A stretch of DNA of 44,126 nucleotides from assembly GCA_902774005.1 (NCBI GenBank), contig CACYGK010000007.1, positions 1-44,126 of the forward strand, written 5' to 3'. The DNA is from an uncultured Bacteroidales bacterium (GTDB lineage Bacteria > Bacteroidota > Bacteroidia > Bacteroidales > Bacteroidaceae). A model generated the notes under the pieces. That model was not told the origin of the DNA, searched no databases, and saw nothing but the letters and a program-made list of their open reading frames with translations. Positions 1-44,126 of this stretch are shown piece by piece. Every line of letters starts with the position of its first letter. The first letter of the stretch is position 1. A program made the translations under genes and the position numbers.

Positions 1-1
1 G

Positions 2-226
2 AATCATATCACTATGCTGCCACGGACATTCCGTGTGGATTTCCCCGATGAATTGGTGGAAAAACTGGAACTTTGCAAGACGAACGAGGATGTGAAGAAG
101 GTGGGTACGGAGTGGTGCGTAAGGCAGTGCCGCGAACTGAAGGAGCACGGTGTGCCGTGTCTGCATTTCTATACGATGAATGCATCGGCACAGATTGAGG
201 AAATTATGAGTTCAGTTAGGAGTTAG
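2..226 (+). CDS. metF: Methylenetetrahydrofolate reductase, C-terminal end (partial)
   Basis: This is the 3' end of metF; the reading frame is open to the left edge, so the start lies outside the window. The product reduces 5,10-methylenetetrahydrofolate to 5-methyltetrahydrofolate, the methyl donor used by the neighbouring methionine synthase. The visible part (about 74 residues) has the typical MetF C-terminus: a short helix with ELVEKLE, a GTEWCVRQCREL helix and the HGVPCLHFYTMN strand just before the end. The stop lies 8 bases before the metH start, so the two genes form a methionine operon. The last codons (SSVRS) lie in a tandem agttagg repeat, so the extreme C-terminus is repeat-derived. 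Confidence 0.9.
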   Translation, partial: NHITMLPRTFRVDFPDELVEKLELCKTNEDVKKVGTEWCVRQCRELKEHGVPCLHFYTMNASAQIEEIMSSVRS

Positions 227-231
227 GAGTT
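214..231 (+). repeat. 7-bp tandem repeat across the metF stop codon
   Basis: Two and a half copies of agttagg cover the metF stop codon and the gap before metH. The repeat sets the last residues of MetF and sits directly ahead of the metH start, where a ribosome binding site would be expected. It is one of several short tandem repeats at gene boundaries in this window. Confidence 0.6.
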
Positions 232-234
232 TCA

Positions 235-3200
235 ATGAGATTACGCGATAGCATATCAAATAGGGTTTTGTTGCTTGACGGAGCTACCGGTTCGGTGCTG
301 ATGTCGGGCAATAACGATGCATTGTGTCTGACGAATCCGGAGGCGGTGAGGAATCTGCACCGCAGGTATCTGGAGGCGGGTGCTGATATCATCACAACAA
401 ATACTTTCTGTGCGCAGCGTATTTCGCAGAGGGAGTATCATCTAGATGATAAGATCAGGGAGATAAACCGTGCGGGAGCAAGGATTGCCCGTGAGGAGGC
501 TGACAGGATGACGGCTCTCACTCCAGAACAACCGCGATTTGTGCTGGGCGATGTGGGTCCGACGAATAAGATGCTGTCGATGAGTGAGGATGTGAGCCGT
601 CCTGAGGCACGTGCCATTACGTTCGATGAAATGGAGGATAATTACATCGAACAGATTGAGGCTCTGATGGAGGAGGGGGTTGACGGAATTCTGATTGAGA
701 CTATTTTCGATACTCTGAATGCAAAGGCTGCGATTTCAGCTTTCATGCAGGTGAAGGAGCGCATGGGCAGCGACGTGGAACTGCTGCTCAGTATGACGGC
801 AAGCGATTCGAGCGGACGACTGCTCAGCGGACAGACGGTGGAGGCGTTCGTCACTTCGGTGATGCATGCACGACCGCTCAGCGTGGGACTGAACTGCGGA
901 ATGGGTGCGAGCGGTATGATTCCGTATCTGCGCCGTATGGCAGAGGTGGCTCCGTGCTATGTGTCGTGCCACCCCAATGCGGGACTGCCGAATCAGTTCG
1001 GCGAGTATGACGACACTCCCGAGATTATGGGTCGCCAGATTGAACAGATGCTCCGTGAGGGTCTGGTGAATATCGTAGGTGGTTGCTGCGGAACGACTCC
1101 GGAGCATATCATGGAGATGAGGAGGCTGATAGACAAGGGCGCCGTGTCGACAGGTCGAGAGGTCGACAGGTCGATATGTCGAAAAAGATTGACGGCGCCC
1201 TTGTCTATAATGTTAGCCGGTCTTGAGGCGTTCCGCTTTGCCCCGTCGGATTTTATCATGGTGGGTGAGCGTTGTAATGTGGCTGGTTCGCGTAAGTTTC
1301 TCAGACTGATAAACGAGAAGAAGTATGACGAGGCACTGGCGATAGCGCGGAAGCAGGTGGAGGACGGAGCACAGGCTATCGACATAAATATGGATGACGG
1401 TCTGCTGGATGCGAAGGCTGAGATGCGCACGTTCGTGAATCTGCTGATGAGCGATCCTGCCATAAGTCGTGTGCCGTTGATGATTGACTCGAGCCGGTTC
1501 GAGGTGATTGAGGAGGGACTGAAGTGCTGTCAGGGTAAGTGCATCGTGAACAGTATCAGTCTGAAGATGGGTGAGGAGGTGTTCGTAAGGCAGGCTCGCC
1601 GTATCAGACAGTTGGGTGCAGCCGTGATTGTGATGTGTTTTGACGAGGAAGGACAGGCTACCGACTATGAACGTCGTATCGCGATTTGTAAGCGTGCGTA
1701 CGGACTGCTTACGGAGAAGGTGGGGTTTGACGCGACGGACATCATTTTCGACCCGAACGTGCTCACTATTGCTACGGGTATGGATGAGCATGCCAACTAC
1801 GCAAAGGATTTTATCCGTGCAACGCAGTGGATAAGGGAGAACCTGCCCGGAGCAAGGGTGTCGGGAGGATTATCGAACCTGAGTTTTGCGTTCCGCGGAA
1901 ATAACTATATACGTGAGGCTATGCATTCGGTATTCCTTCACTATGCTACGGAGAAGGGTATGGGTATGGCTATCATGAATCCGGCTACGAGGATGGACTA
2001 TGATTCTATCCCCGACGAACTGAAATGCGGTATAGCCGATGTGGTGATGAACAGTGATGCAGGAGCCAGCGAGCGACTCATAGAACTGGCAAAGGGGTAT
2101 GCGGAAAAGAAAGACCCCCTCCAGCTCCCCATGTCTAAGGTGAGTGAAAACTGTTTAAGTGCAGAGGAGCGACTGAGACAGGCTTTGATTGACGGTGGCA
2201 GTACGACACTGGAGGCTGATATCAAGGAACTGATAGGGCGTGGCGACAAGGCAATATATATCATATCGGGACCGCTGATGGACGGCATGAACAGGGTGGG
2301 TGAGTTGTTCGGTGCGGGACAGATGTTCCTGCCACAGGTGGTGAAGACGGCACGTACGATGAAGCAGGCTGTGGATATCCTGCATCCGTATATGATTGAG
2401 GGTGCTGAAAGTCAGGTGGCAAAGGCTGGTAAGATACTTATTGCGACGGTGAAGGGCGATGTGCACGATATAGGTAAGAATATAGTCGTGGTGGTGATGC
2501 AATGTAATAATTTCGAGGTGATAGACCTCGGTGTGATGGTGCCGAAGGAGACGATAATCGAAACTGCCATAAGGGAGAATGTGGATATGGTATGTCTGTC
2601 GGGACTGATTACCCCTTCACTCGAAGAGATGTGTCACGTGGCTGAGGCGATGCAGGAGGCAGGAATGCGGATTCCTATCGTGGTGGGCGGTGCCACTACG
2701 TCGGACGTACATACGGCGGTGAAGATTGCTCCGCTCTACGACGGAAGTGTGTTCCATGTACACGATGCTTCGGAGAATGCTGTGCTGTCGATGAAACTGA
2801 TAGACGAACGCCAAAGGCAAGCGACTATAGAGGAGAACAGACGGGAACAGGAAAGACTGAGGAGCGGGTTTAAGAAGAAGACGGAGCGTACGGAGAGGAC
2901 GGAATGTATGGTGAAATCGGAATTTTCAGAGAAATCGGAGAGACCGGTGCCGCTGTTCCTGGGACAGAGGGTTGTCACTCCGGTATCGATAAACGATGTG
3001 TTGCCGTATTTCAACTGGAAGATGTTCTATCTGCCCTGGAAGGTGAAGGAGGATACGCCACAGGCAAAGGAACTGCGTGAGGATGCAGAGCGTTTCCTGA
3101 ATGAGATAAAGGATAATCCGATTTACGGTATGCGTGCCATTCAGGCTTTCTATCCGGCACGCAGGGTGGAGGATGCCATCAGAATAACGAAGAGTGACTG

Positions 3201-3675
3201 TCCCTGCTGCACGAATAAGCTGGTACACCGACTCTCGTATGTCGATATACCTACTCCGCGACAGCAGTGGGGTGAGCACAGGAGTCTGTGTGACTATGTA
3301 GCAGCCGACGGTGATGATTATGTGGGTATGTTCGCTGCTACGGTGAGCAGGGCGTTTATCGACCGTCTGGAACATCTAAAACAGACACAGGGAGGCAGTG
3401 ATTATGACAGTCTGCTGATGCAGACGATAGGTGACCGTCTGGTGGAGGCTACGAGTGAGTACCTGCACCGTCAGACGGGATGGAAGGGTATACGTCCAGC
3501 CATCGGTTATTCGTCACTGCCTGACCAGCGCAGTATTTTCAGACTCGCCGAAGCGATTGACTTCCAACGCATTGGTATCAGTCTGACGGAGAACGGTGCG
3601 ATGTATCCGCAGGCTTCGGTGTGCGGACTGTATATCGGTAATCCGAAAGCAGATTATTTCCCTATAAATGTATAA
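235..3675 (+). CDS. metH: Cobalamin-dependent methionine synthase
   Basis: Transfers the methyl group of 5-methyltetrahydrofolate to homocysteine through methylcobalamin; cytoplasmic. All four modules are present in 1146 residues: homocysteine domain (about 1-300, zinc ligands in GLNCGMGA and GGCCGTT), pterin domain (about 325-600, starting near VGERCNVAGSRKF), cap and B12 domain (about 650-880, with the DVHDIGKN cobalamin-histidine motif), and the AdoMet reactivation domain (about 920-1146, with RPAIGYSSLPD). It is shorter than the roughly 1227-residue E. coli enzyme. The links between modules are odd: the first is coded by a 17-bp perfect inverted repeat with internal direct repeats, and the B12/reactivation link is coded by tandem 9-bp and 18-bp repeats. 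The reading frame stays open through both. It lies downstream of metF and 4 bases before the preferred esterase start. Confidence 0.97.
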   Translation: MRLRDSISNRVLLLDGATGSVLMSGNNDALCLTNPEAVRNLHRRYLEAGADIITTNTFCAQRISQREYHLDDKIREINRAGARIAREEADRMTALTPEQPRFVLGDVGPTNKMLSMSEDVSRPEARAITFDEMEDNYIEQIEALMEEGVDGILIETIFDTLNAKAAISAFMQVKERMGSDVELLLSMTASDSSGRLLSGQTVEAFVTSVMHARPLSVGLNCGMGASGMIPYLRRMAEVAPCYVSCHPNAGLPNQFGEYDDTPEIMGRQIEQMLREGLVNIVGGCCGTTPEHIMEMRRLIDKGAVSTGREVDRSICRKRLTAPLSIMLAGLEAFRFAPSDFIMVGERCNVAGSRKFLRLINEKKYDEALAIARKQVEDGAQAIDINMDDGLLDAKAEMRTFVNLLMSDPAISRVPLMIDSSRFEVIEEGLKCCQGKCIVNSISLKMGEEVFVRQARRIRQLGAAVIVMCFDEEGQATDYERRIAICKRAYGLLTEKVGFDATDIIFDPNVLTIATGMDEHANYAKDFIRATQWIRENLPGARVSGGLSNLSFAFRGNNYIREAMHSVFLHYATEKGMGMAIMNPATRMDYDSIPDELKCGIADVVMNSDAGASERLIELAKGYAEKKDPLQLPMSKVSENCLSAEERLRQALIDGGSTTLEADIKELIGRGDKAIYIISGPLMDGMNRVGELFGAGQMFLPQVVKTARTMKQAVDILHPYMIEGAESQVAKAGKILIATVKGDVHDIGKNIVVVVMQCNNFEVIDLGVMVPKETIIETAIRENVDMVCLSGLITPSLEEMCHVAEAMQEAGMRIPIVVGGATTSDVHTAVKIAPLYDGSVFHVHDASENAVLSMKLIDERQRQATIEENRREQERLRSGFKKKTERTERTECMVKSEFSEKSERPVPLFLGQRVVTPVSINDVLPYFNWKMFYLPWKVKEDTPQAKELREDAERFLNEIKDNPIYGMRAIQAFYPARRVEDAIRITKSDCPCCTNKLVHRLSYVDIPTPRQQWGEHRSLCDYVAADGDDYVGMFAATVSRAFIDRLEHLKQTQGGSDYDSLLMQTIGDRLVEATSEYLHRQTGWKGIRPAIGYSSLPDQRSIFRLAEAIDFQRIGISLTENGAMYPQASVCGLYIGNPKADYFPINV
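1129..1208 (+). repeat. Palindromic element inside metH (17-bp perfect inverted repeat)
   Basis: Bases 1129-1145 and 1192-1208 are perfect reverse complements (arm atagacaagggcgccgt). The 46 bases between them hold two copies of gtcgacaggtcga at 1146-1158 and 1162-1174, followed by a third partial copy, with a period of 16. The element codes for about 26 residues of the linker between the homocysteine and pterin domains of MetH. Arms, loop and internal repeats look like a small in-frame palindromic insertion, comparable in principle to the palindromic elements known inside Rickettsia proteins. Confidence 0.8.
2881..2939 (+). repeat. Tandem repeats in second MetH linker
   Basis: Copies of acggag at 2881, 2890 and 2899 (the last imperfect) have a period of 9 and code for repeated Thr-Glu-Arg. 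They are followed by two copies of aaatcgga, 18 bases apart at 2914 and 2932, coding for KSE/KSER. The stretch makes the highly charged linker between the B12 and reactivation domains. Confidence 0.65.
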
Positions 3676-3679
3676 TGTT

Positions 3680-5098
3680 ATGAAATTTCTAACTTTTACC
3701 TTTACGCTTTTCACCCTCGCTATTGCGAGTGTGTCGGCACAGAATACCGTACGTAAGTTTACCCTTCCGAATTCGGATGACGGACAGTCGGAAATAACCG
3801 TATATCTGCCGTCGGCAGAGATGGCAGCACAGGCTAACGGACGTGCCATCGTGGACTGTCCGGGCGGTGGTTACAGTCATCTGGCTATGCAGCACGAAGG
3901 ACATGACTGGGCTGAGTTCTACAATGAACAGGGTATTGCGTATGTAGTACTGAAGTACCGTATGCCCGGTGGTGACAGGAATATTCCGCTGGGCGATGCA
4001 TACAGGGCTATCCGCACGGTGAGGGACAGTTGCGAGGTGTGGAACATCAATCCGAATAACGTGGGAATACAGGGTTTCTCAGCCGGAGGTCATCTGGCTT
4101 CTGCCGTATCGACACATGCTCCGATGGATGCACGTCCGAACTTCTCTATTCTGTTCTATCCTGTCATTTCGATGAACGAACGTATCACTCATAAGGGTTC
4201 GTGTGTGGGTTTTCTAGGTGACCAGCGCAGTGATGAGAAGATGGTGCGTGAATGGAGCAGTGACCAGGCTGTACGCCGTAATCTGACTCCTCCTGCTGTC
4301 ATCATTATGACGAACGACGACCGCGTCGTACCACCTGCAACGAACGGTGCGGCTTACTACAGTGCTATGCGCCGTGCAGGAAATGACTGTTCGATGTTCT
4401 GCTATCCTACTGGAGGTCATGGTTTCGGTTTCAGAGACACATGGCGTTATCACAACCTGATGAAGTCTGAGCTGCGTCAGTGGCTGGCAGACTTGAACAT
4501 GCCGAAGAAGTCTGCCATCCGTGTGGCTTGTGTGGGTAACAGTATCACCGACGGCATGGGCATTGATATGTCGGGAGTTTTCTCTTATCCGTCGGTACTG
4601 GGACGCAGACTGGGTGACGGCTATGCCGTGAAGAATTTCGGAGTGAGCGGACGAACGATGTCGAACAGCGGTGACCTGCCATATCAGAATGAACAGGCTT
4701 GGAAGGACTGCCTGGCATGGCAACCGAACGTGGTAGTCATCAAACTGGGTACGAACGATTCGAAGACAGACAACTGGAAGACCGGTAAGGACGATTATAT
4801 TAAGAGTCTGCAGCAGATGGTTGATTCGCTCGATGCACTGCCAACGAAACCGCGTATCATCATCGCTTCACCGATACCTGCATTCCGTGATATCTGGACT
4901 ATTACCGACTCGGTGATTGCGACTGAGGTTGTTCCGCAGTTGGAGAAATACGCGAAGAAAAAGAAACTGCAGTATCTCGACTTGCACAGTCTGTTCAAGA
5001 ATGAGGACGGAAAGCAGATGCAGTCGGACGGCATCCATCCTACGGATAAGGGTGCTGCACAGATAGCCGGATATGTAGCAGAGGCTATCAAGAAATAA
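3680..5098 (+). CDS. Secreted two-domain carbohydrate esterase (alpha/beta hydrolase + SGNH hydrolase)
   Basis: Predicted exported esterase, probably removing acetyl or other acyl groups from plant polysaccharides. A signal peptide (MKFLTFTFTLFTLAIASVSAQ) starts at 3680; an upstream in-frame ATG at 3668 overlaps metH and is less likely. Numbering from the upstream ATG, an alpha/beta hydrolase domain spans about 30-275, with an oxyanion PGGG loop, nucleophile Ser138 in GFSAG, Asp217/218 and His251 in GGHGF. An SGNH/GDSL domain spans about 284-476, with the nucleophile in VGNSITDG, the GVSGRT block, GTND and a final DGIHP dyad. Both catalytic sets look intact, so it is likely bifunctional. It follows metH by 4 bases but has no obvious link to methionine. 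The substrate is not shown by the sequence. Confidence 0.85.
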   Translation: MKFLTFTFTLFTLAIASVSAQNTVRKFTLPNSDDGQSEITVYLPSAEMAAQANGRAIVDCPGGGYSHLAMQHEGHDWAEFYNEQGIAYVVLKYRMPGGDRNIPLGDAYRAIRTVRDSCEVWNINPNNVGIQGFSAGGHLASAVSTHAPMDARPNFSILFYPVISMNERITHKGSCVGFLGDQRSDEKMVREWSSDQAVRRNLTPPAVIIMTNDDRVVPPATNGAAYYSAMRRAGNDCSMFCYPTGGHGFGFRDTWRYHNLMKSELRQWLADLNMPKKSAIRVACVGNSITDGMGIDMSGVFSYPSVLGRRLGDGYAVKNFGVSGRTMSNSGDLPYQNEQAWKDCLAWQPNVVVIKLGTNDSKTDNWKTGKDDYIKSLQQMVDSLDALPTKPRIIIASPIPAFRDIWTITDSVIATEVVPQLEKYAKKKKLQYLDLHSLFKNEDGKQMQSDGIHPTDKGAAQIAGYVAEAIKK

Positions 5099-5130
5099 AA
5101 AAAGCCCTCGCAAGGGGGGCTTTTTTATTT
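5097..5130. terminator. Bidirectional terminator between esterase and rhaM
   Basis: An A-run, gccc, a short loop, gggc and a T-run form a hairpin usable in both directions. It separates the converging two-domain esterase gene (+) and rhaM (-), and overlaps the last bases of both. Confidence 0.8.
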
Positions 5131-5443
5131 AGTCCATGTGGAACATCTCAGGTAGTGGAATGCTGACAGGAGAGTTGTCAGGGTTGGTCTCCATGATGTC
5201 TGCCATGTATGCCCACCACTTCTTGCATGCTTCGGTCTCACCGAGGTCCTGGCTTCCGCCTTCTCCTTCGAGTTCCTGGTATGCAAACAGGATGTTGGTT
5301 TCTTCGTCGAGGTAGATGCTGTAGTTGCGTACTCCGCTCTCAGTGAGCAGACGGCGCAGTTCGGGGAAGAGGTTGGCATGACGGCGCTTGTACTCTTCTG
5401 CGTATCCTGGTTTCAGGAACATTTTAAATGCTTCGCGTTTCAT
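5129..5443 (-). CDS. rhaM: L-rhamnose mutarotase
   Basis: Interconverts alpha and beta anomers of L-rhamnose in the cytoplasm, helping entry into rhamnose catabolism. The 104-residue product has the size and pattern of the RhaM/YiiL family: KREAFKMFLKPGYAEEYKRRH at the start, the NYSIYLDEETNILFAY strand, and a KWWAYMADIMETNPDNSP segment before PLPEMFHMD. It is the last gene of the leftward run. Rhamnose is a backbone sugar of rhamnogalacturonan I, which agrees with the CE12 esterases upstream. No other rhamnose catabolic gene is in the window. Confidence 0.92.
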   Translation of the reverse strand: MKREAFKMFLKPGYAEEYKRRHANLFPELRRLLTESGVRNYSIYLDEETNILFAYQELEGEGGSQDLGETEACKKWWAYMADIMETNPDNSPVSIPLPEMFHMD

Positions 5444-5465
5444 AGTTGTTTTTTGTTTTATAGGT

Positions 5466-5483
5466 TTATTGGGGTTATTGGGC
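5466..5483 (+). repeat. 9-bp tandem repeat (ttattggg[g/c]) between hypE and rhaM
   Basis: Two copies of a 9-bp unit fill part of the 50-base gap between hypE and rhaM. The same unit recurs inside the signal-peptide codons of the pectinesterase gene at 19418-19443, about 14 kb away. Confidence 0.55.
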
Positions 5484-5493
5484 GTTAAGGGTT

Positions 5494-6324
5494 TTATCCT
5501 CCGATAATGGCGGTGAAGCCTGCTGCGGTGAAGGCTGCGGCACAGCGTTGCTGTGTCTCTTCACTCGGTGCTGCAAGTGGGTATCCTTTGGGGTTATACT
5601 TGCTACCCATGCGGATATGCTTGTCCTTACCCACGTCGTGGTAGGGCAGGAGGTTGACTGTGCGGCGCTTCCAACTGAGTGAGGAGAGAAAATCCACGGT
5701 CTGACGGATATTGTTTTCATCGGTGTTTACACCTTCAATCAGTGGTATGCGTATGAAGAAGTCGGCATCCAGTTCGCAGAGCAGACGGATGTTGTCGAGT
5801 ATCTGTTCGTTGCCCACTCCGGTATATTGTCTGTGCAGCTCGCTGTCCATCAGTTTGAGGTCCACGAGCAGGAGTTCGCAGTTGGCTGCTATCTCCCTGA
5901 CAACCTCTGCCGGTGCATAGAGTGTGGTGTCAACGCAGCGGTGCAGTCCGCGACGTCCGAGTTCCTTGAGCAGTTGGAGGGCATCATCGGGATGCATGAG
6001 TGGTTCGCCACCACAAAGGGTTACACCGCCACCGCTGTCCTGCATGATGTCACGTTCTTTCTCGATTTCCTTGATGAGTGCATCGAGAGTCCAGTCTCGA
6101 CCACAAATCTCACGTGCCGTCGTCGGACATTCATCGGCATTATTGCCTACGCATCGCGGACAGTGTATGCATTTGTTCTTATTGAACAGTATCTGGGGTT
6201 CGGTAGTCCACGACTCAGGATTGTGGCACCACACACAGCGTAGCGGACAGCCTTTGAAGAAGATGGTAGTCCGAATGCCTGGACCGTCGTTGATGGCGTA
6301 TCGTTTGATGTCGAAGATTATCAT
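5494..6324 (-). CDS. hypE: Glycyl-radical enzyme activating protein (radical SAM), partner of HypD
   Basis: Radical SAM activase that places the glycyl radical on the adjacent dehydratase. The 276-residue product has the activase start (FDIKRYAINDGPGIRTT), the CxxxCxxC cluster motif at Cys26, Cys30 and Cys33, and a GGEPL motif. The ferredoxin-like insert after it is reduced: Cys52, Cys55, Cys58 and Cys66 make only one further cluster motif, where many GRE activases have two. Its ATG overlaps the hypD stop in an ATGA, so translation is coupled. The symbol follows from the HypD call for the neighbour. Confidence 0.85.
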   Translation of the reverse strand: MIIFDIKRYAINDGPGIRTTIFFKGCPLRCVWCHNPESWTTEPQILFNKNKCIHCPRCVGNNADECPTTAREICGRDWTLDALIKEIEKERDIMQDSGGGVTLCGGEPLMHPDDALQLLKELGRRGLHRCVDTTLYAPAEVVREIAANCELLLVDLKLMDSELHRQYTGVGNEQILDNIRLLCELDADFFIRIPLIEGVNTDENNIRQTVDFLSSLSWKRRTVNLLPYHDVGKDKHIRMGSKYNPKGYPLAAPSEETQQRCAAAFTAAGFTAIIGG

Positions 6325-8720
6325 ACTGCGCTATTTTCGGTACGTGCAATGATTTCGTTCTGGAGTTGTTCAGTCATGTCGTTGAAGTAGTCGGAATAAC
6401 CTGCCACTCTGACCAGAAGGTCTTTATAGAGGTCGGGGTGTTTCTGTGCGTCGCGAAGTGTTTCCGTATCGACGATATTGAACTGGATATGGTGTCCGCC
6501 GAACTTGAAATATGTACGGATGAGACTGGCACATTTCTTTATGTCTTCGTCGCGACGGAAGAGGGCTGGGGTGAAGCGTACGTTGAGCAGTGTGCCGCCA
6601 CTCTTTGTCTGATCCAGTTTGCCGAGTGACTTGACAACAGCTGTAGGTCCGTGGCTGTCGCTACCATGTGCCGGAGAGGTACCGTCGCTGATGGCGAAGT
6701 GTGCAAATCGTCCGTTAGGAGTGGCACCGCATACCGAACCGAAGTAGTTGTGGCAGGTAGTACTGAGCATGTTCAGGTGGGTCTTTCCGCCACGTGTGTT
6801 GGGACGTCCCTCGATAGCATCTACAAGGTCGTCGTAAACCTTCACGGCAATGGTGTCGGCATATTCGTCATCGTTGCCGAAGAACGGTGTGTGGTTGCGG
6901 ATGTACTGGCGCATCTGTTCTTCGCCTTCGAAGTTCCTGGCACATGCATCGAGTATCTGATCCATGGTGTAGCGATGCTCTTCAAAGACATGTTTCTTTA
7001 TCGTTGTGAAGCAGTCGGTGATGGTTCCCAGTCCTGTACATTGTATATATGTAGTGTTGTATCGGGCACCACCGCTGTAGTAGTCCTTGCCTTTCTCGAT
7101 ACAGTCGTCGATATACAGACTGAGGAAGGTGGCAGGAGCATAGAGCGAGAACATACGTTCGATGTAGTTGTTAACTGACAGTTTCAGGTTTACGAAGTAA
7201 ATCATCTGCTTGTGCCATGCGTCGTACAACTGCTGGAACGAAGTGAAGGTACGTGGGTCGCCGGTCTTGAGTCCGAGCTGTTTCTTTGCTATCGGGTCGT
7301 AACCGTTGTTCAGTGTTATCTCCAGTATCTTCGGTGTGTTGAGGTAACCTGTGAGGAGGTATGCCTCCTTGCCGAAGGCTCCCACTTCGATACATCCCGA
7401 ACAACCGCCTTCGCGTGCGTCTTCGATTGACTTGCCTGCACGTGTCATTTCCTTTACGTATGTGTCGGGATTGAATACCGATGGATAACCGTGTCCCTGA
7501 CGAATGACCTTGAGTCCTGCCATGAGGAAGTCGTCGGGTGTATTCTCAGCGATATGGATGGAGAGTCCGGGTTGCAGTTCGTGGAGTTCTTCCTGAATCT
7601 CCAGAATCATATATGAGATGTCGTTCGTGGCACTGTTTCCGTCACGGTCCACTCCACCGATATTGATATTGGTGAAGTCGTTGTAAGTACCCGATTCCAA
7701 TGCCGTCACACCTACTTTCGGAGGTGCAGGCTGGTTGTTGAACTTAATCCACAGACATGAAATCAGTTCCTTTGCCTGTTCGCGGGTAAGTGTGCCTTCC
7801 TCGATACCTTTCTTGTAGAACGGATAGAGGTGCTGATCTATATGTCCCGGATTCATGCTGTCCCATCCGTTCAGTTCGGTAACTGTACCGAGGTGTACGA
7901 ACCAGTACATCTGAATGGCTTCCCAGAGGTCGCGTGGAGCATGTGCCGGAACCCAGTGACATACGCTGACAATCTTCTCCAGTTCTGCCTTGCGCTTGGG
8001 GTCTGACTCTTTCGCTGCCATCTGTTCTGCCAGTTCGGCATGTCGTTCAGCAAAGAGGATGGCTGCATCGCATGATATAGCCATAGCTTCCAGTTCCTGC
8101 TGCTTGTCAGTGGCTTCAGGGTCGTAGATGTAATCGAGTTCGGCGATTTTCTTTTCGATACGTGCTTTCAAGTCGAGCAGTCCGGTGTGGTACATCTTAC
8201 CGTCCATAGCCGTATGACCTGCTGCACGCTGTTCCATGAATTCGGTGAATACTCCTGCATGGTATGCCTCTTCCCATTCTTTCGATACGTGGTTGAAGAT
8301 ACGTTCGCGCTGAGTCTTTCCCTGCCAGTAGGGTATCACTTCCTTCTCGTAAGTGTCGATATCTTCCTGACTGATAAGGTAGCGTTGCAGTTCGCGACTG
8401 TTCAGAGTGTGAAGGTCCTCGACTGAGTGACAGGTCAGTTCGGGGAATGTAGGAACAGCCTTGGGTACCGGTCCGCGTTCTGCTACTATCAGTTCGTCGT
8501 CACCAATATAGATTGTTTTCTTCTTGCATATCTCATAGAAGTTCTTGGCACGGAGTACGGCTACAGGCATAGTGCCGTAGTTCTCTTTATAGAATGCTGT
8601 TTCAATCAGCGCACGTTCGATACTGAGAGTGGTCGGTGTGTCGAAACACTGTTTGCGGAGTCGCTTGATGCGCTCGTTCATTCCTCCCTCGTTTTCGGGA
8701 TTCTTGATTTGGAAATTCAT
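6321..8720 (-). CDS. hypD: Glycyl-radical trans-4-hydroxy-L-proline dehydratase
   Basis: Removes water from trans-4-hydroxy-L-proline to give pyrroline-5-carboxylate, which a P5C reductase can turn into proline; strictly anaerobic, cytoplasmic. The 799-residue product has a C-terminal glycyl-radical loop (RVAGYSDYF, Gly774) and the thiyl Cys443 with Glu445 in SGCIEVGAFGKEA. Compared with the C. difficile HypD structure as I remember it, with a constant offset of 9, the active-site residues all match: His169, Asp287, Ser343, Phe349, Tyr459, Leu652, Thr654, Cys443, Glu445 and Gly774. This separates it from pyruvate formate-lyase, choline TMA-lyase and diol dehydratases. M14 is a possible later start. 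It lies 25 bases after the CE12 gene; no proC is in the window. Confidence 0.9.
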   Translation of the reverse strand: MNFQIKNPENEGGMNERIKRLRKQCFDTPTTLSIERALIETAFYKENYGTMPVAVLRAKNFYEICKKKTIYIGDDELIVAERGPVPKAVPTFPELTCHSVEDLHTLNSRELQRYLISQEDIDTYEKEVIPYWQGKTQRERIFNHVSKEWEEAYHAGVFTEFMEQRAAGHTAMDGKMYHTGLLDLKARIEKKIAELDYIYDPEATDKQQELEAMAISCDAAILFAERHAELAEQMAAKESDPKRKAELEKIVSVCHWVPAHAPRDLWEAIQMYWFVHLGTVTELNGWDSMNPGHIDQHLYPFYKKGIEEGTLTREQAKELISCLWIKFNNQPAPPKVGVTALESGTYNDFTNINIGGVDRDGNSATNDISYMILEIQEELHELQPGLSIHIAENTPDDFLMAGLKVIRQGHGYPSVFNPDTYVKEMTRAGKSIEDAREGGCSGCIEVGAFGKEAYLLTGYLNTPKILEITLNNGYDPIAKKQLGLKTGDPRTFTSFQQLYDAWHKQMIYFVNLKLSVNNYIERMFSLYAPATFLSLYIDDCIEKGKDYYSGGARYNTTYIQCTGLGTITDCFTTIKKHVFEEHRYTMDQILDACARNFEGEEQMRQYIRNHTPFFGNDDEYADTIAVKVYDDLVDAIEGRPNTRGGKTHLNMLSTTCHNYFGSVCGATPNGRFAHFAISDGTSPAHGSDSHGPTAVVKSLGKLDQTKSGGTLLNVRFTPALFRRDEDIKKCASLIRTYFKFGGHHIQFNIVDTETLRDAQKHPDLYKDLLVRVAGYSDYFNDMTEQLQNEIIARTENSAV

Positions 8721-8745
8721 AGTTGACAGTTTATGTTAGTATTTG

Positions 8746-10449
8746 TTATTTCAATAGTTTTGCTGCAGGGTGCTTGATGGCTTTCAGACCCTTGGCTACG
8801 CTCTGTGCGTTCAGTTGTGCTCCCTTCAGAGATGTATGGGTATGGTCGTGGTTGAAGTAAGCAGCAGCCTTCTCCTTGCCCAGTTTGTCGAGGGCATCAG
8901 CTGTTATGTTGTGTACATCGACGAATGCCACTCCGCATTCTTCGGCAATCTGCTTGTCCCATGCAGGGATGTAGTTGTCGTTACGACGTTCTATGTACTG
9001 CTTGTTGGTTTTCTCGTCAACAGGATAGAATGTACCGCGCACCTCACCCTTACCCTGGTGCCATTCGTTGCGTGGTGTAAAACTCAGGATGATTGGTGTT
9101 GCACCTTTCTCCTGTGCGTCGCGTACCATCTTTCTGATATACCATCCGAACGAGTAGATGACCTTGTATTTTCCGTTTGATTCCATGTGGTATACATGAC
9201 AGGTATCTTCAGCTGTGGCAATGACACCGCGTTCCTTCTGCTTATCTATGCCACCGATGTCGTTGTGTCCGAACTGAATAAGTACGAAGTCGCCCGGTTC
9301 GAGTGAGTTATATACCTCTTCCCAGCGTTCCTCGTCAAGATATGTACGTGTGGAGCGTCCTGCCTTTGCCTGGTTCTGGAATACACATTTCTTAGCGTCG
9401 AAGACAGTATATCCCTGTGAACCCCATCCCCACATGCCGTCGGGGTCTTTATCTGCATTTTTACCGGTGGAATCGCCACAAAGGAATACCATCGGTTTGC
9501 CCTTCTCACGTTTCTGGTCACAGCGTTTAGGATTAACTCTGTCGTTCATGAATGATTTCAGACGAACGAGTTGAGGGTCGTTTGATGCTGCAACTCCTTC
9601 TGCTGCACTGCGGGCATTCATCATAGCTCCGAATGCGGATGAGTGAATCTTGTCGAGGAAGAAATGGTAGTCTGTCTTCCACGGACCGTACTTTTCCAGT
9701 TTCTTTGCTGAGATGTCGTTCAGGTCGATAACCGGTACACACATCTCCTTACCGATGGCAAAGATTGCAGGTGTGAAGTCGGACAGTTTGCGTTGTATTG
9801 TCTTGCCGTCTGCCTCATAGGCATTGCGTGGAGTCAGTGTGAAGAGTACTGGAATACCGCCCTTGGCACGTACTTCGTTGATGAAACGGCGTGTATAACC
9901 ACCGAAAGTATAGATGGTGTCGAGTTTGTTTGTACGTTTGTTTATACGTACGATAGAGTCCTCGGCTATACTCAGTACTCCTTCCGGTTTGTATGATGCA
10001 CGTTCGCGTACCTGATTCTTTGGTTCGTTATCGTTGTGTCCCAGTTCGAGGAATACATAATCTCCCGGACGAATCGCTGCTGCGATAGGTGCCCAGAGGT
10101 CAGTATAGAAGGTACGTGGCGATGTGCCTCCGAGTGCCAGATTCTCTACTGTTATTTTGTTGTTGTCGTAGTATTCGTGAGCATAATATCCCCATCCCCA
10201 TTGTCCATTGTTGCCGTCGCCCCTGGTTCCGGTACGCATGGTGGAGTTACCCACAAGGAAAAGTACGGGATTGTTTCCTTTACGTGATGAGCCTGGTACG
10301 GGACGTGCCTGATTGGCTATCTCAATCGAGTCGGCAGTGAGGTCTCTGACACCGTTGATGTCGAGCCATATATCCCCCTGCTCGTTTTTGTTCTGTGCCG
10401 ATGCTGTGAGCGAAAGCGTCGCCAACAGTATAACTAATGATTTTTTCAT
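8746..10449 (-). CDS. Tandem CE12 rhamnogalacturonan acetylesterase (two SGNH domains)
   Basis: Predicted secreted esterase removing acetyl groups from the galacturonic acid of rhamnogalacturonan I. A signal peptide (MKKSLVILLATLSLTASAQ) is followed by two complete SGNH domains in 567 residues. Domain 1 (about 60-290) has Ser69 in VGNST, GGTSPRT, Asn139 in GHND and Asp266/His269. Domain 2 (about 318-560) has Ser327 in CGDST, AGRSTRT, Asn396 in GHND and Asp535/His538. The WGWG motifs after each nucleophile are typical of the RhgT/YesY-like group. The start overlaps the Nudix stop (ATGA). Both sites look active, so the duplication may serve two acetyl positions. Confidence 0.9.
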   Translation of the reverse strand: MKKSLVILLATLSLTASAQNKNEQGDIWLDINGVRDLTADSIEIANQARPVPGSSRKGNNPVLFLVGNSTMRTGTRGDGNNGQWGWGYYAHEYYDNNKITVENLALGGTSPRTFYTDLWAPIAAAIRPGDYVFLELGHNDNEPKNQVRERASYKPEGVLSIAEDSIVRINKRTNKLDTIYTFGGYTRRFINEVRAKGGIPVLFTLTPRNAYEADGKTIQRKLSDFTPAIFAIGKEMCVPVIDLNDISAKKLEKYGPWKTDYHFFLDKIHSSAFGAMMNARSAAEGVAASNDPQLVRLKSFMNDRVNPKRCDQKREKGKPMVFLCGDSTGKNADKDPDGMWGWGSQGYTVFDAKKCVFQNQAKAGRSTRTYLDEERWEEVYNSLEPGDFVLIQFGHNDIGGIDKQKERGVIATAEDTCHVYHMESNGKYKVIYSFGWYIRKMVRDAQEKGATPIILSFTPRNEWHQGKGEVRGTFYPVDEKTNKQYIERRNDNYIPAWDKQIAEECGVAFVDVHNITADALDKLGKEKAAAYFNHDHTHTSLKGAQLNAQSVAKGLKAIKHPAAKLLK

Positions 10450-10955
10450 AGTGATGTTATTAAGTTTATTCGTTTTATTTCGTTCTCGAAGTTAGGGGTG
10501 AACACACCCTTTCCGATGTTTTGTTTTATGTCGTCAATTGTCCAGAATCTGCCTCCGTCGAGTTCGTCTGAAGGTGTGATTTCGGATTCATATACGGTTT
10601 TGAATGCAAATATAAGTTCTTTTTCCCGTTCCGACTCAAAAATATATGATGTAATCTTCTCTGCTTTAAAATCTTTTAAGCCTAACTCTTCATTTGCCTC
10701 ACGATTAAGTGCATCTTCGATGCATTCTCCAAGGTCAACATGTCCTCCTACTGCTGTATCCCATTTCCCGGGTTGTATATCTTTCCATTCGGGACGTTTC
10801 TGCAGGTACAGTTCACCTTTGCTGTTGAATACATGCAGATGGACTACGGGGTGGAGGAGTTTCGAACCGGAGTGGCATTCTCCTCTTGTTGCAGCCCCTG
10901 TGATGTTACCGTCTTCATCGACTATCGGGAACAATTCTTCGTTGTTGTCTTTCAT
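10446..10955 (-). CDS. Nudix hydrolase
   Basis: Cytoplasmic hydrolase of a nucleoside-diphosphate-linked or similar substrate. The 169-residue product has an intact Nudix box at about residues 71-93 (G, five residues, E, seven residues, REANEELGL). The N-terminus (ELFPIVDEDGNITGAATRGECH, then a KLLHPVVHLHVFN strand) resembles the YfcD/isopentenyl isomerase-like Nudix group; the substrate cannot be read from the sequence. It starts one base after queA ends and shares an ATGA overlap with the CE12 gene, so it joins a housekeeping gene to a secreted pectin enzyme. Whether this link is functional is unknown. Confidence 0.9.
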   Translation of the reverse strand: MKDNNEELFPIVDEDGNITGAATRGECHSGSKLLHPVVHLHVFNSKGELYLQKRPEWKDIQPGKWDTAVGGHVDLGECIEDALNREANEELGLKDFKAEKITSYIFESEREKELIFAFKTVYESEITPSDELDGGRFWTIDDIKQNIGKGVFTPNFENEIKRINLITSL

Positions 10956-10956
10956 A

Positions 10957-12180
10957 TTATGGAATAAGTATTGATGAGTCGCCGTAACTCAGGAAACGGA
11001 AGTCGTGACTCAGTGCATAATCATATATTTTCCGCCAGTCACCCTTTACGAAGGCTGACACGAGAAGGAGCAGGGTGGATTGGGGTTGATGAAAATTGGT
11101 AACCATACGTTTCACGATATGGTACTGGTATCCCGGTGCAATGATGATTTGTGTGGATGAATGCAGCACTTCCATATCACGTTTCTGCATATATGAGAGC
11201 AGTGCTTTCAGCGATTCCACCACGGTGGGTTGTGCTATTGTCGTGTCGTACGGCATCCATTGCTCCACGTGCAGATCCTCATCTCCGTTCATCGCCTTTA
11301 TTCCCATGTAGTAAAGGCTTTCGAGAGTTCGTACCGAAGTCGTTCCCACAGCCACTGCCTCGCCTCCGTGAGCTATCAGTCGTTCGATGGTAGTGCGTTT
11401 TACGGCAATGTGTTCGGTATGCATATCATGATTGCCGATTTCATCGCTCTTTACGGGTTTGAAAGTACCGGCTCCTACATGCAGTGTCAGTTCCTCGCGT
11501 TCCACACCCTTCCTGTCCAGTGCCTCCAGTACTCGCTGCGTAAAGTGGAGCCCTGCCGTCGGAGCAGCTACCGACCCCTTAATCTTCGAATACACCGTTT
11601 GGTATGTTGTCTTGTCCGATTCTTCCGTCTTTCGGTTTAGATATGGCGGAATAGGCAATTCCCCGATTGCATCGAGAATTTCAGCCCATGTATAGTTGCC
11701 GTTCCATCTGAATTCCACTACGTGACTTGTGCCGTGTTCGCCCTTCCTCTCACATTCCAGACAGACACTCTCCTCGCCAATCTTTATCTCCCTCTTCAGA
11801 CTGCCTGTCTTCCACTTCTTCAGATTCCCTACGATGCAGTACCACAGCACCCGTCCCTTCGTCTGGAAGTTCGTCTGGTACTCTTCAGGCTCTGCCGGTT
11901 CCAGACAGAATACCTCTATCAGCGCCCCTTCCCTGTTCTGTCCCGCCACACTCTCCTTGCGGAAGTGCAGACGTGCCTGTATCACCTTCGTATTGTTAAA
12001 CACCATGAGCCATCCCTCGGGTATATAGTCGGGTAGGGAAGTGAACACATCTTCCGTCACCTCGCCCTTTTCATACACGAGCAGTTTGCTGCTGTCCCTC
12101 TCCTTGAGCGGATACTTGGCTATCTTCTCGTCAGGCAGCTCATAACTGTAATCCTTAATCTGTATATGTTGTGTTACCAT
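10957..12180 (-). CDS. queA: tRNA preQ1(34) S-adenosylmethionine ribosyltransferase-isomerase
   Basis: Moves the ribosyl part of AdoMet to preQ1 in tRNA during queuosine synthesis. The 407-residue product starts YSYELPDEKIAKYPLKERDSSKLL and carries the family blocks PEGWLMVFNNTKVIQARL, VAAPTAGLHFT, LHVGAGTF and TNFHQPQSTLLLLVSAF. It is about 50 residues longer than the E. coli protein, mostly in the segment around residues 85-165. The start codon lies within the repeat-coded C-terminal tail of birA, giving a 26-base overlap. The Nudix gene follows after one base. Confidence 0.95.
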   Translation of the reverse strand: MVTQHIQIKDYSYELPDEKIAKYPLKERDSSKLLVYEKGEVTEDVFTSLPDYIPEGWLMVFNNTKVIQARLHFRKESVAGQNREGALIEVFCLEPAEPEEYQTNFQTKGRVLWYCIVGNLKKWKTGSLKREIKIGEESVCLECERKGEHGTSHVVEFRWNGNYTWAEILDAIGELPIPPYLNRKTEESDKTTYQTVYSKIKGSVAAPTAGLHFTQRVLEALDRKGVEREELTLHVGAGTFKPVKSDEIGNHDMHTEHIAVKRTTIERLIAHGGEAVAVGTTSVRTLESLYYMGIKAMNGDEDLHVEQWMPYDTTIAQPTVVESLKALLSYMQKRDMEVLHSSTQIIIAPGYQYHIVKRMVTNFHQPQSTLLLLVSAFVKGDWRKIYDYALSHDFRFLSYGDSSILIP

Positions 12181-12955
12181 TGTTATCGTTAACGTTATCG
12201 TTATGGTTAAGGTTAACGTTATCGTTAATAAATCTCACCTCCTTCAATTCATATCGGCACGTATTGCCGTTCTCAAACCTTAGCAGCAGATGCCCTGTGG
12301 GTTCGATGTCCGCTATTTCCGCCATGAATTCGCCCCTTACGTCAGCATACCTGTGCATTCCCTCCCTGCGGTACAAGTGTTGTTTGTACTCCTTCCTCAG
12401 CGCCTCGCTTTCTCCTGCTCTTATTCTCTCATACAGCGCCTGAAACTCTCCCATTATATCATCGAGCAGCGCCTCCTTGTCCTCCTTCTTTCCTGTAATC
12501 TGCGCCAATGAAACCGGATTAGGCGCATCGCTCCTGAACTCCTTCTGGTTCACGTTCAGTCCTACACCGATTATGCAGTTTTCAATCTCCTTACCCCTCA
12601 GGTCACACTCTATCAGTGTTCCGCTCACCTTCCTGTCGCCTATGTAAATATCGTTCGGCCATTTGATGCTTACGTCCTCCACCAGTTTATCCAGACTCCT
12701 CCATATAGCCAAAGCCATACATTGCGAAAGGACGAACTGCTCATTTGCCTTTACGAACCTCGGATGGCACAGCAGAGAGAACGTCAGGTTCTTCCCTGCC
12801 TCCGACTCCCACCGGTTCTCTCCTTGTCCTCTGCCTCCCGTCTGTTCGTCAGTCACTACGAGGGTCATACCCTCTATCTGGTCGCCAAACGAAAGCATGT
12901 CCTTGCAGAAATTATTTGTCGAATCCACCCTCGGCAGATTTATTCTTGTCATCAT
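12155..12955 (-). CDS. birA: Biotin--[acetyl-CoA-carboxylase] ligase
   Basis: Activates biotin and attaches it to the carrier domain of biotin enzymes. The product lacks a DNA-binding domain, so it is a ligase only. Motifs are RVDSTNNF, the GGRGQGENRWES biotin loop, SIKWPNDIYIG and IIGVGLNVNQ. The ATG at 12955 (or 12952, M-M) is chosen because a -7 promoter element lies at 12982-12989 and further upstream ATGs precede it. The last 20 residues (from about NDNVNLNHNDN on) are coded by a 12-bp tandem repeat and look added to a normal C-terminus. The gene heads the leftward run. Confidence 0.92.
   Translation of the reverse strand: MMTRINLPRVDSTNNFCKDMLSFGDQIEGMTLVVTDEQTGGRGQGENRWESEAGKNLTFSLLCHPRFVKANEQFVLSQCMALAIWRSLDKLVEDVSIKWPNDIYIGDRKVSGTLIECDLRGKEIENCIIGVGLNVNQKEFRSDAPNPVSLAQITGKKEDKEALLDDIMGEFQALYERIRAGESEALRKEYKQHLYRREGMHRYADVRGEFMAEIADIEPTGHLLLRFENGNTCRYELKEVRFINDNVNLNHNDNVNDNNGNTTYTD
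12181..12226 (-). repeat. 12-bp tandem repeat coding the BirA tail and covering the queA start
   Basis: About four copies of aacgttatcgtt (one degenerate, atggttaaggtt, and one partial) end directly at the queA start codon. In the birA frame each copy gives alternating Asn codons, making an Asn-rich tail. Confidence 0.7.
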
Positions 12956-12981
12956 GATTCCTGTGTCTCTCTTTCTTGCTG

Positions 12982-12989
12982 CAAAGATA
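12982..12989 (-). promoter_or_regulatory. -7 promoter element for birA
   Basis: Reading leftward the sequence is TATCTTTG, a match to the Bacteroidetes -7 box TAnnTTTG, about 27 bases before the birA ATG at 12955. A ttg at 13004-13006 is closer than the usual 19-21 bases, so the -33 part is weak. Confidence 0.55.
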
Positions 12990-13021
12990 CGCATAATAAA
13001 AGACAAATTCTGCATGCGTTA

Positions 13022-13343
13022 GTTTCAAAGTTTCAAAGTTTCAAAGTTTCAGGCCATTTTATTTCTGTTCAGTGCCGTTTTTGTTTCTTGCGCCTGCCGT
13101 TTTTGTTTCTTGCGCCTGCCGTTTCAGTTTCTTGCGCCTGCCGTTTCAGTTTCTTGCGCCTGCCGTTTCAGTTTTTGTTCAGCACCGTTTCGTGAAATGA
13201 TGAGCGCCTTTATATAATATAATAAACTATATAGAATAAATAGTTATATCAATAAACCGTTAATCATTAAGAAGTATAATCTATTAAACACGCACGGGAG
13301 GGAAAAATGCAGGTGAAACTTTGAAACTTTGAAACTTTGAAAC
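13022..13343. repeat. Intergenic element 1: perfect 30-bp inverted repeat made of 8-bp tandem units
   Basis: Bases 13022-13051 (units of agtttcaa) and 13314-13343 (units of tgaaactt) are perfect reverse complements. The 262-base interior holds four and a half 22-bp tandem repeats (13074-13176), a 54-bp block shared with the element near 42.65 kb, and an AT-rich stretch from about 13209. The element fills the gap between the birA and ribD promoters almost exactly. No credible coding region is present: the open frames across it read only through repeats. Confidence 0.8.
13074..13176 (+). repeat. 22-bp tandem repeats (core TTTCTTGCGCCTGCC)
   Basis: Four full copies start at 13074, 13096, 13118 and 13140, with a partial fifth at 13162. 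Copies differ only in ttg or cag after the first gccgttt. There are no unique spacers, so this is a tandem repeat and not a CRISPR array. Confidence 0.85.
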
Positions 13344-13350
13344 AATTTGT

Positions 13351-13381
13351 TTTGTACATCGCCCGGTTTGCACTACATTTG
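13351..13381 (+). promoter_or_regulatory. Promoter of ribD
   Basis: TTTG at 13351-13354, a 19-base spacer and TACATTTG at 13374-13381 fit the Bacteroidetes primary sigma consensus. The start of transcription would be near 13386, only a few bases before the first ATG (13389). Confidence 0.8.
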
Positions 13382-13388
13382 CAAAGAA

Positions 13389-14300
13389 ATGATAACCTAT
13401 ATGACACCGAACGACGAATTATACATGCGACGTTGTATTCAGCTTGCCAAGAACGGCCGGCAGACTACCGAACCCAATCCGATGGTTGGGGCAGTAATCG
13501 TGCACGACGGAAGGATTATCGGCGAAGGATATCACATCCGTCCGGGCGGTCCCCATGCCGAGGTCAATGCTTTTGCCTCGGTACGGGCTGAAGACGAATA
13601 TCTGTTGCCGGAGAGTACGATATATGTGAGTCTGGAACCATGCAGTCATTGGGGTAAGACCCCACCATGTGCCGAACTGCTGATACGCAAGAAAATACGC
13701 CGTTGTGTCGTGGGGTGTCAGGACCCTTTTGCCAAAGTGCAGGGACGAGGCATACAGATGTTGCGTGATGCAGGTATTGAGGTGACGGTCGGTGTGCTTG
13801 AAGAGGAATGCCTGCAACTGAATTCCCATTTCGTCACATTTCATAGAAAAAAACGTCCCTACACTACGTTGAAGTGGGCACAATCAGCAAACGGATTTAT
13901 CGACGGAAAGATTTCCAATTATTATACCCAGGCTTTATGTCACAAACGACGTGCTGAGCATCAGGCTATCATGGTGGGTAACAGGACATGGAACATTGAC
14001 CATCCGCGTCTTGACGTACGTTGCTGGTATGGTGAGAATCCGAAAGTCTATGTAGCCCATGGGGGAGTGCCGGAAATTGTCGAACCGTCACTTCTGGTTG
14101 AGGGAGGTGCCACGTTGCACCAATATTATATAGATAATGTGTTGTGGGACGATTGTTTTGTGGAGATTGCCCCGTTTGATATTGAGGGCAAGGTGAAAGC
14201 TCCCACACTGAAGAATGCCGTGCTTGTGGAGGAAACAAAGATAGCGGAGCGGACTATCAGGCATTACCGACCGCTGTGGTCAGAATCAGAAATCAAGTGA
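13389..14300 (+). CDS. ribD: Bifunctional riboflavin biosynthesis deaminase/reductase
   Basis: Catalyses the deaminase and reductase steps after GTP cyclohydrolase II in riboflavin synthesis. The deaminase domain (about 1-150) has the zinc motifs HAEVNAF and [11 protein letters not shown]. The reductase domain follows ([18 protein letters not shown], then [12 protein letters not shown]). At about 303 residues it is short for RibD (usually 340-380), with the shortening in the reductase half. Starts at 13389 and 13401 ([12 protein letters not shown]) are both possible: the first would leave an almost leaderless mRNA. The 3' end overlaps the end of rnhB by 15 bases. Confidence 0.93.
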
Positions 14301-14888
14301 AAGCTGCTTAGGTGGTAACAGGGAGAACGTCATACGGTGGTATGGCGTCGTTCCGTGCTGTGCTATTCCTTCGCGGTGTTCCTTTGTCGGATAACCTGCG
14401 TTATGATCCCATCCGTAATAAGGGTATTGCTCGTGCAGTTCCTTCATGTAGTCATCACGATAGGTCTTGGCAAGAATCGAAGCTGCTGCAATAGCAAGAT
14501 ATTTGCCGTCACCCTTTACTATAGTCGTATGTGGAAGATTGTGATATTTTGTAAAACGGTTTCCGTCTATTATAAGTGCTTCGGGTCTCACTTTCAGATT
14601 GTCTATAGCCCTATGCATAGCCAGTATACTGGCACGTAGGATATTCAGTTCGTCAATTTCCTTTGCTGTCACTATTCCGAGAGCCCAACTCACGGCATCA
14701 CGTTCTATCTCATCACGCAGGGTATAGCGTTGACGAGCTGTCAGTTGTTTCGAGTCGTTCAATAATTCGTTGTGATAGTCATTGGGCAGGATGACCGCTG
14801 CGGCATAGACGCTTCCTGCAAGACATCCTCTGCCTGCTTCGTCGCATCCTGCTTCGATAAGCCCGTCGTAATAGTGAGGTAATAGCAT
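14286..14888 (-). CDS. rnhB: Ribonuclease HII
   Basis: Cleaves RNA in RNA-DNA hybrids and starts ribonucleotide excision. The 200-residue product has the family N-terminus [14 protein letters not shown] with catalytic Asp16 and Glu17, the central ALIIDGNRF aspartate and the [12 protein letters not shown] block. It lies 4 bases after xerD on the same strand and probably shares its transcript; its end overlaps ribD from the other strand. Confidence 0.95.
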
Positions 14889-14892
14889 CGGG

Positions 14893-15801
14893 TTAATGGT
14901 TTTTGTTTCTTGGATGATGTAGAAGTATCTCTTCGCGCAGATGAGAGGTGTCTATATGCATGTAAATCTGCGTTGTTGAAATGGACTCGTGTCCGAGCAT
15001 AGCCTGTATGGCACGCAGGTTGGCTCCGCCTTCGAGCAGACATGTTGCAAAACTGTGTCGTAGGGTATGGGGCGAAACGGTTTTCTGTATACCTGCCATT
15101 TCTACCAGGTCGCGAATGATATAGAACACCATTATGCGGGTGAGTTGCTGGCGTCGTGTAAAACTGACGAACACATAGTCTTCGTGTCCGGGTTTTATGT
15201 CGATATGACAGCGGTCGTCAAACCACAGTCTGAGTTCTTTGACGGCAACCTGACTGATGGGTACAAGTCTTTGTTTATTGCCCTTTCCTTCAACCTTTAT
15301 GAATCCTTCGTCGAGATACAGGTTCGACATTTTCAGATTACACAGTTCAGTCACTCGTAGTCCGCAACTAAACAAAGTCTCAATAATGGCCTTATTCCGG
15401 TGCCCCTCCCGCTCGCTAAGGTCGATGCACGCTTCCATTGCGTCAACTTCTTCAAGTGTGAGTACGTCGGGCAGATGTTTGGGTTTTTTAGGAAATTCCA
15501 ACAGTTCGGTAGGGTTTGCATCGATGATATCGGAGATTACGAGAAAGTGGTAGAAACTGCGCAGTCCTGACAGTATTCGTGAGAGCGAAGTGGACGAAAT
15601 ACCGATGTCGTGCATGATGGAGGCGAAGGTATGAAAGTCGCTGAGTTCGGGGTGCAGCATGTCTTTACCTTCGTCATCAAGAAAATGCAGAAACTTATCG
15701 AGGTCACGTTCGTATGCCTCGATTGTATTTTCTGAAAAATTCTTTTCTAACTTTAAATATTGATAATATCGGCGGAGTATTCGCTCATTTTCTTTGTTCA
15801 T
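14893..15801 (-). CDS. xerD: Tyrosine recombinase XerD-like
   Basis: Site-specific recombinase, most likely for resolving chromosome dimers. From the ATG at 15801 the product has 302 residues: an N-terminal SAM-like DNA-binding domain (about 8-95) and a catalytic domain with Arg149 (CGLRVTEL), a beta-hairpin lysine near 173-176, His245-x-x-Arg248, His271 and nucleophile Tyr280. Length and lack of mobile neighbours favour a housekeeping XerD over an integrase. The -7 box ends only about 5 bases before the ATG, suggesting a leaderless mRNA. The longer open frame starting at 15837 lies across the promoter and is not used here. Confidence 0.9.
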
Positions 15802-15823
15802 ATTGCAAAGGTACGTACATTTG
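15793..15823 (+). promoter_or_regulatory. Promoter of the DUF3108 gene
   Basis: TTTG at 15793-15796, 19 bases, TACATTTG at 15816-15823: a full consensus match, 23 bases before the ATG at 15846. It overlaps the xerD promoter on the other strand. Confidence 0.85.
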
Positions 15824-15838
15824 CATTGATTTAACAAC
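15806..15838 (-). promoter_or_regulatory. Promoter of xerD-rnhB
   Basis: Reading leftward: GTTG at 15838-15835, a 21-base spacer and TACCTTTG at 15813-15806. The expected transcription start falls at or within a base or two of the xerD ATG. Confidence 0.65.
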
Positions 15839-15845
15839 TGAAACT

Positions 15846-16658
15846 ATGAGAAATTTTCTTTTTAGCATATTGCTGCTGATGATATATCCGTGTGGGATGC
15901 TGGCTCAGTGCCCTGCTGAGAACAAGGCTTTTCAGGCAGGCGAGGAACTTGAATATACATTGTATTTCAATTGGAGTTTCATCTGGATAAAGTGTGGTTC
16001 GGCAACGTTCAAGACCCGTGCTGCATATTACCACGGACAGGATGCATACCGTTGCGACCTTCTGTTCAGGACTAATGAGAAGTTTGACAACTATTTCACA
16101 CTTCGTGACACTCTCGAGGGATATGTGACGAAAGATCTGGTACCTCTTTATTTCTATAAGGCTTCGCTCGAAGGTAAAGACCACCGTCTGGAGAAAGCCT
16201 GGTATTCCTATCCCGAGGGCAGATGTAACGTACGACTCGAATACACCAATCCTCATGGTGTGGTTTATAAGAATACGATCGAGAAAAGCGACTGTATGTA
16301 CGACATGATGAGTATGATGGCTTTTGCCCGTTCGTTCGACGGTAATAAGTATAAGAAAGGTGACCGTCTTTATTTCGACATGACATCGAGTGATGAGGTG
16401 TTCCGGCAGACGATGATTTATCGTGGAAAAGAGAATTTCAAGGCAAACGACGGAGTGACCTATCGCTGCATGGTGTTCTCGATGCTCGATTGGGAAGAGA
16501 AGAAAAAAGAGAAAGAGATACTGCGTTTCTATTTCTCCGATGACGATAACCACCTGCCGCTTCGTATCGACTTCAAACTGAAATTCGGTACTGCAAAGGC
16601 GTTCTATACAGGTGGAAAGAATCTGCGCAATCCGATGAATGCAATAGTAAAGAAATAA
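15846..16658 (+). CDS. Exported DUF3108 domain protein
   Basis: Function not known. The 270-residue product starts with a signal peptide (MRNFLFSILLLMIYPCGMLAQ) and then has the DUF3108 pattern: FQAGEELEYTLYFNW and IWIKCGSATFKT near the start, TNEKFDNYFTLRDTLEGYV, YKASLEGKDHRLEKAWYSYP and a terminal FYFSDDDNHLPLRIDFKLKFGTAKAF. The rest is predicted mostly beta, periplasmic or outer-membrane associated. The ATG follows a strong consensus promoter. It is transcribed away from xerD, without an operon partner before the idnO promoter. Confidence 0.85.
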   Translation: MRNFLFSILLLMIYPCGMLAQCPAENKAFQAGEELEYTLYFNWSFIWIKCGSATFKTRAAYYHGQDAYRCDLLFRTNEKFDNYFTLRDTLEGYVTKDLVPLYFYKASLEGKDHRLEKAWYSYPEGRCNVRLEYTNPHGVVYKNTIEKSDCMYDMMSMMAFARSFDGNKYKKGDRLYFDMTSSDEVFRQTMIYRGKENFKANDGVTYRCMVFSMLDWEEKKKEKEILRFYFSDDDNHLPLRIDFKLKFGTAKAFYTGGKNLRNPMNAIVKK

Positions 16659-16674
16659 AAAATGTCGATTTCTT

Positions 16675-16705
16675 CTTGTTCATAAACTAATTTGTTGTAC
16701 ATTTG
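16675..16705 (+). promoter_or_regulatory. Promoter of the idnO-like operon
   Basis: CTTG at 16675-16678, a 19-base spacer and TACATTTG at 16698-16705, 39 bases before the ATG at 16745. The longer open frame starting at 16703 begins inside the -7 box, which supports the later start. Confidence 0.75.
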
Positions 16706-16744
16706 CCCGTAGAAAGCAAAAAACCTATAATAAATGTAATAATT

Positions 16745-17548
16745 ATGGACTTGTCAAATTTCTCACTTGAAGGTAAGAACGCATGGATTACCGGTGCGTC
16801 TTACGGTATTGGTTTTAACATTGCCAAGGCTTTTGTTAAGGCTGGAATTAAGAACATCGTATTCAATGATATCAACGAGGCTGCCTTGCAGCGCGGACTC
16901 GACAACTACAAAGAAGCAGGTATCACAAATGTAAAGGGTTATGTATGTGACGTTACTGACGAGGTAGGCGTGAAGGCTCTTGTGGAGAAGATACATGCAG
17001 AAGTAGGTCAGATTGACATCCTCGTAAACAATGCCGGCATCATCAAGCGTATTCCTATGCATGAGATGAAACGTGCCGAGTTCCAGCAGGTAATCGATAT
17101 CGACCTCGTTGCCCCATACATCTGTTCTGCAGCCGTACTGCCTGAGATGATGGAACGTAAGGAAGGAAAGATTATCAATATCTGTTCAATGATGTCAGAA
17201 CTCGGACGCGAGACAGTAAGTGCTTACGCTGCCGCTAAGGGTGGTCTGAAGATGCTTACCCGTAACATCTGCTCTGAGTATGGTGGTTACAACATCCAGT
17301 GTAACGGTATCGGTCCGGGTTACATCGCTACTCCACAGACAGCTCCTCTGCGCGAGCGTCAGCCCGACGGAAGCCGTCACCCGTTCGATTCATTTATCTG
17401 TGCAAAGACTCCTGCCGGACGTTGGCTCGACCCGAGCGAACTCGGTGGTCCTGCTGTCTTCCTCGCTTCTAAGGCAAGCGACGCAGTCAACGGTCACGTG
17501 CTCTATGTAGATGGAGGTATTCTTGCATACATCGGTAAGCAACCATAA
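16745..17548 (+). CDS. SDR oxidoreductase, gluconate 5-dehydrogenase/KduD-like
   Basis: NAD(P)-dependent short-chain dehydrogenase of uronate or keto-gluconate metabolism. From the ATG at 16745 it has 267 residues: TGASYGIG at 16-23, NNAG at 95-98, catalytic Ser148, Tyr161 and Lys165, and the C-terminal INGHVLYVDGGILAYIGKQP-like end typical of the Bacteroidetes proteins annotated as gluconate 5-dehydrogenase. Members of this group often act as KduD, reducing the diketo product of pectin uronates. The CE8 gene two genes downstream fits that role, but no kduI or 2-keto-3-deoxygluconate kinase is in the window. The next gene follows in the same frame after one TAA. Confidence 0.85.
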   Translation: MDLSNFSLEGKNAWITGASYGIGFNIAKAFVKAGIKNIVFNDINEAALQRGLDNYKEAGITNVKGYVCDVTDEVGVKALVEKIHAEVGQIDILVNNAGIIKRIPMHEMKRAEFQQVIDIDLVAPYICSAAVLPEMMERKEGKIINICSMMSELGRETVSAYAAAKGGLKMLTRNICSEYGGYNIQCNGIGPGYIATPQTAPLRERQPDGSRHPFDSFICAKTPAGRWLDPSELGGPAVFLASKASDAVNGHVLYVDGGILAYIGKQP

Positions 17549-17551
17549 TAT

Positions 17552-19411
17552 TTGACAAACTATAGATTTTGGATAAATGCTCCGAGTAGTGCGGAGGGAG
17601 TGAAAGTCCGCATCTATCCATCGGTTGATGCTGTTGAACCAGAGAGGGAATTCTGGCTCAACAGCATTGCTAATGACTATTGGGAACGTGAAGAAGAAGG
17701 AGATTTCACAGGTAAGTTCTATACTTTTGAAGTCTATCCCGACAATAAATGGTTCGGACTTGGTGAAACTCCAGGCGTGTTTGCTACGGCAGTAGGGATA
17801 AACGGACGCCGTTGTGCCATCATCGATATGTCGTCAACCAATCCTGAGGGGTGGGATGCAGATCTTCATCCTCAGATTGAAAGTCCTTCCGACCTCGTAG
17901 TCTATGAACTCCATTACAGGGACTTCTCAGCCCATCCCGACAGCGGGTACGTGTACAAAGGGAAATATCTCTCCCTGACCGAACCTAAGGCACTCGACTA
18001 TCTGAAATCGTTGGGAGTAGGTGCAGTACAGATAATGCCTTCGTTTGATTTTGCCACAGTTGACGAACGCTATCCCGAATGGACGGAATATAACTGGGGC
18101 TACGACCCTATAAATTATAATGTGCCCGACGGTTCCTATTCTACCGATGCATGGAACCCTGCCACCCGTATCCGCGAATTCAAACAGATGGTTATGGCTC
18201 TCCACAGTGCCGGCATACGTGTCATCATGGATGTGGTCTATAACCATTGTTATAATATACCCGAAAGCAATTTCCAGCGTATCTATCCCGACTATTATTT
18301 CAGGAAATATACCGATGAGAACGGGAAAACTGTCTATTCTAACGGTTCGGGCTGCGGCAACGAGACGGCAAGTGAGCGTCCCCTCATGCGTCAGTTCATG
18401 ATTGAAAGTGTGTGGTACTGGGCAGCCGAATACCATATCGACGGGTTCCGTTTCGACCTCATGGGTGTTCACGACATGGAGACTATGCGTCAGATACGTT
18501 GTAAACTTGACGGGTTAGACCCTTCCATCACGATGTATGGCGAGGGATGGAGTGGGGGACCGTGTGCCCTTGATGAGAGTCTGCGTGCCACAAAGGAACA
18601 TGTTAAGGATATGCCCGGCATCGGTGCTTTCGGCAACGAGATGAGGGATGCCATACGCGGACCCTTCGATAACGACAGTCAGCCGGGCTGGCTTTCAGGT
18701 GCCGAGGGTTTCTCCGAAAGCATCAAGTTCGGCATAGTCGGAGCCATACCGCATCCAGACATCAACATGCAGGAGGTGAACTACTGCGACGAACCCTGGA
18801 CCATCGAACCCTGGCAACATGTCTCGTATGTCAGTTGTCACGATGACATGTGTCTCTACGACCGGCTCGTGGCTTCGTTCCCCGATGCCGATGCAAAGAC
18901 CATCGTACGCCTGGCGAAACTGGCTCTTACCCCCGTCCTGCTCAGTCAGGGCATCCCGTTCCTTTTTGCCGGTGAGGAAGTGCTCAGAAGCAAAAAGGGA
19001 GTGCGCAATGCATATAAGTCGCCCGACAGGGTAAACCAGATTGATTGGGAGAACCTTAACCGCTATCCTGATTATTTCCATTATGTCGAGGGACTCATCC
19101 ACATGCGTCGCAGGCACAAGGCTTTCCGTATGGGTAGTGCCGAAGAAGTGCGTAAAAACCTCCATTTCATCGATAATGAAGACAACCTGATTCTGTTCCG
19201 ACTGAACGGTGAGGCTGTTGGTGACGAATGGAAAACCATATACGTCATTATCAATCCGAACAGTCAACAGAAAGAATTTACCCTGCCCGAAGGACGGTAC
19301 AAGGTCGTATGCGAGAACGGAGCAGTAAACCCCGACGGATTTACAACCATACTTGGCGGAAAACTGACAATAGGAAACCGACAGACTTTAATATGCGTAG
19401 ATACTTTGTAA
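17552..19411 (+). CDS. GH13 alpha-glucan debranching enzyme, type I pullulanase-like
   Basis: Predicted to hydrolyse alpha-1,6 bonds in glycogen or starch fragments. The 619-residue product has an N-terminal beta domain (about 1-105) and a GH13 barrel with the pullulanase mark YNWGYDP at 180-186, DVVYNH at 227-232, nucleophile Asp302 (GFRFDLMG), acid/base Glu331 (YGEGW) and the later SCHDD. No signal peptide, so it is cytoplasmic. The best start is a TTG at 17552, three bases after the dehydrogenase stop; there is no ATG until about codon 93, which would remove the N-domain. The dehydrogenase and this gene are in the same frame, separated by one TAA. The 3' end overlaps the CE8 gene by 19 bases. 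Confidence 0.92.
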   Translation: MTNYRFWINAPSSAEGVKVRIYPSVDAVEPEREFWLNSIANDYWEREEEGDFTGKFYTFEVYPDNKWFGLGETPGVFATAVGINGRRCAIIDMSSTNPEGWDADLHPQIESPSDLVVYELHYRDFSAHPDSGYVYKGKYLSLTEPKALDYLKSLGVGAVQIMPSFDFATVDERYPEWTEYNWGYDPINYNVPDGSYSTDAWNPATRIREFKQMVMALHSAGIRVIMDVVYNHCYNIPESNFQRIYPDYYFRKYTDENGKTVYSNGSGCGNETASERPLMRQFMIESVWYWAAEYHIDGFRFDLMGVHDMETMRQIRCKLDGLDPSITMYGEGWSGGPCALDESLRATKEHVKDMPGIGAFGNEMRDAIRGPFDNDSQPGWLSGAEGFSESIKFGIVGAIPHPDINMQEVNYCDEPWTIEPWQHVSYVSCHDDMCLYDRLVASFPDADAKTIVRLAKLALTPVLLSQGIPFLFAGEEVLRSKKGVRNAYKSPDRVNQIDWENLNRYPDYFHYVEGLIHMRRRHKAFRMGSAEEVRKNLHFIDNEDNLILFRLNGEAVGDEWKTIYVIINPNSQQKEFTLPEGRYKVVCENGAVNPDGFTTILGGKLTIGNRQTLICVDTL

Positions 19412-20427
19412 TAGGATTTATGGGCTTATTGGGCTTATTGGACGAAAGTAAAATATTGGCTCAAAAACCCGATTTCATCGTGCCTGACAATGGCAATTTC
19501 GTATCAGCCATTCAGACTGCGAATACCCGTGCCGATTTTTCGCGGCGATATACCATACTGGTGCGTCGGGGTACTCATTTCAGTGAGGGTACTCAGGAAC
19601 TGATAAGTACGAGAGTGAAAACTGCCGATGGTGCTGATTCCACCATCTTCTTCCCTTCGCCTATAGTCAAACTGGTTGCCCCTCGTGTTACCATTATGGG
19701 TGAAGATATGGATGCTACCATAGTCGAGAACCGTCCCGTTTACGAAGGCATCGGTATTACTAGTACACTTTTCGTCGATGGAGCCGACAGCACCATCATT
19801 AAGGATATAACCCTTTTTTGCAATTTCCAGAACGAGGCTATGGCTTTTGCCAACCGTTCTGTAGCTCTGAGGGAAAGCCGTTGCAAGGGTAATTATCTGA
19901 AGAATGTCCGTCTGCTCAGTACCCAGGACACATATTATACCAATGGGGGCGGTGACACGACACTTGACAGTTGCGACATACACGGCACCGTCGATTTCAT
20001 CTGTGGCGGAGGCAGCGTGCGTTTCAATTCCTGCACTCTCTACCTTGAACCGCGAGGCAGGAAGGGTTCGAGAGATGTTATCTGTGCACCTGCTACAAAC
20101 GTCGATGAATTGGGATATATTTTCAAAAACTGCACCATCGTGGGTTCGCCTGAACAGGACGGGCGCTATCATCTTGCCCGTCCCTGGCGCAACCAGCCCA
20201 CATGTGTATTTCTGAACACACGTATGATGCTGCTTCCCTCTCCCGACGGCTATCGCGAGATGCACGGCACCCTGCCCCGACTCTTTGCCGAATACGGCAG
20301 TGTGGATAAGGACGGCAATCCTGTCGATTGCTCGCAGCGGAAGACTACATTTAAGAATAAAGCCGGTGAAACCGTCAAAATCGGCTATTCCCCAGTACTT
20401 AGCGAAACAGAAATGAAAAAATACTGA
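19393..20427 (+). CDS. Pectin methylesterase (CE8)
   Basis: Removes methyl esters from homogalacturonan. The ATG at 19393 is chosen because it gives a signal peptide; the frame upstream is inside the GH13 gene. In 344 residues the CE8 right-handed helix motifs are all visible: Gln178-Asp179 (STQDTYY), catalytic Asp201 (GTVDFICGG) and Arg263/Trp265 (LARPW). The hydrophobic core of the signal peptide (GLLGLL) is coded by a 9-bp tandem repeat. The start overlaps the GH13 stop by 19 bases and the next gene starts 6 bases after the stop, so translation is probably coupled. The exported enzyme is paired with DUF4861. Confidence 0.93.
   Translation: MRRYFVIGFMGLLGLLDESKILAQKPDFIVPDNGNFVSAIQTANTRADFSRRYTILVRRGTHFSEGTQELISTRVKTADGADSTIFFPSPIVKLVAPRVTIMGEDMDATIVENRPVYEGIGITSTLFVDGADSTIIKDITLFCNFQNEAMAFANRSVALRESRCKGNYLKNVRLLSTQDTYYTNGGGDTTLDSCDIHGTVDFICGGGSVRFNSCTLYLEPRGRKGSRDVICAPATNVDELGYIFKNCTIVGSPEQDGRYHLARPWRNQPTCVFLNTRMMLLPSPDGYREMHGTLPRLFAEYGSVDKDGNPVDCSQRKTTFKNKAGETVKIGYSPVLSETEMKKY
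19418..19443 (+). repeat. 9-bp tandem repeat inside the CE8 signal peptide
   Basis: Two full copies of the ttattgggc unit (the second ending gac), preceded by one copy missing a base. In frame they code for Gly-Leu-Leu repeats that form the hydrophobic part of the signal peptide. The same unit occurs at 5466-5483. Confidence 0.6.
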
Positions 20428-20433
20428 AACACA

Positions 20434-21678
20434 ATGAAAACATTCTTTTTTACTACGTCTCTTCTTGCTGCGTCATCCGTATTCGCAGCAAAGAAAGTGG
20501 AGATTACTGTCCAGAACCCCCTCGGTTTTGCACGCAGCTTCGAGGTGGTCGAGGTACCGATGAAGACCATCAGCATGGTAATGGGTGAGGACGACTTCAT
20601 CATCACCGATGCCGACGGACGCGAACTTCCCCTTCAGGTAACATCCAAGAACACCGTCCTGTTCCAGGCAAGTGTCGGAGGCAGGAAGACCTCTACCTAC
20701 TATGCTGTCAAGGGAACACCCAAGATGACCGAGTGCAAGGTTATGGGACGCCTCTTCACCGAGCGTCAGGATGAGTTCGGATGGGAAAATGACCGCGTGG
20801 CTTACCGCATCTACGGACATGGGGCAGCTGTCGGATACGACGTGTTCAATAAGAGTACCTCGGCTCTGATGCTCGACTACTGGTATGCCTCCGAACAGGA
20901 TCAGGAGATGCGTAGCGTCGCTAAGAAACTGAGAGACCGCGGACAGACAGACCTGGCAGACCAACTCTACAATGCCTTCAGCTATCATATCGACCACGGA
21001 CAGGGTATGGACTGCTACACCGTAGGTCCTACACTCGGAGCCGGAGCCAATGCCCTGATGAACGACGATAAGACACTCTGCATGCCTCAATGCTATAAGT
21101 CGTACGAGATTCTGGAGGACGGACTTCTCCGCTTCTCCGTCCGCTTCACCTATCCCGATGTCGATTTCAAGGGACGTAAGATATACGAGACCCGCACAAT
21201 CACTATCGATGCAGGCAGTTCCTTCTGTCGTGTCGATGTGCGCTACATGCTCCTCAAGGCAGGTGTTTCAGCTACAATGGCTTCGGGAGTGGTTATCCAC
21301 AAAAGCAATCCTACCGCATTCGTACTGAATAAAGATGCTGCATACCTCGGTTACGAAGACCTTGGCGATGCAAGCGTGTATAATGAACGCTATCGTGCCG
21401 AACTGGCGAAGCAGATGGGAAAGATATACGTCGGCACCGTCTATCCTCAGCCCGTCACCGACATAATATACGAAGAGGGTAGGACAGGCATAGCCAACGG
21501 ACATCTTCTTGCCCTCTCACGTATATGGCCCTACGAGGACTATACCTATTACTTCGGTTCGGCTTGGAGTCGCAACAACGAGACCAATGTCCATTCACTT
21601 CGCGACTGGGAAGCGGCACTCAGTCGTGAAGCTAAAATAGTGCGCAATCCGTTGAAGGTATCTGTCAAGGTAAAATAG
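20434..21678 (+). CDS. Exported DUF4861 family protein
   Basis: Role unproven. The 414-residue product has a signal peptide (MKTFFFTTSLLAASSVFAA) and the DUF4861 pattern: an N-terminal beta domain with VQNPLGFARSFEVVEVP, then TERQDEFGWENDRVAYRIYG, the GQGMDCYTVGPTLGAGA segment and a C-terminal YYFGSAWSRNNETN block. Proteins of this family are common next to pectinases in Bacteroidetes, and here it follows CE8 after 6 bases at the end of the operon. It could be an enzyme acting on pectin fragments, since acidic and aromatic residues are conserved in the GWENDRVAYR and W-x-R-N-N-E segments, but that is a guess. Confidence 0.75.
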   Translation: MKTFFFTTSLLAASSVFAAKKVEITVQNPLGFARSFEVVEVPMKTISMVMGEDDFIITDADGRELPLQVTSKNTVLFQASVGGRKTSTYYAVKGTPKMTECKVMGRLFTERQDEFGWENDRVAYRIYGHGAAVGYDVFNKSTSALMLDYWYASEQDQEMRSVAKKLRDRGQTDLADQLYNAFSYHIDHGQGMDCYTVGPTLGAGANALMNDDKTLCMPQCYKSYEILEDGLLRFSVRFTYPDVDFKGRKIYETRTITIDAGSSFCRVDVRYMLLKAGVSATMASGVVIHKSNPTAFVLNKDAAYLGYEDLGDASVYNERYRAELAKQMGKIYVGTVYPQPVTDIIYEEGRTGIANGHLLALSRIWPYEDYTYYFGSAWSRNNETNVHSLRDWEAALSREAKIVRNPLKVSVKVK

Positions 21679-21760
21679 TATATCCATGTGGAAAAATCAG
21701 CATAAAATTACTGCTGAGAGATAAAATTTAGCCTAAAGCGTAATTTTTCTGTTAAAAAAA

Positions 21761-21792
21761 TTGGAGAGTTACACTTTTTCTTTGCACATTTG
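21761..21792 (+). promoter_or_regulatory. Promoter and long leader of the large secreted protein
   Basis: TTGG at 21761-21764, a 20-base spacer and CACATTTG at 21785-21792, a near match to TAnnTTTG. It would leave a leader of about 150 bases before the ATG at 21949. The rest of the gap from 21679 is AT-rich; I see no terminator for the DUF4861 gene. Confidence 0.55.
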
Positions 21793-21948
21793 CTGCGATT
21801 ATGATTGTTTGGCTTAGTTTCGCATAGCGTGCTACATGCCGAATACACATTATACATTATTTATAATATAATCAACTCGGCATTCGTTGTCGAAAAGAGA
21901 ATAACTAACCATTATTGTTTAACTAATCTTTTAAAATCAACCAAAGTT

Positions 21949-24900
21949 ATGAAGAAATCATTACTTCTTTTGGTAAGCTTTATGCTTACAACTTTGAGTG
22001 CTTTGGCATTGCCTGCAAAGCCAACGGTGAGTTTCACTGATTGGCAGACCGCAGTGTCATCAGGCAGTAACTTCTACCTCTACAACGTAGATGCAGACCT
22101 CTTCGTTACAGGTGGAAACTATTGGGGCACTCGTGCTTGTGTTGTCTTTAACGGACAAGGAGCATCAAACAACTATGTTTCCTATGAGGATTTCCTTCTT
22201 GGAAAAGCTCAGGTAAACGGTTACGCGTGGGAAATCGGCGAGGAAGACGACCAGGTCGATGAAACAGAAGGCACAGTACACTGTTTCTCTTTCGCTAACA
22301 AAACTACCAGCGGTTATCTTACAGCCGATGGTGACGGACCATGGGTAGATGGTGGTACAAACCGTCCATACAACAAGTGGTTCGTTAAGGAGAACGTTGG
22401 TGACAACACCTTCAAGCTCTACTATGTAGACATGGGTATGTTTGGTCTTCAGGAACTGTTCACAAATGGCAACACAAACGTCATTTATTCTAAGGATGAT
22501 GCTACAAACACCACTTGGGCACTCGTTTCTGAGTCAGAATACGAAGTTGCTGGTGAAGCTCTGAACCTTTATTACATTGCTCAGACTCTCAACAAGATCG
22601 TTACAGACGGTAAGGCTCTCGGTCTCGAAAAGGACTGGTCTTATTATGATAACCTTCTTGAAAATGGCGACTCTTACGATGAGTTCAAGGAGGCAGTTGA
22701 CGAACTCGGTCCGGTTGTAAACCTCGGTGCTGCTATCGTTGAGGCTAAGACTCTTGACCCACTTCACGACTGGTCTAAATACGAAAATGTCTATGCTGAC
22801 GAAGATGCTACAGCAGAAGAGTTGGAAGAAGCTCTTACTCAAATTAAGGCATACACTAACCTGATTAAGGGTCTTACAGCTGACGATATCGATCCAGATC
22901 ACGACTACAACTCATTCTACTACATTTACAACAATACAGAGGCTACAGTTGCTGAACTCGACTCTGCACTCTCTAACCTGAATGCTTACAAGTCTCTGAA
23001 GGCAAATATCGATGCTGCTAAGGTTGAATGCCCAGGTATCGACCTTACTGCAGTTGAGGCTGTTTACCAGCAGACAAACAAGACTAACGAAGAACTTGCT
23101 GCTGCGCAGACTGTTCTTGACAATCTTGTTATAGAATACAGAATTGCTGATGCTTCTGTAGAAAATCCTGCTGACGTATCTTCGAAGATTGTTAACCGCA
23201 CATTCGACACAGTCGGTGACTTCACCGGATGGTCAGCTGGTTTCGGTGCAGGTGGTGATACAGACGCTTGTGCTGAGGTATGGCATCATACATTCGATGT
23301 ACATCAGGATATCGAAGGACTTCCAGAAGGTATCTATATGGTTGCTTGTAACGGTTATTCTCGTTATAATGATAATCATGAGGCAGATTACAAACGTTGG
23401 AAGAGCGGTGCATCTTCAGACACAAAGATCTACATGCAGTCTGAAACACTTGGACAGTTCTTTACTCCTGTAATGTTTGTATCACCGGGTGGTTCTATCG
23501 ACGAGCAAATCGGAACCCACGGAGTAACTCAGTATCAGTATACTGATGATGAAGGTATACAGCACACTCTGTTCTGTCCTAACTCAATGAAAGCTGCTTG
23601 TGACTACTTCCATGATGGTACAAACCGCTATCATAACGAAGCTTTCGGTCCATTGGCTGCAGGCGATGTTTTGAGAATTGGTGTTAGCAATCCAAAAGAA
23701 CTCTACTGGTCTATCTTCGACGACTTCGAACTCTGGTACTACGGAAATGGTATCGACGCATACCAGTACTGGGCACAGAAGGTTATAGAAAATACTCATG
23801 TAAACTTCGACGGCGTATATTATGGAGCTCCTGAAAAAGCATTCTATGATGACGTAATGGCTACTGCTACTACTGCTGAGACTAAGGAAGAGATTTCAAA
23901 AGCAATCGAAAAGATCAGTCTCGCAGTTGACACTGTACAGGCTAGCACAGAGGCTTATGAACTCTACGTTGCTCAGTGCGACGAGGCATATGCATGGCTT
24001 GCAGGTGGTGAACACGGCGATCAGGACGAAGTTCTGAAGCTCACTTCTTACCTTGAGACATATGCTGAAGAAAGCGAATCAGAATCATTGTACTGGGGCT
24101 TCCCACACGGAGTATCTAACTACATCCTCAACCGCGTTGAAGGCGAAAAGGTAGGTAAGCTTCCTACAGCAGACGTTATCGAAGAAACTGCATTCGTAAA
24201 GGAAATGTACGATGCAGCCATCCGTGCTGACCTTGTTGACGGTACCGACCTCACTGGTCTTATCGTTAACCCAGGTTTCGAAGAGGCTAACGGTAAGGGT
24301 TGGTCACTCGACACTCACAACGGTCTGTGCACAAGCGGTCTGACTAACTGGCATGGAGGTTCTTCTACAAACTACTGCGCTGAGTCATACGAGCAGAAGT
24401 TCGACGTTTACCAGGTAATCGAAGGTGTTGAGAATGGTCTCTACGAAGTATCTGTACAGGCATTCTACCGTACTCCAGGTTGGAATGATACAGCTTGGAA
24501 TGCATATCAGAACGACCCGGAAATGGTTGGCGACGCTAAGGTTTACACTTACGTTTACTTCAACAACTTTGCAACTCCTGTACGTAACGTAATGGAGCTC
24601 CAGTTCGATGCACTTGCAGGCGACAGCTGGCAGATTACAAATTCTAATCCTCCTAAGTTCGTTCCTAACGGTATGTCATCTGCATCTAATGCATTCAGCA
24701 TTCCAAACGATGAAATCAACTACACTATGAAGGTTTACGGTCTCGTAACCGACGGTACAATTCGTCTTGGTATCCGCAACCTTGAACAGGCTACATCTGG
24801 TAGCTGGGCACTTTGGGACAACTTCAAGCTCATTTACCGTGCTAAGAATGCGGACATTCTTGCTGAGTTCCTCGCTGAGAAACTTGCACAGTACAGCGAA

Positions 24901-25917
24901 TATGTTGAAGAGAACGCCGACTACATGACAAGTGTTGGTTCTGGATACGCATCTGATATTATCGATGAGGCTGACCTCGCACTTGAAAGCGGCGACGGCA
25001 ATGCTATGTACGAAGCTCTCAGCGACCTGAACGATGCAATTGGTAATACAGAGGCTCACGTTGCTGCATACAAGGCTAAGGACGAAGCATACGATGCTCT
25101 TAACACTGCACTTACAGATTATGAAGAGACTGCAAGCCAGGCTGCTATCGAACAGGCTGAATACCTGCTTAGCGACGAAGCATCTGGCGACGACGTAATC
25201 GACAACATGGATACTGACGAACTCCTTGCTCTCGTTGAACAGATGAACGAAGCAATTGCTGCTCTGAAGTTGCCAAAGGGTATGGACGAGGCTACAGACG
25301 AGAATCCTGTTGACTGCACATCTCTGATTGTCAACCCAAGCTTCGAAGAGGGCAATCTGAATGGCTGGCAGTATTACCAGGGTGCTGATACTAAGGCTGC
25401 TGAGAACTCTAACAGCACTTACACAACAGAAGGTTGCGACGGTGCTTACCTCTTCAACACATGGTCCGGTTCTGCACCTGCAGAAGGCTTCTGGGTATCT
25501 CAGACACTCAACGCTCTGCCAGCTGGTGCATACGAACTGCAGGTTCTCCTCGCTTCTGACCAGAACAACAAGATTTATGTTTCTGCTGCAAACGGCGTTG
25601 CTGAATTCGTAATGGCAAATGCAAAGGAAGTAGGTCAGGAAGAAACTATCGTATTCACTGTCGAAGAAGATGCTGAAGTTACTATTAAGGTTGAAAGCCC
25701 AAGCTGGTTCAAGGCTGATAACTTCCGCCTCACTTACTTCGGTGTTGCAAGCGAGAAAGAACCTACAGATGTTGAACTCGCTGAAAGCGCAGTTGACGCA
25801 GCTGTTCCAGTTGCAATCTACGCAGCAGACGGTTCAATCAAGCAGGCTCTCCAGCCAGGTGTTAACATCGTAGTATTCTCTAACGGTGAAGTTAAGAAGA
25901 TTTACAACAAGAAGTAA
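21949..25917 (+). CDS. Large secreted modular protein with repeated carbohydrate-binding-like modules
   Basis: Not recognised as a known enzyme. From the ATG at 21949 it has 1322 residues with a signal peptide (MKKSLLLLVSFMLTTLSALA). An N-terminal domain (about 25-200) looks lectin-like (FYLYNVDADLFVTGG). Helical repeats follow (about 200-400, and again about 620-700 and 1000-1120), of FIVAR type. Three beta modules begin with the same motif: IVNRTFDTVGDFTGW, IVNPGFEEANGKGW and IVNPSFEEGNLNGW. The end (VAIYAADGSIKQALQPGVNIVVF, then KKIYNKK) is a short C-terminal domain seen on Prevotella surface proteins. Codon choice (gct, aag, ttc, ctc) differs from its neighbours and resembles gdhA and the barrel gene, suggesting high expression. 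It could be an adhesin or glycan-binding scaffold. Confidence 0.8.
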   Translation: MKKSLLLLVSFMLTTLSALALPAKPTVSFTDWQTAVSSGSNFYLYNVDADLFVTGGNYWGTRACVVFNGQGASNNYVSYEDFLLGKAQVNGYAWEIGEEDDQVDETEGTVHCFSFANKTTSGYLTADGDGPWVDGGTNRPYNKWFVKENVGDNTFKLYYVDMGMFGLQELFTNGNTNVIYSKDDATNTTWALVSESEYEVAGEALNLYYIAQTLNKIVTDGKALGLEKDWSYYDNLLENGDSYDEFKEAVDELGPVVNLGAAIVEAKTLDPLHDWSKYENVYADEDATAEELEEALTQIKAYTNLIKGLTADDIDPDHDYNSFYYIYNNTEATVAELDSALSNLNAYKSLKANIDAAKVECPGIDLTAVEAVYQQTNKTNEELAAAQTVLDNLVIEYRIADASVENPADVSSKIVNRTFDTVGDFTGWSAGFGAGGDTDACAEVWHHTFDVHQDIEGLPEGIYMVACNGYSRYNDNHEADYKRWKSGASSDTKIYMQSETLGQFFTPVMFVSPGGSIDEQIGTHGVTQYQYTDDEGIQHTLFCPNSMKAACDYFHDGTNRYHNEAFGPLAAGDVLRIGVSNPKELYWSIFDDFELWYYGNGIDAYQYWAQKVIENTHVNFDGVYYGAPEKAFYDDVMATATTAETKEEISKAIEKISLAVDTVQASTEAYELYVAQCDEAYAWLAGGEHGDQDEVLKLTSYLETYAEESESESLYWGFPHGVSNYILNRVEGEKVGKLPTADVIEETAFVKEMYDAAIRADLVDGTDLTGLIVNPGFEEANGKGWSLDTHNGLCTSGLTNWHGGSSTNYCAESYEQKFDVYQVIEGVENGLYEVSVQAFYRTPGWNDTAWNAYQNDPEMVGDAKVYTYVYFNNFATPVRNVMELQFDALAGDSWQITNSNPPKFVPNGMSSASNAFSIPNDEINYTMKVYGLVTDGTIRLGIRNLEQATSGSWALWDNFKLIYRAKNADILAEFLAEKLAQYSEYVEENADYMTSVGSGYASDIIDEADLALESGDGNAMYEALSDLNDAIGNTEAHVAAYKAKDEAYDALNTALTDYEETASQAAIEQAEYLLSDEASGDDVIDNMDTDELLALVEQMNEAIAALKLPKGMDEATDENPVDCTSLIVNPSFEEGNLNGWQYYQGADTKAAENSNSTYTTEGCDGAYLFNTWSGSAPAEGFWVSQTLNALPAGAYELQVLLASDQNNKIYVSAANGVAEFVMANAKEVGQEETIVFTVEEDAEVTIKVESPSWFKADNFRLTYFGVASEKEPTDVELAESAVDAAVPVAIYAADGSIKQALQPGVNIVVFSNGEVKKIYNKK

Positions 25918-25945
25918 TTTTCTGACAATAACTGAATAATCACGG

Positions 25946-25976
25946 GAGGGTGTGCCACTCAGGCACATCCTCTTTT
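25946..25976 (+). terminator. Terminator after the large secreted protein gene
   Basis: An 11-bp stem (gagggtgtgcc with ggcacatcctc, one G-T pair), a 5-base loop and TTTT. It lies 29 bases after the stop. The remaining gap to the next gene (to 26140) is AT-rich with no clear second structure. Confidence 0.85.
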
Positions 25977-26140
25977 CGTTTTCTTAGCGAAGTGTAAACT
26001 TCGTGAAACAATGTATGTAGCAAATCTCCTCATTAATGCTTGACGAGGCGAAAAAATCTTTAATTCTTGAAAGTTCTGCTTACACATTAAATAAAAATAC
26101 GTATTTTTGCCCGGAAATTTACTAAACTAAACTAACTGAA

Positions 26141-29100
26141 ATGAAAAGGAGTATTCTTACTTGGCTGATGCTGCTCAGCTGCATCACCATTTGTGCTCAG
26201 GGCGTAAAACCGTTGCCGACGCTTCATGTCGATGGCAAATGGCTCGTTGATGAGCATGGAAACCACGTGGTTCTTCACGGCGTGATGGACACCCCTAATA
26301 TGTATTTCAACGGTTGGCGATGGGGCTCTCCATGGGACGGCTCCGGCACAGGCTATAATTCTACTGGCGTCACAAAGTGTAAAGACTATTTCGAGAAGAT
26401 ATTTACAGCTATGGAGAAGGCAAAGTGCACCGTCTTCCGTCTTCATCTCGACCCTGCATGGACTAACGACCCGAGCGAAAGCTACGTATATCCGGGTGCA
26501 GCCGACCAGCCTGCAGAGGCAACCAGCGAGGCTGATATCAGCAAGTTCAACCCCACACGTCTGAAGACCTACCTTTCGTCGCTCTACTGGCCGTTGATAA
26601 AGAAGGCTATGGACCACCGTATGTATGTCGTAGTGCGCCCTCCCGGCGTATGTCCTCCAAACCTCAAGGTGGGCGACTACTATCAGCAGTATCTTATGAC
26701 TGTATGGGACATGGTATCTTCAAATACCAACATCCAGAAGTATGCCGGTCAGATAAGCATCGAGCTGGCTAACGAACCTGTAAATCTGAAGAATGCCAAC
26801 AACGCAGACGACCCTAAGGCTCTGCACGACTACTTCCAGCCCATCGTCGACATGATTCGTGCCAACGGATTCACCGGTATCATCTGGGCTCCGGGTACAG
26901 GATGGCAGTCCAACTATACAAGCTATGCCACTTACCCCATCGAGGGCTACAACATCGGTTATGCCGTTCACGACTACTGCGGATGGTATGGTAGCAGCGA
27001 CGACAATCCCGGTACCCAGAACAAGATTAACAACTTCCGTGCACAGGTGCCAGTGGTTGAAACCAGTCCTATCATCATCACTGAGTTCGACTGGAGTCCG
27101 GAAAACCCTGATGCCGAGGGTCACTACGACGAGCACGGCAAATGGGTATTGCCTAACTATGGCACATGGGCTACCGGTTCTACATCGAAGTGGGGAAAGG
27201 CTTACAAGGCTAATATCGATTACTATAAGAACATCTCCATGACCCTGTCGAGCACAGCCTGTCTTTTCGATATCGATACCTACCTTAGCAACAGACAGGT
27301 GGTTCCTGCTTTCGGAGGTCTGGAAGAAGCCTGCGGCAAGGCCTGCATGGACTGGTATGCCGAGTACTATGATGTTGACTGGGCACATGCCGACTTTACA
27401 AACACGTCTGTAAGCGACTTGGGTACAGGTAAGTTCCAGAACCCGGTCATCTTTGCCGACTTCCCCGATCCCGATGTAATCCGTGTGGATGACACCTACT
27501 ACATGATTACCACTACCATACACCACTTCCCCGGTGCTACCATCCTGAAGTCGAAGGACCTGGTCAACTGGGAATACTGCGCACAGCCGTTGGAGCAGCT
27601 GGCAACTACCGACAACTACAACCTGCTGAACGGACAGAACGCCTATGGAAAAGGTATGTGGGCATGCTCAATGAAGTATCACGACGGTACGTTCTACGTC
27701 CTCATCAACGGTAACGATGCTGGCGGCTTCCTGCTCACAGCGACCAATCCTGAAGGCAGATGGGAAAAGAAGAAACTCTCACGCATCTACTACGACCCGG
27801 GTATGCTCTTCGACAACGGCAAGGTATATGTAGCCTGCGGTATCGGAAACATACAGATATGCGAACTCGACGAAGATTTCAACTACATCCGCGAACAGAA
27901 TGTCATCAGCGACAAGAGCGGACTCGAAGGCTGTCACCTCTACAAGATAGGCGACTACTACTATATCTATGCCACATACGGTGGATGGCCGTCGGGACAG
28001 GTCGTATTCCGCTCACAGAATATCTTCGGTCCGTACGAAGAGAAGATGCTCATAGAGAAATATATCGACGGCACCCCCAACACCGTTCATCAGGGTGCCC
28101 TCATCGACACTCCGGAAGGTGAGTGGTGGACTATCCTGCAGGAAGACCTTGGTGCTATGGGTCGCATGCCTAACCTCCAACCTGTAAAATGGGTGGACGA
28201 GTGGCCTGTAATAGGTAACAACGGTGTTCCTTACACCACCTGCGCCAAACCGAAGACAGCTACAAGCTATCCTGTCAAGGCACTGCCTACGAACGACAAC
28301 TTCCGTTCTTATCCTATCGGCATGCAGTGGGAATGGAACCACAACCCCGACAACGGAGCATGGAGTCTCTTCGAGCGTGCAGGATGGTTGCGCATGAAGA
28401 CTTCCGAACCGGCTGACCGTCTGACTCAGGCACGTAACATGCTGACACAGCGTATATTTGCTTTCCATAAGAAACCGAATCAGGCTTCCATAGGTACTGT
28501 AAGCATCGACATAAGCAATCTGAAGGAGGGCGACCGTGCCGGTATCTGCATACTGCAAGACCCGTACGCAGCCATTGCCGTAGAAATGAAGGACGGCAAG
28601 AAGCAGTTCGTATGGTGGCAGGATCAGCTGACCGAAAACGAAGGTTTCACACCTGCATCTGTCACAGGTGATGTCATCGATGCCGACACTGTCTATCTGC
28701 GTGCAGAAATCACCTACGGAACCAGTCAGACAAAGTTCTACTACTCTCTCGACAACAAGACATTCACACCGCTTGGCGAACAGACGACGCTGAAATATAA
28801 CCTCTCTGTCTTCGTAGGTGCCCGATTCGGCATATTCTGCTATGCAACACAGGAGAACGCTGAGCGTGGCTATGCCGACTTCGACTGGTTCTCAACAGAA
28901 AAGGACTACGACGAGGCTAAATACTATCCAGCCGACTTCCCCGGCTACGACGAGGATATGCTCACCGTTGAAAGCATCGAAGTAGCCAAGTCTGAAGCAG
29001 AAGTGATGATAGGAAACGTAGGCAATATCATCCTTACAGCTACCTACCACGACGGTCATACTGCCAACGTAGCAGCAGAAGCAGGATACGAAATCGACAA

Positions 29101-29812
29101 CGACGTCGTATCAATCCGCGGCGGACAGATACAGGGTCTGAAGGAGGGTACGGCAAACATCAGAGCTATCTACACCGACCCGCTCGGTAACACATTGACT
29201 ACCCAGTTCACAGCCGTTTCCACATTGTTCCCGTTTGCTGCACAGTACATCAAGACCGACCTCTACGGAAATGGTACCTACGCAGAGCGTACACATACCT
29301 TCAATCCGTCGCAGTACGGACAGATGGGATGGGTTTACAGCAACGGAGCCGACATGTCCGGCTACAAATACCTCGTAGTCCAGCTCAAGTCAAGAAGTAC
29401 CAAAAGCCACCTGAACATCTTTACAGGCGAAAACGTATGGTCACCTGGCTTCAGCACTCCTGACTTCAGTACAAGCAAGCAGATTGTCGTTGACCTCGAA
29501 AACATCAAATACACTACTGAGGGCGACCTGAAGGGACAGCCTCTCGACACCAAGAACATACGGATTGTATGCTTCTGGGGCAACGGTAATCAGAGTATCA
29601 TTGTGAAGGATGTGTACCTGACCAACAACGACGACTACTCACGCGAAGAGACTACCGACGTCATAGTTATTGACGACGAAATCCCACAGGTGGTTGACGT
29701 ATGGACAATGTCCGGACAGTCCGTCCGCAAAGCTGTTGACATCAATCAGGCAACAGAAGGACTTGCTCCCGGATTCTATATCGTAGGAAATCGGAAAATG
29801 CTCGTAAGATAA
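26141..29812 (+). CDS. Secreted GH5-GH43 fusion glycoside hydrolase
   Basis: Predicted secreted bifunctional plant polysaccharide hydrolase. In 1223 residues: signal peptide (1-20); GH5 domain (about 25-415) with acid/base Glu212 (IELANEP) and nucleophile Glu315 (IIITEFDW); GH43 domain (about 430-700) with base Asp443 or Asp440 (FADFPDPDV), Asp552 (YDPGM) and acid Glu596 (GLEGCHLYK); a GH43-type C-terminal beta-sandwich (about 720-905); a bacterial Ig-like domain (about 930-1010); a beta module (about 1015-1130); and a C-terminal sorting-like domain (DVWTMSGQSVRKA, then LAPGFYIVGNRKMLVR), as on type IX secretion cargo. The pair fits an endo-enzyme plus a xylosidase or arabinofuranosidase; subfamilies cannot be fixed by eye. 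It stands alone, without SusC/SusD. Confidence 0.92.
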   Translation: MKRSILTWLMLLSCITICAQGVKPLPTLHVDGKWLVDEHGNHVVLHGVMDTPNMYFNGWRWGSPWDGSGTGYNSTGVTKCKDYFEKIFTAMEKAKCTVFRLHLDPAWTNDPSESYVYPGAADQPAEATSEADISKFNPTRLKTYLSSLYWPLIKKAMDHRMYVVVRPPGVCPPNLKVGDYYQQYLMTVWDMVSSNTNIQKYAGQISIELANEPVNLKNANNADDPKALHDYFQPIVDMIRANGFTGIIWAPGTGWQSNYTSYATYPIEGYNIGYAVHDYCGWYGSSDDNPGTQNKINNFRAQVPVVETSPIIITEFDWSPENPDAEGHYDEHGKWVLPNYGTWATGSTSKWGKAYKANIDYYKNISMTLSSTACLFDIDTYLSNRQVVPAFGGLEEACGKACMDWYAEYYDVDWAHADFTNTSVSDLGTGKFQNPVIFADFPDPDVIRVDDTYYMITTTIHHFPGATILKSKDLVNWEYCAQPLEQLATTDNYNLLNGQNAYGKGMWACSMKYHDGTFYVLINGNDAGGFLLTATNPEGRWEKKKLSRIYYDPGMLFDNGKVYVACGIGNIQICELDEDFNYIREQNVISDKSGLEGCHLYKIGDYYYIYATYGGWPSGQVVFRSQNIFGPYEEKMLIEKYIDGTPNTVHQGALIDTPEGEWWTILQEDLGAMGRMPNLQPVKWVDEWPVIGNNGVPYTTCAKPKTATSYPVKALPTNDNFRSYPIGMQWEWNHNPDNGAWSLFERAGWLRMKTSEPADRLTQARNMLTQRIFAFHKKPNQASIGTVSIDISNLKEGDRAGICILQDPYAAIAVEMKDGKKQFVWWQDQLTENEGFTPASVTGDVIDADTVYLRAEITYGTSQTKFYYSLDNKTFTPLGEQTTLKYNLSVFVGARFGIFCYATQENAERGYADFDWFSTEKDYDEAKYYPADFPGYDEDMLTVESIEVAKSEAEVMIGNVGNIILTATYHDGHTANVAAEAGYEIDNDVVSIRGGQIQGLKEGTANIRAIYTDPLGNTLTTQFTAVSTLFPFAAQYIKTDLYGNGTYAERTHTFNPSQYGQMGWVYSNGADMSGYKYLVVQLKSRSTKSHLNIFTGENVWSPGFSTPDFSTSKQIVVDLENIKYTTEGDLKGQPLDTKNIRIVCFWGNGNQSIIVKDVYLTNNDDYSREETTDVIVIDDEIPQVVDVWTMSGQSVRKAVDINQATEGLAPGFYIVGNRKMLVR

Positions 29813-29836
29813 ATTCAAAATTACAACATGAAAGGA

Positions 29837-29869
29837 AAAGAGGATGGGTCTTTGTGACTCATCCTCTTT
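29837..29869. terminator. Hairpin between GH5-GH43 and tRNA-Leu
   Basis: A 14-bp stem (aaagaggatgggtc with gactcatcctcttt, one G-T pair) with a 5-base loop sits between converging units. It can end the GH5-GH43 transcript on + and the tRNA transcript on -. T-runs on both sides are short. Confidence 0.75.
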
Positions 29870-29874
29870 CTGTG

Positions 29875-29956
29875 TACCCCGGGCCGGGCTCGAACCGGCA
29901 CATCTTGCGATATTGGTGTTTGAGACCAACGCGTCTACCAATTCCGCCACCGGGGC
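29875..29956 (-). tRNA. tRNA-Leu (anticodon CAA)
   Basis: Read leftward it begins GCCCCGGTGGCGGAATTGG and ends CCCGGGGTA. A 7-bp acceptor stem, D arm, anticodon stem TTGGT/ACCAA around loop CTCAAAC (anticodon CAA), a variable arm and a T arm with TTCGAGC are all visible. The variable arm and 82-base length mark a class II leucine tRNA. CCA is not encoded. Confidence 0.96.
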
Positions 29957-30011
29957 AAAGCGGGTGCAAAGGTAATGACTTTTTGCTTTATAGCCAAACA
30001 AAAAGTTGTTT

Positions 30012-31535
30012 TTATTCTCCGAGGAGGGCCTTGCGCAGTTTGATAGCCTTCTTTGGTGCTTTCTGGTCGAGAGTGAGTGCCCAGTTGTCGTGGTTAAGAC
30101 TGATAGCAACGGGGGAGAGCAGGGCGTCGTAGTCGATGGGGTCGGTGGTGTCGCAGATGCGGCGGAGCAGGATGGTGGCATCGGCTGCCTCAGTGGTGGT
30201 ACCCATGACTTCGTGGAGTGCCTGCCAGAATTCTTCTTCGGTGAATCCGCGTTGAAGCTGCTGGTAGTAGCGCTGGTAGAGCAGGCGCATGAAGTCGTCG
30301 AGTGAGCGTTCGCCGTTGGTCACGCAGCGTATCTTTGCATCGAAGAGGAGTCCCATGTAGGCTCCTTTGTTGTAGTAGGAGATGGCTACTTTGCGGTAGT
30401 TGGCGTTGTCGCCCATGAAGTCGAGCCAGATGTCGTAGCTGCTCTGACGCAGGGACATGTGGCGCTGTCCTTCGTGGGTCTCGATGGCGCTGATGTAGTT
30501 GGAGTAGATGCCGAGGAGTTCTTCGGCTGAGATGATACCGCCGCGACGGAGGAGGAGGGCTGAGTAGTAGCTGGTGAATCCTTCGCTGAACCAGAGAAGG
30601 GGTGTGAAGGCTTCCTGTGAGTAGTCGAAGGGTCCGAGCTCGATGGGTCGGATGCGCTTGACGTTGTAGAGGTGGAAGTATTCGTGGGCTATGAAGTCGA
30701 GCAGGCGGATGTAGTCGGCACGGTCAGGGGCGGTGAAGGTACCGCTGCTGTAGTCGGCTTGCGAGTTGAGGTGTTCGAGTCCGCCGCCTATGCCCTGCAT
30801 GTTGATGAGGCAGTAGTTGTCGTATGGCACTTCTTTCATGATGTCGGTGCAGGCATCGACCATGGCGAGGAAATCCTTCTTGAAGGTGGAACCTTCGTAG
30901 TCGTCGCCCGGGTCGAAGGCGAATTCGTATTCATGTCCTTTGTGCTGGAACTTATCGACGAAGTGGTTGCCCATGAGGAGTGGGGAGTCGTAGAGTATGT
31001 CGAAGTCGGGGACGATGAAGCTGCTCGTGGTACCTGCTACGGGACGGAGTCCGCTGCTGACGTGTTTCCAGTTTGCGGGCACATTGTAGCTGACCTCGAC
31101 GGGTTCCAGCTTGTGTCCGTTTTCATACATGAAGGTGCCGTTGGGGGCGATGAATGCTCCTTCGGGGCGGATGCGGCTGTCGGCTACGTCCATTTTGTTG
31201 GCGTAGGTGCGGTAGGTGACGACGATGGTGTCGGCTCCGCCCATATCGACTATCCATGTGCTGCGACGGAATTTCTGCCAGGGCAGGGGTGTGCCGTCGG
31301 TGCGTGTGGCGCTGAAGTCGGTGAGGTATTTGGGATAGTTGATGATGTCGTAGTAGCCGGGTGCCCAGACTGGCATCTGGAGTTCGACGTGTTGCTGTCC
31401 TGGCTCGGAGGCTGTGTAGAGGAGATGCACGTTGAGGTAACGGCCTACTGTGTCGAGTTCGACGGTGTAGCGCATTTTGGCTGCGCAAGTAAGTGAAAGG
31501 AGTGCCGCGAGGGCGAGGAGAATGGTTTTCTTCAT
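30012..31535 (-). CDS. Exported M61-family peptidase (glycyl aminopeptidase-like), no PDZ domain
   Basis: Predicted periplasmic or secreted zinc aminopeptidase. The 507-residue product has a signal peptide (MKKTILLALAALLSLTCAA), the N-terminal M61 beta domain (YTVELDTVGRYLNVHLLY, MPVWAPGYYDI) and the catalytic domain with HEYFH at 284-288 and the third ligand Glu318 in WFSEGFTSYY. Most M61 proteins have about 550-620 residues and end in a PDZ domain; here only about 90 residues follow the helical domain, and no PDZ pattern is seen. A -7 box, TACATTTG read leftward, lies at 31558-31565. Confidence 0.92.
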   Translation of the reverse strand: MKKTILLALAALLSLTCAAKMRYTVELDTVGRYLNVHLLYTASEPGQQHVELQMPVWAPGYYDIINYPKYLTDFSATRTDGTPLPWQKFRRSTWIVDMGGADTIVVTYRTYANKMDVADSRIRPEGAFIAPNGTFMYENGHKLEPVEVSYNVPANWKHVSSGLRPVAGTTSSFIVPDFDILYDSPLLMGNHFVDKFQHKGHEYEFAFDPGDDYEGSTFKKDFLAMVDACTDIMKEVPYDNYCLINMQGIGGGLEHLNSQADYSSGTFTAPDRADYIRLLDFIAHEYFHLYNVKRIRPIELGPFDYSQEAFTPLLWFSEGFTSYYSALLLRRGGIISAEELLGIYSNYISAIETHEGQRHMSLRQSSYDIWLDFMGDNANYRKVAISYYNKGAYMGLLFDAKIRCVTNGERSLDDFMRLLYQRYYQQLQRGFTEEEFWQALHEVMGTTTEAADATILLRRICDTTDPIDYDALLSPVAISLNHDNWALTLDQKAPKKAIKLRKALLGE

Positions 31536-31557
31536 GATTTAGGTGATTTTTATGGTG

Positions 31558-31565
31558 CAAATGTA
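31558..31565 (-). promoter_or_regulatory. -7 promoter element for the M61 peptidase gene
   Basis: Reads TACATTTG leftward, 23 bases before the ATG. No convincing TTTG at the proper distance. Confidence 0.5.
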
Positions 31566-31587
31566 CGACTTTCTGACGGATTATTTC

Positions 31588-31595
31588 TACTTTTG
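31588..31595 (+). promoter_or_regulatory. -7 promoter element for the K+ channel gene
   Basis: TACTTTTG, 21 bases before the ATG at 31617, back to back with the M61 promoter. No clear -33 box. Confidence 0.5.
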
Positions 31596-31616
31596 CAATT
31601 ATTAACGTGTTTTCCT

Positions 31617-32438
31617 ATGAAGAAACTGATTGCTCTGCTGAAGGATAAGCCGCGTCTGTGGCATATCATCTTCGAATCGGACGACCGTCCGTCGCGCGCT
31701 TTCGACCTGGCTGTGATGATTGCCATCGTGTTGAGTCTGGTTGTGGCTTTTGTAGAGAGTATGCCGCGTGTGGCTGGTATATATAAGGATGTGCTGACGG
31801 TGATGGAGTATACGCTGACGGCATTTTTCACTATCGAGTATGTGCTGAGGGTGTATTGTTCGCCTGTGAAGAAGGATTATGTGCTGAGTTTCTTCGGAAT
31901 CATCGACCTGCTGGCTACGTTGCCGCTCTATCTGTCGTTCCTGTTGCCTTCGGCTAAATATATGTTTATTCTGCGTACGTTCCGTCTTATCCGTATTTTC
32001 AGGGTACTGAAGCTGTTTGTGTTTATCAACGAGGGCAATATGCTGATGGAGAGCATAAGGCGCAGCATGAACAAGATTCTGGTCTATTTCCTGTTTGTAA
32101 TTGTGCTCGTTACCATAATCGGAACACTGATGTTCATGGTGGAGGGAGGTCAGCCTGGTACACAGTTTACGGATATCCCTTCGAGCATCTATTGGGCTAT
32201 CGTGACTCTGACCACGGTAGGCTATGGCGACATCACTCCGGTGACAACGGTAGGCCGCCTGTTGTCGGGACTTGTCATGATTCTGGGTTACACGATTATC
32301 GCTGTACCGACGGGTATTGTGAGTGCGACGATGATAGACGAAACCAAGAAGAAAGGTGTGAACGGACGCTGTCCGCGCTGCAATCAGAAGACAGATCTGA
32401 ATGCGAACTACTGTAAGCATTGCGGGGAAAGGCTGTAA
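31617..32438 (+). CDS. Voltage-gated-type potassium channel with C-terminal zinc ribbon
   Basis: Inner-membrane K+ channel subunit with six membrane segments. From the ATG at 31617 there are 273 residues: S1-S3 (about 30-110), an S4-like arginine ladder at Arg120, 123, 126 and 129 (RTFRLIRIFRV), S5 (about 153-175), pore helix and filter TTVGYGD (199-205), and S6 (about 214-238). After S6 there is no RCK/TrkA domain but a short tail with four cysteines (Cys252, 255, 266, 269; CPRC and CKHC), a zinc-ribbon-like knuckle. A cytoplasmic zinc or redox-sensing gate is possible. Confidence 0.93.
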   Translation: MKKLIALLKDKPRLWHIIFESDDRPSRAFDLAVMIAIVLSLVVAFVESMPRVAGIYKDVLTVMEYTLTAFFTIEYVLRVYCSPVKKDYVLSFFGIIDLLATLPLYLSFLLPSAKYMFILRTFRLIRIFRVLKLFVFINEGNMLMESIRRSMNKILVYFLFVIVLVTIIGTLMFMVEGGQPGTQFTDIPSSIYWAIVTLTTVGYGDITPVTTVGRLLSGLVMILGYTIIAVPTGIVSATMIDETKKKGVNGRCPRCNQKTDLNANYCKHCGERL

Positions 32439-32626
32439 TTTGTTTCGCGCGTACATTTATATATATTGTGCTCTCTGTTTAATGATAGAAATGGTATTCT
32501 GAGGAATAATCTCAAAAAAAACATTAATAAAAACACTTCAAAACGACACTTAATGGAATATTGTGCGACCTTTTTTGTCAAAAAGCACAAATATGTACGC
32601 ACACATTGATTTTTTTTTGTTAAAAA

Positions 32627-32659
32627 TTTGGTCGGTATATTTGAAACCCCTTAACTTTG
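32627..32659 (+). promoter_or_regulatory. Promoter and leader of the outer-membrane barrel gene
   Basis: TTTG at 32627-32630, 21 bases, TAACTTTG at 32652-32659; a second possible -7 box, TATATTTG, lies at 32636-32643. The leader of about 90 bases is AT-rich. The whole gap 32439-32754 holds no credible gene, and I see no terminator after the channel gene. Confidence 0.65.
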
Positions 32660-32754
32660 CATCGAAAATTAAAACAAATGGGTGTAAAAGCCCTGGTTTA
32701 GTTAAAAAATTAATTAACAAATTAAATTATTAACTTTTAAAATTTATTTAGATT

Positions 32755-33303
32755 ATGAAGAAGGTTATTCTTGCTGCTCTCGTAGCAGTTGCTTCACTCA
32801 GTGCAAACGCACAGGTATGGATCGGTGGTGATCTCGGTTTTGATTTCACAAAGGCTGACAAGAACGCTAAGACAGTTTCTACAATCACTGTAGCTCCTGA
32901 AATTGGTTACATGTTCAACGAAAAGTGGGGTGTCTATGCTGACATCAATTTCTCTAGCAAATCAAAGCAGGGTCCTGCTGCTGATCAGACTCTGAACTCT
33001 TTCGGTTTCGAAGTAGCTGGTCGTTACGTATTCGCTAAGTCTGGTATCGCTTCATTCTTCGTAGATGGTGGTGTAGGTATGGACTTCTACAACAAGAGCC
33101 GTGGTAGCAAATTCTATGTAGGTTTCAAACCAGGTGTTAAGTTCGCTGCTTCTGAGAAGATCGAGCTCGTTGCTCAGATTGGTACTCTCGGTGTTGCATT
33201 CGGTAACGAAAAGGCTCAGAACGCTGGTACTGCAAACAAGTCTGAATTCGGTCTTGGCGTACGCAACGATGCACTCTCTCTTGGTATCGCTTACAACTTC
33301 TAA
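32755..33303 (+). CDS. Small outer-membrane beta-barrel protein
   Basis: Predicted 8-stranded barrel of the OmpW/OmpX-like porin family; function unknown. The 182-residue product has a signal peptide (MKKVILAALVAVASLSANAQ), alternating hydrophobic strands (VWIGGDLGFDFT, TITVAPEIGYMF, WGVYADINFS, FGFEVAGRYVF) and a C-terminal aromatic (LSLGIAYNF), the outer-membrane insertion signal. Codon use is strongly biased, as in gdhA, pointing to high expression. It has its own promoter and terminator. Confidence 0.88.
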   Translation: MKKVILAALVAVASLSANAQVWIGGDLGFDFTKADKNAKTVSTITVAPEIGYMFNEKWGVYADINFSSKSKQGPAADQTLNSFGFEVAGRYVFAKSGIASFFVDGGVGMDFYNKSRGSKFYVGFKPGVKFAASEKIELVAQIGTLGVAFGNEKAQNAGTANKSEFGLGVRNDALSLGIAYNF

Positions 33304-33328
33304 TAAACAGATTTAGAATAAATACTCG

Positions 33329-33363
33329 GAATGCTCAGCATCACGCTGGGCATTCTTTTTTTG
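33329..33363 (+). terminator. Terminator after the barrel gene
   Basis: Stem gaatgctcagc/gctgggcattc with one mismatch or G-T pair, a 5-base loop, then a run of about 8 T. Confidence 0.9.
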
Positions 33364-33443
33364 TTGCATAAGTACTACATTTCTTCCGATTTCATTCTGT
33401 TTGGCAGTGTGAATCTGGTCTGTAAAACACATTTATGTGTTTT

Positions 33444-33477
33444 TTTGTGTGTAATATAATCTTTATGCGTAAATTTG
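33444..33477 (+). promoter_or_regulatory. Promoter of the large CotH-family gene
   Basis: TTTG at 33444-33447, 22 bases, TAAATTTG at 33470-33477, about 28 bases before the first ATG. Confidence 0.65.
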
Positions 33478-33505
33478 ACCCGATAACAGCTAATTAAAAT
33501 GCAAA

Positions 33506-36500
33506 ATGACTATGAAAACAAGTTACTCTCTTCCGATATCCCTGAACAGGATGGTGGTATGTCTTGTACTTATGCTGCTTCAGGTGCCGATGCTTATGGC
33601 AGGCGATTGGGTGGACATAACGGACAGTTATGTCAAGAATCCCCGTTATGACGGAAACGATTACAGCTACTGGGATGGTACGCCTCTGAGCGGGGCGAAT
33701 GCCAGGGAGAATGCTGAACACTATTGGAAGACCTACAACACGTATCAGCGTGTGGAGGGACTGGTGCCGGGTAAGTACCGTGTCAGTCTGACTGCATTCT
33801 ACCGTATGGGTGATTCGGGGAACGACTATAATCTGTTCTCCAGTGGTGATTATGAGAATTATCAGTACTCAAGACTTTATGCCAGTTCGTCGGTGGAAAG
33901 TTATATGGACACTCCGATAGCATGTTTGTCGAGTGCTGCGCAGTCGAAGTCGCTTGGCGGAGGAACCAGTGTGGTGGGCGAAGGACTGTATGTCCCGAAC
34001 AATATGGAGGCTGCCGGTGCATGGTTTGCAGCCGGCTTCTATTACAACGTGCTGGAGTGTGAAGTGGGTGAAGACGGTGTTCTGATCATCGGAATTAAGA
34101 AGGATACGAATCTGGGGTCGGACTGGACATGTCTGGACAACTGGAAACTGGAATACTATGAGGACGAGGCGACTGTACGTGTCGAGTCGCTGAAGTTGAA
34201 CAAGTCGTATTACGCAATAACGGTGGACAAGTCGTATATGATGGGTAAGACCATTCTGCCCGATAATGCTACCAACAAGAAACTGGTATGGACTTCATCG
34301 GACGAGAGTGTCGCTACGGTCAGTGGTACTACCGGAAAGATAAAGGGTATGAGTCCGGGTAAGGCTGTCATCACGGCAAAGACTACTGACCTGTCGAACC
34401 TGTCAGCAAGTTGTCTGATAACGGTATATAGCAAGACCGATGAAGAAGTGGCATGGATTGACGTAACGGATGACTTTGTCATCAATCCGCGTTTCGAAAA
34501 TAATGACCTGACTACCGGTTGGGAAGGTACTCCGTTCAGCGCAGCAAATCCAAAGGAGAATGCAGAGCACTACAATAAGGATTATTTCACTTACCAGTGG
34601 ATTGACGGACTGGTACCGGGCAAGTACCGTCTCAGTCTGGATGCATTCTACCGCATGGGTACTTCCAATAACGATTACCAGCTGTATCAAACCGGAGAGT
34701 ATGAAGAATCCCTGCACGGCAAACTCGTAGCTTCGTCGTCGGTGGGCCAGTATTCCGGATCAATTAAACCGCTCTCATCGGGTCTGTCGAAGACGAACTA
34801 TGGCGGTGGTACCTACTCTGTATATGTTCCAGAGGAAGAAGCGTTCTATTATGCTCCAAACAACATGTACGCAGCTGATGCGTGGTTCAATGCAGGATAT
34901 TACCAGAACTCGCTCGAATGTGAGGTGGGTGAGGACGGACGACTCCAAATCGGCATTTACAAAGACCAGACGATAGGTGAAGACTGGACGTGTCTGGACA
35001 ACTGGAAACTGGAATACTACGGACCGGTGAAGCTCGTGACCGACATCACTCTGTCGCAGACAGATGCTAAACTTGTGAGGAGCGAAACGCTGCAACTTGA
35101 TGCTACCGTACTGCCTAAGGATGCTATATACAGAAAGCTCGTTTGGACTTCGTCGGACGAGACTGTGGCTACGGTTGACCGTAACGGACTGGTGACGGCT
35201 GTGGGTATGGGTACTGCTGAGATTACCGCTGCTGCAAGTGACTGTTCGGGTGTGAGTGCTACATGTCATGTCATGGTCATCAATGCCGAGATTAAGCCCG
35301 GCGACCTGGTGATAAACGAGATTATGGTCCACAACGTGGATGTGTATCTCGACCCTTCATATAATTTCGGTCCGTGGGTGGAACTCTACAATGCAGCTGA
35401 TGTGACTCTCACGCTTGGCGGACTCTATGTCACGGACGATCCTGCCAACCTGACGAAGAATAAGCTGATAGAGGATTACGGAGTAGTGCCGGCAAACGGT
35501 TACGCCATTCTGAACTTCGACCACTTCGAGGTATGGAAGAAGGCAAGCTACCGTCAGATTAACGATGACCTGAATGCCAAGGGTGGTACGATCATCCTGT
35601 CGGACGGAAAAACGATACTGGCTCAGCAGGACTATCCTGAGGCTATCAGTCGTATGTCATGGGCTCGCAAGTCGTTGGACAGCGACGATTGGGGCTATAC
35701 CGGCGAACCGACTCCGGGTGAGAGCAATGCTACCAGTAAGTTTGCTACGGAACAACTGGCTGCTCCTGTGGTTGACACTCCTTCCAAACTGTTCGATTTG
35801 CCGTTCAATATACAGGTGACTATCCCTGCCGGTACAACCCTGCTCTATACTACCGACGGTACGGCTCCTACACTAACGAACGGATGGCAGTCGACAGACG
35901 GAAAGATTTACGTGGACTATTCAGGATGTTACCGTTTCCGTCTGTTCCAGAACGGCAAACTACCAAGCCAGGTTGTTACACGTTCGTATATAAAGCAAGA
36001 AAACGATGAACCGTTCCCAATCATCTCGCTCGTTACCGACTGGGATAATATATGGGGTGATTATGGAGTGTTCCTCAAGAGCAGTTACGGACGTCCCGGC
36101 AACGGACAGGCAGAGTCGTGCAACTGGAATATGGACTGGGACCGTCCGGTACACTTCGACTATATTACTACCGAAGGTGAATGTGTAGTCAGTCAGGAGT
36201 GTGACTTATCGATGTGTGGAGGGTGGAGTCGTGCGTTCAATCCTCATGCTTTCAAACTGAAGGCAAAGAAGACCTACGACATGCAGAACTCGTTCGATTA
36301 TCAGTTCTTTGAGAATAAGTCGTTCCTGAAGCATAAGACCCTCCAAATACGTAACGGAGGAAACGACACCGGTTGCCGTATCAAGGATGGTGCTATCCAA
36401 GGCATAATAGAACGTAGCGGTATTTATGCCGAGTGCCAGTCGTGGAAACCTGTTCATGTGTATATCAACGGATGGGAATATGCCGTACTCAATATGCGCG

Positions 36501-38761
36501 AACCTAACAATAAGGACTATGCTTACAGCAACTACGGAATAGACTCCGACCTCATGGATCAGTTTGAGATTTCGCCAGACTCCGGTTATGTGCAGATGCG
36601 CGGTACGGAAGAGAGTTTCCTCCAGTGGTACGAACTGGCTAAGAATGCAGCCGATGAGGATACATACGAGCAGATATGCAAACTCGTTGATATCGACAAT
36701 TATATAAATTACATGGCTATCGAACTCTATATTGGTAACTGGGACTGGCCACAGAACAACGTGAAGGGATTCCGCAGTCTGGAGGACGGCAAGTTCCGTT
36801 TCGTCATCTTTGACCTTGATGGAGCACTCTCGACTTCTGCACCGTTAAATGATTTCTTCAGCAAACAGAACTACACTTTCGACAACCTTCATGGTTACAA
36901 CTATGCTACCAACGAGAGCATAGAGGGTACACGTCTGAAGAAGGAGATAAAGTTCGTCACTATCTTCAAGAACATGATTCAGAACGAGGAGTTCTTCAAG
37001 AAGTTTGTCGATGCCTACTGTCTTGTAGCCGGTTCGGTATTCACTCCAGAATTGACTTACGAAGTGGTTTTGGATCGTGCCAACGAACTCTCTCAGGGTG
37101 ATTATGTCAATCCTTGGAGCACGGCAAGCAATGTTTACTATAATTTGTCAGGTCGTCAGACAGGTCTTATCAACCACCTTCAGTCATACTTCAAACTTAA
37201 CAGTGGTGACCGTTTCTCAGCTTCGCTCTCAAGCAATATCGAAGAGGGACGCATAATGCTGAACGACCAGGAAGTGCCGACGGGTAAGTTCAACGGAGAA
37301 CTCTTCCTGCCTGTAACCCTCCGTGCCGAAGCTCCTGCCGGTTATAAGTTTGCAGGATGGGCGCAGGTGAAGACCAGTGGCGTTCAGACTATCTTCGAAA
37401 AAGGCTCAGAATGGAAGTTCTACGACAAGGGCAGTCTTGATGATATAAGCTGGGAAGCGATAACTTATTCCGATGCAGCTTGGAATTCGGGTGCCACTCC
37501 TATAGGTTATGACTATAACGGTCAGCATCCAGAACTTGTTACAGTTACTCAGGGCTACCTGCCTACTTATTATCTGCGCAAGTCGTTTAACCTCAGCAGT
37601 GTGGATGCCAACGGCACTTACCAACTCGACTGGGTAGCCGACGATGGATTCGTGGTTTATGTAAACGGTAAGGAAGCCGGACGTTATAATATGCCGAGCG
37701 GAACGACCAGCTACAGCACGTTTGCCTCGACCTATGCCAACAATAATCCGGATAGCGGTACAATGCTTATTGATGCTTCGCTCCTGCGTACTGGCAACAA
37801 CCTCATAGCTGTCGAACTCCATAACAACGCATCCAACTCGACCGATATCTACTGGAATGCTGCCTTCGGTGTGCAGTCCGACAATCCTATTCCTCAGATA
37901 GTATCCTTAGACCCTGAATACACCTTTACGAACAACGACGGTGTGGAGATGACGGCTATGTGGGATGCCCTGCCAGAGGAGGAACTGATTGCCAACTCGG
38001 CTACTCCTGTGAAGATTAACGAGGTGAGTGCTGCGAACTCGGTATATATCAATGAGTACTGCAAGAAGAACGACTGGATTGAGCTTTACAACACTACCGA
38101 CAAGCCTATCGATGTGGCTGGAATGTATATCTCCGACAAGTTGAAGAAACCTCTGAAGTTCCAGATTCCTGCGGCATCGGAGGTGGATGCTACCTATTCG
38201 ACCGTTATTCCGGCTCACGGATATCTCGTAATCTGGGCTGACCAACTTGTTTCCGACACTCAGATACATACCGGTTTCAAACTCGGCAACGAGGATGATG
38301 AGGTGGTTATGCTTACAGCAGCCGACGAGTCATGGGCTGATACGCTTTCATATAAGATGCACAACGGCGACCAGTCGGTAGGTCTCTATCCTGACGGAGG
38401 CAAACAGGCTTACATCATGGACCTCACGACTATAGGTCAGTCGAACAAACTTAATTCCTATGCCGTTGCCTTCGAACAGTTCCGTCCGGAACCTACTCCA
38501 CCATCTGAGGTCAAGGAGATTACTTCCGACGGCGGACTCCGTGTCAAGTACGAGAATGGTGGCATAAGCATCACTACTGATTCTCCGATGACAGTAAGCA
38601 TTGAAATCGTGAATGCTGCAGGACAGAAGGTATATGAAACGTCTACCGACGTATATGGTTCGAAGAGCGTAGGAATCGACGGACTGTCGGTTGGTATTTA
38701 CCTTGCCCGTGTCACAAGCGATAACGATAACCGTTGTCAGATTAAGTTCCTGAAGAAGTAA
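33506..38761 (+). CDS. Very large secreted CotH-family protein with lamin-tail and Ig-like domains
   Basis: Predicted surface protein of 1751 residues; the start may be the third codon (33512). Signal peptide to about residue 33. Then a module (about 35-220, WVDITDSYVKNP) and an Ig-like domain, and a second copy of the same pair (about 317-590, WIDVTDDFVINP). Next come a lamin-tail domain (about 595-720, LVINEIMVHN), a chitobiase C-terminal-like domain (about 735-820, LLYTTDGTAPT), the CotH kinase-like region (about 825-1270, with GNWDWPQNNVKGFR and IFDLDGALS), a jelly-roll module (about 1290-1460), a second lamin-tail domain (about 1495-1660, VKINEVSAANS) and a type IX-like sorting domain (SVEIVNAAGQKVYE, then GIYLARV). 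CotH proteins can be protein kinases or scaffolds; activity is unproven here. Confidence 0.88.
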   Translation: MTMKTSYSLPISLNRMVVCLVLMLLQVPMLMAGDWVDITDSYVKNPRYDGNDYSYWDGTPLSGANARENAEHYWKTYNTYQRVEGLVPGKYRVSLTAFYRMGDSGNDYNLFSSGDYENYQYSRLYASSSVESYMDTPIACLSSAAQSKSLGGGTSVVGEGLYVPNNMEAAGAWFAAGFYYNVLECEVGEDGVLIIGIKKDTNLGSDWTCLDNWKLEYYEDEATVRVESLKLNKSYYAITVDKSYMMGKTILPDNATNKKLVWTSSDESVATVSGTTGKIKGMSPGKAVITAKTTDLSNLSASCLITVYSKTDEEVAWIDVTDDFVINPRFENNDLTTGWEGTPFSAANPKENAEHYNKDYFTYQWIDGLVPGKYRLSLDAFYRMGTSNNDYQLYQTGEYEESLHGKLVASSSVGQYSGSIKPLSSGLSKTNYGGGTYSVYVPEEEAFYYAPNNMYAADAWFNAGYYQNSLECEVGEDGRLQIGIYKDQTIGEDWTCLDNWKLEYYGPVKLVTDITLSQTDAKLVRSETLQLDATVLPKDAIYRKLVWTSSDETVATVDRNGLVTAVGMGTAEITAAASDCSGVSATCHVMVINAEIKPGDLVINEIMVHNVDVYLDPSYNFGPWVELYNAADVTLTLGGLYVTDDPANLTKNKLIEDYGVVPANGYAILNFDHFEVWKKASYRQINDDLNAKGGTIILSDGKTILAQQDYPEAISRMSWARKSLDSDDWGYTGEPTPGESNATSKFATEQLAAPVVDTPSKLFDLPFNIQVTIPAGTTLLYTTDGTAPTLTNGWQSTDGKIYVDYSGCYRFRLFQNGKLPSQVVTRSYIKQENDEPFPIISLVTDWDNIWGDYGVFLKSSYGRPGNGQAESCNWNMDWDRPVHFDYITTEGECVVSQECDLSMCGGWSRAFNPHAFKLKAKKTYDMQNSFDYQFFENKSFLKHKTLQIRNGGNDTGCRIKDGAIQGIIERSGIYAECQSWKPVHVYINGWEYAVLNMREPNNKDYAYSNYGIDSDLMDQFEISPDSGYVQMRGTEESFLQWYELAKNAADEDTYEQICKLVDIDNYINYMAIELYIGNWDWPQNNVKGFRSLEDGKFRFVIFDLDGALSTSAPLNDFFSKQNYTFDNLHGYNYATNESIEGTRLKKEIKFVTIFKNMIQNEEFFKKFVDAYCLVAGSVFTPELTYEVVLDRANELSQGDYVNPWSTASNVYYNLSGRQTGLINHLQSYFKLNSGDRFSASLSSNIEEGRIMLNDQEVPTGKFNGELFLPVTLRAEAPAGYKFAGWAQVKTSGVQTIFEKGSEWKFYDKGSLDDISWEAITYSDAAWNSGATPIGYDYNGQHPELVTVTQGYLPTYYLRKSFNLSSVDANGTYQLDWVADDGFVVYVNGKEAGRYNMPSGTTSYSTFASTYANNNPDSGTMLIDASLLRTGNNLIAVELHNNASNSTDIYWNAAFGVQSDNPIPQIVSLDPEYTFTNNDGVEMTAMWDALPEEELIANSATPVKINEVSAANSVYINEYCKKNDWIELYNTTDKPIDVAGMYISDKLKKPLKFQIPAASEVDATYSTVIPAHGYLVIWADQLVSDTQIHTGFKLGNEDDEVVMLTAADESWADTLSYKMHNGDQSVGLYPDGGKQAYIMDLTTIGQSNKLNSYAVAFEQFRPEPTPPSEVKEITSDGGLRVKYENGGISITTDSPMTVSIEIVNAAGQKVYETSTDVYGSKSVGIDGLSVGIYLARVTSDNDNRCQIKFLKK

Positions 38762-38773
38762 TAATCAGATAGC

Positions 38774-38815
38774 AAAAAAAAAGTGCGAAACCCCGATGGC
38801 TTCGCACTTTTTTTT
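38774..38815. terminator. Bidirectional terminator between the two CotH-family genes
   Basis: A-run, gtgcgaa, a short loop with one internal mismatch, ttcgcac and a T-run. It separates the converging genes; the T-run runs into the stop codon of the left-going gene. Confidence 0.9.
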
Positions 38816-40709
38816 AATTAACATTGAATGTAACCTTTACGTTTACGGCTTTGTTGCCTGATCGGTATTGCATGGTTACGATGTGCTTATCGCCCCATTG
38901 GCAGTTCTGTGGATGGCATCCAAAGGCCCAATTGTACATGCTGTTGCTCTCAATATATACGTGTCCGTTGCCCCACGAATTGGTATTGCCTGAGGCATCA
39001 AACCAGGCTCCATAGGTCTTTGCAGCTGTGTTGTTGCCCTCTGAGCCGTCGGCATTGAGGGGTACGAGACTGGATGGGTTGTTTCCAAGCAGATCTGCCA
39101 CTTCTTGCTGACTGATGCTGATTTGGGAAGTTTGCGAATAACCTTTGGAGAACGATACTGACTGAGTTTTTTCAATCGTACCCACCACTTCAATTTCTGT
39201 AGGCACTATCTCGTCGTCGCCTGGAGGATAGTTTGCTACCACATCGTCAATATAATTCTTGCGGTTTCTTATCCATTGCTCCATTTTCTGGGTTTCTTCG
39301 GCAGGGGTAAAAGTATTGGTGATATACTTGCCTGTTCTCCAGTCGTAAGTGTAAGTTGCAAGTGGCCAGCGTTCGGAGTCTCTGTCGTAAGCTCCTTCCT
39401 CGGTCAGGGCATCAGAATATTTCATGGTCTCTGCCCAGTCCTCAGCCACTACTGCATCTGTATGCTTCAACCATGCTTCCTTATATTGCTGCACGAAAGT
39501 GGCATTGCCGAACAAGGAGAGCCAGAACTTGTTTATCCTGTATGCTGCGTTTGTACCGTTCACAGGGTCGGTTCCGTAGATAAGTTCGCGATAGTCCGTG
39601 AAGAACGTATGTCCCGTGTACATATCGCCCCAATCGAAGTCGTAACCTGCGTCCCAGTCCCAGATGGGTCCGAAGGTGTACTTTCCGTCTTTGTCCTTGA
39701 ACATGTAGATGCTTCGTGGTGCGTCGATTTCTACGTTATAGAGAAATTCGTGTATTTGCAGGATACCGATGAACGACTGTATGTCCATCAGTTCGTTTAC
39801 TTTCTCGTAATCACGCGATTTTATCGCCTTTTCGAGTATTGCAAATTCTGCCTTTATCGAGTCTATCTGTTCCTGGGTGTAGCCTTCAGGTTCCTTTATG
39901 CACATAGGTAGTGAGAATACCTGCGACCAGAAGTTGTCTCCGTCATCGGGGGAGAGATCAGGTCCGTCGTCTTGGTCGAATGACATAAGCAAACCTCCGG
40001 TTTCATCGATGTCTATACGGTTTTTATTTATCTCAATCTTCTCAGTAAGCTGATAAAGTCCGATGAATTCGTTGTTAAGGAATACCTCCACGTAGCGTGA
40101 GTGGTTGGTGTAGGGCATACCCATGGAATGTGCCGTCTCGAATGCAAAGGTATTCATGAGGTCGGTAACGTCGCGATAATTGGCAAGCAGGTTCCAGTCT
40201 TTCGCTTTCTCCAGTCCGAGGAGTTTCGATTTGGAGTCGAGTTTGAACTTGTACGGTTTCTTATCGTACCAGTCCCAGCTGGAGTTTCCACGTCCTCGTA
40301 TGCGTCCCGTACCGCAATAGTTGGAATATTCACCCTTTCCATCGATGGTTATGACACAGTTCAGCCATACTTCCTTGTCCTCAATGTACTCTCCGCCTTC
40401 TGTGTAGATGTTCATGGTGAAGGGACGGTACTTGTTGTGTCCCTTCTCGGAGTCGAGCAGGTCGGGCGAGAAACTGATGCTGTCCAGGTCGCTCATATAG
40501 AATGGAAATGTTATGGCTCCATCCCCCTTTGGTATGCTGATAAAGACAGATTCGTCCTGATGGCTGAAGTCGCTCAATACGCCATCCGAAAGACCAATTG
40601 TGACGTTGCGATCCAGTCCCTCGTAGGTCTGGTGCATATTCATCCAGTTCTGTGCTGAAGCCCACGTTGATACGGTAAATACAGCTAATGAGAGTAAAAT
40701 TCGTTGCAT
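38814..40709 (-). CDS. Secreted CotH kinase family protein with DUF4859 domain
   Basis: Predicted exported protein of 631 residues. Signal peptide (MQRILLSLAVFTVSTWASAQ), a short N-domain, then the CotH domain (about 100-480): RIRGRGNSSW, KPYKFKLD, AKDWNLLANYRD, the RYVEVFLNNEFIGLYQLTEKIE strand pair, and the acidic FGPIWDWDAGYDFDWG motif. A C-terminal DUF4859-like domain (about 505-631) starts TIEKTQSVSFSKGYSQ and includes the YGAWFD and WAFGCHPQNCQWGDKH segments. Compared with the opposite gene, the CotH motifs here are closer to the classical ones. A -7 box (TATCTTTG leftward, near 40729-40736) lies about 20 bases before the ATG. Confidence 0.92.
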   Translation of the reverse strand: MQRILLSLAVFTVSTWASAQNWMNMHQTYEGLDRNVTIGLSDGVLSDFSHQDESVFISIPKGDGAITFPFYMSDLDSISFSPDLLDSEKGHNKYRPFTMNIYTEGGEYIEDKEVWLNCVITIDGKGEYSNYCGTGRIRGRGNSSWDWYDKKPYKFKLDSKSKLLGLEKAKDWNLLANYRDVTDLMNTFAFETAHSMGMPYTNHSRYVEVFLNNEFIGLYQLTEKIEINKNRIDIDETGGLLMSFDQDDGPDLSPDDGDNFWSQVFSLPMCIKEPEGYTQEQIDSIKAEFAILEKAIKSRDYEKVNELMDIQSFIGILQIHEFLYNVEIDAPRSIYMFKDKDGKYTFGPIWDWDAGYDFDWGDMYTGHTFFTDYRELIYGTDPVNGTNAAYRINKFWLSLFGNATFVQQYKEAWLKHTDAVVAEDWAETMKYSDALTEEGAYDRDSERWPLATYTYDWRTGKYITNTFTPAEETQKMEQWIRNRKNYIDDVVANYPPGDDEIVPTEIEVVGTIEKTQSVSFSKGYSQTSQISISQQEVADLLGNNPSSLVPLNADGSEGNNTAAKTYGAWFDASGNTNSWGNGHVYIESNSMYNWAFGCHPQNCQWGDKHIVTMQYRSGNKAVNVKVTFNVN

Positions 40710-40728
40710 TTTAGATGATAATTTTGTG

Positions 40729-40736
40729 CAAAGATA
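40729..40736 (-). promoter_or_regulatory. -7 promoter element for the CotH/DUF4859 gene
   Basis: TATCTTTG when read leftward, about 20 bases before the ATG; no clear TTTG partner upstream. Confidence 0.5.
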
Positions 40737-40790
40737 GGTCTTTCTAGTATAAGATGTACGTGCGAGGGAGTTTTTTTACAAAAGAAAAAA

Positions 40791-40817
40791 GAAGATGCAT
40801 CACGAAAATGCACCTTC
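40791..40817 (-). terminator. Terminator of gdhA
   Basis: Stem gaagatgcat/atgcaccttc (one mismatch or G-T pair) with a 7-base loop; read leftward it is followed by a T-rich stretch. It lies 30 bases after the gdhA stop. Confidence 0.85.
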
Positions 40818-40846
40818 TTCCAAATTTATTATCTAAAAGGTATTCT

Positions 40847-42187
40847 TTATACGATTCCCTGTGCCATCATTGCCTTAGCCACTTTGATGAAGCCGGCAAC
40901 GTTTGCACCCTTAACGTAGTTAACGTATCCGTCTGGTTCAGTACCGTACTTAACACAGTTCTCGTGGATGTTCTCCATGATCCAGAGGAGCTTAGCGTCA
41001 ACTTCTTCAGCTGTCCAAGAGAGACGCTCTGAGTTCTGGCTCATTTCGAGACCTGATACAGATACACCACCTGCGTTAGAAGCCTTACCTGGAGAGTAGA
41101 GCAGTTTAGCATCCTGGAACACCTTGATTGCTGCTGGAGTAGTAGGCATGTTAGCACCTTCTGCTACTGCGATTACACCATTTGCTACGAGAGCCTTAGC
41201 TGCCTCTTCGTTGATTTCGTTCTGAGTAGCACATGGCAGAGCAATCTGAGCGCCCTTCTCGAACCAAGGCTTAGCACCTTCTACATACTTAGCTGTAGGA
41301 TACTTGTCAACATATTCCTTGATACGTCCACGATATACGTTCTTCAGTTCCATGATGTAGTCGAGCTTAGCGCGATCGATACCGTCTGGATCGTAGATGT
41401 AACCGTTTGAGTCAGACATAGTCATTGGGATACCACCGAGCTGGAGAACCTTCTCTGCTGCGTACTGAGCAACGTTACCAGCACCTGAGATGAGAACCTT
41501 CTTACCCTCGATTGTGTCGCCCTTAGTCTTGAGCATAGCACGGAGGAAGTAAACAGTTCCGTAACCTGTAGCCTCAGGACGGATGAGTGAACCACCGAAT
41601 TCGAGACCCTTACCTGTGAGCACACCGCTGTATTCGCGAGTCAGCTTCTTGTACATACCGAACATGTAGCCTACTTCACGACCACCAACACCTATATCGC
41701 CTGCTGGTACGTCAACGTCTGGACCGATGTGACGAGTGAGTTCGAGCATGAATGCCTGGCAGAAACGCATTACCTCAGCGTTGCTCTTTCCACGTGGAGA
41801 GAAGTCAGAACCACCCTTGCCACCACCCATTGGGAGAGTAGTCAGAGAGTTCTTGAAAGTCTGCTCGAAAGCGAGGAACTTCAGAATACCGAGGTTTACA
41901 GAGCTGTGGAAACGGATACCGCCCTTGTACGGACCGATAGCGTTGTTGTGCTGGATACGGTAACCCATGTTAGTCTGGATATTACCCTTGTCGTCCATCC
42001 ATGTAACGCGGAACTGGTAAACGCGATCTGGAATACAGAGACGTTCAATCAGATTTACCTTGTCAAATTCAGGGTGCTTGTTGTACTCCTCTTCGATAGT
42101 ACCGAGCACTTCTTCTACTGCCTGATGATATTCAGGTTCGTTGGGGAAACGACGCTTAAGGTCTTCCAATACTTTTTTTGCATCCAT
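40847..42187 (-). CDS. gdhA: Glutamate dehydrogenase (NADP-specific type)
   Basis: Makes glutamate from 2-oxoglutarate and ammonium, the main ammonium entry route in many Prevotella. The 446-residue length and sequence fit the hexameric bacterial enzyme: YRIQHNNAIGPYKGGIRFH, the catalytic lysine block PMGGGKGGSDF, PAGDIGVGGREVGYMFG, and the Rossmann motif SGAGNVAQYAAEK. Codon use is strongly biased, as expected for an abundant enzyme. Promoter and terminator are both visible, so it is transcribed alone. Confidence 0.97.
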   Translation of the reverse strand: MDAKKVLEDLKRRFPNEPEYHQAVEEVLGTIEEEYNKHPEFDKVNLIERLCIPDRVYQFRVTWMDDKGNIQTNMGYRIQHNNAIGPYKGGIRFHSSVNLGILKFLAFEQTFKNSLTTLPMGGGKGGSDFSPRGKSNAEVMRFCQAFMLELTRHIGPDVDVPAGDIGVGGREVGYMFGMYKKLTREYSGVLTGKGLEFGGSLIRPEATGYGTVYFLRAMLKTKGDTIEGKKVLISGAGNVAQYAAEKVLQLGGIPMTMSDSNGYIYDPDGIDRAKLDYIMELKNVYRGRIKEYVDKYPTAKYVEGAKPWFEKGAQIALPCATQNEINEEAAKALVANGVIAVAEGANMPTTPAAIKVFQDAKLLYSPGKASNAGGVSVSGLEMSQNSERLSWTAEEVDAKLLWIMENIHENCVKYGTEPDGYVNYVKGANVAGFIKVAKAMMAQGIV

Positions 42188-42250
42188 TTTTGTTGATGTT
42201 TTAAGTTATTAAATAATGAATTAGTTATTACTTTTCTATCATTTTCGCTG

Positions 42251-42282
42251 CAAAGTTATATCATTCTGAATAAACCAACAAA
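42251..42282 (-). promoter_or_regulatory. Promoter of gdhA
   Basis: Read leftward: TTTG (42282-42279), a 20-base spacer and TAACTTTG (42258-42251). This leaves a leader of about 60 bases. Confidence 0.8.
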
Positions 42283-42511
42283 ACATTTGTGTAAAAAATA
42301 TAGTAAAAGCACGAAAAAAGTTACTTTAATTTACAAAACACACATTTTCTTTGACTTTTTTCTGATTTTTGCAAACTTTTCAAGCATTTTGATAGCAAGA
42401 CGAAAGACGGTCTTCCCTTCCTGTGTCCTGCTTCGTTTATCCCAAGTCTAAGGTTTCTATATGTTACGACTTTGCGTCGTTTTTGGGGTGCGCCTGCCAC
42501 GCTGAAATTCC

Positions 42512-42563
42512 AAGCGCTTAGAATTTTAGTTTCAAGCGCTTGGAATTTAATTTCTAAGCGCTT
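42512..42563 (+). repeat. Three AAGCGCTT palindromic repeats, 22-bp period
   Basis: The 8-bp palindrome AAGCGCTT occurs at 42512, 42534 and 42556, each followed by (a/g)gaattt-like AT bases. The core TTTCaaGCGCtT resembles TTTCttGCGCcT of the 22-bp repeats at 13074-13176. Confidence 0.75.
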
Positions 42564-42779
42564 AGAATTTCAACGCCCCTTCGTCACCACTTTATTCAGA
42601 CTTTGCTACCATGACTTTGTTGCAGTAATTCGCCATTCGAGTTGTGATAATGGCGCTGAACACGTCACGAAGCGGCGCTGAACAGACGCGAACGCGGCAG
42701 GCGCATGATTTACGGAACCAAGAATTCATGGAACTTTAGGGCTATGGACTAGAGTATTGTCCTGAGAAAGTTGACAGAT

Positions 42780-42976
42780 GCGTTGCAGTTGTTGCAGTTG
42801 TTGCAGTTCTCAAGACAATACTACATTTTCGCTTTATAGGCATTTATTTTACTCCTGTTATCTTGTAACTACTTGATACTTATATACTTATATATATAAA
42901 TATATATAGATATAGTAAAAAGTAGGAATTTGCAGTACGGTGTTGCGAACTGCAACAACTGCAACAACTGCAACGC
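42780..42976. repeat. 30-bp inverted repeat made of gttgcagtt units
   Basis: Three 9-bp units gttgcagtt plus flanks on the left are matched without mismatch by aactgcaac units on the right. The loop is AT-rich (tatata runs) and ends with aatttgcag, similar to aaaaatgcag at the same place in the element at 13.3 kb. The arms could form a strong stem in RNA or a cruciform in DNA. Confidence 0.8.
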
Positions 42977-43015
42977 GTGTTGTTTAAAGTTGTGTAAGTT
43001 ATTGATTATCAATGT

Positions 43016-43144
43016 TTAATAGAATAGGTTGAGAAATATCGGATGAACCTTAATTTTTGATTTCTTAATCAAATATAAGACAAACACAACAAAAAGTAGT
43101 ACTACTCCCAATCCTGTTAGAAAGAGTGAGTTGAACCTTCTCAA
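43016..43144 (-). CDS. Possible small membrane protein (TTG start)
   Basis: A 42-codon frame with TTG start lies about 90 bases after the HTH gene on the same strand. It would give RRF, then a single strongly hydrophobic segment (FLTGLGVVLLFVVFVLYLI), then a basic tail KKSKIK. The same frame is open further upstream apart from one TGA, with another hydrophobic stretch (ELFCIAVFVAPRL), so it may instead be the remains of a longer membrane protein. No clear ribosome binding site. Its position after a toxin-antitoxin pair is suggestive only. Confidence 0.25.
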   Translation of the reverse strand: MRRFNSLFLTGLGVVLLFVVFVLYLIKKSKIKVHPIFLNLFY

Positions 43145-43232
43145 TTGCCGTATCGCATTACGTCAGAGACGTGGTGCGACAAAGACTGCAATGCAAAATA
43201 GTTCTGCTTTTAGTGTAGCAAATAAGTTCTCC

Positions 43233-43520
43233 TTAGCATGCAGCCAATTCTTTTTGATGACACACCTCAACAATCGGTGCTTTCAATGCTTCTTCAATCG
43301 AGACAAGCGTGTCGATGGTGAAATTATGTGTTCCACGCATCCACTTACTGATTTCAGCCTCTTTCTTGCCTAAGAGCAAGGCGAGATCCTTCTGCTTGAG
43401 ATTCTTCTGAACGAGAATTTCATGTATTCTGTCAACTATCTGGAATGATAAATCGACAGATTGGCGCACTTCTGGGTTTACCAGCTTTCGCCGCTGTTCT
43501 AAAATGCTACTCCTCTTCAT
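43233..43520 (-). CDS. XRE-family HTH antitoxin (HigA-like)
   Basis: Likely antitoxin and autoregulator of the pair. The 95-residue product has a helix-turn-helix of the Cro/CI type (about 38-75: LKQKDLALLLGKKEAEISKWMRG, then HNFTIDTLVSIEEALKAPI). The N-terminal helix (about 1-30) is charged. The used start (43520) lies in the second of two identical 43-bp copies; the first copy's start (43563) now opens only an 18-codon frame. The toxin gene is upstream, the order seen in HigBA systems. Confidence 0.85.
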   Translation of the reverse strand: MKRSSILEQRRKLVNPEVRQSVDLSFQIVDRIHEILVQKNLKQKDLALLLGKKEAEISKWMRGTHNFTIDTLVSIEEALKAPIVEVCHQKELAAC

Positions 43521-43566
43521 ATCCCAGCTTTCGCCGCTGTTCTAAAATGCTACTCCTCTTCATATC
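43481..43566 (-). repeat. Perfect 43-bp tandem duplication at the toxin-antitoxin junction
   Basis: Bases 43481-43523 and 43524-43566 are identical. Each copy carries the antitoxin ATG and the YEEE codons and TAG that end the toxin. As 43 is not a multiple of 3, the first ATG leads into an 18-residue frame (MKRSSILEQRRKLGYEEE) ending in a TAG that again overlaps the second ATG. Confidence 0.9.
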
Positions 43567-44038
43567 TCGTAAAATTTAGGTTTCCAACAATTTCTTTATC
43601 AACTAATACAATCGTGCCGTCTTTTATCCTTGAAGCGATGAAACGGCTTGTGTCTATCAATAGCTTTACATATGGAGCTAGATCCTTACTTTCTTCCCAT
43701 CTGGCAGCATCTTTTACACCGCCATTCCCAAAGATTAGAATTTTGTCTGACAGTCGGAGGCAATAAAGGCGAACCTTGTTGCCTACATCAATAGGAATTA
43801 CTCCTACGCCATCACCAAATTTTCCTTCGGGTCTGAAGTAACGTTCAAGTGCCCCGCGCTCGGCAATCTTATCCATCCAAGAGATGATAACATCCACTTC
43901 TTCGTCATATTCACAGCCGATAGGAAACTTTTCAAAGAAAGCTTCCACTTCAGTTAGTTCTTCTCCTACGAGGTGGATGCTGTAGAAGTTTACGTTGTCA
44001 TATTCTTCAACTAATTCTATCGAATATTCCTGCTTCAT
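43550..44038 (-). CDS. Putative toxin of a HigBA/RelE-type toxin-antitoxin pair
   Basis: Probably the toxin partner of the downstream HTH protein. The 162 residues show an acidic N-terminal part (EEYDNVNFYSIHLVGEELTEVEAFFEKF) and a C-terminal half with the strand-loop pattern of HigB/Gp49-like RNases: KVRLYCLRLSDKILIFGNGGVKDA, then a helix with RFIASRIKDG. It is about 50 residues longer than usual Gp49-like toxins. I base the call on gene order, size of the partner and this weak pattern, so other TA families are possible. It ends FTRYEEE, overlapping the first copy of the antitoxin start. Confidence 0.6.
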   Translation of the reverse strand: MKQEYSIELVEEYDNVNFYSIHLVGEELTEVEAFFEKFPIGCEYDEEVDVIISWMDKIAERGALERYFRPEGKFGDGVGVIPIDVGNKVRLYCLRLSDKILIFGNGGVKDAARWEESKDLAPYVKLLIDTSRFIASRIKDGTIVLVDKEIVGNLNFTRYEEE

Positions 44039-44041
44039 ACT

Positions 44042-44055
44042 TAACTTTTAAGTTA
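44042..44055. promoter_or_regulatory. Candidate operator of the toxin-antitoxin operon
   Basis: A perfect palindrome TAACTT-tt-AAGTTA lies between the promoter and the toxin ATG. A similar ttaactt-aaaa-ttaa sequence lies at about 44100-44113. Two such sites around the promoter fit autorepression by the HTH antitoxin. Confidence 0.45.
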
Positions 44056-44063
44056 TTTCGATG

Positions 44064-44094
44064 CAAAAGTACATCTTTGAACTGAAAGTGCCAA
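44064..44094 (-). promoter_or_regulatory. Promoter of the toxin-antitoxin operon
   Basis: Read leftward: TTG (44094-44092), a 20-base spacer and TACTTTTG (44071-44064), about 25 bases before the toxin ATG. Confidence 0.65.
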
Positions 44095-44126
44095 GGAAAT
44101 TAACTTAAAAATTAATTTTTTCTGTT

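Follow-up and report, generated by a model that had tools for sequence, protein, structure and literature searches.

Comparable families of dispersed repeats have been described in other bacteria. The REP/BIME elements of enterobacteria are dispersed palindromes near gene 3' ends; for the Bacteroidales, literature searches brought up BrickBuilt and related elements of Porphyromonas gingivalis as comparable families. According to the published account (PMC4596501), BrickBuilt is an intergenic, non-coding, dispersed MITE, with 19 in strain ATCC 33277; it has a 23-nt unit and a 12-bp terminal inverted repeat (TIR) like IS ends (GAGACCTTTGCA/TGCAAAGGTCTC), target duplications are reported, and stem-loop formation is predicted for the repeats themselves. 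BOX and SPRITE of Streptococcus pneumoniae are short intergenic repeats that are bunched, with SPRITE being terminator-like (PMC10969869).

The window analyzed here is a 44,126-nucleotide stretch from an uncultured Bacteroidales bacterium. It contains two intergenic elements, designated A and B, that share a 54-bp block:

13155..13208, + strand: first copy of the 54-bp block (ungapped comparison)
42652..42705, - strand: second copy of the 54-bp block (genome search and ungapped comparison)

On re-counting, the two copies are identical at 41 of 54 ungapped positions, exactly as in the original prediction, and the match is confirmed as real; in 200 first-order Markov resamples of the regions 13016-13390 and 42189-43232, the best ungapped 54-mer had a mean of 29.5 and a maximum of 32 matches out of 54. 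A genome search with 13100-13260 as the query recovered the pair with the 42652-42705 copy at an E value of 6.9e-6, together with better matches at C35:23455-23588 (85%) and C5:47915-48004 (84%); the copies obtained are on C35, C5, and C7. The block spans 2.5 units of a tandem repeat that has a 22-bp period and the core TGCGCCTGCCG or TGTTCAGCGCCG. Tandem Repeats Finder reports a period of 22 at 13073-13174 (4.6 copies, 97% matches, no indels), at 42652-42698 (2.1 copies), and at 42506-42570, where 3.0 copies of a different, palindromic unit are found. This tandem period explains the conserved blocks that alternate with variable bases in stretches of fixed length; the original prediction had overlooked it.

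The 54-bp block is probably the minisatellite stretch of non-coding, MITE-like composite elements that have dispersed to intergenic positions both in this species and in a sister species. Element A (13021-13343) is a composite intergenic element, with BPL (ligase) and RibD genes as its neighbors, in which a leader is followed by 22-bp units and then by an AT-rich tail, all enclosed by terminal arrays:

13021..13051, + strand: inverted array at the left end of element A, (AGTTTCAA)x3.9 (13022-13051 perfectly complementary to 13314-13343)
13073..13174, + strand: minisatellite in element A with 4.6 units of 22 bp and the core TGCGCCTGCCG (Tandem Repeats Finder, copy alignment)
13209..13313, + strand: AT-rich tail of element A, largely common to six aligned copies (copy alignment)
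13314..13343, + strand: right terminal inverted array of element A (inverted-repeat and tandem-repeat analysis)

The ends of element A are perfect 30-nt inverted repeats built of GTTTCAAA arrays, the terminal inverted repeats expected of a MITE. Five further copies are located at other loci of this genome and in the sister genome G058, and all six can be aligned over the terminal array, leader, units, and tail. The aligned stretches comprise 281 to 336 bases at different loci of two genomes, which is the dispersal expected of a MITE; they carry the terminal inverted repeats in full or in part, and their unit number varies. Comparison of the orthologous site revealed that the ligase-RibD intergenic regions of G058 and G007 are short and without element A, and a target-site duplication is unreadable because the flanks are too diverged from those of both relatives; neither a transposase nor an autonomous parent element came to light. 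Such elements, with terminal arrays of 8- to 9-bp units and a variable number of 22-bp units between leader and AT-rich tail, may have been moved by a transposase supplied in trans, and the units would expand or contract through slippage or recombination. On this reading, the Bacteroidales gain a family of elements that combine inverted arrays at their ends with a minisatellite of 22-bp units.

Element B contains 22-bp repeat units plus three AAGCGCTT palindromes 22 bp apart, the latter referred to as the palindrome module:

42489..42499, + strand: TGCGCCTGCCA, the palindrome module's end box, which differs by one base from the 22-bp repeat core (pattern search)
42506..42570, + strand: palindrome module, in which the AAGCGCTT palindrome occurs three times at 22-bp spacing (at 42512-42563; tandem-repeat and pattern search)
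42782..42808, + strand: inverted array on the left side of element B, (GTTGCAGTT)x3 (inverted-repeat and tandem-repeat analysis)
42870..42917, + strand: AT-rich palindromic core between the element B inverted arrays (inverted-repeat analysis)
42948..42974, + strand: inverted array on the right side of element B, (AACTGCAAC)x3 (inverted-repeat and tandem-repeat analysis)

Together with a TGCGCCTGCC-type end box, the three palindromes form a second module that constitutes a dispersed family of its own, often just past stop codons. It may act at transcript 3' ends, either as a hairpin or as a roadblock made by a bound protein; phased palindromes placed at gene ends could thereby work in the manner of a terminator or a roadblock.

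The block had been predicted to belong to a dispersed family present in both orientations, and two outcomes had been named as counting against this, the lack of further copies and a match to the coding region of a known mobile element. Further copies occur in this genome and in the sister species, so that the first objection fails and the dispersed intergenic family stands. As to the second, no such coding match emerged, within the limited coverage of pattern searches in viral contigs and of two BLAST searches, one comparing element A with plasmids and the other element B with phages, neither of which gave a match. A viral origin was rejected: in the viral collection, no stretch carried the TTCGCGAA triple, the single stretch with a AAGCGCTT triple is another tandem repeat, and the single TGCGCCTGCCG double lies in G+C-rich sequence with no 22-bp array beyond the two boxes.

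This genome has 17 exact TGCGCCTGCCG sites and 65 with at most one mismatch, versus 24 for a reversed control. The TGCGCCTGCCG double was absent from all 24 further genomes searched within the genus and from all 16 searched in other families, and the family is therefore narrow. The AAGCGCTT triple occurs at 20 to 21 loci here and 8 in G058 (control, 0) and at none in 43 other genomes of the genus; the 21 places here include two at contig ends (C34 and C60), which may be one locus because they share an identical 99 bp. In other genera, the AAGCGCTT core is accompanied by different spacers, and the 22-bp palindrome spacing also occurs with the core TTCGCGAA, the core differing between genomes in a re-search confined to the 10 genomes in which the control pattern had appeared. 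The genome collection gave 19 stretches, of which five (Massilibacteroides, an alpha proteobacterium, Clostridiales, Hormoscilla, and Imperialibacter) were left uncounted, since they resemble tandem repeats of other kinds that happen to contain the core.

The elements are biased toward gene 3' ends. According to longest-ORF gene calls, a 3' end was nearest in 36 of 42 counted elements (31 of 37 when each of four orthologous pairs, and likewise C34/C60 as a probable duplicate, is counted once), against a baseline of 0.40 to 0.42 (26 gaps), and it lay within 100 bp in 30 of the 42; 48 elements had been examined, and 6 overlapped by an ORF call were set aside. In G129, a 3' end was nearest in 2 of 5 counted arrays; the second count, which included G129, examined 20 loci and set 2 aside, and G148 C1:903454 is in both counts.

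The palindromic cores follow a regular spacing. Among loci retrieved without a spacing constraint (L040 to L069), successive cores were 22 bp apart in all 14 nonredundant cases, and 11 core runs were seen, each with 3 cores. When all loci were pooled, 6 of 72 core spacings differed from 22 (44 three times, 30, 46, and 70), and the spacing of CCTGCCK boxes was 22 in 13 of 20. Five orthologous pairs showed substitutions at 0 of 120 core, 14 of 140 spacer, and 163 of 1,597 flank positions; because three pairs have an identical spacer change and a fourth has an overlapping one, the 14 changes lack independence, and core and spacer contrast less strongly than these counts imply. A spacer change common to orthologous loci would make the concerted evolution of dispersed bacterial repeats testable. 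One orthologous site in G058 lacks the module and has a simple hairpin instead; of the five site comparisons for the module, one gave a usable empty site and four had no usable alignment.

These features raise the possibility, which we regard as somewhat unlikely, that the 22-bp units are phased sites for a DNA-binding protein that would occupy each palindrome as a dimer, at intervals of about two helical turns, and serve as a roadblock, insulator, or nucleoid anchor. The constant spacing in unconstrained cases, the unchanged cores beside changing spacers, the recurrence of the AAGCGCTT core with different spacers in other genera, and a compensatory RNA signal that is small or absent (see below) are consistent with it. 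However, the protein is hypothetical and has no candidate, the core is AAGCGCTT in some genomes and TTCGCGAA in others, the bias is toward gene 3' ends and not promoters, and the arrays of different genera are alike in rule, perhaps without homology. Phased binding would concern function and is compatible with a MITE-like origin. A broader version is doubtful: sets of about 3 to 5 palindromic cores, placed every 22 bp, would be the rule of a barrier at gene 3' ends to which a protein binds sequence-specifically, with lineages swapping the core (AAGCGCTT, TTCGCGAA) and its reader protein and the copies within a genome changing in concert.

Conserved blocks at fixed spacing had also suggested a structured RNA, but it is very unlikely that the 54-bp block is the conserved part of such a family. 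The region 42645-42710 folds like its shuffles (z-scores of +0.2 and +0.5), and 13060-13200 gave +2.2 on the + strand and, more favorably, -2.06 on the - strand, with 4 of 200 shuffles as good. Covariation over 11 of 13 rows (two overlapping registers were left out) yielded four predicted pairs, no compensatory, two-sided change, and an unfavorable covariation term, and Rfam returned no family at the gathering score in element A or B, its permissive matches lying far under the threshold. The case for a structured RNA in the block is therefore not convincing. The neighboring palindrome module does fold as a long hairpin (z-scores of -5.6 and -5.9). In an alignment of 22 of 29 modules, one of five compensatory measures rose above shuffles (4 of 19 pairs two-sided versus 1.6, with 4 of 500 shuffles reaching 4); the other four were within shuffles, and for local hairpins none of the measures exceeded them. 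No intrinsic terminator (G+C hairpin plus T run) was found in 42100-43300, where the shuffle mean was 0.8. A strand count of G-U versus A-C was discarded as evidence, because the strand had been picked by that very count.

REP/BIME-type repeats mobilized by a RAYT (TnpA-REP) transposase would likewise be dispersed intergenic palindromes with a bias toward gene 3' ends, yet this origin is highly improbable here. A profile search for Y1_Tnp (PF01797) in 12 array-bearing genomes linked no transposase to the elements: 5 genomes had a match above the cut-off, this genome had one below it, and 6, including G148, had none, and the match in G058 lies on C4, a contig that yielded no array. Element A also resembles iterons with an AT-rich region in its anatomy of 22-bp direct repeats beside an AT-rich stretch, but an iteron-like replication origin or plasmid remnant is hardly credible given the several dispersed copies, the BPL and RibD neighbors, and the lack of a plasmid match.

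MITE-like elements carrying a minisatellite remain the preferred reading, and they can be set against the known systems. Unlike REP/BIME, the elements show no RAYT association, and their palindromes are in tandem at 22 bp. The likeness to BOX and SPRITE is that of short bunched intergenic repeats, to which 22-bp phasing and palindromic cores are added here. The closest known kind is the minisatellite-bearing MITE represented by BrickBuilt. BrickBuilt shares with the present elements a non-coding character, an intergenic, dispersed, and species-restricted distribution, terminal inverted repeats, and a leader and tail that flank short contiguous tandem repeats whose number varies; however, the period here is 22 instead of 23 nt, the ends are GTTTCAAA or GTTGCAGTT arrays whose 8- to 9-bp units form a stem, and three cores make up a palindrome module that stands apart from the 22-bp minisatellite.

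The 54-bp block proposed as the link between the two intergenic elements was confirmed exactly as described, with 13155-13208 matching the reverse complement of 42652-42705 without gaps at 41/54 positions, against at most 32/54 when both intergenic regions were resampled 200 times under a Markov model. The block amounts to roughly 2.5 copies of a 22-bp repeat, each unit starting with TGCGCCTGCCG or TGTTCAGCGCCG, and Tandem Repeats Finder assigned period 22 to 13073-13174, 42652-42698, and 42506-42570. The window's genome has 17 exact TGCGCCTGCCG sites, 65 sites with at most one mismatch (control, 24), and 12 occurrences of a TGCGCCTGCCG double at 22 bp (at most two mismatches); this double is absent from all 40 other genomes searched, 24 of the same genus. 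Among the fetched sequences, 13 non-identical 54-mers, which include overlapping registers, match either block copy at 34 or more positions. The further TGCGCCTGCCG copies across the genome bear out the dispersed family of the original prediction; this family is real and built from repeats.

Element A (13021-13343) lies between divergent genes encoding a biotin/lipoate ligase-family protein and a RibD-type deaminase. Its 22-bp array is enclosed by two 30-nt arms, each made of GTTTCAAA units and perfectly complementary to the other (13022-13051 and 13314-13343); as single-stranded DNA, the element gives a fold that beats 100/100 shuffles and derives mainly from the arms. Further copies in the window's genome (C35 and C5) and at three loci in the sister-species genome (G058) can be aligned with it from the terminal array through the leader and units to the AT-rich tail; unit number varies among them. 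At the orthologous position, G058 and G007 have a short intergenic region without element A, and G043 has a different short-unit repeat in its place; the flanks of the site are too diverged for a target duplication to be read. A six-base repeat (GTTAAC/GTTATC) is located at the end of the ligase gene (12182-12228), and similar stretches occur in many genomes of the genus (query about 25-79).

The second intergenic element is composed as follows:

42489-42974, element B: TGCGCCTGCC box; three AAGCGCTT palindromes; block copy 2 (minus strand); AT-rich core between inverted GTTGCAGTT arrays

On the glutamate dehydrogenase side, homology to G058 and G007 stops near 42400, just before element B, and beyond this breakpoint both genomes run into another gene, a putative ABC-F ATPase. 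Relatives of the inverted-array part are found at C11 (two copies, both adjoining 22-bp units), at C34, and in another genome, G056. Arm units vary between elements (GTTTCAAA, GTTGCAGTT, or a GTTACAG variant), and the two arms of any one element agree. A perfect two-copy 43-bp tandem duplication is present at 43481-43566, close to the contig end.

The palindrome module of element B (42506-42570) has three palindromic cores 22 bp apart. The AAGCGCTT triple (at most two mismatches) occurs at 21 places in the window's genome, 20 of them exact, and at 8 loci in G058, and at none in 43 other genomes of the genus. Two triples at contig ends, C34:23626 and C60:21497, have the same 99 bp in common and may be one locus; because draft contigs often end near these repeats (C9, C18, C21, C34, C49, C60, and C63), copies may be miscounted. 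For loci retrieved through TGCGCCTGCCG alone, the distance from one core to the next is 22 in 14/14 non-redundant cases, and each of the 11 core runs consists of three. All loci together, a set with a bias towards 22, keep this spacing in 66/72 cases (the others are 44 in three cases, 30, 46, and 70), and CCTGCCK boxes are spaced by 22 in 13/20.

An orthologous element exists in G058 for 5 of the 21 modules, and substitutions over the five pairs amount to 0/120 in cores, 14/140 in spacers, 18/236 in arms, and 163/1597 in flanks. The spacer before the middle core carries an identical three-base difference in three pairs and an overlapping set in a fourth; the spacer changes are therefore not independent, and the common change points to concerted evolution or to co-change with a factor. 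A usable filled/empty-site alignment was obtained from C8 only (four other comparisons were unusable), where the orthologous G058 site has, in place of the module, a simple hairpin (fold z, -3.8).

The structured RNA also envisaged for the block was not upheld; compensatory pairs are absent from an alignment of 11 copies. Fold z values are +0.2 and +0.5 for the block, +2.2 and -2.06 for the 22-bp array, and -5.6 and -5.9 for the window's module. In the long hairpin of the module, taken over 22/29 modules, 97.4% of cells are paired versus 97.5% in shuffles, and pairs with two-sided changes number 4 versus 1.6, with other measures within the shuffles; no measure of the three local hairpins rises above the shuffles. 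Against Rfam, a tRNA is the sole match in the window at gathering score, permissive matches falling far under threshold.

Across the family, the AAGCGCTT triple (at most one mismatch) was found in 10/399 genomes, one of which, G169, plainly holds a different repeat. At locus L125 (G169:C64), a 22-bp unit of other sequence, close to GAAGCGCCTTGGGGGATTAACT, is repeated about four to five times. Of named stretches with the exact triple, 14/19 come from Prevotellaceae, Bacteroidaceae, or Bacteroidales assemblies; judged by contig positions, a number of the 14 belong to G058 and G289. The reversed pattern TTCGCGAA, intended as a control, is present in 10 other family genomes, and a renewed search of these gave up to 31 matches (overlapping windows counted). 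In G148 (L288-L300), 12/14 TTCGCGAA arrays lie 40-121 bp (40-41, 99, or 121) downstream of the stop codon of a gene 142-183 codons long. An HU-HIG-type C terminus is visible at two G148 loci, and the one such protein scanned, from G241 (L132) and similar to the products of the G148 array-preceding genes, matches HU-HIG (PF18291). Architecture alone is common to the TTCGCGAA arrays and the AAGCGCTT module. In G129 (L302-L306), TTCGCGAA arrays are located between an inverted pair close to TATTTGCCG/CGGCAAATA, resembling element ends.

Placement was read against gene calls taken as the longest ORF, with 48 elements examined and 6 set aside for ORF-call overlap. The nearest gene end is a 3' end for 36/42 elements and lies within 100 bp for 30/42; with the four orthologous pairs and the C34/C60 pair among the 42 each counted once, a 3' end is nearest in 31/37. 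The expected 3'-end fraction, from 26 intergenic gaps, is 0.40-0.42. In a further set (20 examined, 2 set aside), a 3' end is nearest in 15/18 arrays, with 13/13 in G148 and only 2/5 in G129, so the 3'-end rule is not universal; 5/6 G129 arrays lie >150 bp from any called gene end. Neither element of the window follows the rule, because the nearest called end to its module is a 5' end, 324 bp away, and the neighbors of element A diverge.

The best explanation of the repeats is that they form composite, MITE-like elements carrying a 22-bp minisatellite, accompanied by a module of phased palindromes that tends to lie at gene ends; the elements would have been moved by a transposase, and the module may act at transcript 3' ends. 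Among the open-access papers listed by literature searches, none describes such elements from Prevotella in its title or the start of its abstract. BrickBuilt, an intergenic MITE in which a 23-nt minisatellite is combined with a leader and a tail (PMC4596501; further comparison papers, PMC5771137 and PMC10969869), is the closest known kind. Its unit length and ends differ from those of the elements here, which are thus not BrickBuilt members.
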